DNA from: Calonectria ilicicola
Lineage: Eukaryota; Ascomycota; Sordariomycetes; Hypocreales; Nectriaceae
Length of the DNA stretch: 64,000 bases
Direction: 5' to 3'
Assembly (NCBI GenBank): GCA_020809705.1
Contig: CP085832.1
Location: 3,224,001-3,288,000, forward strand
Position numbers and translations under genes: made by a program. Of the stretch, positions 1-64,000 are shown piece after piece. The notes beneath the pieces are model-generated. The model did no database searches and was not told the origin of the DNA. It was given only the letters and a program-made list of their open reading frames with translations. Positions within the stretch are counted from its first letter, which is position 1; every line of letters starts with the position of its first letter.

Positions 1-1530
1 CCTGTGTCTAGAGCCTATGTCCGTCCTGTCGGTGTCCATCTGTATGCGCCTGCGGGCACGGTCAACAAAGACACGGAATGTCGTAACCAGCCCCATGCAG
101 GGAGCAATCAAGTAATCAAGCAAGCAGCCGGCCAGCCCGACACCGCAAGACGACCCCCCCGTGACGACCTGATGACTGATGACGGATGATTGATGAAATC
201 CAATCCGAATATACTCTCCCTTTCTCTCTCGCTCTCTCCTTCTTCCTCCCTCTCTTCAACACTGAGACCTAGTCTACCTACCTCGTAAATAAACTTTAGC
301 TTTGACTCGGCTTTAATCACTTTCACATGGTTGTGGATTAGAAACCACCAACTCTATTATATTACATTGCATAGCTGCTGCTACTGCCAATACAGTAAAG
401 TGCATTTCTTGAAAGACTGTGCCCGCCTTTTGCGACCTCTGCTTGCTTCTAGAATATCTCTACCAACCCACAAATATCAAATAAATAAAATCCTATATAA
501 ACGTGTATAGAAACAAATTTATAGGCTGGATTTTGTCATGATTCATTCGTGCTTCTTCCCCATAGAGTTCTGTGACGTACATGATGAACAAGCCATGAGG
601 AACAATCTCACCAAAGCTCTTATCAGACACAACTATCTGCATAAAGACGACAAAGACAGGAACAAGACACACGCACATGGTTATGCATAATCAACATTTC
701 ACTCACAATCGCTCAACGCATTCACTCGCAAGCCACGGCTATAGGAATTCCACTCGACAAAAAACAACAGAGATTAAACAGGCAGGCCCTGCGCAATAGA
801 TGTCCCATCTCCATGGTCTAAGTAACGGTTTCGAGGCTTCGAGAGAAAATGAAAAGATTTATGCCCTGGGCCTGGCTCGGTTCACCCAGCCAGACCCCCG
901 TTTCCACTCACACACACTCACACCCTTCCCCCACTCGCGCAACCAGTCCACAGAGACCTTCTCTCGTCATCCTTCCCTGATTCCTTCCCCCGGCCAATCC
1001 TTGGTCCAGACGAGGAAGCAAGAACCAGAGTCGGGACACGAGAGCGACTCGTCCTCATCCTCCTCCTCGGCTGCCTCAACACAAAATACACATCTGGCCC
1101 GCCTTCCCCCCATACGCAAATACGCAGAGATACATAAAACAAGGTCCCACTCGCCTGCCATTGGTAATAAGAAAAAACGATGAGGTTCAAGGCAACATTC
1201 CGCCCTCCCCCGTACAGCTCCCTTTATTAGATGCCTATTCACAGGAAGCCAGAGGGGTGCGGTCCTCATCTAGACAAGAACCATCAGCTGGACAGGGGTA
1301 TTGGCGAATGAGCTGATGGACCTAGACATGAGCGAGACGATATCAAACTCCAGACTCTGAGAAAACCGATGCACATCAACAGCCGTTAGCCATCCTGGCT
1401 GCCGCGAACCCGCATCATCCGAACAGCCGGGACAAGTTGAGGGTGAACTGGGACGATGATAGATTACCACACGAGGTCGAGCCGAAACAGGTCGGTGTGC
1501 GTTCCGCCCACGGGCGATTTGTGGCTCTGC
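1..1530. other. Gene-free 3' flank of rho1
   Basis: I see no supportable gene here. Open frames of up to about 127 codons exist on the plus strand, but they are rich in Ser, Pro, His and Arg from CT-rich, low-complexity DNA and match no family I know. The segment next to position 1530 must contain the 3' untranslated region and polyadenylation region of rho1. A CT-rich tract lies around 213-260. Confidence 0.5.
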
Positions 1531-2654
1531 TTACAGCACAAGGCACTTGTGCTTCTTCTTCTGGCCCGAGGTGCGCGAGAGAAGAGCAGCGCGGGTAGCG
1601 TGCTCAAACACCTCGCGGACACCCTCGTTGGTCTTGGCAGAGCACTCAAGGTACTTGTAACCGCCAATCTTCTTGCGGACCTCCTCACCCTGTAGAAACA
1701 AGACAGTTAGACATCATTTGTTGCATAAAAGAGCTCCTCTGCAGTGCCAGGTGTCTGGTGGAAATGGGACAACTCTCATTTCCCCACAGATGTGGAAATG
1801 CAGGGGTTTAGGGGGGGTTTTATTTACCTCTTCAGGGGAGACGGGCTTCTGGCTGGTCTTTCGGAGCTCCTCAATGATCTTGTTGTCGTATCGCAGATCC
1901 TTCTTGCAGCCAACGAGGATGATGGGGAGACCCTGGCAGAAGTGCAGAACCTCAGAGATCCACTACAGACAGGGGCACGTGTCAGTAAAGCTCATTGCTT
2001 GGAGGGGAGAGCTGCCTGGGAGCTGTAGCAGATAGAAACGTACCTTCTCCTGCACGTTGTCAAGAGAATCGGGGGAGTCGACAGCGAAGCAGATCAGGAT
2101 AACGTGAGAGTCAGGGTAGGACAGGGGTCGAAGACGATCGTAATCCTCCTGACCAGCCGTATCCCATAGGGCGAGCTCGACGTGCTTTCCATCGACCTCA
2201 ACATCGGCGACGTAGTTCTCGAAGACAGTGGGGACGTAGACCTGTAAAAAGGAAATGGTGAGTTAGCATCAGCGACGACGGTGATGGCGGGTTGAGGTAG
2301 ATGAGCGTATTGATGGGATCATGTTCGGTCGCAAAGGCGTCGTCATGACGGGGGTCGGGGAGTGGTTCAACGGAAATAGATCGGCAAATGCTATCAGAGC
2401 AGTCGGGTCAATTCATACCTCAGGGAAAGTGCCCTTGGAGAAGACGCTGGAGATGAGGTTAGCAGGCTTTCATTATGACGATGGCGGCGATGCAGAGCGT
2501 TGGTGTTGACCACCTGCGGCGTGGCAGGTCGGCCAAAATCTGGAAATCGGGGGGCGCCGACGGGGGTGTGCTTCAGGCCAACTCACATCAACAAGCAGGT
2601 TTTACCGCAGGCACCGTCGCCGACGATGACGAGCTTTCGGCGGATCTCAGCCAT
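1531..2654 (-). CDS. rho1: Rho1-type small GTPase
   Basis: Encodes a 195-residue Rho-family GTPase, the membrane-anchored switch that in fungi activates beta-1,3-glucan synthase and the protein kinase C cell-wall pathway. Five exons on the minus strand: 2587-2654, 2419-2446, 2044-2241, 1828-1962 and 1531-1689, all with GT-AG introns and a total divisible by three. The start is the ATG at 2654 giving [19 protein letters not shown]. Visible G boxes: P-loop GDGACGKT at residues 12-19, effector region YVPTVFENY at 34-42 with Thr37, DTAGQE at 59-64, CKKD at 117-120 and ECSAKT near 157-162. The C-terminus has a basic stretch (KKKHK) followed by the prenylation box CLVL, whose final Leu predicts geranylgeranylation. 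Length and start match fungal Rho1 proteins. The long region upstream is shared with divergent mrpl40. The Rho1 identity over other Rho paralogues rests on the effector region and C-terminus. Confidence 0.95.
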
Positions 2655-5600
2655 GGTGTCTGTTTGATTGTTTGGTTTTTGGGAGATGTAGATGGAGATG
2701 GAGGCGAGACACGAGGTTGAGTTGAGCTGAGTAGAGTAGAGTTGCGAGGTTGGGACGCGAGCGGCGGCTGCGGGTCGATGGGTGGATGGGGATGGAGAAG
2801 GAGGAGGAAAGTTGGACGCGGAAAGAGGACGTCAGAAGGGGGTTTGGTCTAGTTAGGTCGGGTAGTGGGAAGGGAAAAGCTAAGGCAGGAGTACCAGGCA
2901 GGAAAGGTACGAATAGGCAAGGTGGGTGCAAGGAGCAGCGAGGGCCAGGTGCGTGCTAGGCGTGCAAGGCCTGTTGGGCGAGGGGAGGTGGCCTGGGCTA
3001 GGGTGTTATTTTGGGGAGGCTGGGTGCACTGGAGCTGGCGCTGTCACTGGCGAATCGACAAAGGACGGCAGCGGTGCAGTGTCTTGTGTGTCGGTCGGGG
3101 GAGCTGTTTGTGGGGAGGGAAGCTCTGATGAGCAACGGAAATCCACACTGTGTTTTTTTTTTCTGGCACCCCGTTGGTATAGTAGCAGCGCGACGGCAGC
3201 CACAGAACAGCCAACCAGCAAGCTATCTGTGATTAGGTATGGATGGGGAAGATGACGAGGAAGTCAAAATTGGCTGATCGGGATGATTTCTGACGACAAT
3301 CCAAATGTTAGCACCATGTATACACCAGCAGCAGTCAGAACTATCACGGGCAGCCCGCGCCAAACAGCGTGGGAGAAGAAAAATAACAACACGGGCGAGA
3401 CGAGCTAGCAACAGCACTGCAGCACCCCTAGCCTTTTCCTGCGTGACGCGATCAAGCCAGATGGCAGGCAATGCGAGAGCGAGAAGAGACGACGGGCGCT
3501 TTGTTGTTGTTGCTGGGGCGTCGTGCTTTTTTCCGCGGCTCGAGCTTACGACTGAGATGCAAGTACCTTTATGCGCGCACCGCCACTTGGATGGTACCTG
3601 GGGTTTCTCGCTTGGCGAGGGTCCCTGTCGATGAGAGATGAGATCCTGAGGCAGCCAGCGCGCAGCGCGTGCAGTGGCAACTCGTCGTCGCTGTTCACCG
3701 AGCAATCAGTGGGGGTTCTTTTTACAGTGCGTGCACAGTGCAGTGCAATTCCAGGACCCTGGGGGCAGAAGGGGTAGAAGGGGCAGAAGCGGCCGTGGGC
3801 GGTAGAGCGAGGCACCAACCTAAATTACCGAGCCTCCGCTAATAAAGATGCAGTGGCCGTTTTGGCAGCTTGGCGGTGCTGTGCTGTGCCGTGCCGTGCT
3901 CGGTCGTTATTACGACGATTCATGCCAAATAGCCGGGTGGAGAGGGGCCCCCAGGGACAAAGTAAACTAATCATGTACCTTCTTGATGCTTCGTGCAACG
4001 AGTTGAGCAGCTGTACGTAACTCTGGAGCGTATGCTCTGGTGCCGAAGCCGTCCGTTATCAGCGTTCCGTCCTGATGTGATGACGGGCTGGAGCGGGGAC
4101 CCAGTAATTACCGGGTGATGACGAGATGTATTAAACGGTGGAGAGAGCTGGAGCAACGGCCAAACAAAAAAGATTGAAGGGGTCAACGCTGATAGGGGTT
4201 CACCGCCTTCGCTGTGGTGGTTTGATTGACGCGTTTGGTTTCAAAGGGCTGCTTTAATGCTTCAAGCAGTCTGATCGCTTCCCTGTCCTTTTATATAGAC
4301 TTGCTCTCAGTGCCCTTCGGCGTTAGGCGCAGGACCCAATATCGCCCAGCGGGCACTTCCTCCGGCAGTTGGCTGGGATGGCTGCCTACCCTCGCTGCTG
4401 GTTTCCCATCACAGCCTCATCTAGACGCCCTCGACCGCTTCTCTTCGCCATCGGCCTGACGTGCAAGCACCGGCCTGCCAGTCCTTCAAGGCCCACTCTG
4501 TCAAGTCCTGATGTGGTCATGTCGTCGTTGGTCAGGACTAGCCACAGTGCTTCATGCCAGAGGACGTAGTCCTTGCCCCGTCTGCTGGCGTCAAGAATTG
4601 TTCTGGGGCTGAAACCGTGGCTCAGCCTGTGTCACTTTCGGCACTAATCAGCCCCATCTCATCAATCCACGGAGTCTGGAGGGCCATGAGCCGTGCGGTT
4701 CATCCTCTGGCCTGTTCGGCAGCATGATTGACCCTTTGGGAAGATGCTCTGCTGGGATCCGTCGCCTGCTGCCAACAGGCGTTCGCCAATGGCCAGGGCG
4801 CAAGGGGGGGAGCTTGATTTGTTCGGTGTTTGATATTGACGACTGATGCTGCCTTGATTCGCTGTCCTATGTATCTAATCCTCGCCCGCTCCGTGATGGT
4901 CTGGCAGGATGTGAGACTGCCACTGCCTGACGGCTTATTATTACCTGCATGACTCCCCCTCTTCCCATTGCTTACCTCAAAGCACCATGGCTCACGCCGG
5001 CGAGCCAGCTTCTCGTCTCGTTCGTGGGCGCCACCTGTTGGCTGTGCTCGCTCGGCGATAGAATCTAGCGTCCCGGAATACGGACACAATACGTGTGTCG
5101 TACCAACCCCGGGCCACGTTACGTAGGTAGCGTTGCGCCCATGAGAGCGCAAGGTGGGTGAGTGATGCCGGTACAAGCTCTGACCCTTGGCATGGCCATG
5201 CATGCACAGCACATGTCCCTGGCGGCCACTCGCTGTGAGGCAAACTGTGACTGGGAAAAGTCCTACGCTCTAGGACTCCTGTCCACCCACTACCGAGACA
5301 GCTTGGAGGCCTATACAGCGGGCACATAATCTGGCCACACTCGCACGCGCCGGTTCCTCAATCCGCCACAGCCAACTCTCAGCAGGTCTACTCGGAGTCA
5401 TGTGCCTCGGCGACATACCAGTCGATGCTAAGACCAAGACTCAGGCACTAATCGATGTCTCAGTTCCCCTCGCTCTAGAACGAAGCTCCGAGTTCGTATT
5501 TTGGATGACGAACGCGTGGCTCAGGTACGACGCAAAAAGACCCTGCCAAGCTGAAATTTCTTTTTGATCCGAATCTCTTGTCCATCCATCCCCATCCTAT

Positions 5601-6712
5601 ACTCCATATTCGATACTCCCAAAGCCCAACCAGCCTGGGAGGAGCAAGTAGACCCGACCCGGCTTCCGTCCCACGTAACCTAAAGTCTGCACGTGCTTAT
5701 CTCTCTTTCCGATGCTCCGTTGCAAAACCTCCGGACGCAGCCAGGGCCGGAGCTCGAGCAGGGTTGGTTGGTGCAGACATCAGGTGGCATTCGCTTGATT
5801 TCTTTGCTTTTTGCAGCCAATGCAATGTGATTGCTCCCCGACCCAATCCCAATGCCACCGTGAATGGCAGCAAAGCCTGGGTCCTGATACAGTTTCCTTT
5901 GGGTTCCGGAGTTTTAACACTTCCCCGATGCAACTTCATCTTTTTTTCTGGGGCAACCAAGCATAATTAATGCCCGGGGCCGATGCCGACGGCGTCCATC
6001 ATGCAGATTGATATGTCCATGGATCGTATCGCAACCTACAATACCCCTTGAAAATTGTTCCCCTGTGACGTGACTTCTGCATCCTCGACGTCACATCACT
6101 CAACTCTTCTCAAGCGTCGCATTTTTAGCGGAGAAGAAATAAAATAAATCAAGTCTCGATATAAATCATTTCGGTTTATTCTATTCACCTCTATCCATTC
6201 ATTTATATGATATTTATCTTCGGCAGGGAAATTGGATACGTCTGGTTTAACTAACTGGCCCTGAAAGAAAGAACGTTTTTTCAAGGGTTGGAGAGGCTGA
6301 TTGCACTTTAATTGTATTGCCGTCTGAGGCAGCGTGCCAATTTACTTATATGATTGGAGTATTGCAAAAAAAAAAACCAACACTTTGATACAATTGATCC
6401 ATTAAAATAACCGGTAGAATCCATCATTGGTGGATTATTTTGATTCGTTCGGGCGAGAGTGAACCAGCTTGACTGATGACCTGAAATGAAGCTATCACGA
6501 CGATTTCAGCCACAATTCTGATAAGGTGGGGGATCGTGGCTCGTGCTTAGTAACCCCACTGCGCCACACGACAAGAATTTCCACACGACAGTCCACCACG
6601 AAATCCATCACTACGCCCTTGTGATAGCTCGGCGCCAGCAACTCAATCCCACTCAATGGGTTGTTAGAGCTCTCGAACCCCCGCGATTGCCGTTTCTCAC
6701 CCACATATCGTC
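2655..6712. other. Long divergent intergenic region between rho1 and mrpl40
   Basis: About 4 kb separates the two divergent start codons. It must hold both promoters and 5' leaders. I see no recognisable coding exon; several frames of 100-170 codons are open on both strands but have no domain, no splice logic and biased composition. Homopolymer runs occur near 3151 (T) and 6366 (A). Part could be a long rho1 leader or an unannotated non-coding RNA, but nothing in the sequence decides this. Confidence 0.4.
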
Positions 6713-7923
6713 ATGCAGAAGCTCGCCAAGCGGGTCGCCCAGGCCCAGCGCCAGGCTGGCCGTCGTGCGCAGAAACGAACCGACTCCGAATTGCAGAACT
6801 ACAAGCTTCGAAACCGACAGGCCATGCGAAATGCCGTCTCCGAGGTCCGCGAAAACCTTCTCGATGCCCGCCGCGCCCGCAAGGAGGATTGGGAAATGGG
6901 TCCTATTGCCCCCAAGCGTGATCTAGGCTTCAATGGCTATGGCATGTTTGCTGAGGGAGTCCGAACCGACTGGTCCAACTATGGCCTCTACTCCCCCCGC
7001 CCCGAGGTTGTCGAGAAGCGATGCGCTTGGGCTGGTGGTGTGAAGATGTTTAACCTTGCGGTCGATGATCGCGTGGTTATTTTGGATGGCCCCGACAAGG
7101 GCAAGATTGATCGTATCAGATCCATCAACCTCCAGTCCGGCCATGTGACTCTGGAGAGCCAACACCGGGTATGCCTCTGCCATTCCGTTTGACCGTTGAG
7201 AGTTTTAGTGTTGACAACTATAAACAGGCAATTTCTGTTGGAATGTTCGGAAACGATAGCCGCTCTGCGCCAATGCCCCTCGCCATTGATTCAGTTCGTC
7301 TTGTATACCCCCTCGTCAACCCCAAGACCGGAGAGACCAAGGATACCATCATTCAGCAACTCAAGGGAATTCCTCCAAACATGAAGTCTCCCAACATGAC
7401 CTATGAGCGATGGGAGCACGGAAAGAAGTGGGATCGTGTGGTACCAGGCATTAACGTTGTGATTCCCTGGCCCGAAGTGAAGGCTCCTGAGTACCAGACA
7501 TACGCCGGTGACACCGTTCGCGAGAATGTTGAGAACCGAAGTTTCTACTACAACCTGCTGTCACCTCCAATGCCTGACCAGGTTCTCGATGAGCTGCGCA
7601 ACAAGTACTCCAAATTCCGAACACGCCATGAGGATTGGTACATTAGGAAGAAAGAGGCCGAAGAGGCGGCCGACAAGGCCCGGGAGGAGTCAGTCCTGTC
7701 TATGCAGACACCTTTGGAGGAGTACCACGCTATGCAGCGCGAGATCCGTGCTGCCCGCGGAGAGCCCGAGCTCACCGACGAGATGCTGGAGAAGCTGGGC
7801 TCCGTCATGGCCCAGAAGAAGCAGAGCGTCCTCAAGGATGCTGGCGTGTCGGAGGTTACCTCTGCTACAGAGTCGATATCGCCCGAATCAAAATCTACGC
7901 CACCTCCTGCAGCCACTCAATAG
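6713..7923 (+). CDS. mrpl40: Mitochondrial large-subunit ribosomal protein uL24m (Mrpl40)
   Basis: Encodes a 383-residue protein of the mitochondrial ribosome large subunit, the fungal uL24m/MRPL40 family. Two exons, 6713-7168 and 7228-7923, joined across a 59-nt GT-AG intron (phase 0), ending at TAG 7921-7923. The basic N-terminus (MQKLAKRVAQAQRQAGRRAQ) suits a matrix-targeting sequence. A KOW/L24 motif lies at about residues 116-148, with VVILDGPDKGKIDRI as its core. The C-terminal half is the extended, charged extension typical of fungal mitochondrial members and ends in a Ser/Pro/Thr-rich tail. An ATG inside the intron (7171) is in frame with exon 2 and could mislead an automatic caller. 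The first exon supplies the KOW core, so the start at 6713 is preferred. It is divergent from rho1. Confidence 0.92.
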
Positions 7924-8711
7924 ATATGTTGATGATGATGATCCTGGGAATGAGTTGGAAGTCGACGGATGTACCACGAGAGGTATAACCAAGTGTAATT
8001 ATATGTGTGCAACAACCATGTACATCACGAGGCGCAAAATAGACGCATTATTTCCTGTCCAAAATGTCCCTTATTCACTAAAAAACTATGTGCCTGAACC
8101 AATTAGCTACACCCGACCCTGTTGTATGCTGCCATGTTTTCAAGAGGGATGCTCGATGCTCGCTTGGCTCGATATCCGTACCGACAGCATCAAGAAAAAT
8201 CCGGAACTATGACCATGGACCCCGATTTGATATATCCCAAGAAGCGGGCATCAGAGAGCTGATTCTTGGGCAGTAATGTGCTGTGCTGATTGTTGATGTT
8301 GGACATCAGAAGGGAGAAGGCATGAGAGAGGTGAGAGAGGATGGAAGAGGTGATATGGGGAGTTTGAGGGAAGAGCAATATTCCTGTAACAAAATACAGA
8401 AACAAAGGACATTGAAACTTTCCTGGGCGGAAAGATTGTGAGGGAGGGTTGCGATGGTGTACACTCTCTCAGGCAGAGGGTAAGAAACTCGGCAAGTTTA
8501 GGCTAAAGGATGGTCAATATTGGCCAGATGAGACCATTATAAATGGCATGAGATTTCTGGAGATAAATCCAGCAAAGAGTTATTGGTAATTGGCAGCCCT
8601 TCTTGCCTGGTCTTTGTCGCTGACCCTTGATCCAAGACTCGACTTTGAGTAGAAAGACAAGAGTCGCCAACCAAGGCTGATCGTGTCGACCTTGATCATG
8701 CATCTGTCTAA
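7924..8711. other. Intergenic DNA between convergent mrpl40 and small gene A
   Basis: Contains the 3' ends of two convergent genes. A purine-rich GAGAGG tract lies around 8318-8355. Plus-strand frames here are short and unsupported. No gene seen. Confidence 0.4.
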
Positions 8712-9006
8712 TTACAGTCTTGGCCTTGCCTCCAACTTTGAGGCGCTGTCAAGGCTGTACTTTGGCGCTCGGGTGTCAGGTGTGGTGGTTCCATTGACCC
8801 CGATTGAGATTTGGACCAAGCGGTCCGGGACGGTATCAGTATAGTATATGAAGGAGTCGATTGTGGAGGATTGGGATTGGATCCTGGGAGGCGGGTAACG
8901 TTAATAACTGCTTACTACTGACGTAGAAGAAGCGGCAAATGTGTAGCAATGCGTACGGTGTTTCAACAACAACTGTTGCGCGAGTGTCGGTGGAGGATTT
9001 GTCCAT
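8712..9006 (-). CDS. Small repeated-family protein, copy A (73 aa)
   Basis: Two-exon gene, 8957-9006 and 8712-8883, with a 73-nt intron (donor gtacgc, acceptor cag, phase 2), giving 73 residues. Exon 1 begins MDKSSTDTRATVVVETP. Exon 2 contains the family box FIYYTDTVPDRLVQISIG and ends in a basic tail. The structure was found by comparing this locus with seven others in the window that share the Met-Asp start, the intron position and the box. It is closest to copy B: the exon 1 sequences align, both use the gtacgc donor, and both read S-Q-S just after the intron. No signal peptide, membrane segment or cysteine pattern is visible. Function unknown; I do not recognise the family. Surrounded by more than 700 bp of non-coding DNA on each side. 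Confidence 0.65.
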
Positions 9007-9841
9007 GATGATGGTCAAGGCGGGGCTGCGAAGGGAAAAAGGGTGGTGAAGGTGCTATGGCATGGAATTATGTGTGAGGAAGTGCTTCGAATGGCTGAAA
9101 AGAAATGCCCGAGTTGTTGATGAGCCAAAATGAATGAGTGAGGCGGGAAATGCCATCCTTTTGTACTCAGGGGAGCATCGCTTCAAATGTGCACAATAAA
9201 CCAACAAAAACCACCAAAAAACCAGAGGCCACCGAAATTGAGTCATGTGGTGGGATTACTCTTGCAGACGACAGCATACTGACGAGCTGGTTGCCGAGGT
9301 GTGAGGCGCGTAGCCTTTGGATGTTTCTCGGAGCTCATACGACCTTGTCCCAAGGACCAAGTATTAGCGAAGCTGAAATCCCAATAAAAAATCCCCCCAT
9401 TGAAAGAAAATAACTCAAAGGGAAACGCATCTTCTGGGAATTGGACCATCAAAAAATGACGGTCAGTCGATCGGACTGTCTTCCACGTCAAGACTCAACA
9501 TTGCGGCTGACCAAGGGACCATCAGCTGTCGTCGTCCTGTAAAGCTAGAGGCACCCCCGAAATGTAACTAGCTGCATGCACTTCGTTGGAACTTTTTTTT
9601 TAATACATACGAATCAGATCGTTGGGCTTGCTGAAGTGGTGGGTGCCAGCGGAAAGTTATGGTGCTTTTGCACTGTTGCTTCTTGATATCATGCCCAAAC
9701 GGTCAAGCCCCGGTTCGTTTTTAGGTGGGTACGGGCTTGGTTGGATTGGATACGGAAGGGACTTGTTGTTAAATTTTCGGTGGCTTGCATTTAATCCCTG
9801 TGGTTCTTCTTTGGGTGCCTTTTTTAAGCCGCTGCGACAGT

Positions 9842-9869
9842 TAGTTCGCGTGGTTCGCAATGGTTCGGC
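9842..9869. repeat. TGGTTCGCN repeat cluster 1
   Basis: Three near-copies of a 9-bp unit: tagttcgcg, tggttcgca, then after one extra base tggttcggc. The same unit is clustered at 10404, 11247 and 38500. Function unknown. Confidence 0.7.
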
Positions 9870-10403
9870 AATGCGGCTGGTTACGCATGTACTTACTGCG
9901 ATGATGCGGGTCAAGATCTGGTTGCCTTCCAAAACGCGTTATGCCACAAAGCGCAGAACTCAAAGCCGCGCCCACCATCCCTGAGTTGCCCTACCCCTCG
10001 GTGAGCTCACCTTGTTCCGACCCAGTGGCTTGGTTTGTTGGAGCCAGCTGGGCCCAAGGCTGACCAGAGCGGCTCATGACATGCTTTCACGGAACTGCCA
10101 ATGATGCAGTTATCACGACGCTGTGCATTGTTATATCGACAGGCTTATGCTTCAGTGAACAATAAGCCAAGTACTTAAGTGACAGGTATCCTAAACTGAT
10201 GTATCGTTCTCTCGCGAGAGCCGTAACTGTTGGATGACAATGGCATTGTAATATTTTGTTGCCAGCACATCGTTCAATGGTGTCACATGCCCGGATTCAG
10301 CGCTTGCGTCATTAATGTTTTAGTGTCAAGTCAACATCCACGCCATGAGCAATTGGGTTTGCATTTGTTGGCTATTTCTGGCAGACAGGCGGCCAGACTT
10401 TGG

Positions 10404-10421
10404 TGGTTCGCCCGGTTCGCC
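10404..10421. repeat. TGGTTCGCN repeat cluster 2
   Basis: Two adjacent 9-bp units, tggttcgcc and cggttcgcc. Confidence 0.65.
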
Positions 10422-11246
10422 AGTGTGCACCGGGGCTTGGCCTATTTGGTTGGATGTATGAAGCGGAGTTAGGAAAGAGGGGCCCTGGACCTTTTGCTAG
10501 TTGGATTTTATAGTGATATCGGATCCCCTTGTTGCCTCGTGGTAATTTTATGGCTTGGGATGGTAAAATACCACACCATCGGCTCTTTGAAGACACATGA
10601 GCTTAAAATACCGTTTATAGCCCCTGGATGCCTTTGGCGAGACTGTTGGGGACTAAGATCTGCTGCTCCCATCGAGACGTTTTTTTGGGGGCTGCAAGTT
10701 TGTTCGCCCTGATGGCTTGACATCCCTGTAACGTATCGGTTTAGTCACCATAATGTCATTGATGAAGCTCATGATCTAGCTTGCTAATTGTGGAAAAGGA
10801 CAATTATTTTGGAACAGAGGGGCTATGCTTGAGAATAAACATTTCTCCAAAGGCGCTTTATCAGCCTACCAGTTTGATGTTTAGTACCTACTTGACTACG
10901 CTCATCACATCTTGACCAATTGTTATTTTTTCACATGATAGAAGTGATTCAACTAAGGCTTTTGAGTCTAGAATTCATCCCATGGGCGAAAGTGACAAAA
11001 TTTCCTTTGATGGGCAAATAACCGAGAAGACCAATGAGGCACCAAACCGCCTCTTGTTGGTACGGAGAGTGACAGAGATAAGAAAAAGATTGGAATTTGA
11101 ATCTAAGCCCACTTTGGTTGCCCTCGTACGTTGAGACTAAATGGGTCAGCTTTTAGTTGCCTAAGCTACCTGGTCATTTGATGGGCCAACTTTCGGCGAC
11201 CTTTTCAATGGGCTGAAGTTGGCGCTGAAGTTGGTGAAAACTGGAG

Positions 11247-11282
11247 TGGTTCGCATGGTTCGCCTGGTTCGCCTGGTTCCCA
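11247..11282. repeat. TGGTTCGCN repeat cluster 3
   Basis: Four adjacent 9-bp units: tggttcgca, tggttcgcc, tggttcgcc, tggttccca. This is the longest and most regular of the clusters. Confidence 0.8.
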
Positions 11283-12931
11283 TTGCGGCTTAAAAGCGTG
11301 AGCCACAGGATCGAATGATGGTGCTGATAGAGCACATGCCCATTTTCTTCGACTTGCCCACCTGTTTCTCATCAAAATGTAAGGGATCTCATTCTCGATA
11401 TGACAGGATCTGGCTGCTGAGTATCGGCACAAACTGCTAACCTATCTATCCTTGAATTAATAGCGATTTCACATGTCATGCTGGATTAAAACCAACAAAG
11501 CGCCATGCCCGCCTTGGGGGCACACCTTTTTTACACGAGTGTGTTTACTTTCTAAAGGAGAAATGTGGCAGCTAGCTTTGTCAAACTAAAGCAGAGATTT
11601 GTGAGAAGTTATTGAGTGTTAATTAACTTCCTACTGTTAATAAATATTGAGCAAGCTGATCATTGTTAGTCGCATTGCTTGCAGTAGCCCGTGGTAGGAT
11701 ACATAGCTGGTTCCCCATGGAATGAGTACGCCGGAACAATTGAGAAATGTCGTTCAAACTGTCTTAACTAATATACAAATTTACACATTGAACTGTGTAT
11801 GAAGATCTAGAATAGTAAGATGCAAGTTTTGCATCATATCTGATGTGGTTGGTTGGTGCAATAACGTGGATCTGGTTGCCTTGTTCTTAAATATTGGCTT
11901 GGCCTGGGTTTTTGCCAATCCACGGTGCTACCAAAAAATTGAGATGAACTTGGTAATATCGGCGGGGATCCTTGTGTAAGACCCTTGAGTGGCTCGGCCC
12001 GTTCCAAGACTCAGTGCTTGGCTCCGTCGTCCTCGGACACTAGTACGACACAGTGCTAGGAATATCTAGCTTCATTTCCGCTCCCTTGATAACATTTAAA
12101 GCCATTTATTTAGCCCGATTTTTTCTTTTGGATAAGACCCCTCTGGATTTTAATACTCAGGTGTTTGAATTCCCATTTTATGATAGGCAAAGTGAAGCCG
12201 CGAGGATCGCTCATGCGCTTGTCTGGGGTCTAGGCTTTCCCCCAAAGCGAAATTTAAGGGAGAGAATGGATACGAGAGTGAGAGATTTATAAATGAGATT
12301 TTTATGTGACAAAATGTTGAGGGCAGATGGGTCGTCGAGGGAGAATAGCCGCTTTCGGCCACTAACTGGGATGTTGGTTGGAGAGGGTATGATGAAATGT
12401 ATTTTGGAAAGAAAGGCACCGTTTCTTGGTTATTTGGAATGATATGGCTTTTATTACAACAGCCTGAGGGGGCCTTGGTTGTTTCATGCACGGCCGAAAG
12501 TAGTGTCAATCTTAGGCATGGGATATTGATAGTGTCAACTGACTATGGATTGCCAAACAATATGATTGTAAATTCTCAGTAAATGCAGCCTATAGAAGTG
12601 TGAAATTAAATATAAAAACCTAGACATAGAAGGGAGAAAGGGGTATGGGAAAGCAATGCATTGCAAAGAAAAACTGAAGTAGAAAGAATAAGTAAGGGAT
12701 ATGCTGATGCCCCGGCCAACAATGATGCATATTGTGAAAGCAGGCACTACTTGCCGAGAAGAATTGAGAAATATGGGAATAGGTTATAAAAAGTTAATAG
12801 GGTTCAGAGAATGGACCGATGCGATGTTTTTGAACTAATTTTCCGTCTAGTTTCCAGTTGGGGTTGGTAGTCTTGGCGTTGACTAGGACTTGACATTAAA
12901 CAATATATAACTTGATTATAAATATTATGTC

Positions 12932-13248
12932 TCAAGTCGAATGATGGTTTTGTGTATTGGTCGCATTGTTCTGGTTTTGGGGACTGGTGTCGATGTGGTT
13001 CATGTTTCGGGTGTCAGTCGTTGCGGGTCTTCCGACACCTGTCGAGATCTGGACCAGGCGGTCCGGCCAAGTTTCGGTGTTATAGATGAAGGGGCCGAGC
13101 ATGGATGTTTTAGATTGACTTCTAGAGACCAACACACGTTAATTGTCTTGCTCGATACATGCCAAACTAATGAAGAGTATAGTGGAGCGTACGCGATCTG
13201 GTTAACAACTGCTGTTTGGGCCCTTTTGGTGGTGGAAGATTGGTCCAT
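12932..13248 (-). CDS. Small repeated-family protein, copy B (81 aa)
   Basis: Two-exon gene, 13193-13248 and 12932-13121, with a 71-nt intron (donor gtacgc, acceptor tag, phase 2), giving 81 residues. Exon 1 reads MDQSSTTKRAQTAVVNQI; an in-frame ATG four codons upstream (13260) could also serve as start, but the Met-Asp start matches the other copies. Exon 2 carries SMLGPFIYNTETWPDRLVQI, then a polar Asn/Gln/Thr/His-rich tail. It is the closest relative of copy A, and both share the residues DRLVQIS after the box. No signal peptide or membrane segment. Function unknown. Nucleotide differences from copy A inside the box are largely synonymous, which supports a translated product. Confidence 0.65.
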
Positions 13249-16200
13249 AGCGATGGCCATGGATGAGGTAGCAAAATGAAGTATATCAGCGGAGTGACTG
13301 GAGAATGGTTGATGTTGTATAATTTGCCAAGGCTGTTATTTGAATTCAGTGTGGTGAGTGGGCTAATGCTGCTCTAGAGTTCTCAGGTCCTGCTTGGAAT
13401 TTCGTCCCTTTTAGCTTATATTTATGCGTTTTATATATCAGTTCAGTAATCCATGTAACAAGCAAAAATCGAAATATTATTGGTGATTTTGAGGCTCTCA
13501 AGTCAAACAAAACGGAGTGGCGTGCTGATCGGTAGGCTGAGACATAACCATTGGACGGTGAGGCTGGAAGGACGTCTGTGCGAGCTAGGGTAAAGAACGC
13601 TATCGTGTGTTTTAACCAATGGAAAAGAATTCGGCCTCCGCGGGCACTTCTTGTGAGGGTCTGGTGGTCAGGATCTTGGTTGTCAAGTGTCTAACATTTG
13701 GAGCCTGCCGGGAGTCGCGGGCGCTGGGTTATTCCCTCAGCCTCTCTGGCAGTTATAACTGAGTTATCAAATATCACGACTAGTAAATATGACGAACTGG
13801 GTAGGGTGCGGAATGGATCGCAATTGGATAGAAGGTGCCACATACCAACCAGTTGGTTTGCACCTCCCGTCTTGGCATGGTCCATGGCTCGAACGCATCT
13901 GACCTCACCATGCTCCACGCTGCGGCTCGGATCACCCTGCATGCATCGGGAAATAGTTTGCGAGAAAGCCATACTGAGGGTCCTGACTTATCATAAAAAC
14001 GGGGTGCGTTGGTTGACGTGGCTCCATTTCCAACCGTTTGTTTCCTCACGGTTCGTGTGCCACATGATACAAGACTCGAGGCTCCAGACGGCGTCCGGGT
14101 CAGTTTAAAACGCTTGACCGCCCTTTAGGACCCAATTTATTAAGCGTTTCGTAAGTGCTTACCGGTTGGTTGGGCCATGTTCAGCTGAGCAGCCTGTGAT
14201 GGTAGTTCAAACTAGTGAGGCTTGCGTTCAAAAAGACGGTCCCGTTTTAGAACGGTCCAATAATGGAACGACACACTACCCCGTATCAACCATTTTGTGA
14301 TAATCATCGTTTTGATGGCAGAAGTGCAGGTACTGGGCAACGCGCGACCGGAGGTCTACGGAAACCGGATCTCGTGCAACACGGCACAGAGGCTTTTTTT
14401 CTTTTCTTTTTTTAGTGAACCATATCCGCTTGGTGAGCTTTGGGGCGATTTGTCATATTGAAGCTGTGTGGTTTTGTGCTAGACGATAGAGGATTTATTT
14501 TGTTGAGAAATAAAGTGAAACGAATTTCTGTATTTTTCAACACAAGTGAGATTTTACCACGTGAAACTCTTCTTTCAAAATATCATTTTATTTTGGTGGC
14601 ACAATCAATCAGACGCAAGTTGATGTTGAACGAAGACATGCAACGTGAGAATTTACTCTGCTGTGACGTGCGAGACCAGTAGGCTGCCACAGTGGAGAAC
14701 GAAACAACGAGCTTGAGAAATTTTCTCCGCCTTCGTTTTAGAAAACATGTTTAATGGCTGTAAACCCGGTTTTCTCTCGGTGTCTTGGGCGTAAGGCTAT
14801 TTTCTTGGCAAACCAACCAACCGGTATTATCACGGAGAGAGTTTCAGTTCCCGTGACTCTAGCGTGACGCCTCATATGCACTGCAGCGTCAGTCTTTGTC
14901 CTTTTTTTCTAGAACATATGTGAGATATGACAGACATTTGATTTGTGCCTCGTATGCGTGGCAGCGTCAGCTGGCAATCACTTGACTCAAGGCACTTTTG
15001 TGCGTTATTTACGACATAAACTTTGGGTTGAATAATAACGCAGCGAACGAGTCCGTTTGGCCGAAGGTGTGTTAATCTGTTGCATGACTGGTGTTTACTG
15101 CTTATGGAGTAATCTGCAAGGGAAGTCATTGGAAACATGGCAGCATCTATGAGTCGAGGTAGCTAACGGGCGTACCGCAAAGCCCAGGCCTCCGAGTTCG
15201 GGGGATTTACCCTCTAATGCAAGGAATGTGTTGTGACTTGCGTTCAGTGTATGAGGAGGGGAACATACTGGTTCGCCAGATCAACGGCGACCTAAATAAG
15301 GCAACGAGCTAGAGGAAATTGTCGGTGCGCTCAGACAATCCGACAAAAGTCGGGAGAGAAAGTGCTCACGGCGGAATCTTGGTTCACTCACACGGCCCGC
15401 TGTGAAACGCCACATCTCAGCCGTCCGTCGCGCTGTCTCGGCTCTTCTGTGTGTTCATCCGAGGCATTCGAGGCAGCCACCTGTTTGGATTTTGGAACGA
15501 ATGCCGCCACATGAAAGAGTAGTGCTCATTAATGACAGAGAAGTTGCTGATGGTTTATAATGCGTGTGTGGATAAATAATGATGAACTTATTAACCGATG
15601 CGATTTCGTTTACGTGTTAAGCAATTCCAAAATCTGATGATACACCATCCTTACTTAGAAGCATGGGCTACACACATTCACAACGTGGTTATACAGCTGT
15701 AAAGATAAAATTCACAGAAGTAGTCGAACCCTTGAAATATTTTGAAGAATTTAATACTGTAGGTTGTGAAATTAGGTGCTGTGGATGGATACTTGAGTTC
15801 ATGTTGAACCGGATAGACAGTGCAATGACCCTCACATAATAAAAGAGAACTAAGGTGTCTATTTGGTAAAACGTATACTATTTGATATCTTCATTCGCTG
15901 TAACATTTTCCCCTCCATAAATAATGAGTCGCTCATCATGAAAGCAATGAGAGTCGCCAGTGACAATCTCACCGGCGCCTTTTTCGTTCAAATCTGAGTG
16001 TGCAAGACACTTTTAGGTGCAGAAATTGGTCTTTCATTTCCTTTGGAAAAATGTCCAACGCGAGAGATGTGCCATATCTGTCCACAAAAATTGAACTGAT
16101 ATTTAATGCAAGGGACTATTGGCTTCATTGTGGACTGGAAAAGGCTCTTTTGGTCGAGTTATAAGAGCTAGATTGCTCTGAACTGACTTAAACCCGTCAC

Positions 16201-16261
16201 AGTTAAACGCGCGGATGAATCCCCAACTAAAACTGTATGCTTGGGTGGACGCATAGAACCA
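13249..16261. other. Gene-free accessory DNA between copies B and C
   Basis: About 3 kb with no supportable gene. Open frames on both strands around 13690-14108 (up to 136 codons) overlap each other and show no family. One isolated TGGTTCGCC unit lies at 15269-15277. The promoter of copy B is probably within 13249-13450, where the minus strand is AT-rich near 13420-13440. Confidence 0.4.
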
Positions 16262-16574
16262 CTAACACGGTTTTCTCTTCGGTACATTATAAATTATTTC
16301 GATTAGGGGCCGTATTTGATCCTGCTTAGCGGAGGCCGGGCTGACACCCTTGAGCCGAGGGTCAGACCCAATGCCCATTGAGATCTGGAAGAAGCGATCC
16401 GGGATGGTATCTGTGTTGTAGAGGAAAGCATTAAGTGTAGGGCACACCCATGCGGATCTAGGACGCGAAAATGTTCAGTATATCTCTTTCTTCAGTTAGA
16501 TGCAGGATTCAATGAGGTTTATCTTACCGAATTTGCTCCCTAGCCACGCTCTCATCATTTGAAACAGTTTCCAT
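16262..16574 (-). CDS. Small repeated-family protein, copy C (80 aa)
   Basis: Two-exon gene, 16528-16574 and 16262-16457, with a 70-nt intron (donor gtaaga, acceptor tag, phase 2), giving 80 residues. Exon 1 starts METVSNDESVAREQIR, the one copy with Glu rather than Asp at position 2. Exon 2 holds the box NAFLYNTDTIPDRFFQISMG followed by a Lys/Arg/Pro-rich tail. It groups with copies A and B through the QIS-x-G extension after the box. A TATA-like cataaatat on the minus strand at about 16714-16722 lies 140 bp upstream. Function unknown. Confidence 0.62.
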
Positions 16575-18884
16575 GGCGATGTTGGATCGGATAGATGAAT
16601 AGAGAAAACTGAAGTAAAGGATGAAGATGTTACCCTGAGCATAAGACTAATATCTGCTCTAACAATTTCAATCCGTTACTTGAGTGATGGACTGGCGTTT
16701 GTGTCTAGCGAGCATATTTATGCCGCAACGCCAAGGAAACAACTCCTTTGAAGCAAAGGAATTGCGCGCCAAAAACGGAAAGCCTTGATGACTTCTGACA
16801 TGCAGTGACGTGGCCGGGCGACAGCACGATCGCCTCATGCTTGGGAGATAAGGACCGTTCCAGCCTCCTTGAGAGTCGCTGATATGGAGATGGAATTGCC
16901 ACCACTACCGAAGATGGCCTCACACTAAGGACCTCACCTGACGAGTTAATCAGGCTGGGGCTGAATCTTGGCTTGGAAAGTGAAAAGTTGGCCGAACTTG
17001 GGGCATCCTCTTGCGCTGTTATTGCCTTTGATGAATGTTCTTGCCTTGAGCTCGTGTTTTGAGGCTCAAAGGTGAAGAGGGGATCTCGTTCATTTTCTAC
17101 AACTGCGCAATATGAGATGGAATGATAGTCTTCTCCACCACGGAGAATTTGGCATGACACTGGGTGCTGATGTTTGGGCCTTGATCCGAAACGTTGGGTT
17201 TCTACCGGGATGATGACTGGTTTGACCTCGAGGGCTGGAGGAACTAACATCAAACTATGGAAATTCTAAAATGCGCTACCCTGTGATGGCTGTTTTCAGG
17301 GTAGGGCTTGGGCCTCAAATATCCAATCGCAATTTCACAGAATTCACGATGCCAACTAAATTATTGGGTCAAATGCGGGTTTGGTATTCGAGGACGGCTG
17401 AGCTGGCTTGATCCACATGGCTCTCTACTCGAATGAAATGCTAAATAAATGGAAATCATGCACACCATAGTTACAACCCAGTGACGTTTCCTTACTGCGG
17501 AAAAAAACTTTGCAGCGAAATGGATTTTATTTAGGAACTTCCTGCTAGTTGGTGTTTAGGTTCGCATTCCCAATAATTGGTCAGCTCAGATGGGGAGTTC
17601 GGTCTCGCCGAAGCCGACAACTCTTACACCTGCCATTTTAGACCCTAAAGGCGTGGGATTTCAAGCTACAGTTGAAAAAGTGTGTCTCAGAGCCTCGATT
17701 ACCGTCGCTTGAGAGAAGATTTGCAATTGCCCAGTGGCCTCAGAGCCAGGGTACCAGGGACATTAGGCTTCAAGTTTTACTGTTGGGTGAGGACCTGGTA
17801 ATTAAGTGAAATAAATAAGCAGAACATCCCTTTTTTTCAGATGGCTTTCTATTCGCTCGTTCTCTTTACCTTAGCGACACCGCCAGGATGGAAGACCCAA
17901 ACCCTGGTCAGGGACCACCATTGATGTTGGAAGAAAAAAAAAAAGGGACCATGGTGTGAGTGTGCCAGCGCGGGTAATGATGTAAGTATGCATGCGCAGG
18001 CGTTTGCACGTTTTTTCCGCCCCGTCCTGCAAGTAAATTTACCCCGCGCACACGCACTGTCTGGCCTCAGACAGCGCATCGTGGGACACATGACTACTTA
18101 AGCCTTTTTGTCTTGACCGAGCGGAAGCTGCGCTATTTGCTACATCGAAATGCAAGCATCCCGCGCACCCGAGACATTGGGAATATACACTACCACTGAG
18201 ACAGGATTAGCCGGCCGAAATTCGGGGCGACACGCAAGCCTATACTTCCTGCGATAACGGTGGCGCGATAGCGAACAAATGACATACTTCCACATAGTTG
18301 AGGCGTTTTAGGGGAGCGCTATGCATTAATTGGTCGGATAATTTAAGAGCCGGCGTTGCGGTAGATGATTGAGGTCCACGGCAATTGTCAGCGAAGCCCA
18401 AGATTGATGCCATATTTCTAAAATCGCATCCTAGTCTAGTCTATGGGGCCTAGTTAGACTGGCTTGGGCCGCGCTTTATTTCTGGGTAGCCGGGTTGCTG
18501 TGATCAGTCAGCGTCTTTGGCCTTTCACATCTAATTTCTGCATCGATTGCGATGTATCTATCGATTTATTGGCCGGCATGAGATAATGGAAAACTTGTTG
18601 ATTATATAAGCCCTGGCAGCGCAGCAATGTGGCTGACATCGTAAGGCTGACAGCTGAGAGAATTGTGATGATGTGTTGCCTGCAGCCCGCCCGTCTTACT
18701 CTTTGCCAACTCCATCATTGTGTGCGTGATGCCAAGGCCGGCGCTCGCAAAATTATTGCGGCCCATCTCCAGAAGAGTAAGCTCCGCTTATTGACATCTT
18801 GACGGGGATCGTAAGGGGAGTGGCGCGATAATCTAGCTACGACACTTTCTTTAGCAGGGGATTCCTTCTTCACCACTAGTCAAA
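16575..18884. other. Intergenic DNA upstream of the NACHT gene
   Basis: No gene I can support. A 182-codon minus-strand frame at 16705-17253 is open but unrecognised and lies just upstream of copy C. The sequence tatataag at 18604-18610, about 280 bp before the NACHT start, is a possible TATA element for that gene. Confidence 0.35.
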
Positions 18885-21800
18885 ATGGACCCTCTCACCG
18901 CTATCGGCTTCGCCACGAACATTATTACCTTTGTGGATTTTGGTTTCAAGGTAGTCGCTGCTGCAGCCGAGATCCATGGCTCGTCCTCTGGTAACACAGA
19001 GGAAAACCGCAGCTCCGAGGTCCTCGTGACGGAGCTGAAGCGCTTTGCTTCACGTCTGAAGCCCCCAGGCGAAACTAATCTGTCTGAGTCTGAAGCCTCT
19101 CTTTGTGCGATAGCAAAGGAGTGCAGGAGTATCTCGGAGCAGATGATTGAACTTCTCGGTAAAATAAAACCTCAAGGCCACTCAAAAATGTCCAGCATCC
19201 GGGCTGGATTTATGAGTCGGTGGTATGAAGGTGACGTCAAACGATTAGAGGAAAGATTGGTTCAATGTCGTGGCCAGCTTAACTTACAGCTCGACTATAT
19301 TACCAGGTAATAACTATGCCCCTTCAGTGCGTTGAAGAAAACACTGACAGATGCACCCAAGTTCTGAAAACAAAGAGAAAATGGAGAATTTAGTTGCGAA
19401 TGCTAGAGATAACTCTGACAAACTGGATCAAATAAAAAGCCAGATCGATACAATCCGCCAAGTTTCCGACTTCAAATCGCTAAGCCCTGGTTCTAGAACC
19501 CATCTGGAGGCTCTTTTTGGCCTCTCAGAACGGGCAAGTGATCTTATCGCGCAACACCGTATCCTCAACAGCCTCGCATTTGAAGGCATGTATGGACGCT
19601 ATGAAGCTGTGGACAACGCGCACTTTAGGACTTTCAGATGGATTTATGATTACGCCGAAGATTCCGAGACAGATAATGACTCTAGCACAATCACTTTAGA
19701 TGACTCCGAAAGCTCCACTGAGGCTGGGGTAGATGATACACTCAAGGTCACTGATGATATTAATGAGAACCAGGGACAAGTTTCAGACGAAGAAAATAGT
19801 GAGTTTATTGAGAATTTGAAACAATACGCATCAAAAAGCGCCATCGACGTCAACACTGACGATACCAATTCGATCGAATCATATGTGGCTGCCGATGACA
19901 CAAGGTCTCGTGCTAAACAGACTCTCGTCAATTGGCTTCAGAATGGACAAGGAATTTTTCACATTTCTGGGAAACTAGGATCCGGAAAATCCACTCTGAT
20001 GAAGTATCTCTACGACGAAGAGTATACTAGGTCACTGCTCCAACGATGGGCGGGTTAGTTGCATAACTTCTTTTTCCGGAATGATCTAAGTTACTGATAA
20101 TAACTCAGGTGATAGAAACTTGATATTTACGAGTTTCTTCTTTTGGAAGCCCGGTTCTTTTCTTCAAAATTCCCTGATAGGACTTTTCCGGTCACTACTT
20201 CATGACATGCTTAATGCTTGCCCTGAGCTTATACGTGACACGTTTCCAAAGCAATGGAATCTCGTGAAGTCTAGTCCATGGCAAGGAACTTCTAGCATCA
20301 GATTTGAAGAAGCTGATATTCGATGGGCTTTTCATCAACTTATATTTGATAAAAATGTTTACAAAAACCATTGCTTTTGTTTTTGGATTGATGGCCTTGA
20401 CGAGTACGAAGGCACATATCAAGCTGATTCAAAGGCACTCATCGACATGCTTTGTAGTTGGACAAATATAGCACCAACTACTGTTAAACTCTGCGTTTCC
20501 AGTAGAGAATATAACGTCTTTATGAACGCTTTGTCAGAAAATCAACGTATCCACCTTCACGAAGTAACTGAGACGGATATGAGAAAATATGTCTCAAGCC
20601 AGCTGGGACATATAAAAAATGACAGGGAACAATCGAATCTCATCAAATCTGTTGTGACTAACGCCCATGGGATCTTTCTATGGGTCGTATTGGTGGTGAG
20701 GCGCCTTCGTGAGAAAATTGAAGATGGAAGTACCTTCAAAGCCCTTCTCGAGGAAGTCGAAAGCCTCCCCAAGGAGCTAGATGCCTTGTTCACACATATT
20801 CTGGACTCACTCGGCCAGTCAGATCTAAAGAGAGCCTACCAGACCTTTTCAATGCTGACAAAACTGATTACATTTGAAAGTCCTCGTCTCACTTTGCTGG
20901 CTTACTCCTTTCTTGACGATTACACAACAAACTCTTCCTTCGCTATGCAACCGGGCTTTTTGGAGGCTTCGTTATCAGAAGAAGAGCGAAAGGAGAGGGA
21001 AATATTGGCACAGAAAAGACTCAATGGATGTTGCCGAGGTCTTGTTGAAGTCACGACTGATAGAACCGGCCATGGGTCTTTCCTCGCCCTCACACACCGA
21101 TCTATCCCAGAGTTCTTGGATCATCCAGGGCGAAGAGAAAAGATGATATCATTCCTAGGGAAATTTAATCCTACAGATGCGATTTCCCAACTTGCCCTCG
21201 CGGAATTAGTTGTTCACTCAGAGGTTATCAAGCAGGGGGGCGACCAAGGCTTGCTCTCTCCGCTAGTGTATTTGCGAACGGCAGAGAAACTAGACTCAGA
21301 GCCCTATATTTTTCTTGACTCACTCTCTGAGGCCTTGAGGCATTCTAAAAACTCTTTAAATCTGAGTTCCGAATACGAGAACTGGGACGGAAGTATTGAA
21401 ACGGAGATTTATGATCACCGCACCTATGCGTGGTCCCCTATTGGGCATTTCCGTGGAGTCAACCCAAAACTAATGCCCGCCGTCACAGCTCCTCACGATC
21501 CCATATACCTTGCTGCGTTCCATGGGAATTTTGGCTACCTGAAGTGGAGACTGGGAACAGTAGGTGTAGATCCAGAGGTGATTAGTTCGGAAGCTTTATT
21601 GTATTGTATAATGCAAAGGGACGAGGAAGATGATCAACTTGATCTGCAAGATGCGGTGGAGGCGATAATTACGCTCGGAAATTTAAAACCCAACGCGATA
21701 TCGCACATTAGCTTCTATGAAACCGACGAGCTAGACCCAGACACCCAAAAACCCACAAAGCCTGCGAGTCTAGCCATATGGTGGCATATTCTTGTGTCTC

Positions 21801-22426
21801 GATACCTATTGGGGTTTCACAGAAAAGAAAGGAACTGGGAAGTTATAATGGAAAAATATCTTGAGCATGGAGCTGATCCATACTTCCAGATTCGGATTAA
21901 TATGGACACATACAGTTCGAAAAATGCCACCACTATGATTGAGGGACCGAATCCAACTGGGGGGCAAACATTGGATTCCCAATCCCTTACAGTTCCAGAT
22001 ATGAACCAAGTGACATTGATTCTTGGCAAAAACAAGGAGGAGAAATTAGTCAAATTCGACTTCCGCAACGAAGATACCTTGCAGGAGGTTTTGTCTCTAT
22101 CTAGCTTCATTGAAAAGTTGGATTGTGAAAACGAAGCTCGGCTCTTGCAGCTTATAAAACGCAATGAAATAATTGTTGATGGAGTTGGAGTGGACTCTCG
22201 CATTGTGTCTCAAGAGTTCGATCAGAGTGAGGCAAATGGTACTCCTAGTTATCAAAGCATATCAACCGAGCCAGACCCAATGTTGAGCAACGATGGATAT
22301 TCCAAGATCGAGGCTGCGCAAAGAAAAAAACCTGCTCCAGAAACACCTGCAACTTCTGATCTCGCATTAAAACCTCTTGGACTTATTTTTAGTAAGTGGT
22401 GTCAAGGTTTGTCTGTGCAAGGTTGA
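18885..22426 (+). CDS. NACHT-domain STAND/NLR-like receptor
   Basis: Three exons, 18885-19306, 19362-20053 and 20109-22426, about 1143 residues. The first intron uses the acceptor aag at 19359-19361; the nearer cag at 19350 would give a stop. The N-terminus (MDPLTAIGFATNIITFVDFG) is the alpha-helical domain common at the start of fungal STAND proteins. Walker A is GKLGSGKST at residues 344-352. After the second intron come the typical block GDRNLIFTSFFFWKPGS and Walker B FCFWIDGLDEYEG near 461-473. Fungal NLRs act in non-self recognition and regulated cell death; this is family knowledge. The C-terminal third has two weak ankyrin-like stretches (PIYLAAFHGNFGYLKWRL; YLEHGADPYF) but no regular repeat array. 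A strong donor (gtaagt) at 22392 with possible acceptors downstream means the last few residues may be wrong. Confidence 0.88.
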
Positions 22427-22915
22427 GAATATATATTAATTTGAGGCAGTTATCCTATTTGCCCTTTTACTGCACCAGATCATCTACCCCTCGAAATAAA
22501 AGAAAACAAGGCGGATGTTGTCCATTTTCCTCATTTTATTTAGGTGGGGGGATTGCTTGTTTTTGTCCTGCCATACATGAATGGTCTCGTTTTCAATGCC
22601 CCCAATTCAAGTCATTATCGAAAAGGAAGAGGATTTTGCTATTGGTCGTTATTTACCGCTCCTTATATAGCAAATGTAGGCTGATCCATTTAGGCATACC
22701 CTGAAATAAACTTTCAGCACTTATTTACATTAAATTGAAACACCACAAAGATCGAACCTGCGCCCACTGTGCCATGTCTATTATTACTATTATTGTCATC
22801 ATAATCATCAAATGGTTTATCGTATCGATACATAAGCACTTCCCATACTACTTACAAAGAAGTAGATTCTCACATTGGGATTTTTGAATAGTGCTGAGTT
22901 AGTTCCCGCAATCCC
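22427..22915. other. Convergent 3' flanks of NACHT gene and C6 factor
   Basis: Contains the 3' ends of both genes. If the possible donor at 22392 is used, a short terminal exon of the NACHT gene could start at about 22479 and end near 22541. Otherwise no gene seen. Confidence 0.35.
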
Positions 22916-24284
22916 TCATACTGATACATCTGAAAGCATTGACGTTTTTGGAGTTATCGACTCCACAAACTCTGTTGGCCATTTTGTATACTTTTTATAG
23001 CGAGAGGGGATTTTACCCTTTACAGTCTTGACCATTGATGTAATAACGACGGTCTTGAAAGGGTGACCCATCATGATGGGTGTGGGAGCCTTGAGTCCAA
23101 CAAGGTACTCCAGGATAAAGAAGTGTAGCATAAGAAGTTGAGCAATGTGATTGCCACTGTCCATGAATTTATTAAATTCGGACTGAGATATTTGCCCAAA
23201 TAGATTATAAGCCATGGATATCACCGATAGTGCTAATGAAGGTGTTAGTGACATAGGTTCCCCTTACGAGACACCCGGAGAAACTTACAATCAATAAAAG
23301 AGTTCTTTGTAATTTTTAATATATTCTCCATGGCATCCAAGAGCCCTACCTCTGTTGATGTCTGACACAAGGGTCGCAAGGCTTTGATCGAGAATGAAGC
23401 TCCATCGAACATTGAGTTGCTCTGATGGTCGTTTTCGCTGGTAACCCGATTCAACCTAGGGGCACTCAACTCCTTGGATTGCCACGAGAATTTGAGAAAT
23501 ACTGATCCATTAAATCGTGATACCCTGGAGCCAGTAAGGATCATTACGCCGCGGACCATCGAAATCATTTCTGACATGCCATCGGGCATATACGTCGCTT
23601 GGTAGCCAAGCAACATCAGGGTTCCGTAAAGTGCATCCCATTCAATTTCGGATGAATTCCTTTTACCGAGTGTTTGGTTGAGAGCTCTCATTGCAGCAAC
23701 GCGATGCGTCAACGCCTGGGTTCGGTAGTCAACCCCACTGCACGTGGTGAGATGCGAGGCAGCAAGGCCAAGCATGGCATGGGTCAAGCAGTCAAACTTG
23801 GTAGAGAATAAAAAATTAATATATATTTAGTTGCATTTGCAAATGGGCTACTTACATGGTGAGAGATTGCAGCAACCTCTTTCCAGACTGTGCTGCCTTG
23901 GAAAGGCAAAGGCGGGTGAGCATGGAACATGAAGTGGTGGAAGAGCCGAAAGTCGTGTATTGTGAACAGGGTTCCGACGGACTGCAGCGGTGTAGATGGC
24001 TCACTGTTGACCTGCGGGTACTCGCAGGCTAGGCCAAGCCGCAAGCAATTTGTGCATATGGGATACGTCTCCGGGCATTTAACCCTCCTCTTTTTACAGC
24101 TGAAGCAACCCCTCCGGGACTTTTTGTGGTTTTTGCGCGGGGGACGGCCAGAACCAGAACCAGAACCGCGCCCCGCATTGTCAGGGGAGACATGGTCTAA
24201 TGCCGTGAAGGGCTGCGAGGGCTCAGAGGGTTCCAGGGGCTCTGGTGTAGGGGAGCCGCGAAGAGACAGAGGACTGTGTTCCAT
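22916..24284 (-). CDS. Zn(II)2Cys6 transcription factor, sterol-uptake-control-like
   Basis: Three exons, 23856-24284, 23289-23796 and 22916-23232, with GT-AG introns, giving 417 residues. The binuclear zinc cluster is at residues 60-87 with spacing C-x2-C-x6-C-x6-C-x2-C-x6-C (RRGCFSCKKRRVKC followed by PICTNC), preceded by a basic stretch. A Gly-Ser-rich linker (GRGSGSGSGR) lies just before it. The middle region reads FHHFMFHAHPPLPF and then LTHAMLGLAASHLT, the arrangement of the fungus-specific family that includes sterol uptake control protein 2 (UPC2). It should be a nuclear DNA-binding regulator; its targets cannot be read from the sequence. The gene is convergent with the NACHT gene and upstream of the GPI protein. 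The short C-terminal half compared with larger C6 factors is normal for this subgroup. Confidence 0.88.
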
Positions 24285-24867
24285 GATAGATAGAACAGTG
24301 TGAAGTGATTAGCCAGTTACAGTGCCACGCTTTCTTTTTGACTACTGCAAGGCTGTCTTATCGTGACTCGATAGAAGTTCCTGATGTCGCATGGTTGTAT
24401 TGTCGGGGTAACTAAAAGTCCGCTTACCGCTGCCCCATAACAGCTGCGACAGTTTCTCGGCTACTGTTGCCGGGGCTGGTTTTGGGGCCGTATTCATGCA
24501 GGGTCGCAGGGTCCTGGCACATTCAGGCAAATAAGACTGATGGTAGTACAAGAAGTTGGCAATAAAAACATATCATCACAGTATGAGCAGTGGCACTTTC
24601 GGATTCAAGTCATGAATGGTTCTTGAATTATTAGGAACCAAGAAAACCCTATAAAGACAGATGGGTATTTTGTGCAACTAGAAACAATTCATCTCCAACT
24701 AACAAAAATCGTTTGCCTCCATTGGAGCCTTCGTACTCATATCCCCAATGCTTAGTCATGCCAAGCCCATTCATGTGAGAATGAGGCGGTCCATTCTATA
24801 AAACGAGTAGGAAAACGTTGACTCATAGCGGGCGATCGATCATAGGAGTGCTAAGCGTTCACTCCAT
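24285..24867. other. Intergenic DNA between C6 factor and GPI protein
   Basis: Holds the promoter of the C6 factor and the 3' end of the GPI-protein gene. No coding feature supported. Confidence 0.4.
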
Positions 24868-25590
24868 TTAAGCAAGCATAAGGGCGGCAAAGGCGACAGC
24901 AGCGCCGGCAACGCCCATAGGGGCCAGTGAGAAAGCGCCGTTGTCATCATTCGAGTTGTTGTTGTTGTTGTTGTTGCTGTTGTCAGAGGAGCCGGTGCTG
25001 GTGGAGGCAGCGGACTGAGTGCCAGTGGCCGAAGAGCCCCGGGATCCGGTGGTAGCGGCGTTGGTGGCCCCGGGAACAATGGTAGTGGTCAGCTGGGTGC
25101 TGGCAGTGGGTGCCGTAGCCTGAACAGTGACCCCGCTAGCCAGGGTCGCGGAAGCAGTGCTCCAGCTTCCTCTGGTCCAACCACAGGTGTAGAGGATGTC
25201 ATCAATATCTGGTGGAACTGTTAGTTGACGCTTCTATTAATCGCTTATTTATGCTTCAATTGACCTACCTTCGGTGTCGTAGCGGTCATCATCATCGTCA
25301 TCATTGTTGCGCGAGTTGCGGTTGTCGTAGATGCAGGCAGCACAAGTAGAGGCAATGCTGCTCACAGAGAAGCTGTCGTTGGTGCACACGCACTGAGCTT
25401 CCAGCTGGTTCTCAGTGCGGTCGTTGTTGTCACCTCGCAGGTCGACCTCACATCGGCGGGTCAGCTCGACAATGGGCTGGCAGATGGAAGAGCAGGCCGA
25501 GGGAACATCGTCGTTGTCGAGCTGCAGGTCGGCACGGGCGAGGAGGAAAAGGGGCGCAAGGGCCAGGGCAATCTTGTTGTTGGCGTACAT
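24868..25590 (-). CDS. Secreted cysteine-rich GPI-anchored protein
   Basis: Two exons, 25269-25590 and 24868-25217, giving 223 residues. Start chosen at 25590 because it places a signal peptide at the N-terminus (MYANNKIALALAPLFLLARA); an in-frame ATG at 25689 would bury it. The mature N-terminal domain has seven cysteines before the intron (ACSSIC, RRC, QCVC, TCAAC) and one more just after (YTCGW), eight in all. That is reminiscent of CFEM-type wall proteins, but the spacing is not clearly CFEM. It is followed by a Ser/Thr-rich stalk, a run of eight Asn encoded by a near-perfect aac repeat, and a C-terminal hydrophobic tail (GVAGAAVAAFAALMLA) that is a GPI-attachment signal. Expected at the plasma membrane or cell wall. 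An Asp run (DDDDDD) precedes the intron. A TATA box lies about 120 bp upstream. A second acceptor nine bases downstream would remove three residues. Confidence 0.82.
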
Positions 25591-25710
25591 GATGGATAGT
25601 TTTTGGTGGTTGTTGGGGAAATGTGTGAGAGATGAGTAGTGATGATGAGCTGGATGTTTGTCTTGGTGGTGATAGATCAAATTGATCAAACATGCGGGAT
25701 TGTCCTACTC

Positions 25711-25718
25711 CTTTATAC
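25711..25718 (-). promoter_or_regulatory. TATA box of the GPI-protein gene
   Basis: The minus strand reads gtataaag 121 bp upstream of the chosen ATG, a suitable distance for a fungal TATA element. It also supports the start at 25590 over the one at 25689, which would lie only 22 bp from it. Confidence 0.55.
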
Positions 25719-28700
25719 GCGGGGTGTAGACTTGGCTCTATTTCCCAACCTACGCTCTGAAGATCACTTAAAACAGTCCATCATCTCAAAACTTCCTTAT
25801 TCTTGGCGTTCTGGCTTGGCATCTCCAATCGCCTCCTTTCCGCGGAGGCGCCGGTCCACCACAGCAAAAGTAGTGACGATCTTTTGCAAGGCTACAGGGC
25901 ACGCTGCAGGATTCATTTCCTGGCCAGGCAGCGAGCCAATGCTTGCTGCGGTAGAAAGGCAGGGCCGAAAGAAATCACAATTATGGGGACTCGGCAGCCA
26001 AACGCGATGGATTGCTTTTTTCTCATTGAAGCTATGACGCTTTGTCCAGCGCATCAAACTAGCATGGCCGTGGGGCTCCACGAAGGCGAAGCTGTCTTGG
26101 CAGGCGTCATAAACGAGACATTGAACCTATCGACGACTCACTTCGGATGTCGGATGTTTATTAACGTGTTTAGGCGCAGATGGATGGCGTTCGCAATGAC
26201 GACGACGCAAAGGCGCCCAGCCTGGCCATTCGCTCCCATTCCGCTACTTGGGCTGCACCACACATTTTGAGCCAGTCCTCGCTCCCCCCGTCATCCCAGA
26301 CAACAGCCCTGATTCTAAAATTTCGACCAGGATCATTTTGGCTTCTGAGTTTAATGGCCATAAGCCCATGTCTTGTACTGAGGATGGAAGCTTGTTTATT
26401 CGAGAAGCCGAAGGCCCCTGTCCACGTAATTGTGATTCTCCCACCACCGACAGCTTCCCAGACTAAAAAGCAACGCCAAAAAGGGAGAAGGGTCGCGTGA
26501 CTACCTTGCGACTCTGTCAGTGCAGGCATGGGAAATCTGGAAGGATTCCCATCATTCCCCCCACGTGATTGTCCGTCAATCCAAAAGTCGGTGGGTTTAG
26601 TTGGGTATGATTCTGAGGCTTTTGCACCTCTTGTTGTGGGCCCCGGCTGTGCATTCATTGACGCGCAACCTTGTTTCCAGCTGGTCTAGGGTTCTTGAAC
26701 ATCTCCCGTTCGTATAGTGGTATTAAAACATGCAGCCAAGCCGGATCGCTTCTGGGCATGCATTGTTTCACATCTCCAGGACCCAGCACAACCAGTGTCC
26801 GATGACCCCGAACGATGAAGCAGTGCCACTTTGGACCACGCGGGGTTTTTGTTCCCTTGGTTCCATTTGTCTTCTGTCTTCTATATTTAGACGAGATACA
26901 ACACTGCCACGATGTTCAAAGAAAAGCCTCATGACGGATTGGATTGACGGGACGACTTCGGTTGGGGAGATGTGCATTTCGTCTGCAGGATTCAAACCGG
27001 CCGAGAAAATCGAGGCCAGGGACGCGTAAACCCGCCCCAAACCCGCAGTTGATCTGTTGCTTGGCGCATGTGTCGGTGATAAAGTGTGATGTCAACGTGA
27101 CAGTGTCGCGCCCTCTGGTTGGAGTCTCGTCATGGCCGCCAAGGAAATAGGATGGTCTTGGAGAAGGCGGGGTTCAAGGTGCTTACGACGACACGCTGCA
27201 AACGCCCACTCGACCATGAACAATGCCAACGCTTTCCACGAGGCGCCTTGGCGACAACATTCCACCTTTTGAATAATTGATGCGTCAATCAGGCGGAGTG
27301 AGGAGGCGGTGTCGGATGCAGTTTGAACCAGAGACGAGACTTGGCTGGGGTGGTGAACAAGCATAAAATTACGATCTCCGCACTCATGACTGGGTGAAAC
27401 CCAGATATTAAAATTGTTTGCTTTTTGACTTTTTCTTCGGCTCAGACCTTATTGTCGGAAAAGGTGCCGAGGCGGGACTTAACATTAAAACGTTGCATGC
27501 TAATCAAGTCCAAAATCTTGGGGACGCGATCTGTAGGGAAAAACGAGCCTGCATACCAAGCCAAGATCTTGACTAATCGGAGGGTTTTCCACGAATTGAC
27601 CAAGGTCGGTAGGTTTGATCACTTAATGGCCTGTACTTTCAGAGTCATACTTTCCCTTTCTCTTCTTTGACTACTTGATGGTGGCGACTGGCAGGATCGA
27701 ATGCTGTATGGACTGAGCCCAGTGTTTTTCTGTCATGAACCCTTCCGGAATGGGAGCATGAAAATTCCGTTTTGCCACAGCACGATGCATAAAATAATTA
27801 ACTCCAACCCTGGGCACTTGAGTACTGTCGGGCAGATCCGCCGAGACGACTAACGCCAGCACCATGCCCCTTGAGCACAAACTCACGGTTCCACAATGAT
27901 TATTATCAGCACAAAAGGCTAAACACATCTGCCATTTTGTGTAGTCATATAAATCACTATCGCACTAAATACGTCTTAATCTATTTTTGGGAACGCCCCG
28001 TGCCCGGTGCCTGGGAACCTGGAGACGAGTTGGCATCGGAGATCAAGCGCTAGTCGATGCATGCCACCGCCTGTTCAATAAAAGCATCCCAATCCAAACA
28101 TGATCAGTGGTTCAAGAACTTCTAAGAGGGGCTATAGGGGAGAGGATGTCGCATACAACAGATAGTCTCGATCGCGTAGTTTGGCTTTCGGGTAGTCGCT
28201 CGTTTGATCAGTCCTGCTCGGCTTAATAGTGCTGACATTGGTAACACCACAAGATTATAATAAGAACAACAAATAGGGCTGCATATAATGAATATGGTTT
28301 TTACAGGTAACATGCAGGATTCCGACCATATTTATTGGACATTTAGGAAGAAAAGACATCTCGAACCAGTCCAATTGTGCTGGAGTTCATTGAGGAGTCG
28401 ACATATTTAACGGAGGTGATTGTCCACTCTTCTGATATTCTTCAAAGCTCTCAAGTGTTCATTTGGTAACCACAATGAGTCCCCACCAGCAAGGCCTCAT
28501 TATGTTGAGGGTTTAAAGTTGACACAACCTGTTTGTCGCTCGACTAAAAAATAGCCTCCTCTCGAGAAAACGTGCCACTCCATCACTATGAGGTTAGATC
28601 GCTCACACACGGGATATCCCGCATGGCCGATAAACCGCAATGGCTCCAGAAAGAAAAGCGGCGGGTTGGGCCGTTTCTGTAGGGTGACCGCAAGTGGAGT

Positions 28701-29477
28701 AGACAAGTGCGTTTGGTGAGACGCTACATGTGCTTCATCTGGTTCAGGACTAGGATAACAGCCAAAGTAGCTTAGAGGTTGTCACTTTTTTGCCAGTGGC
28801 TCAATAAGAGTTTTCCGTGGCTGGCTGTAAACGGCAAACCCGGAGTTTAGCGATGGCTGAGTGAGACCTGAGTAGCTAGACTAAATCTGAACACCCCAGC
28901 CTTTCCCTTCACCACTACAAACTCAAATTCAGAAAAGATCCGACCCGAAAAAATTGCATGAACATCCTCTGCTAAATTAATTACAATAAAAAAACATCTT
29001 CTATACTTGTATATAGTTTTTACGATGTAGACCTGGTGGACAAGGGGAAGGCACATTTCTTAATTCGACTTAGCGTTGGCGGCGCATGTTTAAGTGCTCT
29101 TCACGCGGCATTTACGGTGCTACCAAGTCCCGCTAGCAATCAATAGTTTCAAGCCATGAAGAGAGGTAGCCAAAAATGCCCTCCGGACACGTTGAGTAAA
29201 TAAAAGACTAGCTGGAATACTGAAGTAGCTGAGGAGCTGCTAACCAATAATGTTACTGAGCTGAGAAAGAGACCTAAGTCAGATCCAGAAAACACCCCGC
29301 ATTATAGTCCAGAACCGAAACATGCATGTTCAGGCCGCCCACTCAGGTCCAGTCCTGGGAAAGCGCAAGCCCTGCCGGAGCTGGAATCTAAATCTTGGAC
29401 CGAATTTTCCTAGCTGGCCCAGCCTCTAGGTTCCGAGTGCTAGGTCGAGACGCCCTAGTTGGCCTGCCCAACGAAGT

Positions 29478-29486
29478 ATAAATAAG
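29478..29486 (+). promoter_or_regulatory. TATA box upstream of the 29.6-kb gene
   Basis: tataaataa lies 110 bp before the ATG at 29588 in otherwise GC-balanced DNA. Confidence 0.6.
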
Positions 29487-29587
29487 ACCTCTTTGGCAGC
29501 TCTGTTTAAAATTCTCCCCTTGATATACGGCATACAACAAACTCAAATTCAAGGCACCCCGGTTTTCTACTTTCAACATCTCTCAAA

Positions 29588-30324
29588 ATGTCCACCTCAT
29601 ACACCTTGCAGGTCGAAATTGCAGACGAATGGATTGATCACTTTACCAAAGATGGTTGGAAACTGTGCATGTCTTTTGGCATGAGAGTCAACAACAAAAA
29701 GACTTACTACAATGTAATCGCTTCAACCCATAGTATGCCATCCTTGGTCCCGGAAGCGCTTTCGTTACCTTACTAATGCAATATCCAGGTGTTTCTAAGA
29801 TTATCCGGGTTCAATGGAATGATTCGTATACTATGGCTGCCAGTCAGGACGCCTTCAGCGACGGAGGTAAGTTATCATCCTAATATTTCCGTTCAATTTT
29901 TCTTCATGTTTACTAAATTCTCAAAGCTACCTTTGCTGCAGCCACTGCACCTGCCGAGATCAAGTTCAAGCAGAGTTACACCTTACAGAAAGACTGGACC
30001 AACGGAGTTATCCAGTCCAGCGAGGCAGCGCCTGTAAACGGTTTCCGCTTCATCAATAGGACCCCTGCAGCTTCCGTCGCCTTCAGACAAGTCGATGGCC
30101 AATTTGCACCCTTCTATTTCAGCGCCAGTTCTCCGCTTCCACCGGGAGACGAAAACATGATCCCAGTTGACAAGATTGTCATATGGTTTGCGATGGACGC
30201 CGATCCCGCCACCTTAGTCGGCTGGGTCCATGATGGGTCCATGGAAATAGATATGACCGGAAGGACTGAAGTGAAGGTCAACTACGACAAAAATGGCAAC
30301 TGGGCTGAAACAAGTCAGTCCTGA
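29588..30324 (+). CDS. Uncharacterised 206-residue protein, probably beta-rich
   Basis: Three exons, 29588-29732, 29789-29866 and 29927-30324, with GT-AG introns of 56 and 60 nt, phase 1 each, giving 206 residues and ending at TGA 30322-30324. I do not recognise the family. No signal peptide or membrane segment, so it is likely intracellular or secreted without a leader. The sequence alternates hydrophobic and polar residues with many aromatic and Gly/Asn turns (for example TLQVEIADEW, VSKIIRVQWNDSYTM, DKIVIWFAMDADP, VGWVHDGSMEIDM), which suggests a beta-sandwich; I infer this only from pattern. A good TATA box lies 110 bp upstream, and all three exons are intact, so the gene looks functional. 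It stands alone in gene-poor DNA, about 600 bp from a dead Copia element. Small soluble beta-sandwich lectins or defence proteins would be one possibility, unproven. Confidence 0.75.
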
Positions 30325-30941
30325 TCAAGATTTGTGTCCATTCCCATTGCGAAACTAGACGGAGGAGAACCGCAGGTCACCAATTGCTCTAATTTATGGC
30401 TTTTTTAATAATAATAAAATAAACCCCCCAATTCCAGTTCACAGACAAATATAAACTCGAGCAATATCCCTTCTCCAGGGTTCTTTTGGCTTTGAGCATC
30501 CTGGATGTTCAAGTTTACAATGTGATGACCCCCAAAGAACCTAGAGTGATAGAGAGCATCTGAACATCAGTTGCCCCATCTGTCTACTTTTTGTAGCAGG
30601 GTCATGCACATCCATAAGAGCTCGGCATAGTTGACAAGATGCAGAACATCGAACCAAAAATTGTCGTGGCATCGGATGGCTAGAACCCTACTTCCGTCTT
30701 TCATCAGATATTGCAATCGAACTAAAGAACTAGACCGCCTAGCAGCTATTGTAACGCCGGCTAGGCTAGGGACCTAGCTGCGTTATATACAGATGTGTTC
30801 CACAGGATAATCACGGTGACTGCAATTACTGCAGGGTCTTTTACCATAGTGGTAACTGGTCGATTGCAACCGGCTGCGATTGGCACCGCTGTACATTGCC
30901 ATATAACTACAACCCATTATACAAGTACCAGCTAAATAGTT
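30325..30941. other. Intergenic DNA with a fragment of a dispersed repeat
   Basis: Between the 29.6-kb gene and the Copia element. The stretch 30805-30839, read on the minus strand, matches 48612-48646 at 23 of 27 aligned positions, all four differences being C/T transitions, so both are probably pieces of one RIP-affected repeat. The last five bases (30937-30941, tagtt) are the target-site duplication of the Copia element. Confidence 0.55.
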
Positions 30942-31116
30942 TATCACACTTTGGTCATTGGGTCATAACGAGAGATTGAAAGAGCCTTAATTCCTATGAA
31001 ATAAAGAGCAGTTAACTATGTGTTTTATAGCTAGGTCCAGCCCTAATTGGCTGTGGGGCTGCGACAACGCATTGAGGCCGTGAGGCTATCGAGGCTAGCC
31101 ACAACTAGTCTCCACA
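30942..31116 (-). repeat. 3' LTR of the Copia element
   Basis: 175 bp, matching 37601-37775 except for six transitions. On the element's own strand it begins TGTGGAGAC and ends GTGTGATA. Confidence 0.9.
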
Positions 31117-31129
31117 TACCCCCCATTCC
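31117..31129 (-). other. Polypurine tract of the Copia element
   Basis: The minus strand reads ggaatggggggta immediately before the 3' LTR, the position and composition expected for the plus-strand primer. Confidence 0.75.
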
Positions 31130-32399
31130 ATAGTTTGTTGTTGTGAATTGTTGAATGTTGTGAATAGCTTTACCTTTATTATTATAATTTTATATAAATA
31201 AATATAATAATTAAAATTATTTTTAGAGTAATGCCTTAGGGGTAATTATAAAATTATACTTTTTAAAGTATAAGAAATTTAATTTTAAGTAATATTTATA
31301 ATTTAATATAATTGAAGTTTATAAATATTATAGTTTTTTATATTTATAATCTTATTTCTTTCTTCTTTATTTATTTTTAACTTTAATATAATAGTTTAAG
31401 ATTTCTTTTTTTACTTATAAGTATATATAATAATTTTATTTATACTTACTAATATTATATTTTAATTTATTATTATTTATTCTTAATATATTATTATTAA
31501 AAGATCTAATCTTAAGCTAATATAAACTTCTTTATTATTTACTTTTAAATATATATTTATAAGTATTTTTATACTTATTTCCTATATTTTATATAATTAA
31601 TCTATATTTTATAATATATTTAAATTATTAAGCTTAAAACTTCTGGTTCTTATACTTTAAACTCTTCTTCTTATACTTGACTTTTAGTTTCTAATGCTTT
31701 AGAAGTATTATTCAATCTGCCCTATAAGAATTGCTTATACTTTACTATTATTAAAAAGAGCTAGCTTAAGAATTACTATATAGTAGAAGGATATTTTAAA
31801 TGTTATATTACTTATAAAGTAAATAATTATTAATATTACTTTTAATATATTTATATTAATTAGTTTTATACTTTATTATTAACTTATAAGTAGTTACTAA
31901 GTACTTATACTTTTAATATATTATTTTATTATTATTTTAAATAATAGAAAGTATTAAATAAATAAGTATTATTTAATTTATTTAAAGCTTTATATTAATT
32001 AATTATATAAATAATAATTTATATAAATAATAATTTATATAAAATATACTTTTTATTTATTTATAAAAATATTAAATAAGAGTTTTAAGCTTTTTAAATA
32101 AGATATTAGTAAAATAATTATTTAAGAAATAAATAGAGGAAAGTCTTAAGGTATTATTAATAATCTAAAGAAATAATATTTATATATTTATATTTTACTT
32201 AATAAGTTTATAAATATTATTATTATTTAAAGTATGTTTAAAAAGTAATATAGTATATAGTTTAATAGTTTTAAGTATTATTTAAGAAAAAGTTAAAATA
32301 AGTTTAATTTAATAAATTATTTTTTTTTATATATTACTTTTATTTTATTTAGCTAAGGTTTATTATATTTAATAATACTTAAAATTATTTAAAGTGCTA

Positions 32400-35300
32400 C
32401 TATAATAATGCTTTAATAAGCCTATTAGTAAGCATTTATCTTATTTCCAGATAAGTTATTTTAAAAGAGCTTTTTTATACTTTTAATATAATTATATATT
32501 TATAATATTAATATATTATAGTTAGATTATTATTTAGCTGCCTTTTTTAATAATAAGTTATATAATTTAGAGGTTATTATATTATAGATTTTAATCTATC
32601 TTTAGATTAAAGTATATTTTACTAAAAAGACACTTTAGGCTAATTATTTCCTTTATAGTATATTCTAAAGTAAGTATTTCTACCTTTATTATTAATATGG
32701 TTATAGTGGCTTGGCAGGTGGCCTTCCATATGACTAATCTGTTAAATAGGCTTATTATATAATCTTATAAAGATCTTTGTATTTTAGGGTTATTAGTGAA
32801 AGAGGTATTGCTAGCAATTATTATAGCCTGTAATTTATTGCTTTAATTGTATTGAATTATAAGGTTTTATGTTATAAAGAGATATTAAATAGCTTAGTTA
32901 GTAATATTTTAGTACTTCTAACTTAGATTGGTGAGAAAATGGGATAATGATAATATTATAAATATAAGGTCCGATTTAATTATTATTGTTATATATAATA
33001 GGGAACTAACTTTTTCCTAATATATCTTTATTTCTTGTGTAGTTGCTTGATCTTGCCTTTTGGCTAGCTTTATTATTAGAATTGGTATGTTAGGGTAAGT
33101 GTTTGTAATATCCAATTTGAACTTTATAATTATTTTCTTAATATATAAATTATAAGATAGATATATCTTGTATTTTATATAATCTTAAATTATTTTTATA
33201 TTTAGAAATTATTATATATTACCTTTATCTAAGATCTTATATATTTTCTTAATGCTTTTTATTATTTTTAGTATTATAGATATATTATTTTTATAATATA
33301 ATACTAGAATATTATTTATAAAGAATATAATAAATATATTATAAGCTTTAGTATAAAATAGATAGAGCTCTTTTAAGCTAGCTTCCATTTCTAGCTTCTT
33401 AAGGGTTAAAGTAAACTTGTTAAATTATAGCTGGGGTGAGTCTCTAAGACTGTATAGAGCTTGATCTAGCTTTATATATTTATTTAGTTGCTTGAATCTG
33501 TCTGGTAACTTATATATAATTAGTGTACTATCTTTACTTCTTATTATATTAATAAAGATATTAATAATATTAAGTTACTTGATTTCTAGGTTAAATTGAG
33601 TAATTAGAGTAATGATTATATAGAATAATTGTATTATAAGTATTATAATATATATACTCTTAATTATAAAGCTTTTCTATAAGTTATTTTAAATATATAA
33701 TCTTATCTTATATTATTTAAGATATCTATCTTGGTTGAATTTGTAAGTAAAGATTTATTTGAGTGATAGTGGTTTAGTTTATGCCTTTGTGCGCTCTATT
33801 TCTCTCCATGTTCCCTTTTTAATTAGGGTTCTGATTTCCTGGTGTGCTGCTTGAATAAATAGCTTATTTAATAGGTATTTTATTATCTCTCTTTAATTTT
33901 ATAGAAGCTTAAGAAGGTTATCTTGGTATAGTTTAGGGTGGTTTGGTGCTATATTAATTTAAGTAGTTTCCTTCTGCTTTATTACTCCTATAAGTATTAT
34001 AAATACAATTTAAATGCTCTTAAGATTTATATAATTTATCTTATAGTAATTAATTATAAAGAAATTTAATATTAGGTCCTTATTATAATCTTACTGTATT
34101 AGAGTCCTTTGGTTTTGCTTTATATTATTTCTTTAAGCTTAGTGATAGTATATTTGTATACCTGCAAGTATTTAAATAACTAATTAACCTTACTTTTAAC
34201 CTCTGCCTCTTTTATATATAAATCTTAACTTCTATTCCTAGCTTTATAGTATACTAGTGTTAATAATAATTGTAAGCTCTAGTGGCTTAGATGGTGGTAT
34301 AGTTATTATTTTTTTTATTATTTTATTTATTAATTAATTTATTGCTTATTTTAATTATTCTAGTTGCTTATTTACTATTTTAGATATATATATCTTTAAG
34401 TTTATAAACTATTTTATTAATAGTTAGTCTATTATACTTATCTCTATTTATTATACCTAACCTATATTTTATTAAACTTCTACTATACTCTTTAAATATA
34501 TATTTTCTAATTCTAAAGTTTATTTTAATATTTAAAGTCTTATAGATATTTAACTAAATATATATTTAGTATTTTTTATTATACTTTAAATAATTATTTT
34601 TATACTTATAAATACCTCCACCCCTAAATTTAAATCTATAAATATTAATCCTTATAAAGATCTCTTATATATTACTTTATTATTAATTTCCTCTTTGATT
34701 TAAAGAGCCCAATCTTTAAGTTAGATGATTGTATGCTTGACTAAGCTTAGCTTATCTAGTTTATAATTGATATACTTATTAAATTATACATTTTAAATTG
34801 TAATAATCTTTATAAGTTAAGGTATCTATATATAATATATATTATAAGCTATATATCCTACTAAATACCTTATATAGCCTCTAGGGCTAACTTTTATATC
34901 TCTTTTTTATTAATCTAATGCTTTACCTTTAATTAAAGGATAAATGTGGTAATTATATATATATATATTATTCTAATTAAGCCTTAAGTTAATTATAAGC
35001 TCTCTTATTGATAAAGGAGTATAGTATTTAAACTATATATCTAACTTCTTAAGTGAGGATATCTAATTCCTTGTCTTTAAAGGTAATATATTAAGCAAGT
35101 GTATAATTATTCTAGTGCTCTCTAGCTATAGCTTTGTTAGAAGCTTTGCTCTATTAAGTATTATATTAGACTTATTTATTATTTTTTAATTTATATATTT
35201 AATAGTACTATTTAGCTTATGGGTCTTTGGTGAAGAGAGCTTTAAATTTATACCTTATTTGTATGCCTATTTTTAGTATTTAGTTAGACCTTTGATTGTA

Positions 35301-35600
35301 ATAGTAGCAACCTTATTATTATATTTAATAATATATATTAAGAGGCTAAATTGCCTTTTAACCTAACTTTTAAATTAAAATAACTTATTAAATATAATAG
35401 TTCTTTACTTATTAGCGATAAGTTGTGTATAAAATATACTACTATATTTATCTTTTATAATTAGAAGCCAGTTGGAGCTATTATATTCTCTAGGGTAGTC
35501 TTACAAGTTCTAGTAAATATATTAAAATGGCCTTAGTGAATGATAGTCTGACTGCCTATATAATATAACCTGTTTTATATACATTCGAGCATAGGTCTTA
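32400..35600 (-). pseudogene. Degraded Copia pol (integrase, reverse transcriptase, RNase H)
   Basis: Minus-strand translation still shows family motifs between stops. Near 35215-35255 the integrase end reads LSSPKTHKLNS, a decayed form of the usual G-x-x-x-E-x-S-x-P-x-T-P-x-Q-N-G block. Near 33380-33480 is KLDQALYSLRDSPQL, the reverse transcriptase KLNKALYGLKQSPR-type block. Near 33302-33322 FINNILVL stands where the catalytic Y-V-D-D should be, both Asp now Asn as G-to-A change would produce. Near 32640-32765 a remnant corresponds to the RNase H end. Gag, expected at about 35.9-37.5 kb, is not recognisable. Confidence 0.82.
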
Positions 35601-37586
35601 CAGTCTATTCTTGTAGTTCCTTTGATTTGTATATTATAATCCCTTTTTATTAGCTTCCTTAGTGTTATAGCTCCAAGGTACTCTGCTTGTTTATGCTATA
35701 GCTTCTTAGTATCCTCCTTTAGCTTTAGAGGGTCTTTTAAAGGTCTAAATTAATAAGTAAAGCTTTACCTTCTATTTTTTAATATAGTAATAATTAGTTA
35801 AATGCTTATATTATTAATTAGAATTATATTATTAAGTATTAGTTAGTTTGATAGATAGATAGAAATTGGCTTATATTAAAGAATTATTATATTATATATA
35901 TATTTGTACTTAATTAAAAAGATACTCTACTTTAGGCTTTTAAAATATAAAGAGTAATTAAAGCTATAATACTAGACTCTAATCTCTTTTAAATGAGCTT
36001 CTAATATAATATTAGTATAAAATCCTTCTATTATAATAATATTATTAAGCTCTAAGTTAACTATATAAACACCAGTTAAGTCTTTAAATAGGTTCTTTAG
36101 TATATATTTATTTTTTCCTATAATTAGAAACTAGCTTAAGCCTGCCTCTATATAGCCTCCTTTTTCTAGTATAAAGGATCCTTTTATAAGCCATTCCTTT
36201 AAGTTGATTAAGTAAATAATACTATAGTTATTAACTAGTGTGCTCTGATAGAGTGGGTGAAGAGCTATTTCTAATATTATAAATATTAATATAGCTTTTT
36301 ATATTATATATAATAGTATTAGATTAAGAATTATAGTAATAATAATTAATAGAATAATATTTTGTTTATTATTTTTTATAATTATTATAGTAGATATTTA
36401 ATCTTTTTGTACTATCTTTTTATAAAGCTTGTTCTATTTGGACTTCTAAAATCATATATATATATAAATATAGTTCTTATCTATTAACTTCTTATTAAGC
36501 TTAAAATTAAAATCTCCTATAAGTATATATTAAAGGTATATACACTTGGCTATTATAAATTTATAGAATTTTCTATTATATAAGCATTTAGGGCTCTTAA
36601 AAGAGGCCATTTGCTACATCTCTAAAAGATCTCCTAGTATAGCGTAAATACCTATATACTTAGAATTTAACTAGCTTAAGATAACTCTTAGGAAGATATT
36701 TTTATAGCTTTTAAGTAAATTAACTACTTATTTCTTAACTTCTTTTTCTATAAGTTAGTCCAATTAGTTCTATGCTCAAGAAGGAGCAAATTAAGCACCA
36801 ACTACTTAGAGGAAATTACAAATAATAAGTATTCCTTTAACCTTAAAAATATTATAAGTATTACCTTAAGCTTGAATTAAACTTTAAATTATATATTAAG
36901 CTTTAGGTTCTTAATTTACACAATTGGTATTCTTTAGGTAGTTTATATAATATAACCTTATCTTATTAACTATATTATTTTCTTTTAATATAAACTTCAC
37001 CTTAAGAGCTTTAATAAGCTTATAAGTAATATAATCTTTATATTATTTAATAACCTTATTAATAATTTCTTAGTAATAAGCTTCCTTAATAGTCTTAATA
37101 ATTTAAGCATATAGAGCTAATTCCTTTTAAACTCTCTTTTAAAGATAATAAACTTAAAGTTAATTATTTTAAGCTTTATTTCTAATCTTATAATAATATC
37201 TATATCTTATAATACACCTATTTATCCCTTTTCCTTCTATTTATCCCTTATCTTTTTCTCCATTTTATTAAAGAACATTAAATTAAAAATAATATTTAAA
37301 TTATCTATTATATTTTCTTTATTAAAATTAATATATTCCTAAAGCTTTAAACTCTATATATAATCTCTTAATACAAAGATCCATTTAATCTATTACTCTA
37401 ATAAGTAAAATTTAATAATAATTAAAAGTCTTTAAATGCTTACAATACTAATATTAACAATCATTTTAAGCATACAATAACAATAACTACTATATCTAAT
37501 ACTAGAAAATAACAAAAAGAAGTATTATCTAATCTATTCAACTAAATATAAGATATAACAGTGGAAGTTGCTGGCTTATATAGCCA

Positions 37587-37600
37587 CCCGGGCTCATAAC
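37587..37600 (-). other. Primer-binding site of the Copia element
   Basis: Directly inside the 5' LTR the minus strand begins gttatgagccc, complementary to the gggctcataac segment around the anticodon of initiator-Met tRNA. Copia elements commonly prime from an internally cut initiator tRNA, so this fits the class. Confidence 0.82.
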
Positions 37601-37775
37601 TATCACACTTTGGTCATTGGGTCATAACGAGAGATTAAAAGAGCCTTAATTCCTATGAAATAAAGAGCAGTCAACTATATGTTTTATAGCTAGGTCCAGC
37701 CCCAATTGGCTGTGGGGCTGCGACAACGCATTGAGGCCGTGAGGCCATCGAGGCCAGCCACAACTAGTCTCCACA
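37601..37775 (-). repeat. 5' LTR of the Copia element
   Basis: 175 bp, the partner of 30942-31116. Followed on the plus-strand side by the target-site duplication tagtt at 37776-37780. Confidence 0.9.
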
Positions 37776-37780
37776 TAGTT

Positions 37781-40610
37781 TAAACAAAACAAGATCTCTA
37801 ATACTGGTGACTAAAACAGTTTACTATGTAAGAATATTTTGCGCAGCCGAGGCTCGCATAGCTGTGAATATTGTGGTGTAAAAAACATAACGAATTAATA
37901 ATAATTAAAATATTTCTGCTTTCGCGCATTCTTGGTCTAATTTTGTGGAGGATAATCGCGATCTGGAAAATCTTCAATTCACCGTGAGAAGTCATTTTGG
38001 TACATACAGACGATCAGTCCAACCTACTGGCGCTCTTTTGCTCTAAGCTATCTGATTTGATAGACGACGAAGCCACGAGTCCGTAAACAATGCGCGTCCC
38101 AAAAGATAAGATGGTTTGGACTCTTGGGCTAAGAGTCTCCTGGGTCTAGCAGAGGACGCCGCTGGCAATGTATGGTGAAAAGGCATCCTAGATCAATTGA
38201 CTCTGTACTTTTTGATTGGTGGTCATTCTCATAGGCAGTTTGGAATGTGATCTCTGTATCAGCCGAACGAAAGGATTGGTCCCTTCGTGACAACTTTTAT
38301 TTTAGTTCAATCATCATATTTGCGAGTATTGAGGCAAGCCTTGGGTAAGCTATTGAAATCCTCATGCCTCGACTAATTAGCGCTCCAAGTTCCTTGATTC
38401 TCAAATATTTAATTATATCTAGGGTATGCAGCACAATTGGCTTAGTCACTCGATATGCAACCAAAATAACCGCTGGGCGCTGACTGCCTGTTTCCAGGGT
38501 GGTTCGCATAGTTCGCCTGGTTCGCAAGGCGACTCAATTAGGCGGACAAGGCCAACGGAAGCGTCCAGAGACACGTGGTCGCTCATTGACTTGCCTAGCC
38601 CCAAGAGAAAATTTTTCACCTAAATGACGAGGTACCTCATTGTCTGAAAAGGGGCTTGCTGTGTGCGGTTTTGCCGTGGGTTCTTGACGAGTTTGGCCTT
38701 TCATCACTGGATGCCAACAATCACCCTTTACCGCATTGGGCTGATCTCCTTTGTTATGCATCGCCCTCATCATAACTTTCTGGGTACAATTACCATGTGC
38801 GATGATTGTCATTAATAAGAGTACATGAAGCTAAACAACCGGTTTTTAGAGGAGATTACAAATGCGCAGACGCAAATTACTTCCCACTGCTGACGAGAAG
38901 TACACTTCATCCGAATGTAGCATGCAATACGATGAAATCCTACTTTCACAGCATTGACTTTCCGCTGGTCTGTGAGCACGAACTTCACTCGCATTTGCCC
39001 CGCTGGCTTGGATGGCATGGCTGGGGGTGGCGTCCTGACCTAAGGCAAGCTCTACGCCTCCAAGACGGTTGATCAGCTACGGGCGGTAGCTAATGCCGAG
39101 AAGCCTACTTCCGAGTGCATTATGATGTCGACGCTCCTGTCAATTCGTAATGGCTACTCCACCCCAGGGCCCCTTCTATTTGCTTGTAATTAAGTCGAGA
39201 GAAGAAAAGTGAAAGGGATATTGAATGCTAGCCTGCTGCGAGTACTAGCTGGCACAAGTGTGCCATTGTGGAGCCTTCGGTAGGCTGGGGCAGCACATCC
39301 TCCAGGACTGCCTTCGGACCCTTGCTGTGCTGAAAAGTCTGGAACCTGTCGATCGGACCCAGGATGAGGGATTCTTCGAACAAGTGGACCAACAGCCCGA
39401 GAAACGGAGCAGTGAAGATTAAGCCTTTGTACATGACTCTTCTTTTGACCTGGAAAGAAGCCAAAAAGGAAAACTGAGACCGAAGCCGGCTGACGCCATG
39501 CCATTGCTTTTGCCAAGAGTTGGCTTATCTAAATGAGTGGCGTGATTTGGAACCTGGAGCTTCCCCTGCCATTTCCTTCCTCTTTGCTCATTCCCTTGAG
39601 ATCGTGGCTGCGACTGTCACATATATTGATTCTTGAACCAATTAAGCGTCCACATCATCCCCGAGAAAATCTTCCGCAGCTAATGCGCAAGGTGATCCCT
39701 GACCCTCAAAAACCGAGAGCATGAGCTGTGCCACAGGGTGTCATTCTGCAGGCTTCTTTGGCGTGTTCTGGGTTCTCCACCAGCTAGCTGTACCTGGTAT
39801 TGTGGGATTGATCGACGGCCAAGCTGAGCCCAGCCGCTAAATTGAGAAGGCCCGTGATGCGTGTCGGCTTCGGCAATGTCGTATTCTCGATTGCATCGCG
39901 CCGCCAATGGCCTACGACTTTCCCTCGCCAAAAAAGTCCAATAGTCCAATAGTCCAAAAGTCCAAAGAAAAAGCAAGGGAAAAAAAGGATTAAGCAACTA
40001 AAAAGAAGCTTGGTGGTTTATTCTCCACCGTTGATTCCGCTCCGCCCCGCTCCACCTCGCCTACTGAGGGAGGAGTTTCGCTGCTGGTTTGGACAGCGGA
40101 GAGCGGTGGCTATATTGTAATCCAGAAAGTGCAGCAACTTCATCAAGCTCCTCAAGTGAACTTCCCCGACTATAAACATTCTTTCGCCTGGGAAAGGATT
40201 GGGTTTGCCGGCAGAGTGGCACCTTCGTCTCATTACTAGCTAGCCTAAAAGGAGGGCTGGGATCAAGGCGAGGCAGACGTGCAGCTGATGATTTGGGTTG
40301 GTCAAAGCTGATGGGACAATCTCTCCTGCATGGGCGTGCAGGGACCCAGTCTCATTTGGGTGCCCAACAACAAACAGCGGCGGGGACAGCATCGAGCTCT
40401 GGGAAAGATGGCGGGACAATGGCAATGGCACTCTTGTGATGAACGATTGATTTCGGTAGACTCTTTGCACTATATGGTACTGACAACGTTTTCCCTGCGA
40501 AACAAACCGATTCGCACTCCCCAACCAAAACGTATACCGCCGTCCAGTAACCTCCCAGTTTCTCATTCCCCTATCCTGTAGCTCAATTGAGCATTGGCTC
40601 AATCGGCATT
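37781..40610. other. Gene-poor DNA between the Copia element and copy D
   Basis: No supportable gene. Overlapping minus-strand frames at 39190-39516 include a hydrophobic stretch but no recognised domain. A TGGTTCGCN cluster lies at 38500-38526, and a short repeat of the unit agtccaat/agtccaaa at about 39935-39965. Confidence 0.4.
38500..38526. repeat. TGGTTCGCN repeat cluster 4
   Basis: Three adjacent 9-bp units: tggttcgca, tagttcgcc, tggttcgca, the same unit as the clusters at 9.8, 10.4 and 11.2 kb. Confidence 0.75.
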
Positions 40611-40879
40611 TCATTCCTTTTTTTGATGCAGCTTGCTATAATCTTTAGAGCCCTTTGCCTCCAAATCGCACTCAAGTTTGTTTAATATGCAATTGAGATT
40701 ATTCGGCGCAAGAAATGACAATCCTAACAATCGTTCCTGAATAGATGAAGTGTCATAAATATATGGATCAAGCATCGATCCATCGCCTTGTGGACTAGAT
40801 AGTGGTATGGTCAGAAATAGCTTCCCTTTGACTGCTCGTAGGCGACATACAATTTGCATTTGCTTGGAGTGGTGTCCAT
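40611..40879 (-). CDS. Small repeated-family protein, copy D (70 aa)
   Basis: Two-exon gene, 40851-40879 and 40611-40794, with a 56-nt intron (donor gtatgt, acceptor ctag, phase 2), giving 70 residues. Exon 1 is very short (MDTTPSKCK). Exon 2 begins PQGDGSMLDPYIYDTSSIQE and continues R-L-L-G; Tyr replaces the usual Phe at the head of the box and Glu replaces Asp before Arg. The acceptor ctag followed by tcca is the same as in copy H. The C-terminal part is Lys/Leu-rich and could form a helix. An alternative reading starts at an in-frame ATG inside the intron (40859), but the spliced form agrees with the other copies. Function unknown. Confidence 0.62.
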
Positions 40880-43800
40880 GGACGATGAAGGTTCGGCGTT
40901 GGGAGGCATAAGGGGCGAGCGGAAATTAATAAGCACGTAAAAATTAACTCCAAAGTGAATGCCTTTTTTCTCAGCAGAAAAGGGGATTAAAAGGGATGCC
41001 GTTATATTAAGTAAAGTATAAAAAACGGTGAAATTTTGGTGTACAAAGCCCGATTGGGAATGTCTGTTGCGATGAAGAAGCGAGGGCCAGACGTTGCTTG
41101 GGCTTCAGGGGGTTGCCTTTGGGATAACGAGAGAATGGTGATAGAAACACTTGCAAATTGTGCGAACACTAACGCCATGTTTATAGTCTCCGCGCTCGCG
41201 TGGCTTCATGGCAAGGCAGACGGAGCCTCAGGTTTAGAAACCACCGGCTTGCTGTCATATTTCAACGCCAGATATGGCGACGCACATGATAGTAAGCTTC
41301 ACCGACAGATATGGTAATAATGGTCATTACAGATCTAGCCCTTTGCTGGGAATCCCCACCCCCTGGCGAATAGCGGCGGTAGTTGAGGTGCTGGCATATC
41401 TACGACTAGTGAATGTGCCGAGTCCCTCACGGGACGGAGCGCCCTGACCATCGCGGCAGTGCCAAATGCTTCGGCGGTCCCATCTAGTACACACCCCCTC
41501 CACCCTTATGACGATATGGGGCTTGCCGTGGCTCAGTGTTTGATGAGGTCTGGTTGCTGTGAGAATGGTCCGACCTTCCGATTACGATTTCATCGTGCCA
41601 TGAAACGACTGGTTGGCAAAAATGCCTTGCGCCTCAAAATCAGAGAGACCAAATAGGAGTGACAAGACTGATTCAATTGTACGCAAGAGGCTTGAAACTA
41701 AAAGCGAGAGTTTGTTACGCGGTGAGACACACAGGACACATGAGACAAGCAAGGTGAAAGGCGGGGCAGCTGAAGGATGAGGTGTCGAAAGGGATAAGCA
41801 ACACTCCGGGCAAAAGTTTCAAGCAACCAATGCGAGCGTGACAATGGGAAGTAAAGACAGCTGGTGTCTGCAAAATGACAAAAATAAAGAGAGAGGGTGC
41901 GTGCGTGCGTGATGTGATGTTGGGTGAAGGCAAAAATGAGAAGTGAGCGACAAGTCAGTGGTTGAGGCAGGCTCCACACGGAGTGGATTCAAGCCGTCCA
42001 TCGCTCCGGAGGCTAAGAACGATCACAGTACCCCGTGAGATTGAGAAATGACAAGTCGCAATACGTGACAATTGTCTCGCGGGGAGAGAGGGTGGTTTGA
42101 AACAATGGAGCGCCGGATGCCAGATGCGATCGCTCGTCATGCTGAGAAGTGACATGTCGCAAGACCCAATAATTCAGTTCCTGCATATCGATCGTTTTAT
42201 TGCCGCATATGAGCGATGCACACACCGTTAAACGTCAGGATCATGCTCACATAGCAGGCAAACCTGCTGCTGAGTTCTGGGCACATTGGGTCACATAGCA
42301 ACCCCGACTTTCCCTCGCGACAGATCACGTAGTTGAGGCCCCGGCAACCAGGTGCCAAGCCGGGGTACTCCATGTCCTTTGACCGAGCGCCTCTGCGAGC
42401 CCATGGTCTGGCCTCAAGAGTGTTCGGGGCACGGATACAGAGGCAATACGGCTGTCGGCGCGGCTGATACAGACGCAGAAGAAAAAAATTTACAACCAGC
42501 CTCCTGATTCTTGCCCAATCGTTTAGAGCCGTTGAAATACGTGGCTTTCCAAGAGAACGTGTCATACGCCCAACATTACCCCTCAAAATCGAGTGAGGGA
42601 GGTATCAAGTCTCCAGAAAAAAACGTCTTTTTGAATTCAGGAACAGGGCCCCAGGAGCACTTGGCGGCGCCACGGGCCAGTATCTGCAACCAATCTCTGC
42701 CCCATCTCCATTCTTGATGCAAAAGACATCAAGTCCAGCTAGAATCCGAGTCAATTTGGTCCCCTAACCCTACTGGTCCAGCCCCGGTCCTGGCGCAGCG
42801 CATTGTCCACACACACTTTCCAACCCCCCCTGGCTTCCCTGCCTACGTAGTCTTCTCTGAGTTGTCATTTATTCTTCGGTGATGAGGAATTTTAGGCTGC
42901 TAGTTACGGGCGAGGTTGAGTTTGCCGGCCGCGCCGTGGCGACAAGGGGACCAGAGCCGCACTCGTGGCGAATCTTCTTCGTGTTGGGCTAGTTGACACT
43001 TTATCCAGACACCGGTGGCGCATTGACGGTGAACAATCGTTGGGGAGTCTGGTAGTTGAGTCGCAGAGCCTCATCAATAGGCGTTTCTGCCTTGGCCGAG
43101 TGAAGCGTAATGCTCCGCGGCTCCGCATGCCTAGTTGTCGCAAAGATCAATTGGTGGCCAATTTTGTACCAACTCCCAGCCTAGTGTACCCCAGAAATAC
43201 TCCGTCACCCTGAGAAGTTTATTTTCAGGGGATGAGCTGTATGTGCTCTAGACCCCGTGCACAGGTTACAATCCGTGGAGCGGAGGTCTAGACCTGCGCT
43301 AGCTTTTCTCAATTCGGAAGCGTCCGGGACAGAACTTGTTGAAGTGGCAGGGGCTTTTTTTCATCTCATACCTAGGTGTTTGATTGGGCGAGGAAGCAAT
43401 TTATTGTTGCGTCCAGTCCGTCGAAAGACGGTCTATCAAGGGTGTCTGGTTTGCTTTATCATGCAACTTGGTAAAGTATTCGCGCAACTTTAGTACTTTG
43501 TTACCAATAAAATGAAGTTTATTAATTTTAGAAAAACATCTCCCCGTGCGGCATTTGAGATGCCACGAGTTAGTGGACGACGAATGAATTATCTCCAACA
43601 TCACATCGATGGCGTGGAGTTACCCTGGAGCGAGTAGTGGGGATGGGTGCCGGGTTTTGTCCTTAGCACCGAGGCGGATTTCGACGCACCGATATTGTCA
43701 AATATACTACTACAGAGATAAGAAACACAGAAATTCTGATGGAGATTTGGATTGAAACAACATCTACGATGTGATGCATGTTTTGAAAGATGGTGACCTG

Positions 43801-44494
43801 ATCACCTCAGCCATCTTAAGACACAACTTCCCCAGCAACGGCTTGACAGGCGATGAATAAATAATTTTGAATAAAAGTATTCTTTTTATTTATTAATAAG
43901 AGAGTCCGGGAACGACGGGAAAGGGGGCACGGAGAGTGGTAGGGCCAGACATTGAGATCATACACACGTGCCCTAGCCATGCTAGCACTTTTGGTTAGCT
44001 AATGCCCATATACTTTTGTGCTATCGGACATGATGTACTGCAGGCAAGAGCACGGGAATTTACAACAATGTCCATTGCTGCTCGGACCTCATTTTGTTTG
44101 GCCCAAAGGCCATCATCGCACGGAATTTGGTCATGCCCAGCCTGGGATCGGGAGGGACTGGTGACGCTTGGCTTTGATAGCCTCGCAATGCTGGCACCAC
44201 ACCGTATCAGCCACGGGGCTGAGGACATAGAAAACTCAAACTTTGGTTGGTTGGGTTATCGGATTGCCTCGCGATAGTCCTTAATGGGTCCATCGCTATG
44301 GTTTTCTTTCACTCGTCTCGCACCTTGTATTCCTGGATACAAACGCCCACTCCAGGGACTGTATCTTGACGGCACGGACGAGATCGCGATTTTGTATTAT
44401 TTGGTCTCATGATACCTGCAATGAACACCTGCTTTAGAAAGTTGACTGGATGCTGTAACCATCTCTCTCAGGTTGATTCCTCAAGAAAATAACT
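40880..44494. other. Gene-poor DNA between copy D and the 44.5-kb gene
   Basis: About 3.6 kb. Open frames exist (for example 129 codons on the minus strand at 42197-42586) but overlap others and show no family. The promoter of copy D is expected in the first 200 bp. No gene called. Confidence 0.4.
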
Positions 44495-45821
44495 CTAGTT
44501 TGACACAGCCTTATTTTTCTCGTTTATTGCCAACGGGACCCTCCAAAATGGCATTCTCAAGCTTTCAAGAGCCTCTGTTGCGTATACACCACTTCCATGG
44601 CAAATGAGTTCATTTCTCGACTGTTCCTTATTCAGACCCCACTCACTTAGTGCATTAGGTCCTGGCCCATATACCTTACTATACTCCTCCTCGGTTGGTA
44701 GCCTGGGCCCAAGTTGTCGTTCTGTTGAGAGCGGCCACGCGCGCTGCCGGTAGAGGCGGATAAATTTATTGGCGTACCAAGATATGCTGTTAAATGAGAC
44801 TGGTGATTCGATTGGGACGTTGATATTGGTGGCATTTTTTCGAGGAGGGGCAAGTTCCAGGGCCCACCGTATATCTGAAAGCACCCCGCCTCTGTTCCCG
44901 AAACGAAGGATAGAAGTGAGGACATCAAACCCCCCCGAGGCCAGCAGCGATGCTGTTTGATCCGTCCAACTATTTGTACGACAATTAAATATACTTCTTG
45001 ATATATACTCTGGACAGGCAATAGTCTTCATTGGCACTCCAACCTCAAATTCTGGGGGACCCTGGCTAGTTGAAGGGGTAGGAAGCGCAAGACGCATCTC
45101 TTCCGCAGCGCACGCTTCATAGATGGTGAGAATATATTCGCGTACAAACGGAAGTAATTGTAGTTTAGATCCTGCAATGAGCTTTCCTTCGAACTTGTCC
45201 AACAGGGTCCAATCCCAATATCGAAAAGGATCGGATGTATTGAATCGATAGCTGCGCACCATGCCTGTAGGTTCCGCACCTTCTCGCCAAAGAGGATGGA
45301 GATTGATGTTATTATATCTGAAGGGCTCGTAGTCTTTTCCTCGGGGACTATATACTCGACAGAGCAACTCGTACCGAAGAAATGCCTGCAAAACCTGATG
45401 TTGCTGGTTTTCATTTAGGGCGTCTCTGTGAAAGGTTTCAGCCTCCTCATACAACTGAAGCTGAGTGTCGGTTTTGGACCATGTAGACCATTTTGGCAGG
45501 CGGCGATATGAACGCGGAAGAAATTCGCTGGTAGCTTTTGAAAGAAAATCTCCTATATAAAGCCACAGCCGCTCATGCATGGCCACCAAATCCAATACCA
45601 ATGAGGGATTTGAGTTGTATGGCGTCGTCGGATCTGGAAGGCATTTCTGCGCCCATTGACGTAGATGTGCACGAACAGTACGCTCGGTTGGAAAGAAGTC
45701 TCAGTTCATGGGAAAAAATGGTGATGCAAGTACGGAATAAGAGATATTTAGAACATGCATCGTGTCATCATGAATTGAAACGGTCTTTTACTTTCGATAT
45801 GCGAGCTGTATGTTCATCCAT
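44495..45821 (-). CDS. Uncharacterised fungal protein, about 405 aa
   Basis: A long exon at 44495-45682 is open and reads as authentic protein, including HLRQWAQKCLPDPTTPYNSN, AMHERLWLYIGDFLSKATSE and MVRSYRFNTSDPFRYWDW. The frame stays open past the first ATG at 45580 up to a stop at 45701-45703, and the upstream residues look coding, so an earlier exon is needed. The best model I can build is a 10-codon exon at 45792-45821 (MDEHTARISK) joined across an intron with donor gtaaaa to acceptor ccgag at 45683; this start is tentative. It resembles a type of long uncharacterised protein met often in filamentous fungi, without a named domain. No signal peptide or membrane segment. It is divergent from the coiled-coil gene, with about 165 bp between the proposed starts. 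Confidence 0.72.
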
Positions 45822-45985
45822 TCGCGCCTTGGCTTGTCTGGATCATGTTGCTGCTCAGGATGCTGTCCTTAGGATGGTGTCCTCAGGACGCCACTTTGGC
45901 ACCTTCCTCTCGCACATCCCACCGCATGGCATTCAATGGATTGCACGTCCATCTGCATTGGTACAGGATTCAACCACGAGTCAAA

Positions 45986-47821
45986 ATGCTCAACAAGAGA
46001 GGTCGATCCAAAAAAGCACGGGCTCTGGCCCTTCAACGTCTGGATGAGGTTCAGCAGAAGCTGCGCCCCCTCACCAAAGAGGGACAGGACCGCGCCGATC
46101 AACTTGGGTACGACTCGGACGGGGTACAGGAGCTGGAAGATTTGGTGGCTTATTGCACGGTCAAGAGGAGGGAAGGCGAGCAGCTTTGTGCCGAGATCAA
46201 TGCAGATTTGATCCGCTGCAGGTCGATCGTCAATGCACATGAGGCTACGCAGCGGACTCTCGACGGCCTAGATGCTCAGCAGGAGGACGAGGCTCGGCTT
46301 TTGGCGACCGACATGCTGACGTGGATGGCCAAACGCGAGCCGTCCATGATACTACTCATGAGGTCTTTGGGGAATAAGCTGCCAGGGGCTATGCTCACCG
46401 AACTAAAACAAGTGAATGACGAGGTCGCCAACCACAGAGTCGCCGAAGCTCAAAAACAGGCCGAGGAGGAGCTCGAGGCAGTACAGGGCACTTATAGACG
46501 TCGTCTCGCCAAAGCCGCCGAGATGATGGATCGGGTCAAGTTGAAGAGGGCCAACGCGCAAGAGCAGGCCGACATGGTTCGTTCCGAGCTGGAGGAGGCA
46601 CAACAGGCTTTGAAGGAGGTTAGGGCCGAGATGAAACAGAAGGAACTGGATGCCAAGGCTGAGCTCAAGGCCATGCGAGAGATGTTGAAGGAGGCCAGGG
46701 AGGAGGTTAGGGGTGGCAAGCGAGATGCCCAAGCCGAGGTCGCAAAAGTGATTGAAGAGCAAGGAAAGCGGCAACAAGCAGAGCAGGAAGCCCGAGACGA
46801 GATCGAAAAGGCCAGAGCTGAGACCGAGAGGATGAAAGAGCTCCTACGGCAAATCAAATCTGAGTCGAGGCAAGCACATGCTCAGGCCAACAGGGCCAAT
46901 TTGCAAATGGACGCGTTGCAAGAACGCTTGGAAGCCGCCGAGCGCAGCATCGATAAACATGCTTTTGAGGCCACATCCGCGAACAGCAAGTTGGCCGAGG
47001 TTCAGAAAAGGGAACTTGAAGCCCTTGCTGAGCTTCGGGAGGTGCGAGGGAGTCTCAACGAGGCCGAAACACGGCACGCCGACCGAGAAGAGATGTGGCG
47101 GGCAAGGGTTGAGTTCTTCTTTGGATCGGGTGAATGAGATGACGAATTCGATGGGGAGTTGCTCATGTCTGGTATGAAGACTGAGCAGAGCGAATGGAAG
47201 AGACCTTGGAAGCTGTTGCCATGCTGGGCAATGGGTGCTCCAGAAATGACTGGAGATCTTGGGACCACACTGCTGGAGCTGTTAGCGACGGCAAAGAGCG
47301 GTTGTTGGGACGAGGCAAGGGCAATAGAGGCACTCAGAGCCATTCTCAACCACATAGGCGATGAGCAGGTTGTTGCTATTCCACAGTGGACTCTTCGGGT
47401 GACGAAAAGAATCCTCCTTCGCGCGCTAGAGGCCAGTCCTGGGCTTGGCGTCCGATTCGCCATCTGGCAGGTAATTGAACTTCTCAAAGTGCGCTGGCTT
47501 GTTGATGTGCCAGTACCAAACATGGTCGCAGCCGATTTAGCATTCAGGAATGCGTATTACAACGTCTGGAACGTTGGGATTTGTGATCTTGAAGCCATGG
47601 CCTAGGGAAGTTTTGTGTTGCTAAAGCCCAATGAACCTGGCATTTTGGTGTTGGACATCAGTTCTTTCAGCGCGCGATGGATATCGACTCACATGATCAC
47701 TTTGCGCTTGGACGTGCTTCTTCTGGAGCCACCCGGCGGGGACGAAAGGTTTATGGAACTCAAGCTGAGTGACCAGCAACGCGCGTGGTGCTTGGCAAAT
47801 TTGTGTTCATCGGGGGTTTGA
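45986..47821 (+). pseudogene. Long coiled-coil protein gene split by two in-frame stops
   Basis: One continuous frame of 612 codons starting at MLNKRGRSKKARALALQRLD is interrupted by TGA at 47135-47137 and TAG at 47603-47605, giving pieces of 383, 155 and 71 residues. The first piece is a long, heavily charged alpha-helical coiled coil from about residue 110 to 380 (Glu/Lys/Arg/Ala with heptad-spaced Leu). The second and third pieces look globular (for example WDEARAIEALRAILNHIGDE and RITKRIL-like helices). Both stops could come from one C-to-T change (CGA to TGA, CAG to TAG), in keeping with RIP, which also hit the relic at 48.3 kb. Alternatives are an intron around 47130-47179 removing the first stop, or stop readthrough. 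An upstream in-frame ATG exists at 45845. I do not recognise the family. Confidence 0.6.
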
Positions 47822-48270
47822 AGACCACGAGAAGGACGTGAGGCAAGCGAGCAACCCGAGAGGCGGGTATGACCAGGCGGCAGCAACTGCATCCCATGTT
47901 CACTTCACTTTTTCTCTTTGCGCCCTGTGTAACAGGCTCCGACAATATAGGCCCAGCGAGCAAGAGAGGTTCCTAACGTGGCCGCTCGGGCGGGCCAAGA
48001 CGACGAAAAGGCGTGGCACAGTCAAAACACGCGCCCAACCCCAACCAATGGGGTGAACTTGACAGGAACCAGCTCTGCTACGGGTCCAGGAGGTGGAATA
48101 TTACAAAGGCAACGCTGATAGAGTTGTATCTGGTTAAGGGATAGATATGGATCCAGAGGAGTCAAGCTCTGACTTAATGAAAGAAGAATTCAAGCCGACC
48201 TCTTGGCTGTTTCATCTTATACGGAGGACTATGATCCCTAGGAAGCAGATAGACACAAACTTAAGGTTTG
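47822..48270. other. Intergenic DNA downstream of the plus-strand coiled-coil gene
   Basis: Contains the 3' flank of the coiled-coil pseudogene. No other coding feature seen. Confidence 0.4.
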
Positions 48271-48558
48271 TTAAAAAATGTTATTAAAAATAATATTTTA
48301 AGTATTATTATTATTAAAAGAAATAATATTAAAAAAATAATATTAAAAATTTAATATTAAAAAGTAATATTAAATTTTTAATAATAAATTTTTTTATATT
48401 ATTTCTTTTATATTATTTCTTTTAATAATAATAATATTTATAATATTATTTTTTAATATTAATTTTTAATAATATTTTTTAATATTATTTTTTAATAATA
48501 TTTTTTAATATTAATTTTTAATATTATTTTTTAATATTAATTTTTTTTTAATATTAAA
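48271..48558. repeat. AT-rich RIP-type relic
   Basis: About 290 bp made almost wholly of taatatt and ttttaat words, with sharp edges against normal DNA. This fits a short piece of a transposon degraded by repeat-induced point mutation. No coding trace remains, so the source element cannot be named. Simple low-complexity expansion is the alternative. Confidence 0.6.
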
Positions 48559-48826
48559 CACAGGGCTGTCACCCAGCCTATTACAACAGTCACCACAACA
48601 GCTACACCAAAGATCTAGCAGTGATCGCAGTCACCGCGATTACCCCGTTGCACTATACCTGCTGATAAGGCCAAGACAACCCAGCCCAGGCCCCCCTGAA
48701 ACCCCTGGGTTTCTATCAATCACATTCACAGGCGCCTGTATTTTACTAACCTATCACTAGCCCAGCTGCTATTTCCTATGGCATTAACTGTGGTACAGTA
48801 AACCCTGGGGCCTGCCCAAATTTTAA
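48559..48826. repeat. Dispersed repeat fragment next to the AT-rich relic
   Basis: Positions 48612-48646 match the minus strand of 30805-30839, with four differences in 27 aligned bases, all C/T transitions. Together with the adjoining AT-rich block this is probably the remains of one mobile element; its boundaries cannot be set. Confidence 0.45.
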
Positions 48827-50530
48827 TTATATTATTTTTAAATCCAACGACTTTTGATTATCCCGCATGACAACTCTTATAGAATCGCATGTTTTACCAT
48901 GGTGACAACAATTGTGATCATCTCCCCAAGATGATGCAGCAATCCCACGCTTATACACATCCAACAAGCAATACCAACGGCCTACAACTCCATCGGATTG
49001 TAGCTTGGAGAGGTTGTCAGCTCGCTCATCCTTCCACAAGCCATCTATCAAAACACCAACCACTTCCCTAGTCTCATTCTTTATATCCACATGCAGACCG
49101 GCGAGCCTTTCTGCGATTTCGTGGACATACTGAGAGATTTCGCTGGGCTGAGATGATGTGCGTCGTCTCTTGCGACCAGCCTTAACCTCAGGCTCTTTCA
49201 ACGCATCGATTATGACCTGCTGCTCCACACACCTGCAGTCAAGAACTTGGTTGGCTTTCTCCAGCTGAGCGGCCTTCTGCTCGGCATCTGCGAGCTTGGA
49301 GCGTAGGTCGTCGTTGGCCTCTCGAAGGTGTTGGTTCTCGGCCTGACCACAAAGTACAGATGCAACCTTGGCTGCAGAACTGTCAATATCCTTCTCGAGG
49401 CCAGCAATTTCTGTTCCAGACTCAGGCAAGCCCTTTTTTAGTCCCGTGATCTTTTCTGCGGACATGGCTACCTCTCGCTCGACTTCCTTGAGCCTTCCCT
49501 TGTAGCTGGCAAGCTCTCTTTCAAGCCCCTCAATCTTTGTCGTGGAACTCACAATCTCGCGCTCGCGTTCCACTTTGTAGTCGGCAAGCTCCTTCTTCAA
49601 CCCTTGTACGCGCTTGTGTCGTTCGGCTGCTTGTTCCTTAGTCTTGCTACTGTAGGCCCTGGACTCGGACAGCTCCTTTCTGACACCAGCCAGATCAATT
49701 CTCAGCTGTGTAATCTCTGTCGAGCTGGTAGAGTCTGCCTTTTCAGAGGCTGCCTGAATCCTATTGTAGCATGCCTGAAAAACATCTAGCATCTCGCCAC
49801 ATCGAGTATCTAGCATATCCAACTTGCCCGCTTGCGCTCTCAACAATTCACCCAAAGGACCAGCCATGAGTCGGATGTCGTTGGGAACTGTAGTAAGAGA
49901 GGCAACATCGGCAGAAATCTGCCCAACTGCCTTCCCCGTGACTCTGACGGTCTCGTCGATCGCATTCGCAGTCTTCTGGAGATCATCAATGCCATTAGCC
50001 ACTTGACCAATGTAACGTTGCTCGATCTTTCTCATCTCTTCGTCCAGGCGGTTCTCGAGTCCCTTCAACGTCGAGCTGAATTCCTTCAGGGTATTTACGA
50101 CCATTCCAACATCCTCTTATCGTGGCAATTTCTTCACGTCCACATCGACCTGCCTCAAGACCTTTGCGACAGTTTCCACCTGGATCTGAACACTGGAGAC
50201 GATCTTGTTGACATTGGCCAGGCCGTTGTTGGTTTCCTCTAGCGATCTTTGTCGACCCTCTTCCAGCTGCTGTCTATCGCGCTGGAGATTCGATTCCAAC
50301 CGCGCCAGTTCATCTTTCCGCTCGCCCAGCCTCGCTTCTTGGTCCTCCAGGGCTTTCTTCGCCGTTGCAATCTCGATTTCTCGAGCCTCGTGCACTGCCT
50401 TGCCCTCCTTCATCATAGGCGCCAAGATCAGTAGCTCCTCGGCCAGACCCTTGATGCCTCGAGCATCTCTCACACGTCCCTCGGTGCAGCCCCCGATAAA
50501 CATTTGGAGTGTTCTTTCAAATTCATCCAT
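48827..50530 (-). pseudogene. Second long coiled-coil protein gene, split by one in-frame stop
   Basis: A frame of 568 codons starting MDEFERTLQMFIGGCTEGRV is interrupted by TAA at 50117-50119, leaving 137 and 429 residues. Both parts are coiled coil: heptad-type Leu/Glu/Lys stretches run through the end of the first part and about residues 1-300 of the second (for example LREANDDLRSKLADAEQKAA). A basic cluster (KAGRKRRRTSS) in the C-terminal third could be a nuclear localisation signal, followed by a short globular end with several Cys and His (DDHNCCHHGKTC). TAA could come from CAA by one transition. The gene converges on the plus-strand coiled-coil pseudogene across the AT-rich relic. If translated from the second ATG (50104), a 425-residue protein is still possible. 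Family not recognised. Confidence 0.62.
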
Positions 50531-53500
50531 TTTGCGTGTACGGAAATTTGACGAAGAATGATTTGGTGTGAAAAGGTCCAACTTTGTGTACACTGGCAGC
50601 TGACAGCCGACAGCTGCAAAATGTCAGTGGCGACGTGGGGCATCGCGAGCAGACTGGCGACCGCTGGCTAACAGCGCATGGCATTGCGACACCGCCTTCA
50701 TGCCTTTCATACATATGGCTCTCTCTCTACGGGTTATTTCCGTCTTCAAATGCCTTGCACTCATGGCTTAGCACGAACGGAGCAGCTAAGCCTCCCTCCT
50801 GGAGAATACGCAGTCGCACTCCGTTGTAAGTCGGGAGTATCCCGCGACTGGACCCTCTCCAGACCTTGCTAAAGACCATTTGGACATTGCCTCTCAGGAA
50901 ACAGAGTTCCAAATGCAACGATGAGCTCTGTAAGAACAAAGGAGAGTGATAAGCGCGGTAACTCTGGTTCACAAAGTACCTTTTCTGAGCTGAAATGAGC
51001 TCAAATTTTGACTTGCCGGTCCGTTCCTAGAGAAAAGAATTGTCCAAGACCTTCGTGAACCCCATTCATGGAACACTTTCGCCAGCGAACTATAACCAAT
51101 TGCTTTGTGCGTTGACGTGGAGTACTGACCAATGATCGCAACCATGCCCTCGAATTGAGATTGTCAGTAAAAGGATTCTGCTCTAATGTGCGAGGTTTCG
51201 TGCTTCATTAGTCAAGGCAAGAGTTCTACTATCGCCTCTCTGCTCAACAAATAGCTACATGGTTGGTCTGGTGGGGCCAGAAGAGTTTAACTTGCCAGCC
51301 AAACTAACCCTTTTGTTGACCTAAACTCCCGTAGTAGGGTGCTAGTTGTTGAATATTGGTGTTTTCACCGTTTTTACATGTATGTATTGGTTACCCATCC
51401 AAGCGAGCATAATAAATAGTCTACTTCTATTGATCTGTGATGCCAAAGTTCATGAAACTCAGTCCTCAGTAGGTCCATTAGCCATTGCCATTCTCGTCAA
51501 CTCTCTTTGGATGCGACTACGTCACCATGAGCTCCCGAACTGAACCCTTACATCTAATCGGTTAGCGACACGAAAACGACTGGCCAAAGAATCCTTAATT
51601 GGAGATGATGTCGATACGAACAAATCAACCATGATGTGGGTCTGCACGAATTTGTACCTTTGCACCATACGGTTTCTCAACTCTTGTCATCTTCCCTTCC
51701 GTCATCCAAGATCCTCGTCCAGAGCCTTCAAAAAATCCGTGCCGGAGTGCCCCGGGGACGCACTTAGGTATGAACTCGATCAGTAGCCGGTTTGATTCCC
51801 GGAATTATCATCATTTCGGGTCTGTATTATCCATCCTTTAACCTCTCTACGTTGGGAGTGGATGTTGCTGGCTCTCGATCATTCGGTATTCACATCTCGA
51901 GGATTCATCTTGTTGCGATTCGTCATCGTTCGGTATAGACATTGCTGAGGCGCATAAACTGCAGTACTATAACTGTTAGTAACCATAGCCTAAATACCAC
52001 AATCAGGAGGAGGGTGACTCTAACCTTTTGTCTTTAAAGGTCTGTAATCTGTTAGTGACGGTACAAGCACAAGGGAATAAACATGCAAATGGGACTGCTA
52101 TTGATTCGACGTTGTGTATGAAATTTTCTTTGTCTGTCGAATTTGTGACAATGAGTCGTTGTTTAAGCATAGTCAACTGGCCAAGTCAGTGGAGAAATTT
52201 CCCTCCGCCGAGAAAGGTCCATCAAGATCCAACATACAGCAACGCTGATCCCCACTTTTTGAGCCAGGGGTCATTTTGAGAATATGCGCGACCCGTAGAA
52301 GTGTGTTGTTAATGAATCGTATTGGAATTGTATTAAGCGTCGTTGTACAGCTTGTATGTTTGAGCAGTCGAGATATTGTCGGTAATGTTGGCTGATGATC
52401 CGGGTTTTGTCGGTCGAAGGGAGCATTCACGTCTAAAGTCGACACCAAAGTCTTCAAAATTTTTAGAGGCCTGGGCAAGTTTAACGAACCTCAAATTTTG
52501 CAACGGGGTTGGCGTTTGTGTTCGTACTAGTTGCAATTACAACCCCATCACGCCAACAAAGCGTACATCTAACGGCAAACCGATCCTCCTGTGTGGGATG
52601 CCGCTCAGCCTTTACCTCAAAAGAACGCACCGAGGAGGTGGTATTAAACTTTTTGCCAGATTGTCAAGTTCGAGATCAGCTTTCCAGAACGACACATCTC
52701 TATGGGATTCACTGTCTTTGCCAGGAACCTCCGCCTCCTGTCTACTCGAGCTGCCATTTGTCTGGTCCGGAGCGTCGACTTTGTGCCCGCTCACCCCACC
52801 ATATAGAGATCGCAAAGCCGAAGAGCAGAATCAATGTGAAGTGGGATATTGCGGCTGTTGGCAACTGACAACACGCGCTGGTCATAATTATTCACACTAG
52901 ACCAAGCACATGGAAATTGGCTGGCGGGTCGAATGACAAGGAGCTTGGGTTTTATGTGTCTTTGCCAGGAATTGCAAGCACCAAGCAACTTTCACACGAA
53001 GACTTTTACAACTACCATTAACCGTTATTTGACCTGATTTTGGGCCATCAACTCGACCAACCCACCACAACCAAATCAAATGATTGGAATTAACATTTCT
53101 ATTTAAAAGCATTCAGATGATTCATCTATGGTCTCACTTATATCATAGTCCCTCTATTTTTCACCCTGTGTAGCTTCACGGCCGACCAACTCACTGAGCA
53201 AAACAACTTAGTATTCGATCATGAGTTATTTGGACAATGTCGACAGACTGAGAAGAAATTGGCTATTTTCTAATGTAGAAATAGGGAGACGGATTACACT
53301 TGTAATGGGCCTCGGAGCCTCGATGCGTGGTTGACTCAGACACAACGAGGTTGCTGAACACGACATCTAGGTATCTGACATTGCATGTCAACGTAGCGCG
53401 ACATTGTGAATTGAAAAAATGTGTCTATTTTAATGCCACAAACCTGAAAACCCTTGGATAGGCGCTGGATACTTATGGCATCTCCAGTATACTTCTGAAG

Positions 53501-54058
53501 GTTTGGAGTGGGACTACTAGGTCGGCCTAGTCTATCGGGTACCCATTCTAGCTCACACGATTCCCGCCTGTCAAATCACACGCCTTGTAAAACTGTTGGT
53601 GAATGCCCTAATTTTAATTGTATCTCGTAAATGTAGAAGATGAAATGGGAAGCACATTTGAACGGGTTGCAGATTGTGTTCAAAGTGTTGACATCTTTAG
53701 CTGAGACTGGGATAGTCTACAACGGACGACTGCAAGTTTTTTGGATGGCACTTTTTGGGGTATTTCTCCCGGATTTATTCTTCAGCTGATATTTTATCAA
53801 GTTACCACAATTATTTACTATTATATCAACGCCGTTAAACGAACTCGGGCTGGTTTCCCAACTGTCTTGGGCTCCCCATGCTCTCGGGCCAAGTCTACTT
53901 TAACTCGACCGCAGCCTTGGCGGCTCATTGGGAGATAAGCATTTATACTCACACCTGCTTACGGGACTTTTGGCGGCCTTGGCCACATTGCCGCCTGTGG
54001 CTTTGGATTGGCGCTGTGTTTCCTTGATACTCATTGCGGTCAACCGTTCCATGCTTCG
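50531..54058. other. Gene-poor accessory DNA
   Basis: About 3.5 kb. Overlapping frames at 52173-52900 (up to 174 codons) on both strands have no domain. Nothing I can call. The promoter of the coiled-coil gene should lie in the first few hundred bases. Confidence 0.4.
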
Positions 54059-54352
54059 CTAACCGATCCCAGCTCCCTTTTTGGGCAGTTTAGGGTGTCT
54101 TCCAAGGTGACTCGCCAAAGCTCTCGGCTTCCCCAAGTCTACCCTATTCGTCATCTCACATCGCTTTTTTATTGTCCAAGGACGGGCCACATTTTTACTC
54201 AAGCAAATACCATGTGTGTTTTTTGTCATTTTCAAGCTGTGTGAACGGGAATCGGTGCTCCTTGCCATGGCATCTGGCGTGTGTATTACTCGGTCTTGGA
54301 GGGAAGATGTATTGTAAATAAATTGAGGAATTATCACCCTATCGGGTCTCAT
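54059..54352 (-). pseudogene. Fragment of the small repeated family, copy E
   Basis: A minus-strand frame contains IIPQFIYNTSSLQDRVI, a clear match to the family box. I could not find a Met-Asp first exon or a usable intron upstream, and the residues after the box diverge into a long unrelated-looking tail. Most likely a decayed or truncated member; a version starting directly at the ATG at 54352 cannot be excluded. Confidence 0.5.
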
Positions 54353-57300
54353 ATTGCATATGTGTAAGTTTAAATGTCCAAAATACGTGGTCCTGCATAA
54401 GCCCTAGGGTATTCTGGGATGACATACGCACAGCAACATTGAGCACTAGGCGAATTTGCACGCATTACTCTCTTGTACAGGAGGGATTAAAAATAACTTA
54501 GAGTAATTGGTAAAAATATAATTGGGCATGTGGCTTCGTGTAGATATTGGGAATGACCTTTCGACTCCTGACAAGATAAATAATAATACGTCGTGAACCC
54601 GGTTCCATCGTTATAAAAACTTCGCCAATAGTCACTTCGGCGTAAAAACATGCAGCAAAAGGCATTGTTAAAATGTGGCACTGGCAATCGTAGATCTAGA
54701 AATAAGAAACTGTAGGGAGTTTTAATTAAATGACGACCATAGAGTGGATTGAGAGGAGCTGCGGGAAGGGGGCACTGCGTAAGGATGATCTTGCATTTGC
54801 CATCGTCAGGAAGTGGAACGGAGCTGACACGAGCAGACCGAGTCGCCGTCGATCTCTGGCTGAGACATGGATGATGATGACCTGGGGTCCAATCATGCAT
54901 TTGACCACCGCCCTGGGACTTACCCAGTCCTGTCCGGGACGAGAGCACATGTTGTGTCGCTTGGTAGAATGAGGGTTTGCAACAATGAAAAATTTGAGAA
55001 GCTTGTTCAAAATCTTCGTCGTTATCCCGTTTACCGAAATCAAATAAATTATTGGTGAACGGCTAGGACGGCTTGATCCTGGAAGAGGATCTGAAACGAA
55101 CAAGCAGGTCCCGCTGAGACCGACGGGCCCATCCGCACCAAAGCCTCGGGTACTGCCGATCTTACTAACTAGCGGGCGCGTAGTCACAGCAGCAAGGCGA
55201 CCCTTGTGCTCCGCACCACTCTAGAGATGGCTAACCGGGAAACAGAGAACTTTCCGGCGATCAGACAGGTGTATGGGTGTCATGGTGCGCACTAGGCCGA
55301 TTTTAGTTACATACCTTGCTACTAGCTGAATGAGAAGTATCATTATGAGTTCCCCAACTAGATAGCATTGGGTATCCTCATCGTTGCACTAAAACACTCC
55401 GGTTCAGGGGTCCTGCAAGGATGCCTCCCTTGCAGCGCCCGTCCAGATCTTGTCGGGTGCGGCTCACCGGAAGCGGAGCCGAGGGAGGATTCATGGGCGT
55501 CTAGCTTACTTACATGGCTCATGTTTCTGAAGCCTGCTATTGAACCATCACCTTTGCTGGCCCTCGTACCCCAATGCGAATATGCATACACAAAACATCG
55601 AGGCGAGTACGAATTCCGCCTGCATGGATGGGGGTGAGGTACCGAAACTACGGAACTGTCATAGATGATGCAGCTCAGATGCTGCAGACACACGGACATA
55701 GTAAGCCATCAGGCCCCTACGTGTTCGTCGCTGGGTTTAAGGGTTCTCCTCAGTGACTCTCACTGTTTGCCCTGGTCCATGGTCAAGCTTGGTCATTGAG
55801 CCGTCTAAACCTAAAAAGGATTGGCCGAGTGCGACTCATCCCTCGATAATACGGTATGCACGGGTTTATCAAGAGAACCCTCTGAGGGAGAACGTGATAT
55901 TATTACATATTTTTCGTCCTGAAAGCGTTTGTTCAATGAAGGCTTACTCAAAAATAAGCTACCGAGCGTAGTAGAAGGCATTGTGGATGAGATCTCCGCT
56001 GAGAGAATGGAGCATCTACTCTCACTGCACTTGCTGGATCCAGAGGTGTAGATCCCCTCGAATATTCTGTTATACGAAAGAAAAGGCCCACTTTAGGTAA
56101 TAGCCTTCGATGGCCTGTTTCAGTTCGTCCTGCCTTGCCCTGGTGCTTGGGCCTGCACGACACGCGCCTTCTGCGTTTAACCAAAAACAACCACCGAGCT
56201 GGAAAGGCGTGGTCATTCCGGGCTTGGCTCTGTAGGATCAACAAATTTTCGCGTAGAGAAGCAGTATCATGCAACTCCATATTTTTAACTTTTGGGCAGC
56301 GGATGGTTGCTTTGTTCTATTATTTCCTAGAGAGTGTCGAGCGTCTAGCTCTGCCTCGCCCTCCAGCATCCCGTATTACTTGTTGGTACTTGCTAAGAGG
56401 AAGCGAGACTCGTCGTATTTCGATCCCGTACCAATAGATTTAATAAATGTGTAAATTAGTATTAAAACCACTTCTTTGGATCCCCAATTTAGCTAGTTTG
56501 CTCGAACTGGATGGTTAGATCCACCCTTTCGGGACGACGCTGGAGAACTGGGATGCGAAGAACGAAGAGGAGAGATGTAGCTCAGGAGCCTCAAGGCAGA
56601 TTTTCACAAGGAGTTCTGGAGATGAAATACCTAAGATAAAATCCAATACAAATTTAAGATCTACTTCTATAACGGCATGGAAACGTTGGTAGTGTCCTTG
56701 ATACTAGAGTTGGAGCCAAGAAAGACCCTCGAAGGATTGACACACACATTACTAACCACGCTAACGGAAGCACTTGTAAAAGCGTTGAGCACAAATAAGG
56801 TAAACATTTCGGAGGAGGCTGGCTGACCTACAATGATTTGCGCTTTGTAACATGCTGGGTTGGCTCTCTTGCTGCGAGCCTTGCGTCAATGCACGTTTCC
56901 ATTGGTGGTACCTACGTCGTAGCAGTCTGCCTGCCTCCAGTTGGCGACCCAGCAACGTTTCCCACTCACTGGGTAGCTTCAACTGACTTGCTCATCCTAG
57001 TCGAGTCAGTGCGTTGAGCCTACCTGAATGTAATACACACTTCCAAGGGTTGGGGAGCAGACGCAAGACCCCAAGTCGGCGGACGTGGCTTGGCTTCTGT
57101 TCATGCTCACCCATCCTTTACACGGAGAAAGCATTGGTGATATGCAATCGACATGACTTCATCCATCCTAGCTAATCAATGGTTGTTGGTTTGTTTCTCT
57201 TGCATCCTTGTTGGATCGGCTGGATGTCAGGGATGTTGGCGGAGAATCGGAGGCAGAAACAGGCTGATGAATTCGGCTCTATATATAGGGGATGGCGAAT

Positions 57301-57539
57301 TTCAGTGCCCTCCCCCAAAACAAAACCCACAAACTCGACCGAATACAAACATGCTGCTATTTATTTTTTCTACTTTTTTTTTGGAAGGGAATGGTATTTG
57401 TCAATGACGAAAATACTTTGGATAAGATGACATGAATATGACGATGAATTGAAAAGGGTTGTTCTGGAAATTCCAAACGGTGACCCACAGTAGGGCATAC
57501 CTAGTATCCAACTAATTGATCCCCTGTTCGTCTGTGCCC
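54353..57539. other. Gene-poor DNA between copies E and F, with a possible decayed copy
   Basis: No supportable gene. On the minus strand at 55590-55780 there is a Met-Asp start (MDQGKQ), a donor-like gtgaga, an acceptor-like tgcag about 80 nt later, then CIIYDSSVVS, weakly like the family box but with a stop in the joined frame. This may be a ninth, dead copy. Confidence 0.35.
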
Positions 57540-57797
57540 CTACTGGAGTACTCTTCTATCCTCACGCGGCAAAAGCTGCATGGGGCTGACAGTTTGGCTC
57601 GGTGTAGAATTCGATCTTTGCATCAATCTATCCTGGAGGGACGAAGTGTCGTAAATAAATGCGGCCAACATAGTGTTAGAGCTCCCGGGGCTGTGGTTCT
57701 GCAAAGTCAGAATTTCCCTCGTCCACTGAAGTAGGCTTATGACTTGCGGTTCATAGATTTGGCCGTTTGACTGGTCACCAGAGGAGGTAGGATCCAT
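57540..57797 (-). CDS. Small repeated-family protein, copy F (85 aa unspliced, 70 spliced)
   Basis: An open frame of 85 codons from ATG 57797. It starts MDPTSSGDQSNGQIYEP and carries SPGSSNTMLAAFIYDTSSLQ followed by D-R-L-M-Q. Between these two lies a 45-nt segment (57699-57743) that begins gt and ends ctgactttgcag, with a good branch-point sequence and acceptor, exactly where the other copies have their intron. It is in frame and has no stop, so the gene could make 85 residues unspliced or 70 spliced. The donor (gtcata) is poor. A TATA element lies about 100 bp upstream. Function unknown. Confidence 0.6.
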   Translation of the reverse strand: MDPTSSGDQSNGQIYEPQVISLLQWTREILTLQNHSPGSSNTMLAAFIYDTSSLQDRLMQRSNSTPSQTVSPMQLLPREDRRVLQ

Positions 57798-60797
57798 TAG
57801 AGGCTGAAGGCAGGATGGAAATACGTGGGTATACTTGAAAAGTAAGAAGAACTTGACAGACTAGAATGGGCGCATGATAAAGACATGACTTGAGCTTTAT
57901 ACCTTAGTGTTCTCCCACAACTATTTCAGCTTGAAGATAAACCGATCAAGTATTCCAGCGTTGACTGTACGCTACTCGAAAGGCTTGTGCCCAGTCAATC
58001 GTCCAGATGAAGAAAGGGGTGCGAGAACATGTGCTAGAGCCCAAAGTTGAGATGGTGTCTCCACTGAGAGACGAAAAAACATGTTGTAATGTTGGCCGCT
58101 AGATTTGTAGTCCTGCAAATCGGCTTACGTGTGGTATTGCGAAAGGGAGTCCATCCCTGCTTCCCGACTTGCGATTTGGTAGTCGTTTGTTTCTGTTGTT
58201 GGCATCTCCCCCCGACGGATACTGTCGCACGACCTGTGGCTATTGCGGCGAGTCAGCACGAAGGGGTGGCAATATCCTCGCTGCCGGGGGACCCTCGTAC
58301 AGGGAGGTAAGGAAACACCCGCTTCATTTTTCTAGATTTATGAACTGCTGCGCAGTGTTTCATCTACAGTAATATGGCAAGAAAGATGCCCGCGGCGGTT
58401 TCGTATACCCACCCACCGTAAACAGGTCAAATTATGAATGCCGCACGACTCTAAGGCTGAAAAACTTTGACATATGCAATATATTTTGAAAAAGGGATCC
58501 TTCTATAAAAATTGGCTGTTTCGGTATTACAACAAGAGAAGCTGAAAGGTGAAACCCAAGATCTCGGAGTTCATCATTTACGCTCCGCCGCATTAGTTTC
58601 CTCGTTCATCAGATCCGAAATTTAAACGATTCTCGATCTTTGACCGGCAGCATGTACAATCTCTCATCGTACGTCATCCTTGAAGTATGGATCGGGTCGA
58701 GCCACGGTCGGGAATGGTTACACTGGACAAGGAGCTCCGCGATGGAGAGGTATTGTACATCACAGGTGATCAGATCTTGGCGCGTAATTCTAGCCTTGTG
58801 AGGTGTTCATTGGTACAACTTTATGCATCTCTGGAATTTAAACAGTATCTAGATAAGATGGGGTACACTCGATTCATGTACGCTATTCGAATTATAGATC
58901 TGTTAAAGCCCCGAGTAAGATAGCCGTAGTCAAAAGTGCTCTGGGGATTGATAGATTTGTACATTGCCCTTTTTCAAGAGCCTCTAGGACAAATTATGCG
59001 CCCCTGATCTCGACCCTTAGCCTTGACCCGAGTGCCCAAACTAGATCGCCCACAGTTGCCAAGTAAAGCATCAAACCCCTTGTTTATATATAGCAAGCAA
59101 GGGCTGCTTCTCACTACAAGCGTCCAAGTTCGTGGGGAAACCACCTCTCTAATTTATAGATTTGGCTTCAATCAGGGACTGATCGTATCTTTCTCGGGCA
59201 GCGGTCGCAGATGTGGGTTCGGAACAGATATACGGGTATATATTGACTTCGACGTTTCGCGGCCTGTGGAATGTAAGCTGAAACGGGGCAACGACATGTG
59301 AACCAACTCGCTTGGTAGTGAGGAGGCGAGGTTGTCATCATCAATCAGGCTATCGTCAGGAGGATATTGGCGCAATTACTCGGCGAGGCAAGCGACAGGA
59401 CGAGTTCGAGTGTCGAACGTCGAGCGTCCAGAAGACGTGACAGGCGGGATATAACACAACGCGAATGAGTGACATTCCATCCTTGGAAATATCCGAAGAG
59501 CTCTGTCGTGCAAAGAATCATCTTTCCTTTTCCTTGCCGCCCGTGGGAGCCATTCATCGTGATTTGGTTGCCTTACCTGAAGTCTGCCTAGAGTCGCCGT
59601 AAGGCAAGGCGAACAATGCGGATGGTGGAGCCAATGGGGCACAGCCGCCACAACGGATGCCAACGCTGCTTAGATCCTACGATTGCAGTAATTTCCTAAA
59701 AAAAAGAAAAAAAAGGGAAGGGGGAAAAATTATGCGAAAGGAGGGCTAAGAATAAGAATGTCGTCTACATGGGGTGGGGATGTGCCGACAAGATGACCGC
59801 AGAGCTCACTGTGGTGGTTGCGCTGTGCGGGGGAGCGAGAATGCACTCAGCGCCAGTGTGCAGGGGAACTCTCACTTCAGCCATCTGGTACACACGACAC
59901 GGGTAAACGACTGCCGACTAGTTCACATGCTATCGGTACATTTTACAATTCCTCATGTGAATAGCAAGGACTAGATTGAGTTAGCGTGTTGACCGACTTC
60001 TCTTGATGAATCCGCATCTCACTGTCTAATTCAATGTCGAAAATGCCACTCCAAGCGCACCGTACTCTAGGGTTGTTCGTTTCAATTGAACCACTCATCG
60101 CGCAAATCCATGCGTGGGGTCAAGCATAAGCACAAGCGGCATTCACTCTGGCCACTTTGGTTCACCTAGGCGAAAGCCGCCTGGGTTCTAGCAGACTGTC
60201 GGCAGCAAGGGAAATGCATCCCACTTCCATATTCATCTTTTCATTAGCCAAGAGATCCGTGCGGCGCATCCCACCGCCTTTGTATGTAGGCCTTGTTTGA
60301 ACTCGGATTGTGGGTCAGCGTACGGTGTCAAACCTCTGTGGGCACGGCTTATCGTCAACCGTAGTACGGAATTTATATCACAGTTAAGTTGGCTAACCAT
60401 TTAGCAAACAGAACAGAAAAATTATTGCCATCGCTCATAATAATAAATAATAAATTTAGCTAATTCTACGTCCCTTCTCCCAACTCTCGTTAATAGTAAT
60501 ATGCAACCTTCCTCCAATCAAGAGATGTAAATTTGTACTGTAGCTTGCAATTATTGACACGTTATGGCTTTGTAGACTTCGTATCGGGCGTGCAGTGACG
60601 ATGTACACAAATAGAGTCTGAAGTGATGTTTACTAAAACTAATTCTTTTCTTTCGATAAGGCTATTGCCCATATGGATAAATGAATTGTTTGTGAATGCC
60701 TCCATTGTTATTTCTCGGTGAACACATCGAGATGCCCTCATCTCAAGACGACACCTAGCATGCATTTCCCCTCGTTTCGGACACGTATGTATCTTGT
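57798..60797. other. Gene-poor DNA between copies F and G
   Basis: About 3 kb. Short plus-strand frames at 58687-58923 and 59023-59301 (78 and 92 codons) have clean starts but no recognised features. A purine-rich A/G tract lies at about 59698-59730. No gene called. Confidence 0.4.
57895..57901 (-). promoter_or_regulatory. TATA-like element of copy F
   Basis: The minus strand reads tataaag about 100 bp upstream of the ATG, the same word found upstream of copies G and H. Confidence 0.45.
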
Positions 60798-61105
60798 TTA
60801 CAACTTACTTGGCCCTGCAGCTCTTTCATTCCCGTTTATATGCTGAGGTTCGGTCGATTTAGCAATTTCGCTTCCCGTCGCAACAAGAGTGCGTTGCAAC
60901 AGACGGTCTGCAATGGAGGTTGTATTGTAAAGGAAGCGGGCTAGCATTGGGGCAGCTGTTTCTCGGCTGCGGAAACTTTAGTATCCGTTTCTCTCGGCGA
61001 TACTATTTCGTTAATTCTTTAGGGGGAGAGGCAGAAAATAGCATACAGTTCATGCTCACGTAAAGTGACTTTGAATCGAGGTGGGCTTTTTGTAGTTCGA
61101 TCCAT
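60798..61105 (-). CDS. Small repeated-family protein, copy G (67 aa)
   Basis: Two-exon gene, 61060-61105 and 60798-60955, with a 104-nt intron (donor gtgagc, acceptor acag, phase 1), giving 67 residues. Exon 1 reads MDRTTKSPPRFKVTL. Exon 2 has APMLARFLYNTTSIADRLLQ and ends GPSKL. It pairs with copy H: both start MDRT, both have a Lys/Ser/Pro segment after the box and both end G-P-[AS]-K-L. Their upstream regions are also alike. The intron phase differs from most other copies; an acceptor 12 nt further upstream would not keep the frame. Function unknown. Confidence 0.64.
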
Positions 61106-61239
61106 GAGTAGCGGTTAGGCTTAGGACCAGTGTATGTGAAGATGATCGAATCTTGGAGAGCATAGATGAAAGGAACTGTAAGCAGCGGAGAGATCTGGAG
61201 ACAAGTGAAGGAATCGCATGCTGCAGGAGTCAGTCAATG

Positions 61240-61247
61240 CTTTATAG
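61240..61247 (-). promoter_or_regulatory. TATA box of copy G
   Basis: The minus strand reads ctataaag, about 135 bp upstream of the ATG. The surrounding 60 bp resemble the corresponding region of copy H. Confidence 0.55.
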
Positions 61248-61590
61248 CTGCCGATCTCAAAATGGGCCACTTGGCATGAACAAGGCGACCGCCGACCCTA
61301 ACTTAATAGCACGCGCGTGGGCTCAAACATCCCGCGCATGCAGAGGAGATTTGAGTACATAGATAGACGGCTTGAGCAGGATGGGAGCTTGCCTATGCAG
61401 TAGTACACGTCTCCTGGTCTAACATATCACTACCCGGTCTTTTCTGGGGCGGGGAAACAAGCAAGATTTCTCTTAGCTATCATTGGATATAGCCTTTACC
61501 AACAATCCATCGCAATACCCACTGCCAGGCTTTTCTGGATTTCTAGGGAGGGGTGTTTGCGGTTTGGGGCGCCCCAGCAGAATGGCACCC

Positions 61591-61693
61591 CCAGGACAGA
61601 CACACCAGGTCAGACACACCCAGGTCAGACACACCCAGGACAGACACACCAGGTCAGACACACCCAGGTCAGACACACCCAGGTCAGACACAC
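61591..61693. repeat. 14/15-bp minisatellite
   Basis: Seven tandem units of ccagg(t/a)cagacaca(c), with lengths 14, 15, 15, 14, 15, 15, 15. The 14-base units carry ggaca and the 15-base units ggtca, so a 44-bp higher-order block is itself duplicated. Confidence 0.92.
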
Positions 61694-62461
61694 CCATGCC
61701 AGGCCGCGTGGGCCAATGGAAATGCAGATCGAGCAGGGACCGATGAGTACGGGCGGCCCTGGTGTGCGATATAGTCTAATGTGCGTTAAGCGGGCTAGAT
61801 CAAATCGTCCCAGCTATTGGCCTGCAACTGACATGCGTACAGTATATACAGTACAGACACAACTGTGCCCGCGCGCACCCGACGATGCCGTCGCTCCAGC
61901 CGCTAACGTCTCTAACTAGGGTTTTGCCCAATCAACTTTGGCGAGATCCACTTGTCCCTTTTCCCGCTTTTCCCCCTCCCTCAAAGAATCGTGCATTAGT
62001 GTCCCCAAGCTGATAAGAAAGAAAAAAATCAGCCAGCGGCCCAAGCAGGAGGGAGATCCAAAACCACAGGGTGACAGATACAACTTTATTTGGCCATGAT
62101 TTGCCCGACCAAGAAACATATCAACTAAATACTCAGCTTGGTCAGCTCTTGTTTGTAGTGTATGAGTGGCGTTGAAAAGCATAATTGATTAAATACGATG
62201 GGTTAACTCTGACCTCGTTTCTATGCTGACATCACCACCAAGCGACATGAGGCAGCCAACAGTCACTCTCTGTATATAATCACGATATGAAGAGTATCTA
62301 ACGTGGTATTTCCCTAATCTTGCAGAAATCACTCGAATAAATGGACACGAGACATCTCAATACCCAATGAAATAAATCTACATGCAAATCTTGAGCCATC
62401 TTCAGCAAAGTTCCATACCTAACCTCTATTCATCATCCTTCCCGCTAAATAGGCATCCTGT

Positions 62462-62760
62462 TCACAACTTCGCCGGTCCCATATTACTTTTATCGTCTTC
62501 ATGCTTAGGCTGGATCGACTTGGTAGGAGCATCTTTCGTAACAATTGCAGCGTGCTGCAACAAACGGTCGGGAATAGAAGATGTATCGTAGAGAAAATGG
62601 AGAAGCATTGAACTGCCTGTGTCTGGACTAGCTAAATGTCAGTATTATTGTCCGCTAATACCATCCTTTGAGTCTTTTTGGAGCAACGGGGAATAATTTA
62701 GAGTTCATACCCGTGGAGCAATGTCTTAGATACAAGTGAATTATTCATGGTTCGATCCAT
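62462..62760 (-). CDS. Small repeated-family protein, copy H (71 aa)
   Basis: Two-exon gene, 62711-62760 and 62462-62627, with an 83-nt intron (donor gtatga, acceptor ctag, phase 2), giving 71 residues. Exon 1 reads MDRTMNNSLVSKTLLH. Exon 2 begins PDTGSSMLLHFLYDTSSIPD and continues R-L-L-Q, then a charged tail ending GPAKL. It is closest to copy G by start, end and upstream sequence. With its consensus donor and canonical box it is one of the best-preserved members. No signal peptide or membrane segment. Function unknown. Confidence 0.68.
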
Positions 62761-64000
62761 AAGGAGCAATCCAGTCTTGGTTTACTGTATGTGAAGATAA
62801 AGGGCACTTTGGGGGTAGAGGTGAAATTACCGATAATTAAAGAACCAGCTTGGGGATGAGAGTAGGGCTTCCATGCTGGTGTGGTCAAGACTTTATAGTT
62901 GTTAGTCTACATGTGCGCCGCTTGGCTCCAACGAGGCAACCGACCTCACTTGTCAACACGCGGGCCAGTCAAGATGTATCAAACACGCAAAGAGGGGTTG
63001 TTACATGGGCAAGAGACTCGAATGGTATGTCCATTAGATCCTGGAGACAAGAATGATCAAAGATTAGAACTTGTTAGCCCCGCTCAGCTGCATATAACTT
63101 GAATGGTGCATCAATTAGCTCCTGGGGAAAACATAAGATAAATTGACAGGTCGCTCTTTCTACTGCTGGTGCCCCGCTCGGCTGCATACGGCTCGACAGC
63201 GAACTACGTAGTGACTAGAACTGCTTGACATGTCGTTTCTTCTGGCAGAGCTGCGACCGCTAGTGTCTGTGTGTCTCGATGAAAACTAATGCAGGGTCTC
63301 CCAAGTCTAGCAATATCCCGTGAGCTGGCTGAGTGGATCTATTTCGGCGTTCGTTTATTCGCTCTTTGGATGGACCCGCCCGTCGATTGCTCCACACTCA
63401 GTACAGGTTAGACCGCGCTTTGCAGCCATTCCCAGGTATTCAAGGGCCCTTCTAGTAATGATGGACCTTCTTACGGTACTTTGTTTGTGACGGCGAATCC
63501 AAGCTCACAATGCCCCCCTTTCCGGCATTCATTGGCCTAATTGATCATGTGCACCAAAGACGACTGCTTTGGGTCAACGAAGAGATTCGATGTCAATTAC
63601 CAAGACATGATGTCTCTATTGTGATGGAGAACGTGGGTTCGAACCCTTGACCTTTTGAAAAATTCGGGCTAGTCGGTGGAATAAATTTAGTTAGTCCGGC
63701 CGCAACACCCGGTCTTAGTGATAAAGAGCCTCTGGTCTGAACACCAAGGCACAACACAACAGCCTACACCCTTTTTATCAACATTCTTGCCCATTTTTAA
63801 GGCTTCCTTTTTAAAGGATCATTCGACCCAACAATCCTAGTGATATTTATGGTATTTATTTTATCTCTATTATATCTATTTTATTATTATTTCTCCGCAC
63901 AAACAGCTAGCATAGATGCTACATCGTCCCTCATACCTCTAGCAACATTCGACCTTCGATAGGTTTGGGCTGCGTGGGTGTGTTCCTTACTACGTCCAAC
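62761..64000. other. 5' flank of copy H and gene-free end of window
   Basis: 62761-62950 is the promoter region of copy H. Beyond that no gene is seen. ggttcgaaccc at 63636-63646 looks like a tRNA T-loop, but the rest of a tRNA does not fold. The stretch 63840-63890 is AT-rich. Confidence 0.4.
62891..62898 (-). promoter_or_regulatory. TATA box of copy H
   Basis: The minus strand reads ctataaag about 131 bp upstream of the ATG, in a segment similar to that upstream of copy G. Confidence 0.55.

Follow-up and report, generated by a model that had tools for sequence, protein, structure and literature searches.

A multicopy family of tiny genes in Calonectria ilicicola that probably encodes small peroxisome proteins with one constrained motif

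A 64,000-nucleotide stretch of Calonectria ilicicola DNA (the window) carries several very small reading frames with a common short core, which raises the question of whether these are genes and, if so, what their products do. The initial annotation placed seven two-exon loci and one fragment here, and all of them were recovered where it had put them. The seven intact genes and the core-only fragment all lie on the minus strand (8/8):

Copy A, 8712..9006, minus strand: exon 1 8957-9006; intron 8884-8956 (73 nt, phase 2); exon 2 8712-8883; product of 73 aa, core FIYYTDTVPDRL, C-terminal PRL.
Copy B, 12932..13248, minus strand: exon 1 13193-13248; intron 13122-13192 (71 nt); exon 2 12932-13121; product of 81 aa, core FIYNTETWPDRL, C-terminal HST; an upstream ATG at 13260 is a possible alternative start.
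Copy C, 16262..16574, minus strand: exon 1 16528-16574; intron 16458-16527 (70 nt); exon 2 16262-16457; product of 80 aa, core FLYNTDTIPDRF, C-terminal KPC.
Copy D, 40611..40879, minus strand: exon 1 40851-40879; intron 40795-40850 (56 nt); exon 2 40611-40794; product of 70 aa, core YIYDTSSIQERL, C-terminal KKE.
Copy E, 54287..54322, minus strand: fragment consisting of the core alone (FIYNTSSLQDRV), with the usual AG position empty.
Copy F, 57540..57797, minus strand: core FIYDTSSLQDRL, C-terminal VLQ; candidate structures only, namely an open unspliced frame of 85 aa, a 70-aa form with a possible 45-nt phase-0 intron (57699-57743), or an 81-nt phase-2 intron.
Copy G, 60798..61105, minus strand: exon 1 61047-61105; intron 60967-61046 (80 nt); exon 2 60798-60966; product of 75 aa, core FLYNTTSIADRL, C-terminal SKL, a PTS1 tripeptide.
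Copy H, 62462..62760, minus strand: exon 1 62711-62760; intron 62628-62710 (83 nt); exon 2 62462-62627; product of 71 aa, core FLYDTSSIPDRL, C-terminal AKL, a PTS1 tripeptide.

A pattern slightly looser than the one first proposed gave seven matches in the window, a count that takes in fragment E and leaves out copy A, against none in 60 dinucleotide-preserving shuffles. The family also extends past the window borders. Eighteen copies lie within a gene-poor island of about 105 kb on the same chromosome (17 minus, 1 plus), and three further contigs carry one copy each, giving 21 loci in total. The statement that all copies share one strand therefore holds inside the window but not outside it, where copy J runs in plus orientation. 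The island also contains other duplicated stretches, which look like duplication debris.

The introns are clear in six of the seven intact window copies. Copies A, B, C, D, G and H each contain a GT-AG intron of 56-83 nt in phase 2, with the acceptor exactly 31 nt ahead of the core. An intron of 45-104 nt at a matching site had been claimed for every copy; this stands for these six, with the correction that for G the 80-nt intron (donor GTATGC, phase 2) fits better than the 104-nt one, whereas copy F has several candidate structures. Across the family, 16 of 21 copies have an AG at exactly 31 nt upstream of the core, compared with a mean of 1.1 at other offsets. Furthermore, each of the 18 hand-spliced models tested could be rebuilt from the genomic sequence using GT-AG introns, of which 16 are in phase 2 and 13 have the acceptor at exactly 31 nt.

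The core itself is strongly constrained. The form F-[IL]-Y-[DN]-T given earlier describes most copies, although copy A reads FIYYT and copy D reads YIYDT. Within the core, pN is 0.18 and pS is 0.84, whereas the adjoining flank gives 0.66 and 0.75; similarly, codon position 3 accounts for 60% of the differences in the core, compared with 35% in the next 16 codons, the flank figures coming from an ungapped alignment without true homology and serving only as a yardstick. Both comparisons agree with the third-position pattern that had been read from the letters. Over ±900 nt, DNA similarity mostly ends at the core, with I/K and N/P as exceptions, and the numerous copies are diverged outside it. 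AlphaFold predicts mostly disorder with one short helix starting within the core, at low confidence (mean pLDDT 59.6). A transposon identity was considered and rejected, since the likeness is largely confined to the core and Pfam returned no match above its cut-off.

Protein searches returned 24 relatives of 42-137 aa, all hypothetical or nameless, and the named sources are Sordariomycetes; annotated relatives are present in other genera. Genes of this kind are easily overlooked by annotation. Their invariant core residues are M, L, D, T, S, S, Q, D and R. The seven window proteins have no Pfam match above the curated cut-off, and Pfam and NCBIfam searches gave no convincing match, consistent with the family having gone unrecognised at first; Pfam holds no such family. 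PDB sequence searches likewise gave no convincing match (best E values 0.41, an Amot peptide, and 0.088, a hydrolase). In the open-licence literature, the motif strings are absent and generic topics give no paper recognisably on the family. Collectively, the core constraint, the splice site and the relatives support a real, translated small-protein family with a single constrained motif, as judged from the sequences.

The new and most telling observation concerns the ends of the relatives. Canonical PTS1 tripeptides (SKL, SRL, ARL, AKL) terminate 14 of the 24 relatives but account for only 2 of 709 internal tripeptides in the same proteins; close kinship among many relatives means that 14/24 overstates independence, and tails were judged by the tripeptide alone. 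With a broad definition, the counts are 18 of 24 and 3 of 709, and six relatives lack a PTS1-like end. Different lineages use different tripeptides (SKL, SRL, ARL, AKL, SKI) on tails that otherwise diverge, a pattern suggestive of selection on the signal rather than of kinship alone. The family members are thus probably small peroxisome proteins. In the genome studied here, only G and H among 20 copies (fragment E omitted) carry a strict PTS1, and four (G, H, R and C2) carry a broad one. Untagged copies could in principle regain a PTS1 through an overlooked 3' intron, but none was found among the 21 copies, within restricted donor patterns and intron lengths of about 45-122 nt. The cluster appears to be a family caught in the middle of losing the organelle tag among its members, and for the untagged majority the tag could be unimportant.

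We propose, with a probability slightly above one half (about 0.55), that these are disordered PTS1 microproteins whose motif docks onto a single conserved partner, acting as adaptors or regulators and expanded in the island. The products, mostly about 65-90 aa and conserved in Sordariomycete fungi, would have two working parts. The first is a putative docking motif of about 16 residues, ML-x-x-[FY][IL]Y-D-T-S-S-[IL]-Q-D-R-L, modeled as a stretch of extended hydrophobic residues leading into a short capped helix. The second, in most relatives found, is the C-terminal PTS1, which PEX5 would recognise for peroxisomal import. The core would bind a single conserved partner, which might be carried in, or held or modulated within the matrix. 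Local duplication in the gene-poor island has multiplied the family in this genome; a few copies retain the tag, and the untagged majority could hold the same partner in the cytosol. Such a role was missing from the functions first listed, of which 'scaffold motif' comes close. A secreted ligand or effector, also on that list, appears less likely, as the highest 9-residue N-terminal hydropathy means range from -0.03 to 1.72 in 18 models, with no strong hydrophobic stretch in this hydropathy scan.

The untagged copies admit a different explanation. The 16 of 20 own-genome copies without a PTS1-like end still have a constrained core, as expected if the proteins were cytosolic or nuclear regulators that dock a non-peroxisomal partner, with incidental or lineage-limited tripeptides in an ordinary birth-and-death family. 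We consider this unlikely, though it is the strongest competitor, because it leaves unaccounted for both the excess of PTS1 ends over internal tripeptides and the switching of the tripeptide among functional forms while the remaining tail diverges. More tentatively still, the two kinds of copy might form a titration switch, in which the shared core binds one partner, the tagged copies G and H import it, the untagged copies retain it in the cytosol and the copy mix sets its place. If true, this would be multigene motif-plus-tag control of the organelle import of one protein.

The surroundings of the cluster suggest a further alternative. A STAND-type gene (NPHP3_N/DUF7791) sits between family members at window positions 18885-22426, and the many copies diverged outside the core would suit a fast-turnover cluster of ligands or toxins of self in allorecognition, killing or an NLR-linked system. 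This is improbable: among ten window frames scanned with Pfam, a single such gene was identified, retention of the core across genera is unusual for allorecognition ligands, and the PTS1 ends are left unexplained. Less probable still is a role in receptor recycling, in which the core would mimic the stretch of PEX5/PEX20 that follows their ubiquitinated cysteine and, from inside the matrix, would act on the machinery that exports the receptor. Passages of two reports assign this stretch a part in retro-translocation (PMC9788354; PMC13015374). The N-terminus of the PEX5 of this genome, NPLSQLHKHVQDDKTLQRDRLVG, bears a loose L..[LF]...LQ.DRL likeness to the core, but the profile comparison, chosen post hoc, reaches 0.9 bits with the help of a 4-residue gap, a score equalled by 18 of 1000 shuffles, and the conserved cysteine is missing from the microproteins. 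Finally, a mobile-element remnant or a conserved DNA or RNA motif, which the scatter of copies over a gene-poor, partly AT-rich region might suggest, is hardly credible given the third-position pattern, the low core pN, the fixed splice acceptor, the similarity that mostly stops at the core, the annotated relatives in other genera, the seven window proteins without a Pfam match above cut-off and the absence of Rfam matches in the window.

Returning to the PTS1 microprotein reading, an unnamed conserved family in which most relatives found are self-tagged for the peroxisome would matter in a large fungal class with both laboratory models and crop pathogens among its species. The strict core makes a partner search straightforward, and the partner could expose a new layer of control over peroxisome entry or function. 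Among known systems, HEX-1, the Woronin body protein, is peroxisome-derived, and Neurospora HEX-1 contains a similar IDQSSLWNRL. The HEX-1 of this genome ends in the PTS1-like SHL and one paralog in SNL; however, an origin from HEX-1 was rejected, as both lack the resembling stretch and the profile score of -11.4 was matched by 500 of 1000 shuffles. PEX5 and PEX20 serve the same organelle, but the family has no cysteine in invariant or nearly invariant columns and no TPR or PEX7-binding part in its 65-90 aa, and a PTS1 end is not known for PEX5 itself. The nearest parallel by description is Pls1 (Ynl097c-b) of Saccharomyces cerevisiae, which passages of PMC9104712 describe as a 40-aa microprotein in the peroxisomal matrix; its location there depends on the enzyme Lys1, whose abundance it influences, and it comes from one gene, found only in S. 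cerevisiae, and rides on Lys1 with no PTS1 of its own. In contrast, the present family is multigene, conserved between orders and, in most relatives found, equipped with its own PTS1.

Seven loci and one fragment of a family of tiny, mostly two-exon genes were found in the window, all on the minus strand, as the initial annotation had claimed (copies A-H at 8.7, 12.9, 16.3, 40.6, 54.3, 57.5, 60.8 and 62.5 kb, of which E is a core-only fragment). Its motif expression, slightly loosened, matches seven times in the window versus 0 times in 60 dinucleotide shuffles. For the gene models, GT-AG introns that connect an ATG exon with the frame bearing the core were enumerated. The proposed single intron at a matching site was recovered for six of the seven copies (phase 2, ending exactly 31 nt before the core), whereas copy F can be read unspliced and has other options as well. 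In 16 of 21 copies, the core is preceded by an AG at a distance of exactly 31 nt, whereas any other offset from 4 to 119 nt has one in a mean of 1.1 copies. Hand splicing covered 18 copies, all except J, E and the one at 3,305,452. A script regenerated 18/18 of these proteins from the genomic sequence, using GT-AG introns of 45-83 nt, which reflects consistency of the models, the introns being predicted. These introns are in phase 2 in 16/18 copies and have the acceptor at exactly 31 in 13/18; the other offsets are 39 (F), 28 (I), 22 (N), 34 (the contig C3 copy) and 24 (O). The predicted introns of F and O are in phase 0 and are less certain than the rest.

The family extends beyond the window. 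In whole-genome protein queries of the 69.9-Mb genome (12 contigs), further copies were located on contig C8, which holds the window, to about 3,336,400, and one each on C2, C3 and C9; with 19 fetched stretches read, at least 21 copies were placed, fragment E included, and these counts are lower bounds. Of the 18 copies on C8, 17 share the minus-strand orientation; the binomial p is about 0.00014 if copies are taken as independent, which tandem duplicates are not. The copy-rich region and its other features are as follows.

C8:3,232,201-3,338,500, gene-poor, copy-rich island
Window 18885-22426, plus strand, STAND-type gene in three open frames, the latter two matching NPHP3_N and DUF7791
Window 44495-45601, minus strand, long open frame, no Pfam match at 0.01
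Window 45845-47137, plus strand, long open frame, no Pfam match at 0.01
Window 48827-50104, minus strand, long open frame, coiled-coil-type Pfam matches only, below the cut-off

Per 10 kb, the island has 1.9 open frames of 170 codons or more versus 7.2 and 8.9 in the flanks, overlapping frames counted. A uL24m gene marks the left edge, and an open frame that we take to be UreG-like marks the right. The gene content is fungal, with Zn2Cys6 and uL24m genes inside the window and HEX-1 on another part of the genome. C8:3283171-3283599 (window about 59171-59599) resembles C8:3307696-3308347 in translations of both strands, and this likeness suggests a segmental duplication within the island. An AT-rich block at window about 31000-38000 (GC about 0.20-0.32 in 2-kb steps) is possibly RIP-affected repeat DNA. 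Between copies G and H, a tandem array (window 61586-61696) carries about 7.5 copies of the 15-nt unit CACACCCAGGTCAGA. The STAND-type gene sits amid family copies. An incompatibility or NLR-linked role of the family is a less likely alternative, in favour of which stands the one NPHP3_N/DUF7791 gene within the window.

Three protein searches (1, 16 and 18 matches) gave 24 distinct relatives in other fungi, and those with a protein name are all "hypothetical". Their sources, labeled for all but eight, are Fusarium oxysporum, zealandicum, nygamai, nematophilum, solani, falciforme, kuroshium, albosuccineum and decemcellulare, one Fusarium without species, Cylindrodendrum, Immersiella, Podospora aff. 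communis and Schizothecium; four taxa were placed in Sordariomycetes by lookup, and the remaining named ones presumably belong there. Their alignment shows no variation at nine core residues, M, L, D, T, S, S, Q, D and R. Searches of Pfam and NCBIfam gave no convincing match, in line with the initial annotation, which did not recognize the family, and no description of it was found in open-licence papers.

A C-terminal tag resembling PTS1, the peroxisomal targeting tripeptide read by PEX5, is an addition to the initial annotation. A strict end, [SAC][KRH][LM], occurs in 14/24 relatives versus 2/709 internal tripeptides after the core of the same proteins; with the broad class [SAC][KRHN][LMI], our own loosening that admits N and I, the counts are 18/24 versus 3/709. 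Many of the relatives are close kin, and these counts treat each singly; by our own count, the strict tag occurs with differing letters in at least four lineages (the F. oxysporum group, the F. solani group, F. nematophilum and Sordariales). P0002, P0004, P0012, P0013, P0016 and P0019 lack the broad tag, P0019 ending in AKP, one step from it. In the host genome, G ends in SKL and H in AKL, and PTS1-like ends occur in R, with SRI, and in the copy on C2, with ANI; the other 16/20 copies have none, and a scan limited to certain donor patterns and introns of about 45-122 nt found no alternative 3' intron that restores the tag. The host genome has four HEX-1-like matches (C5:5412535, C2:1565890, C1:402483 and C1:400713), exceeding the single HEX-1 that we assumed; of the two read, HEX-1 ends in SHL and one paralog in SNL, both PTS1-like. 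SKL, AKL and SHL are given as PTS1 variants in PMC13015374.

The core is constrained, with third-position differences prevailing, and the comparison with the flank bears out this earlier claim. In the 16 copies whose core has no indel, which excludes M, N, P, Q and also E, twelve core codons give a pS of 0.84 and a pN of 0.18; over the next 16 codons in 15 copies, pS is 0.75 and pN 0.66, a yardstick value because the flanks are not truly alignable. Third positions hold 60% of the differences in the core versus 35% in the flank. For the alignable pair I/K, pS and pN are 0.52 and 0.15 in the core and 0.47 and 0.31 in the flank. Judged by these sequences and the shared acceptor position, the copies make up a protein family. 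AlphaFold (24-row alignment) models the protein as mostly disordered (mean pLDDT 59.6, pTM 0.25). Its single helix spans residues 36-50 of the relative P0001 and begins within the core. Such a model would fit a short linear docking motif, an extended ML..FIYDTSS followed by a helix from LQDRL. Mimicry of the PEX5 N-terminus by the core is a weak alternative; the likeness amounts to 0.9 bits and is reached by 18/1000 shuffles. The PEX5/PEX20 N-terminus is treated in PMC8172628, PMC9279156, PMC9788354 and PMC13015374. A transposable element is disfavoured, since blastn over 900 nt on each side finds likeness mostly limited to the core, except for I/K (640 nt), N/P (198 nt) and the stretch physically common to the overlapping G and H segments. 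HEX-1 likeness is rejected, as 500/1000 shuffles match its score.

For the docking-motif microprotein, the most economical putative mechanism is that PEX5 would import the tagged form, which would then bind one conserved partner as an adaptor or regulator. Speculatively, untagged cluster copies could compete outside for the same partner. The proposed role is likened to that of yeast Pls1, a 40-residue peptide of the peroxisomal matrix that, according to PMC9104712, depends on a partner enzyme and affects the abundance of that enzyme.
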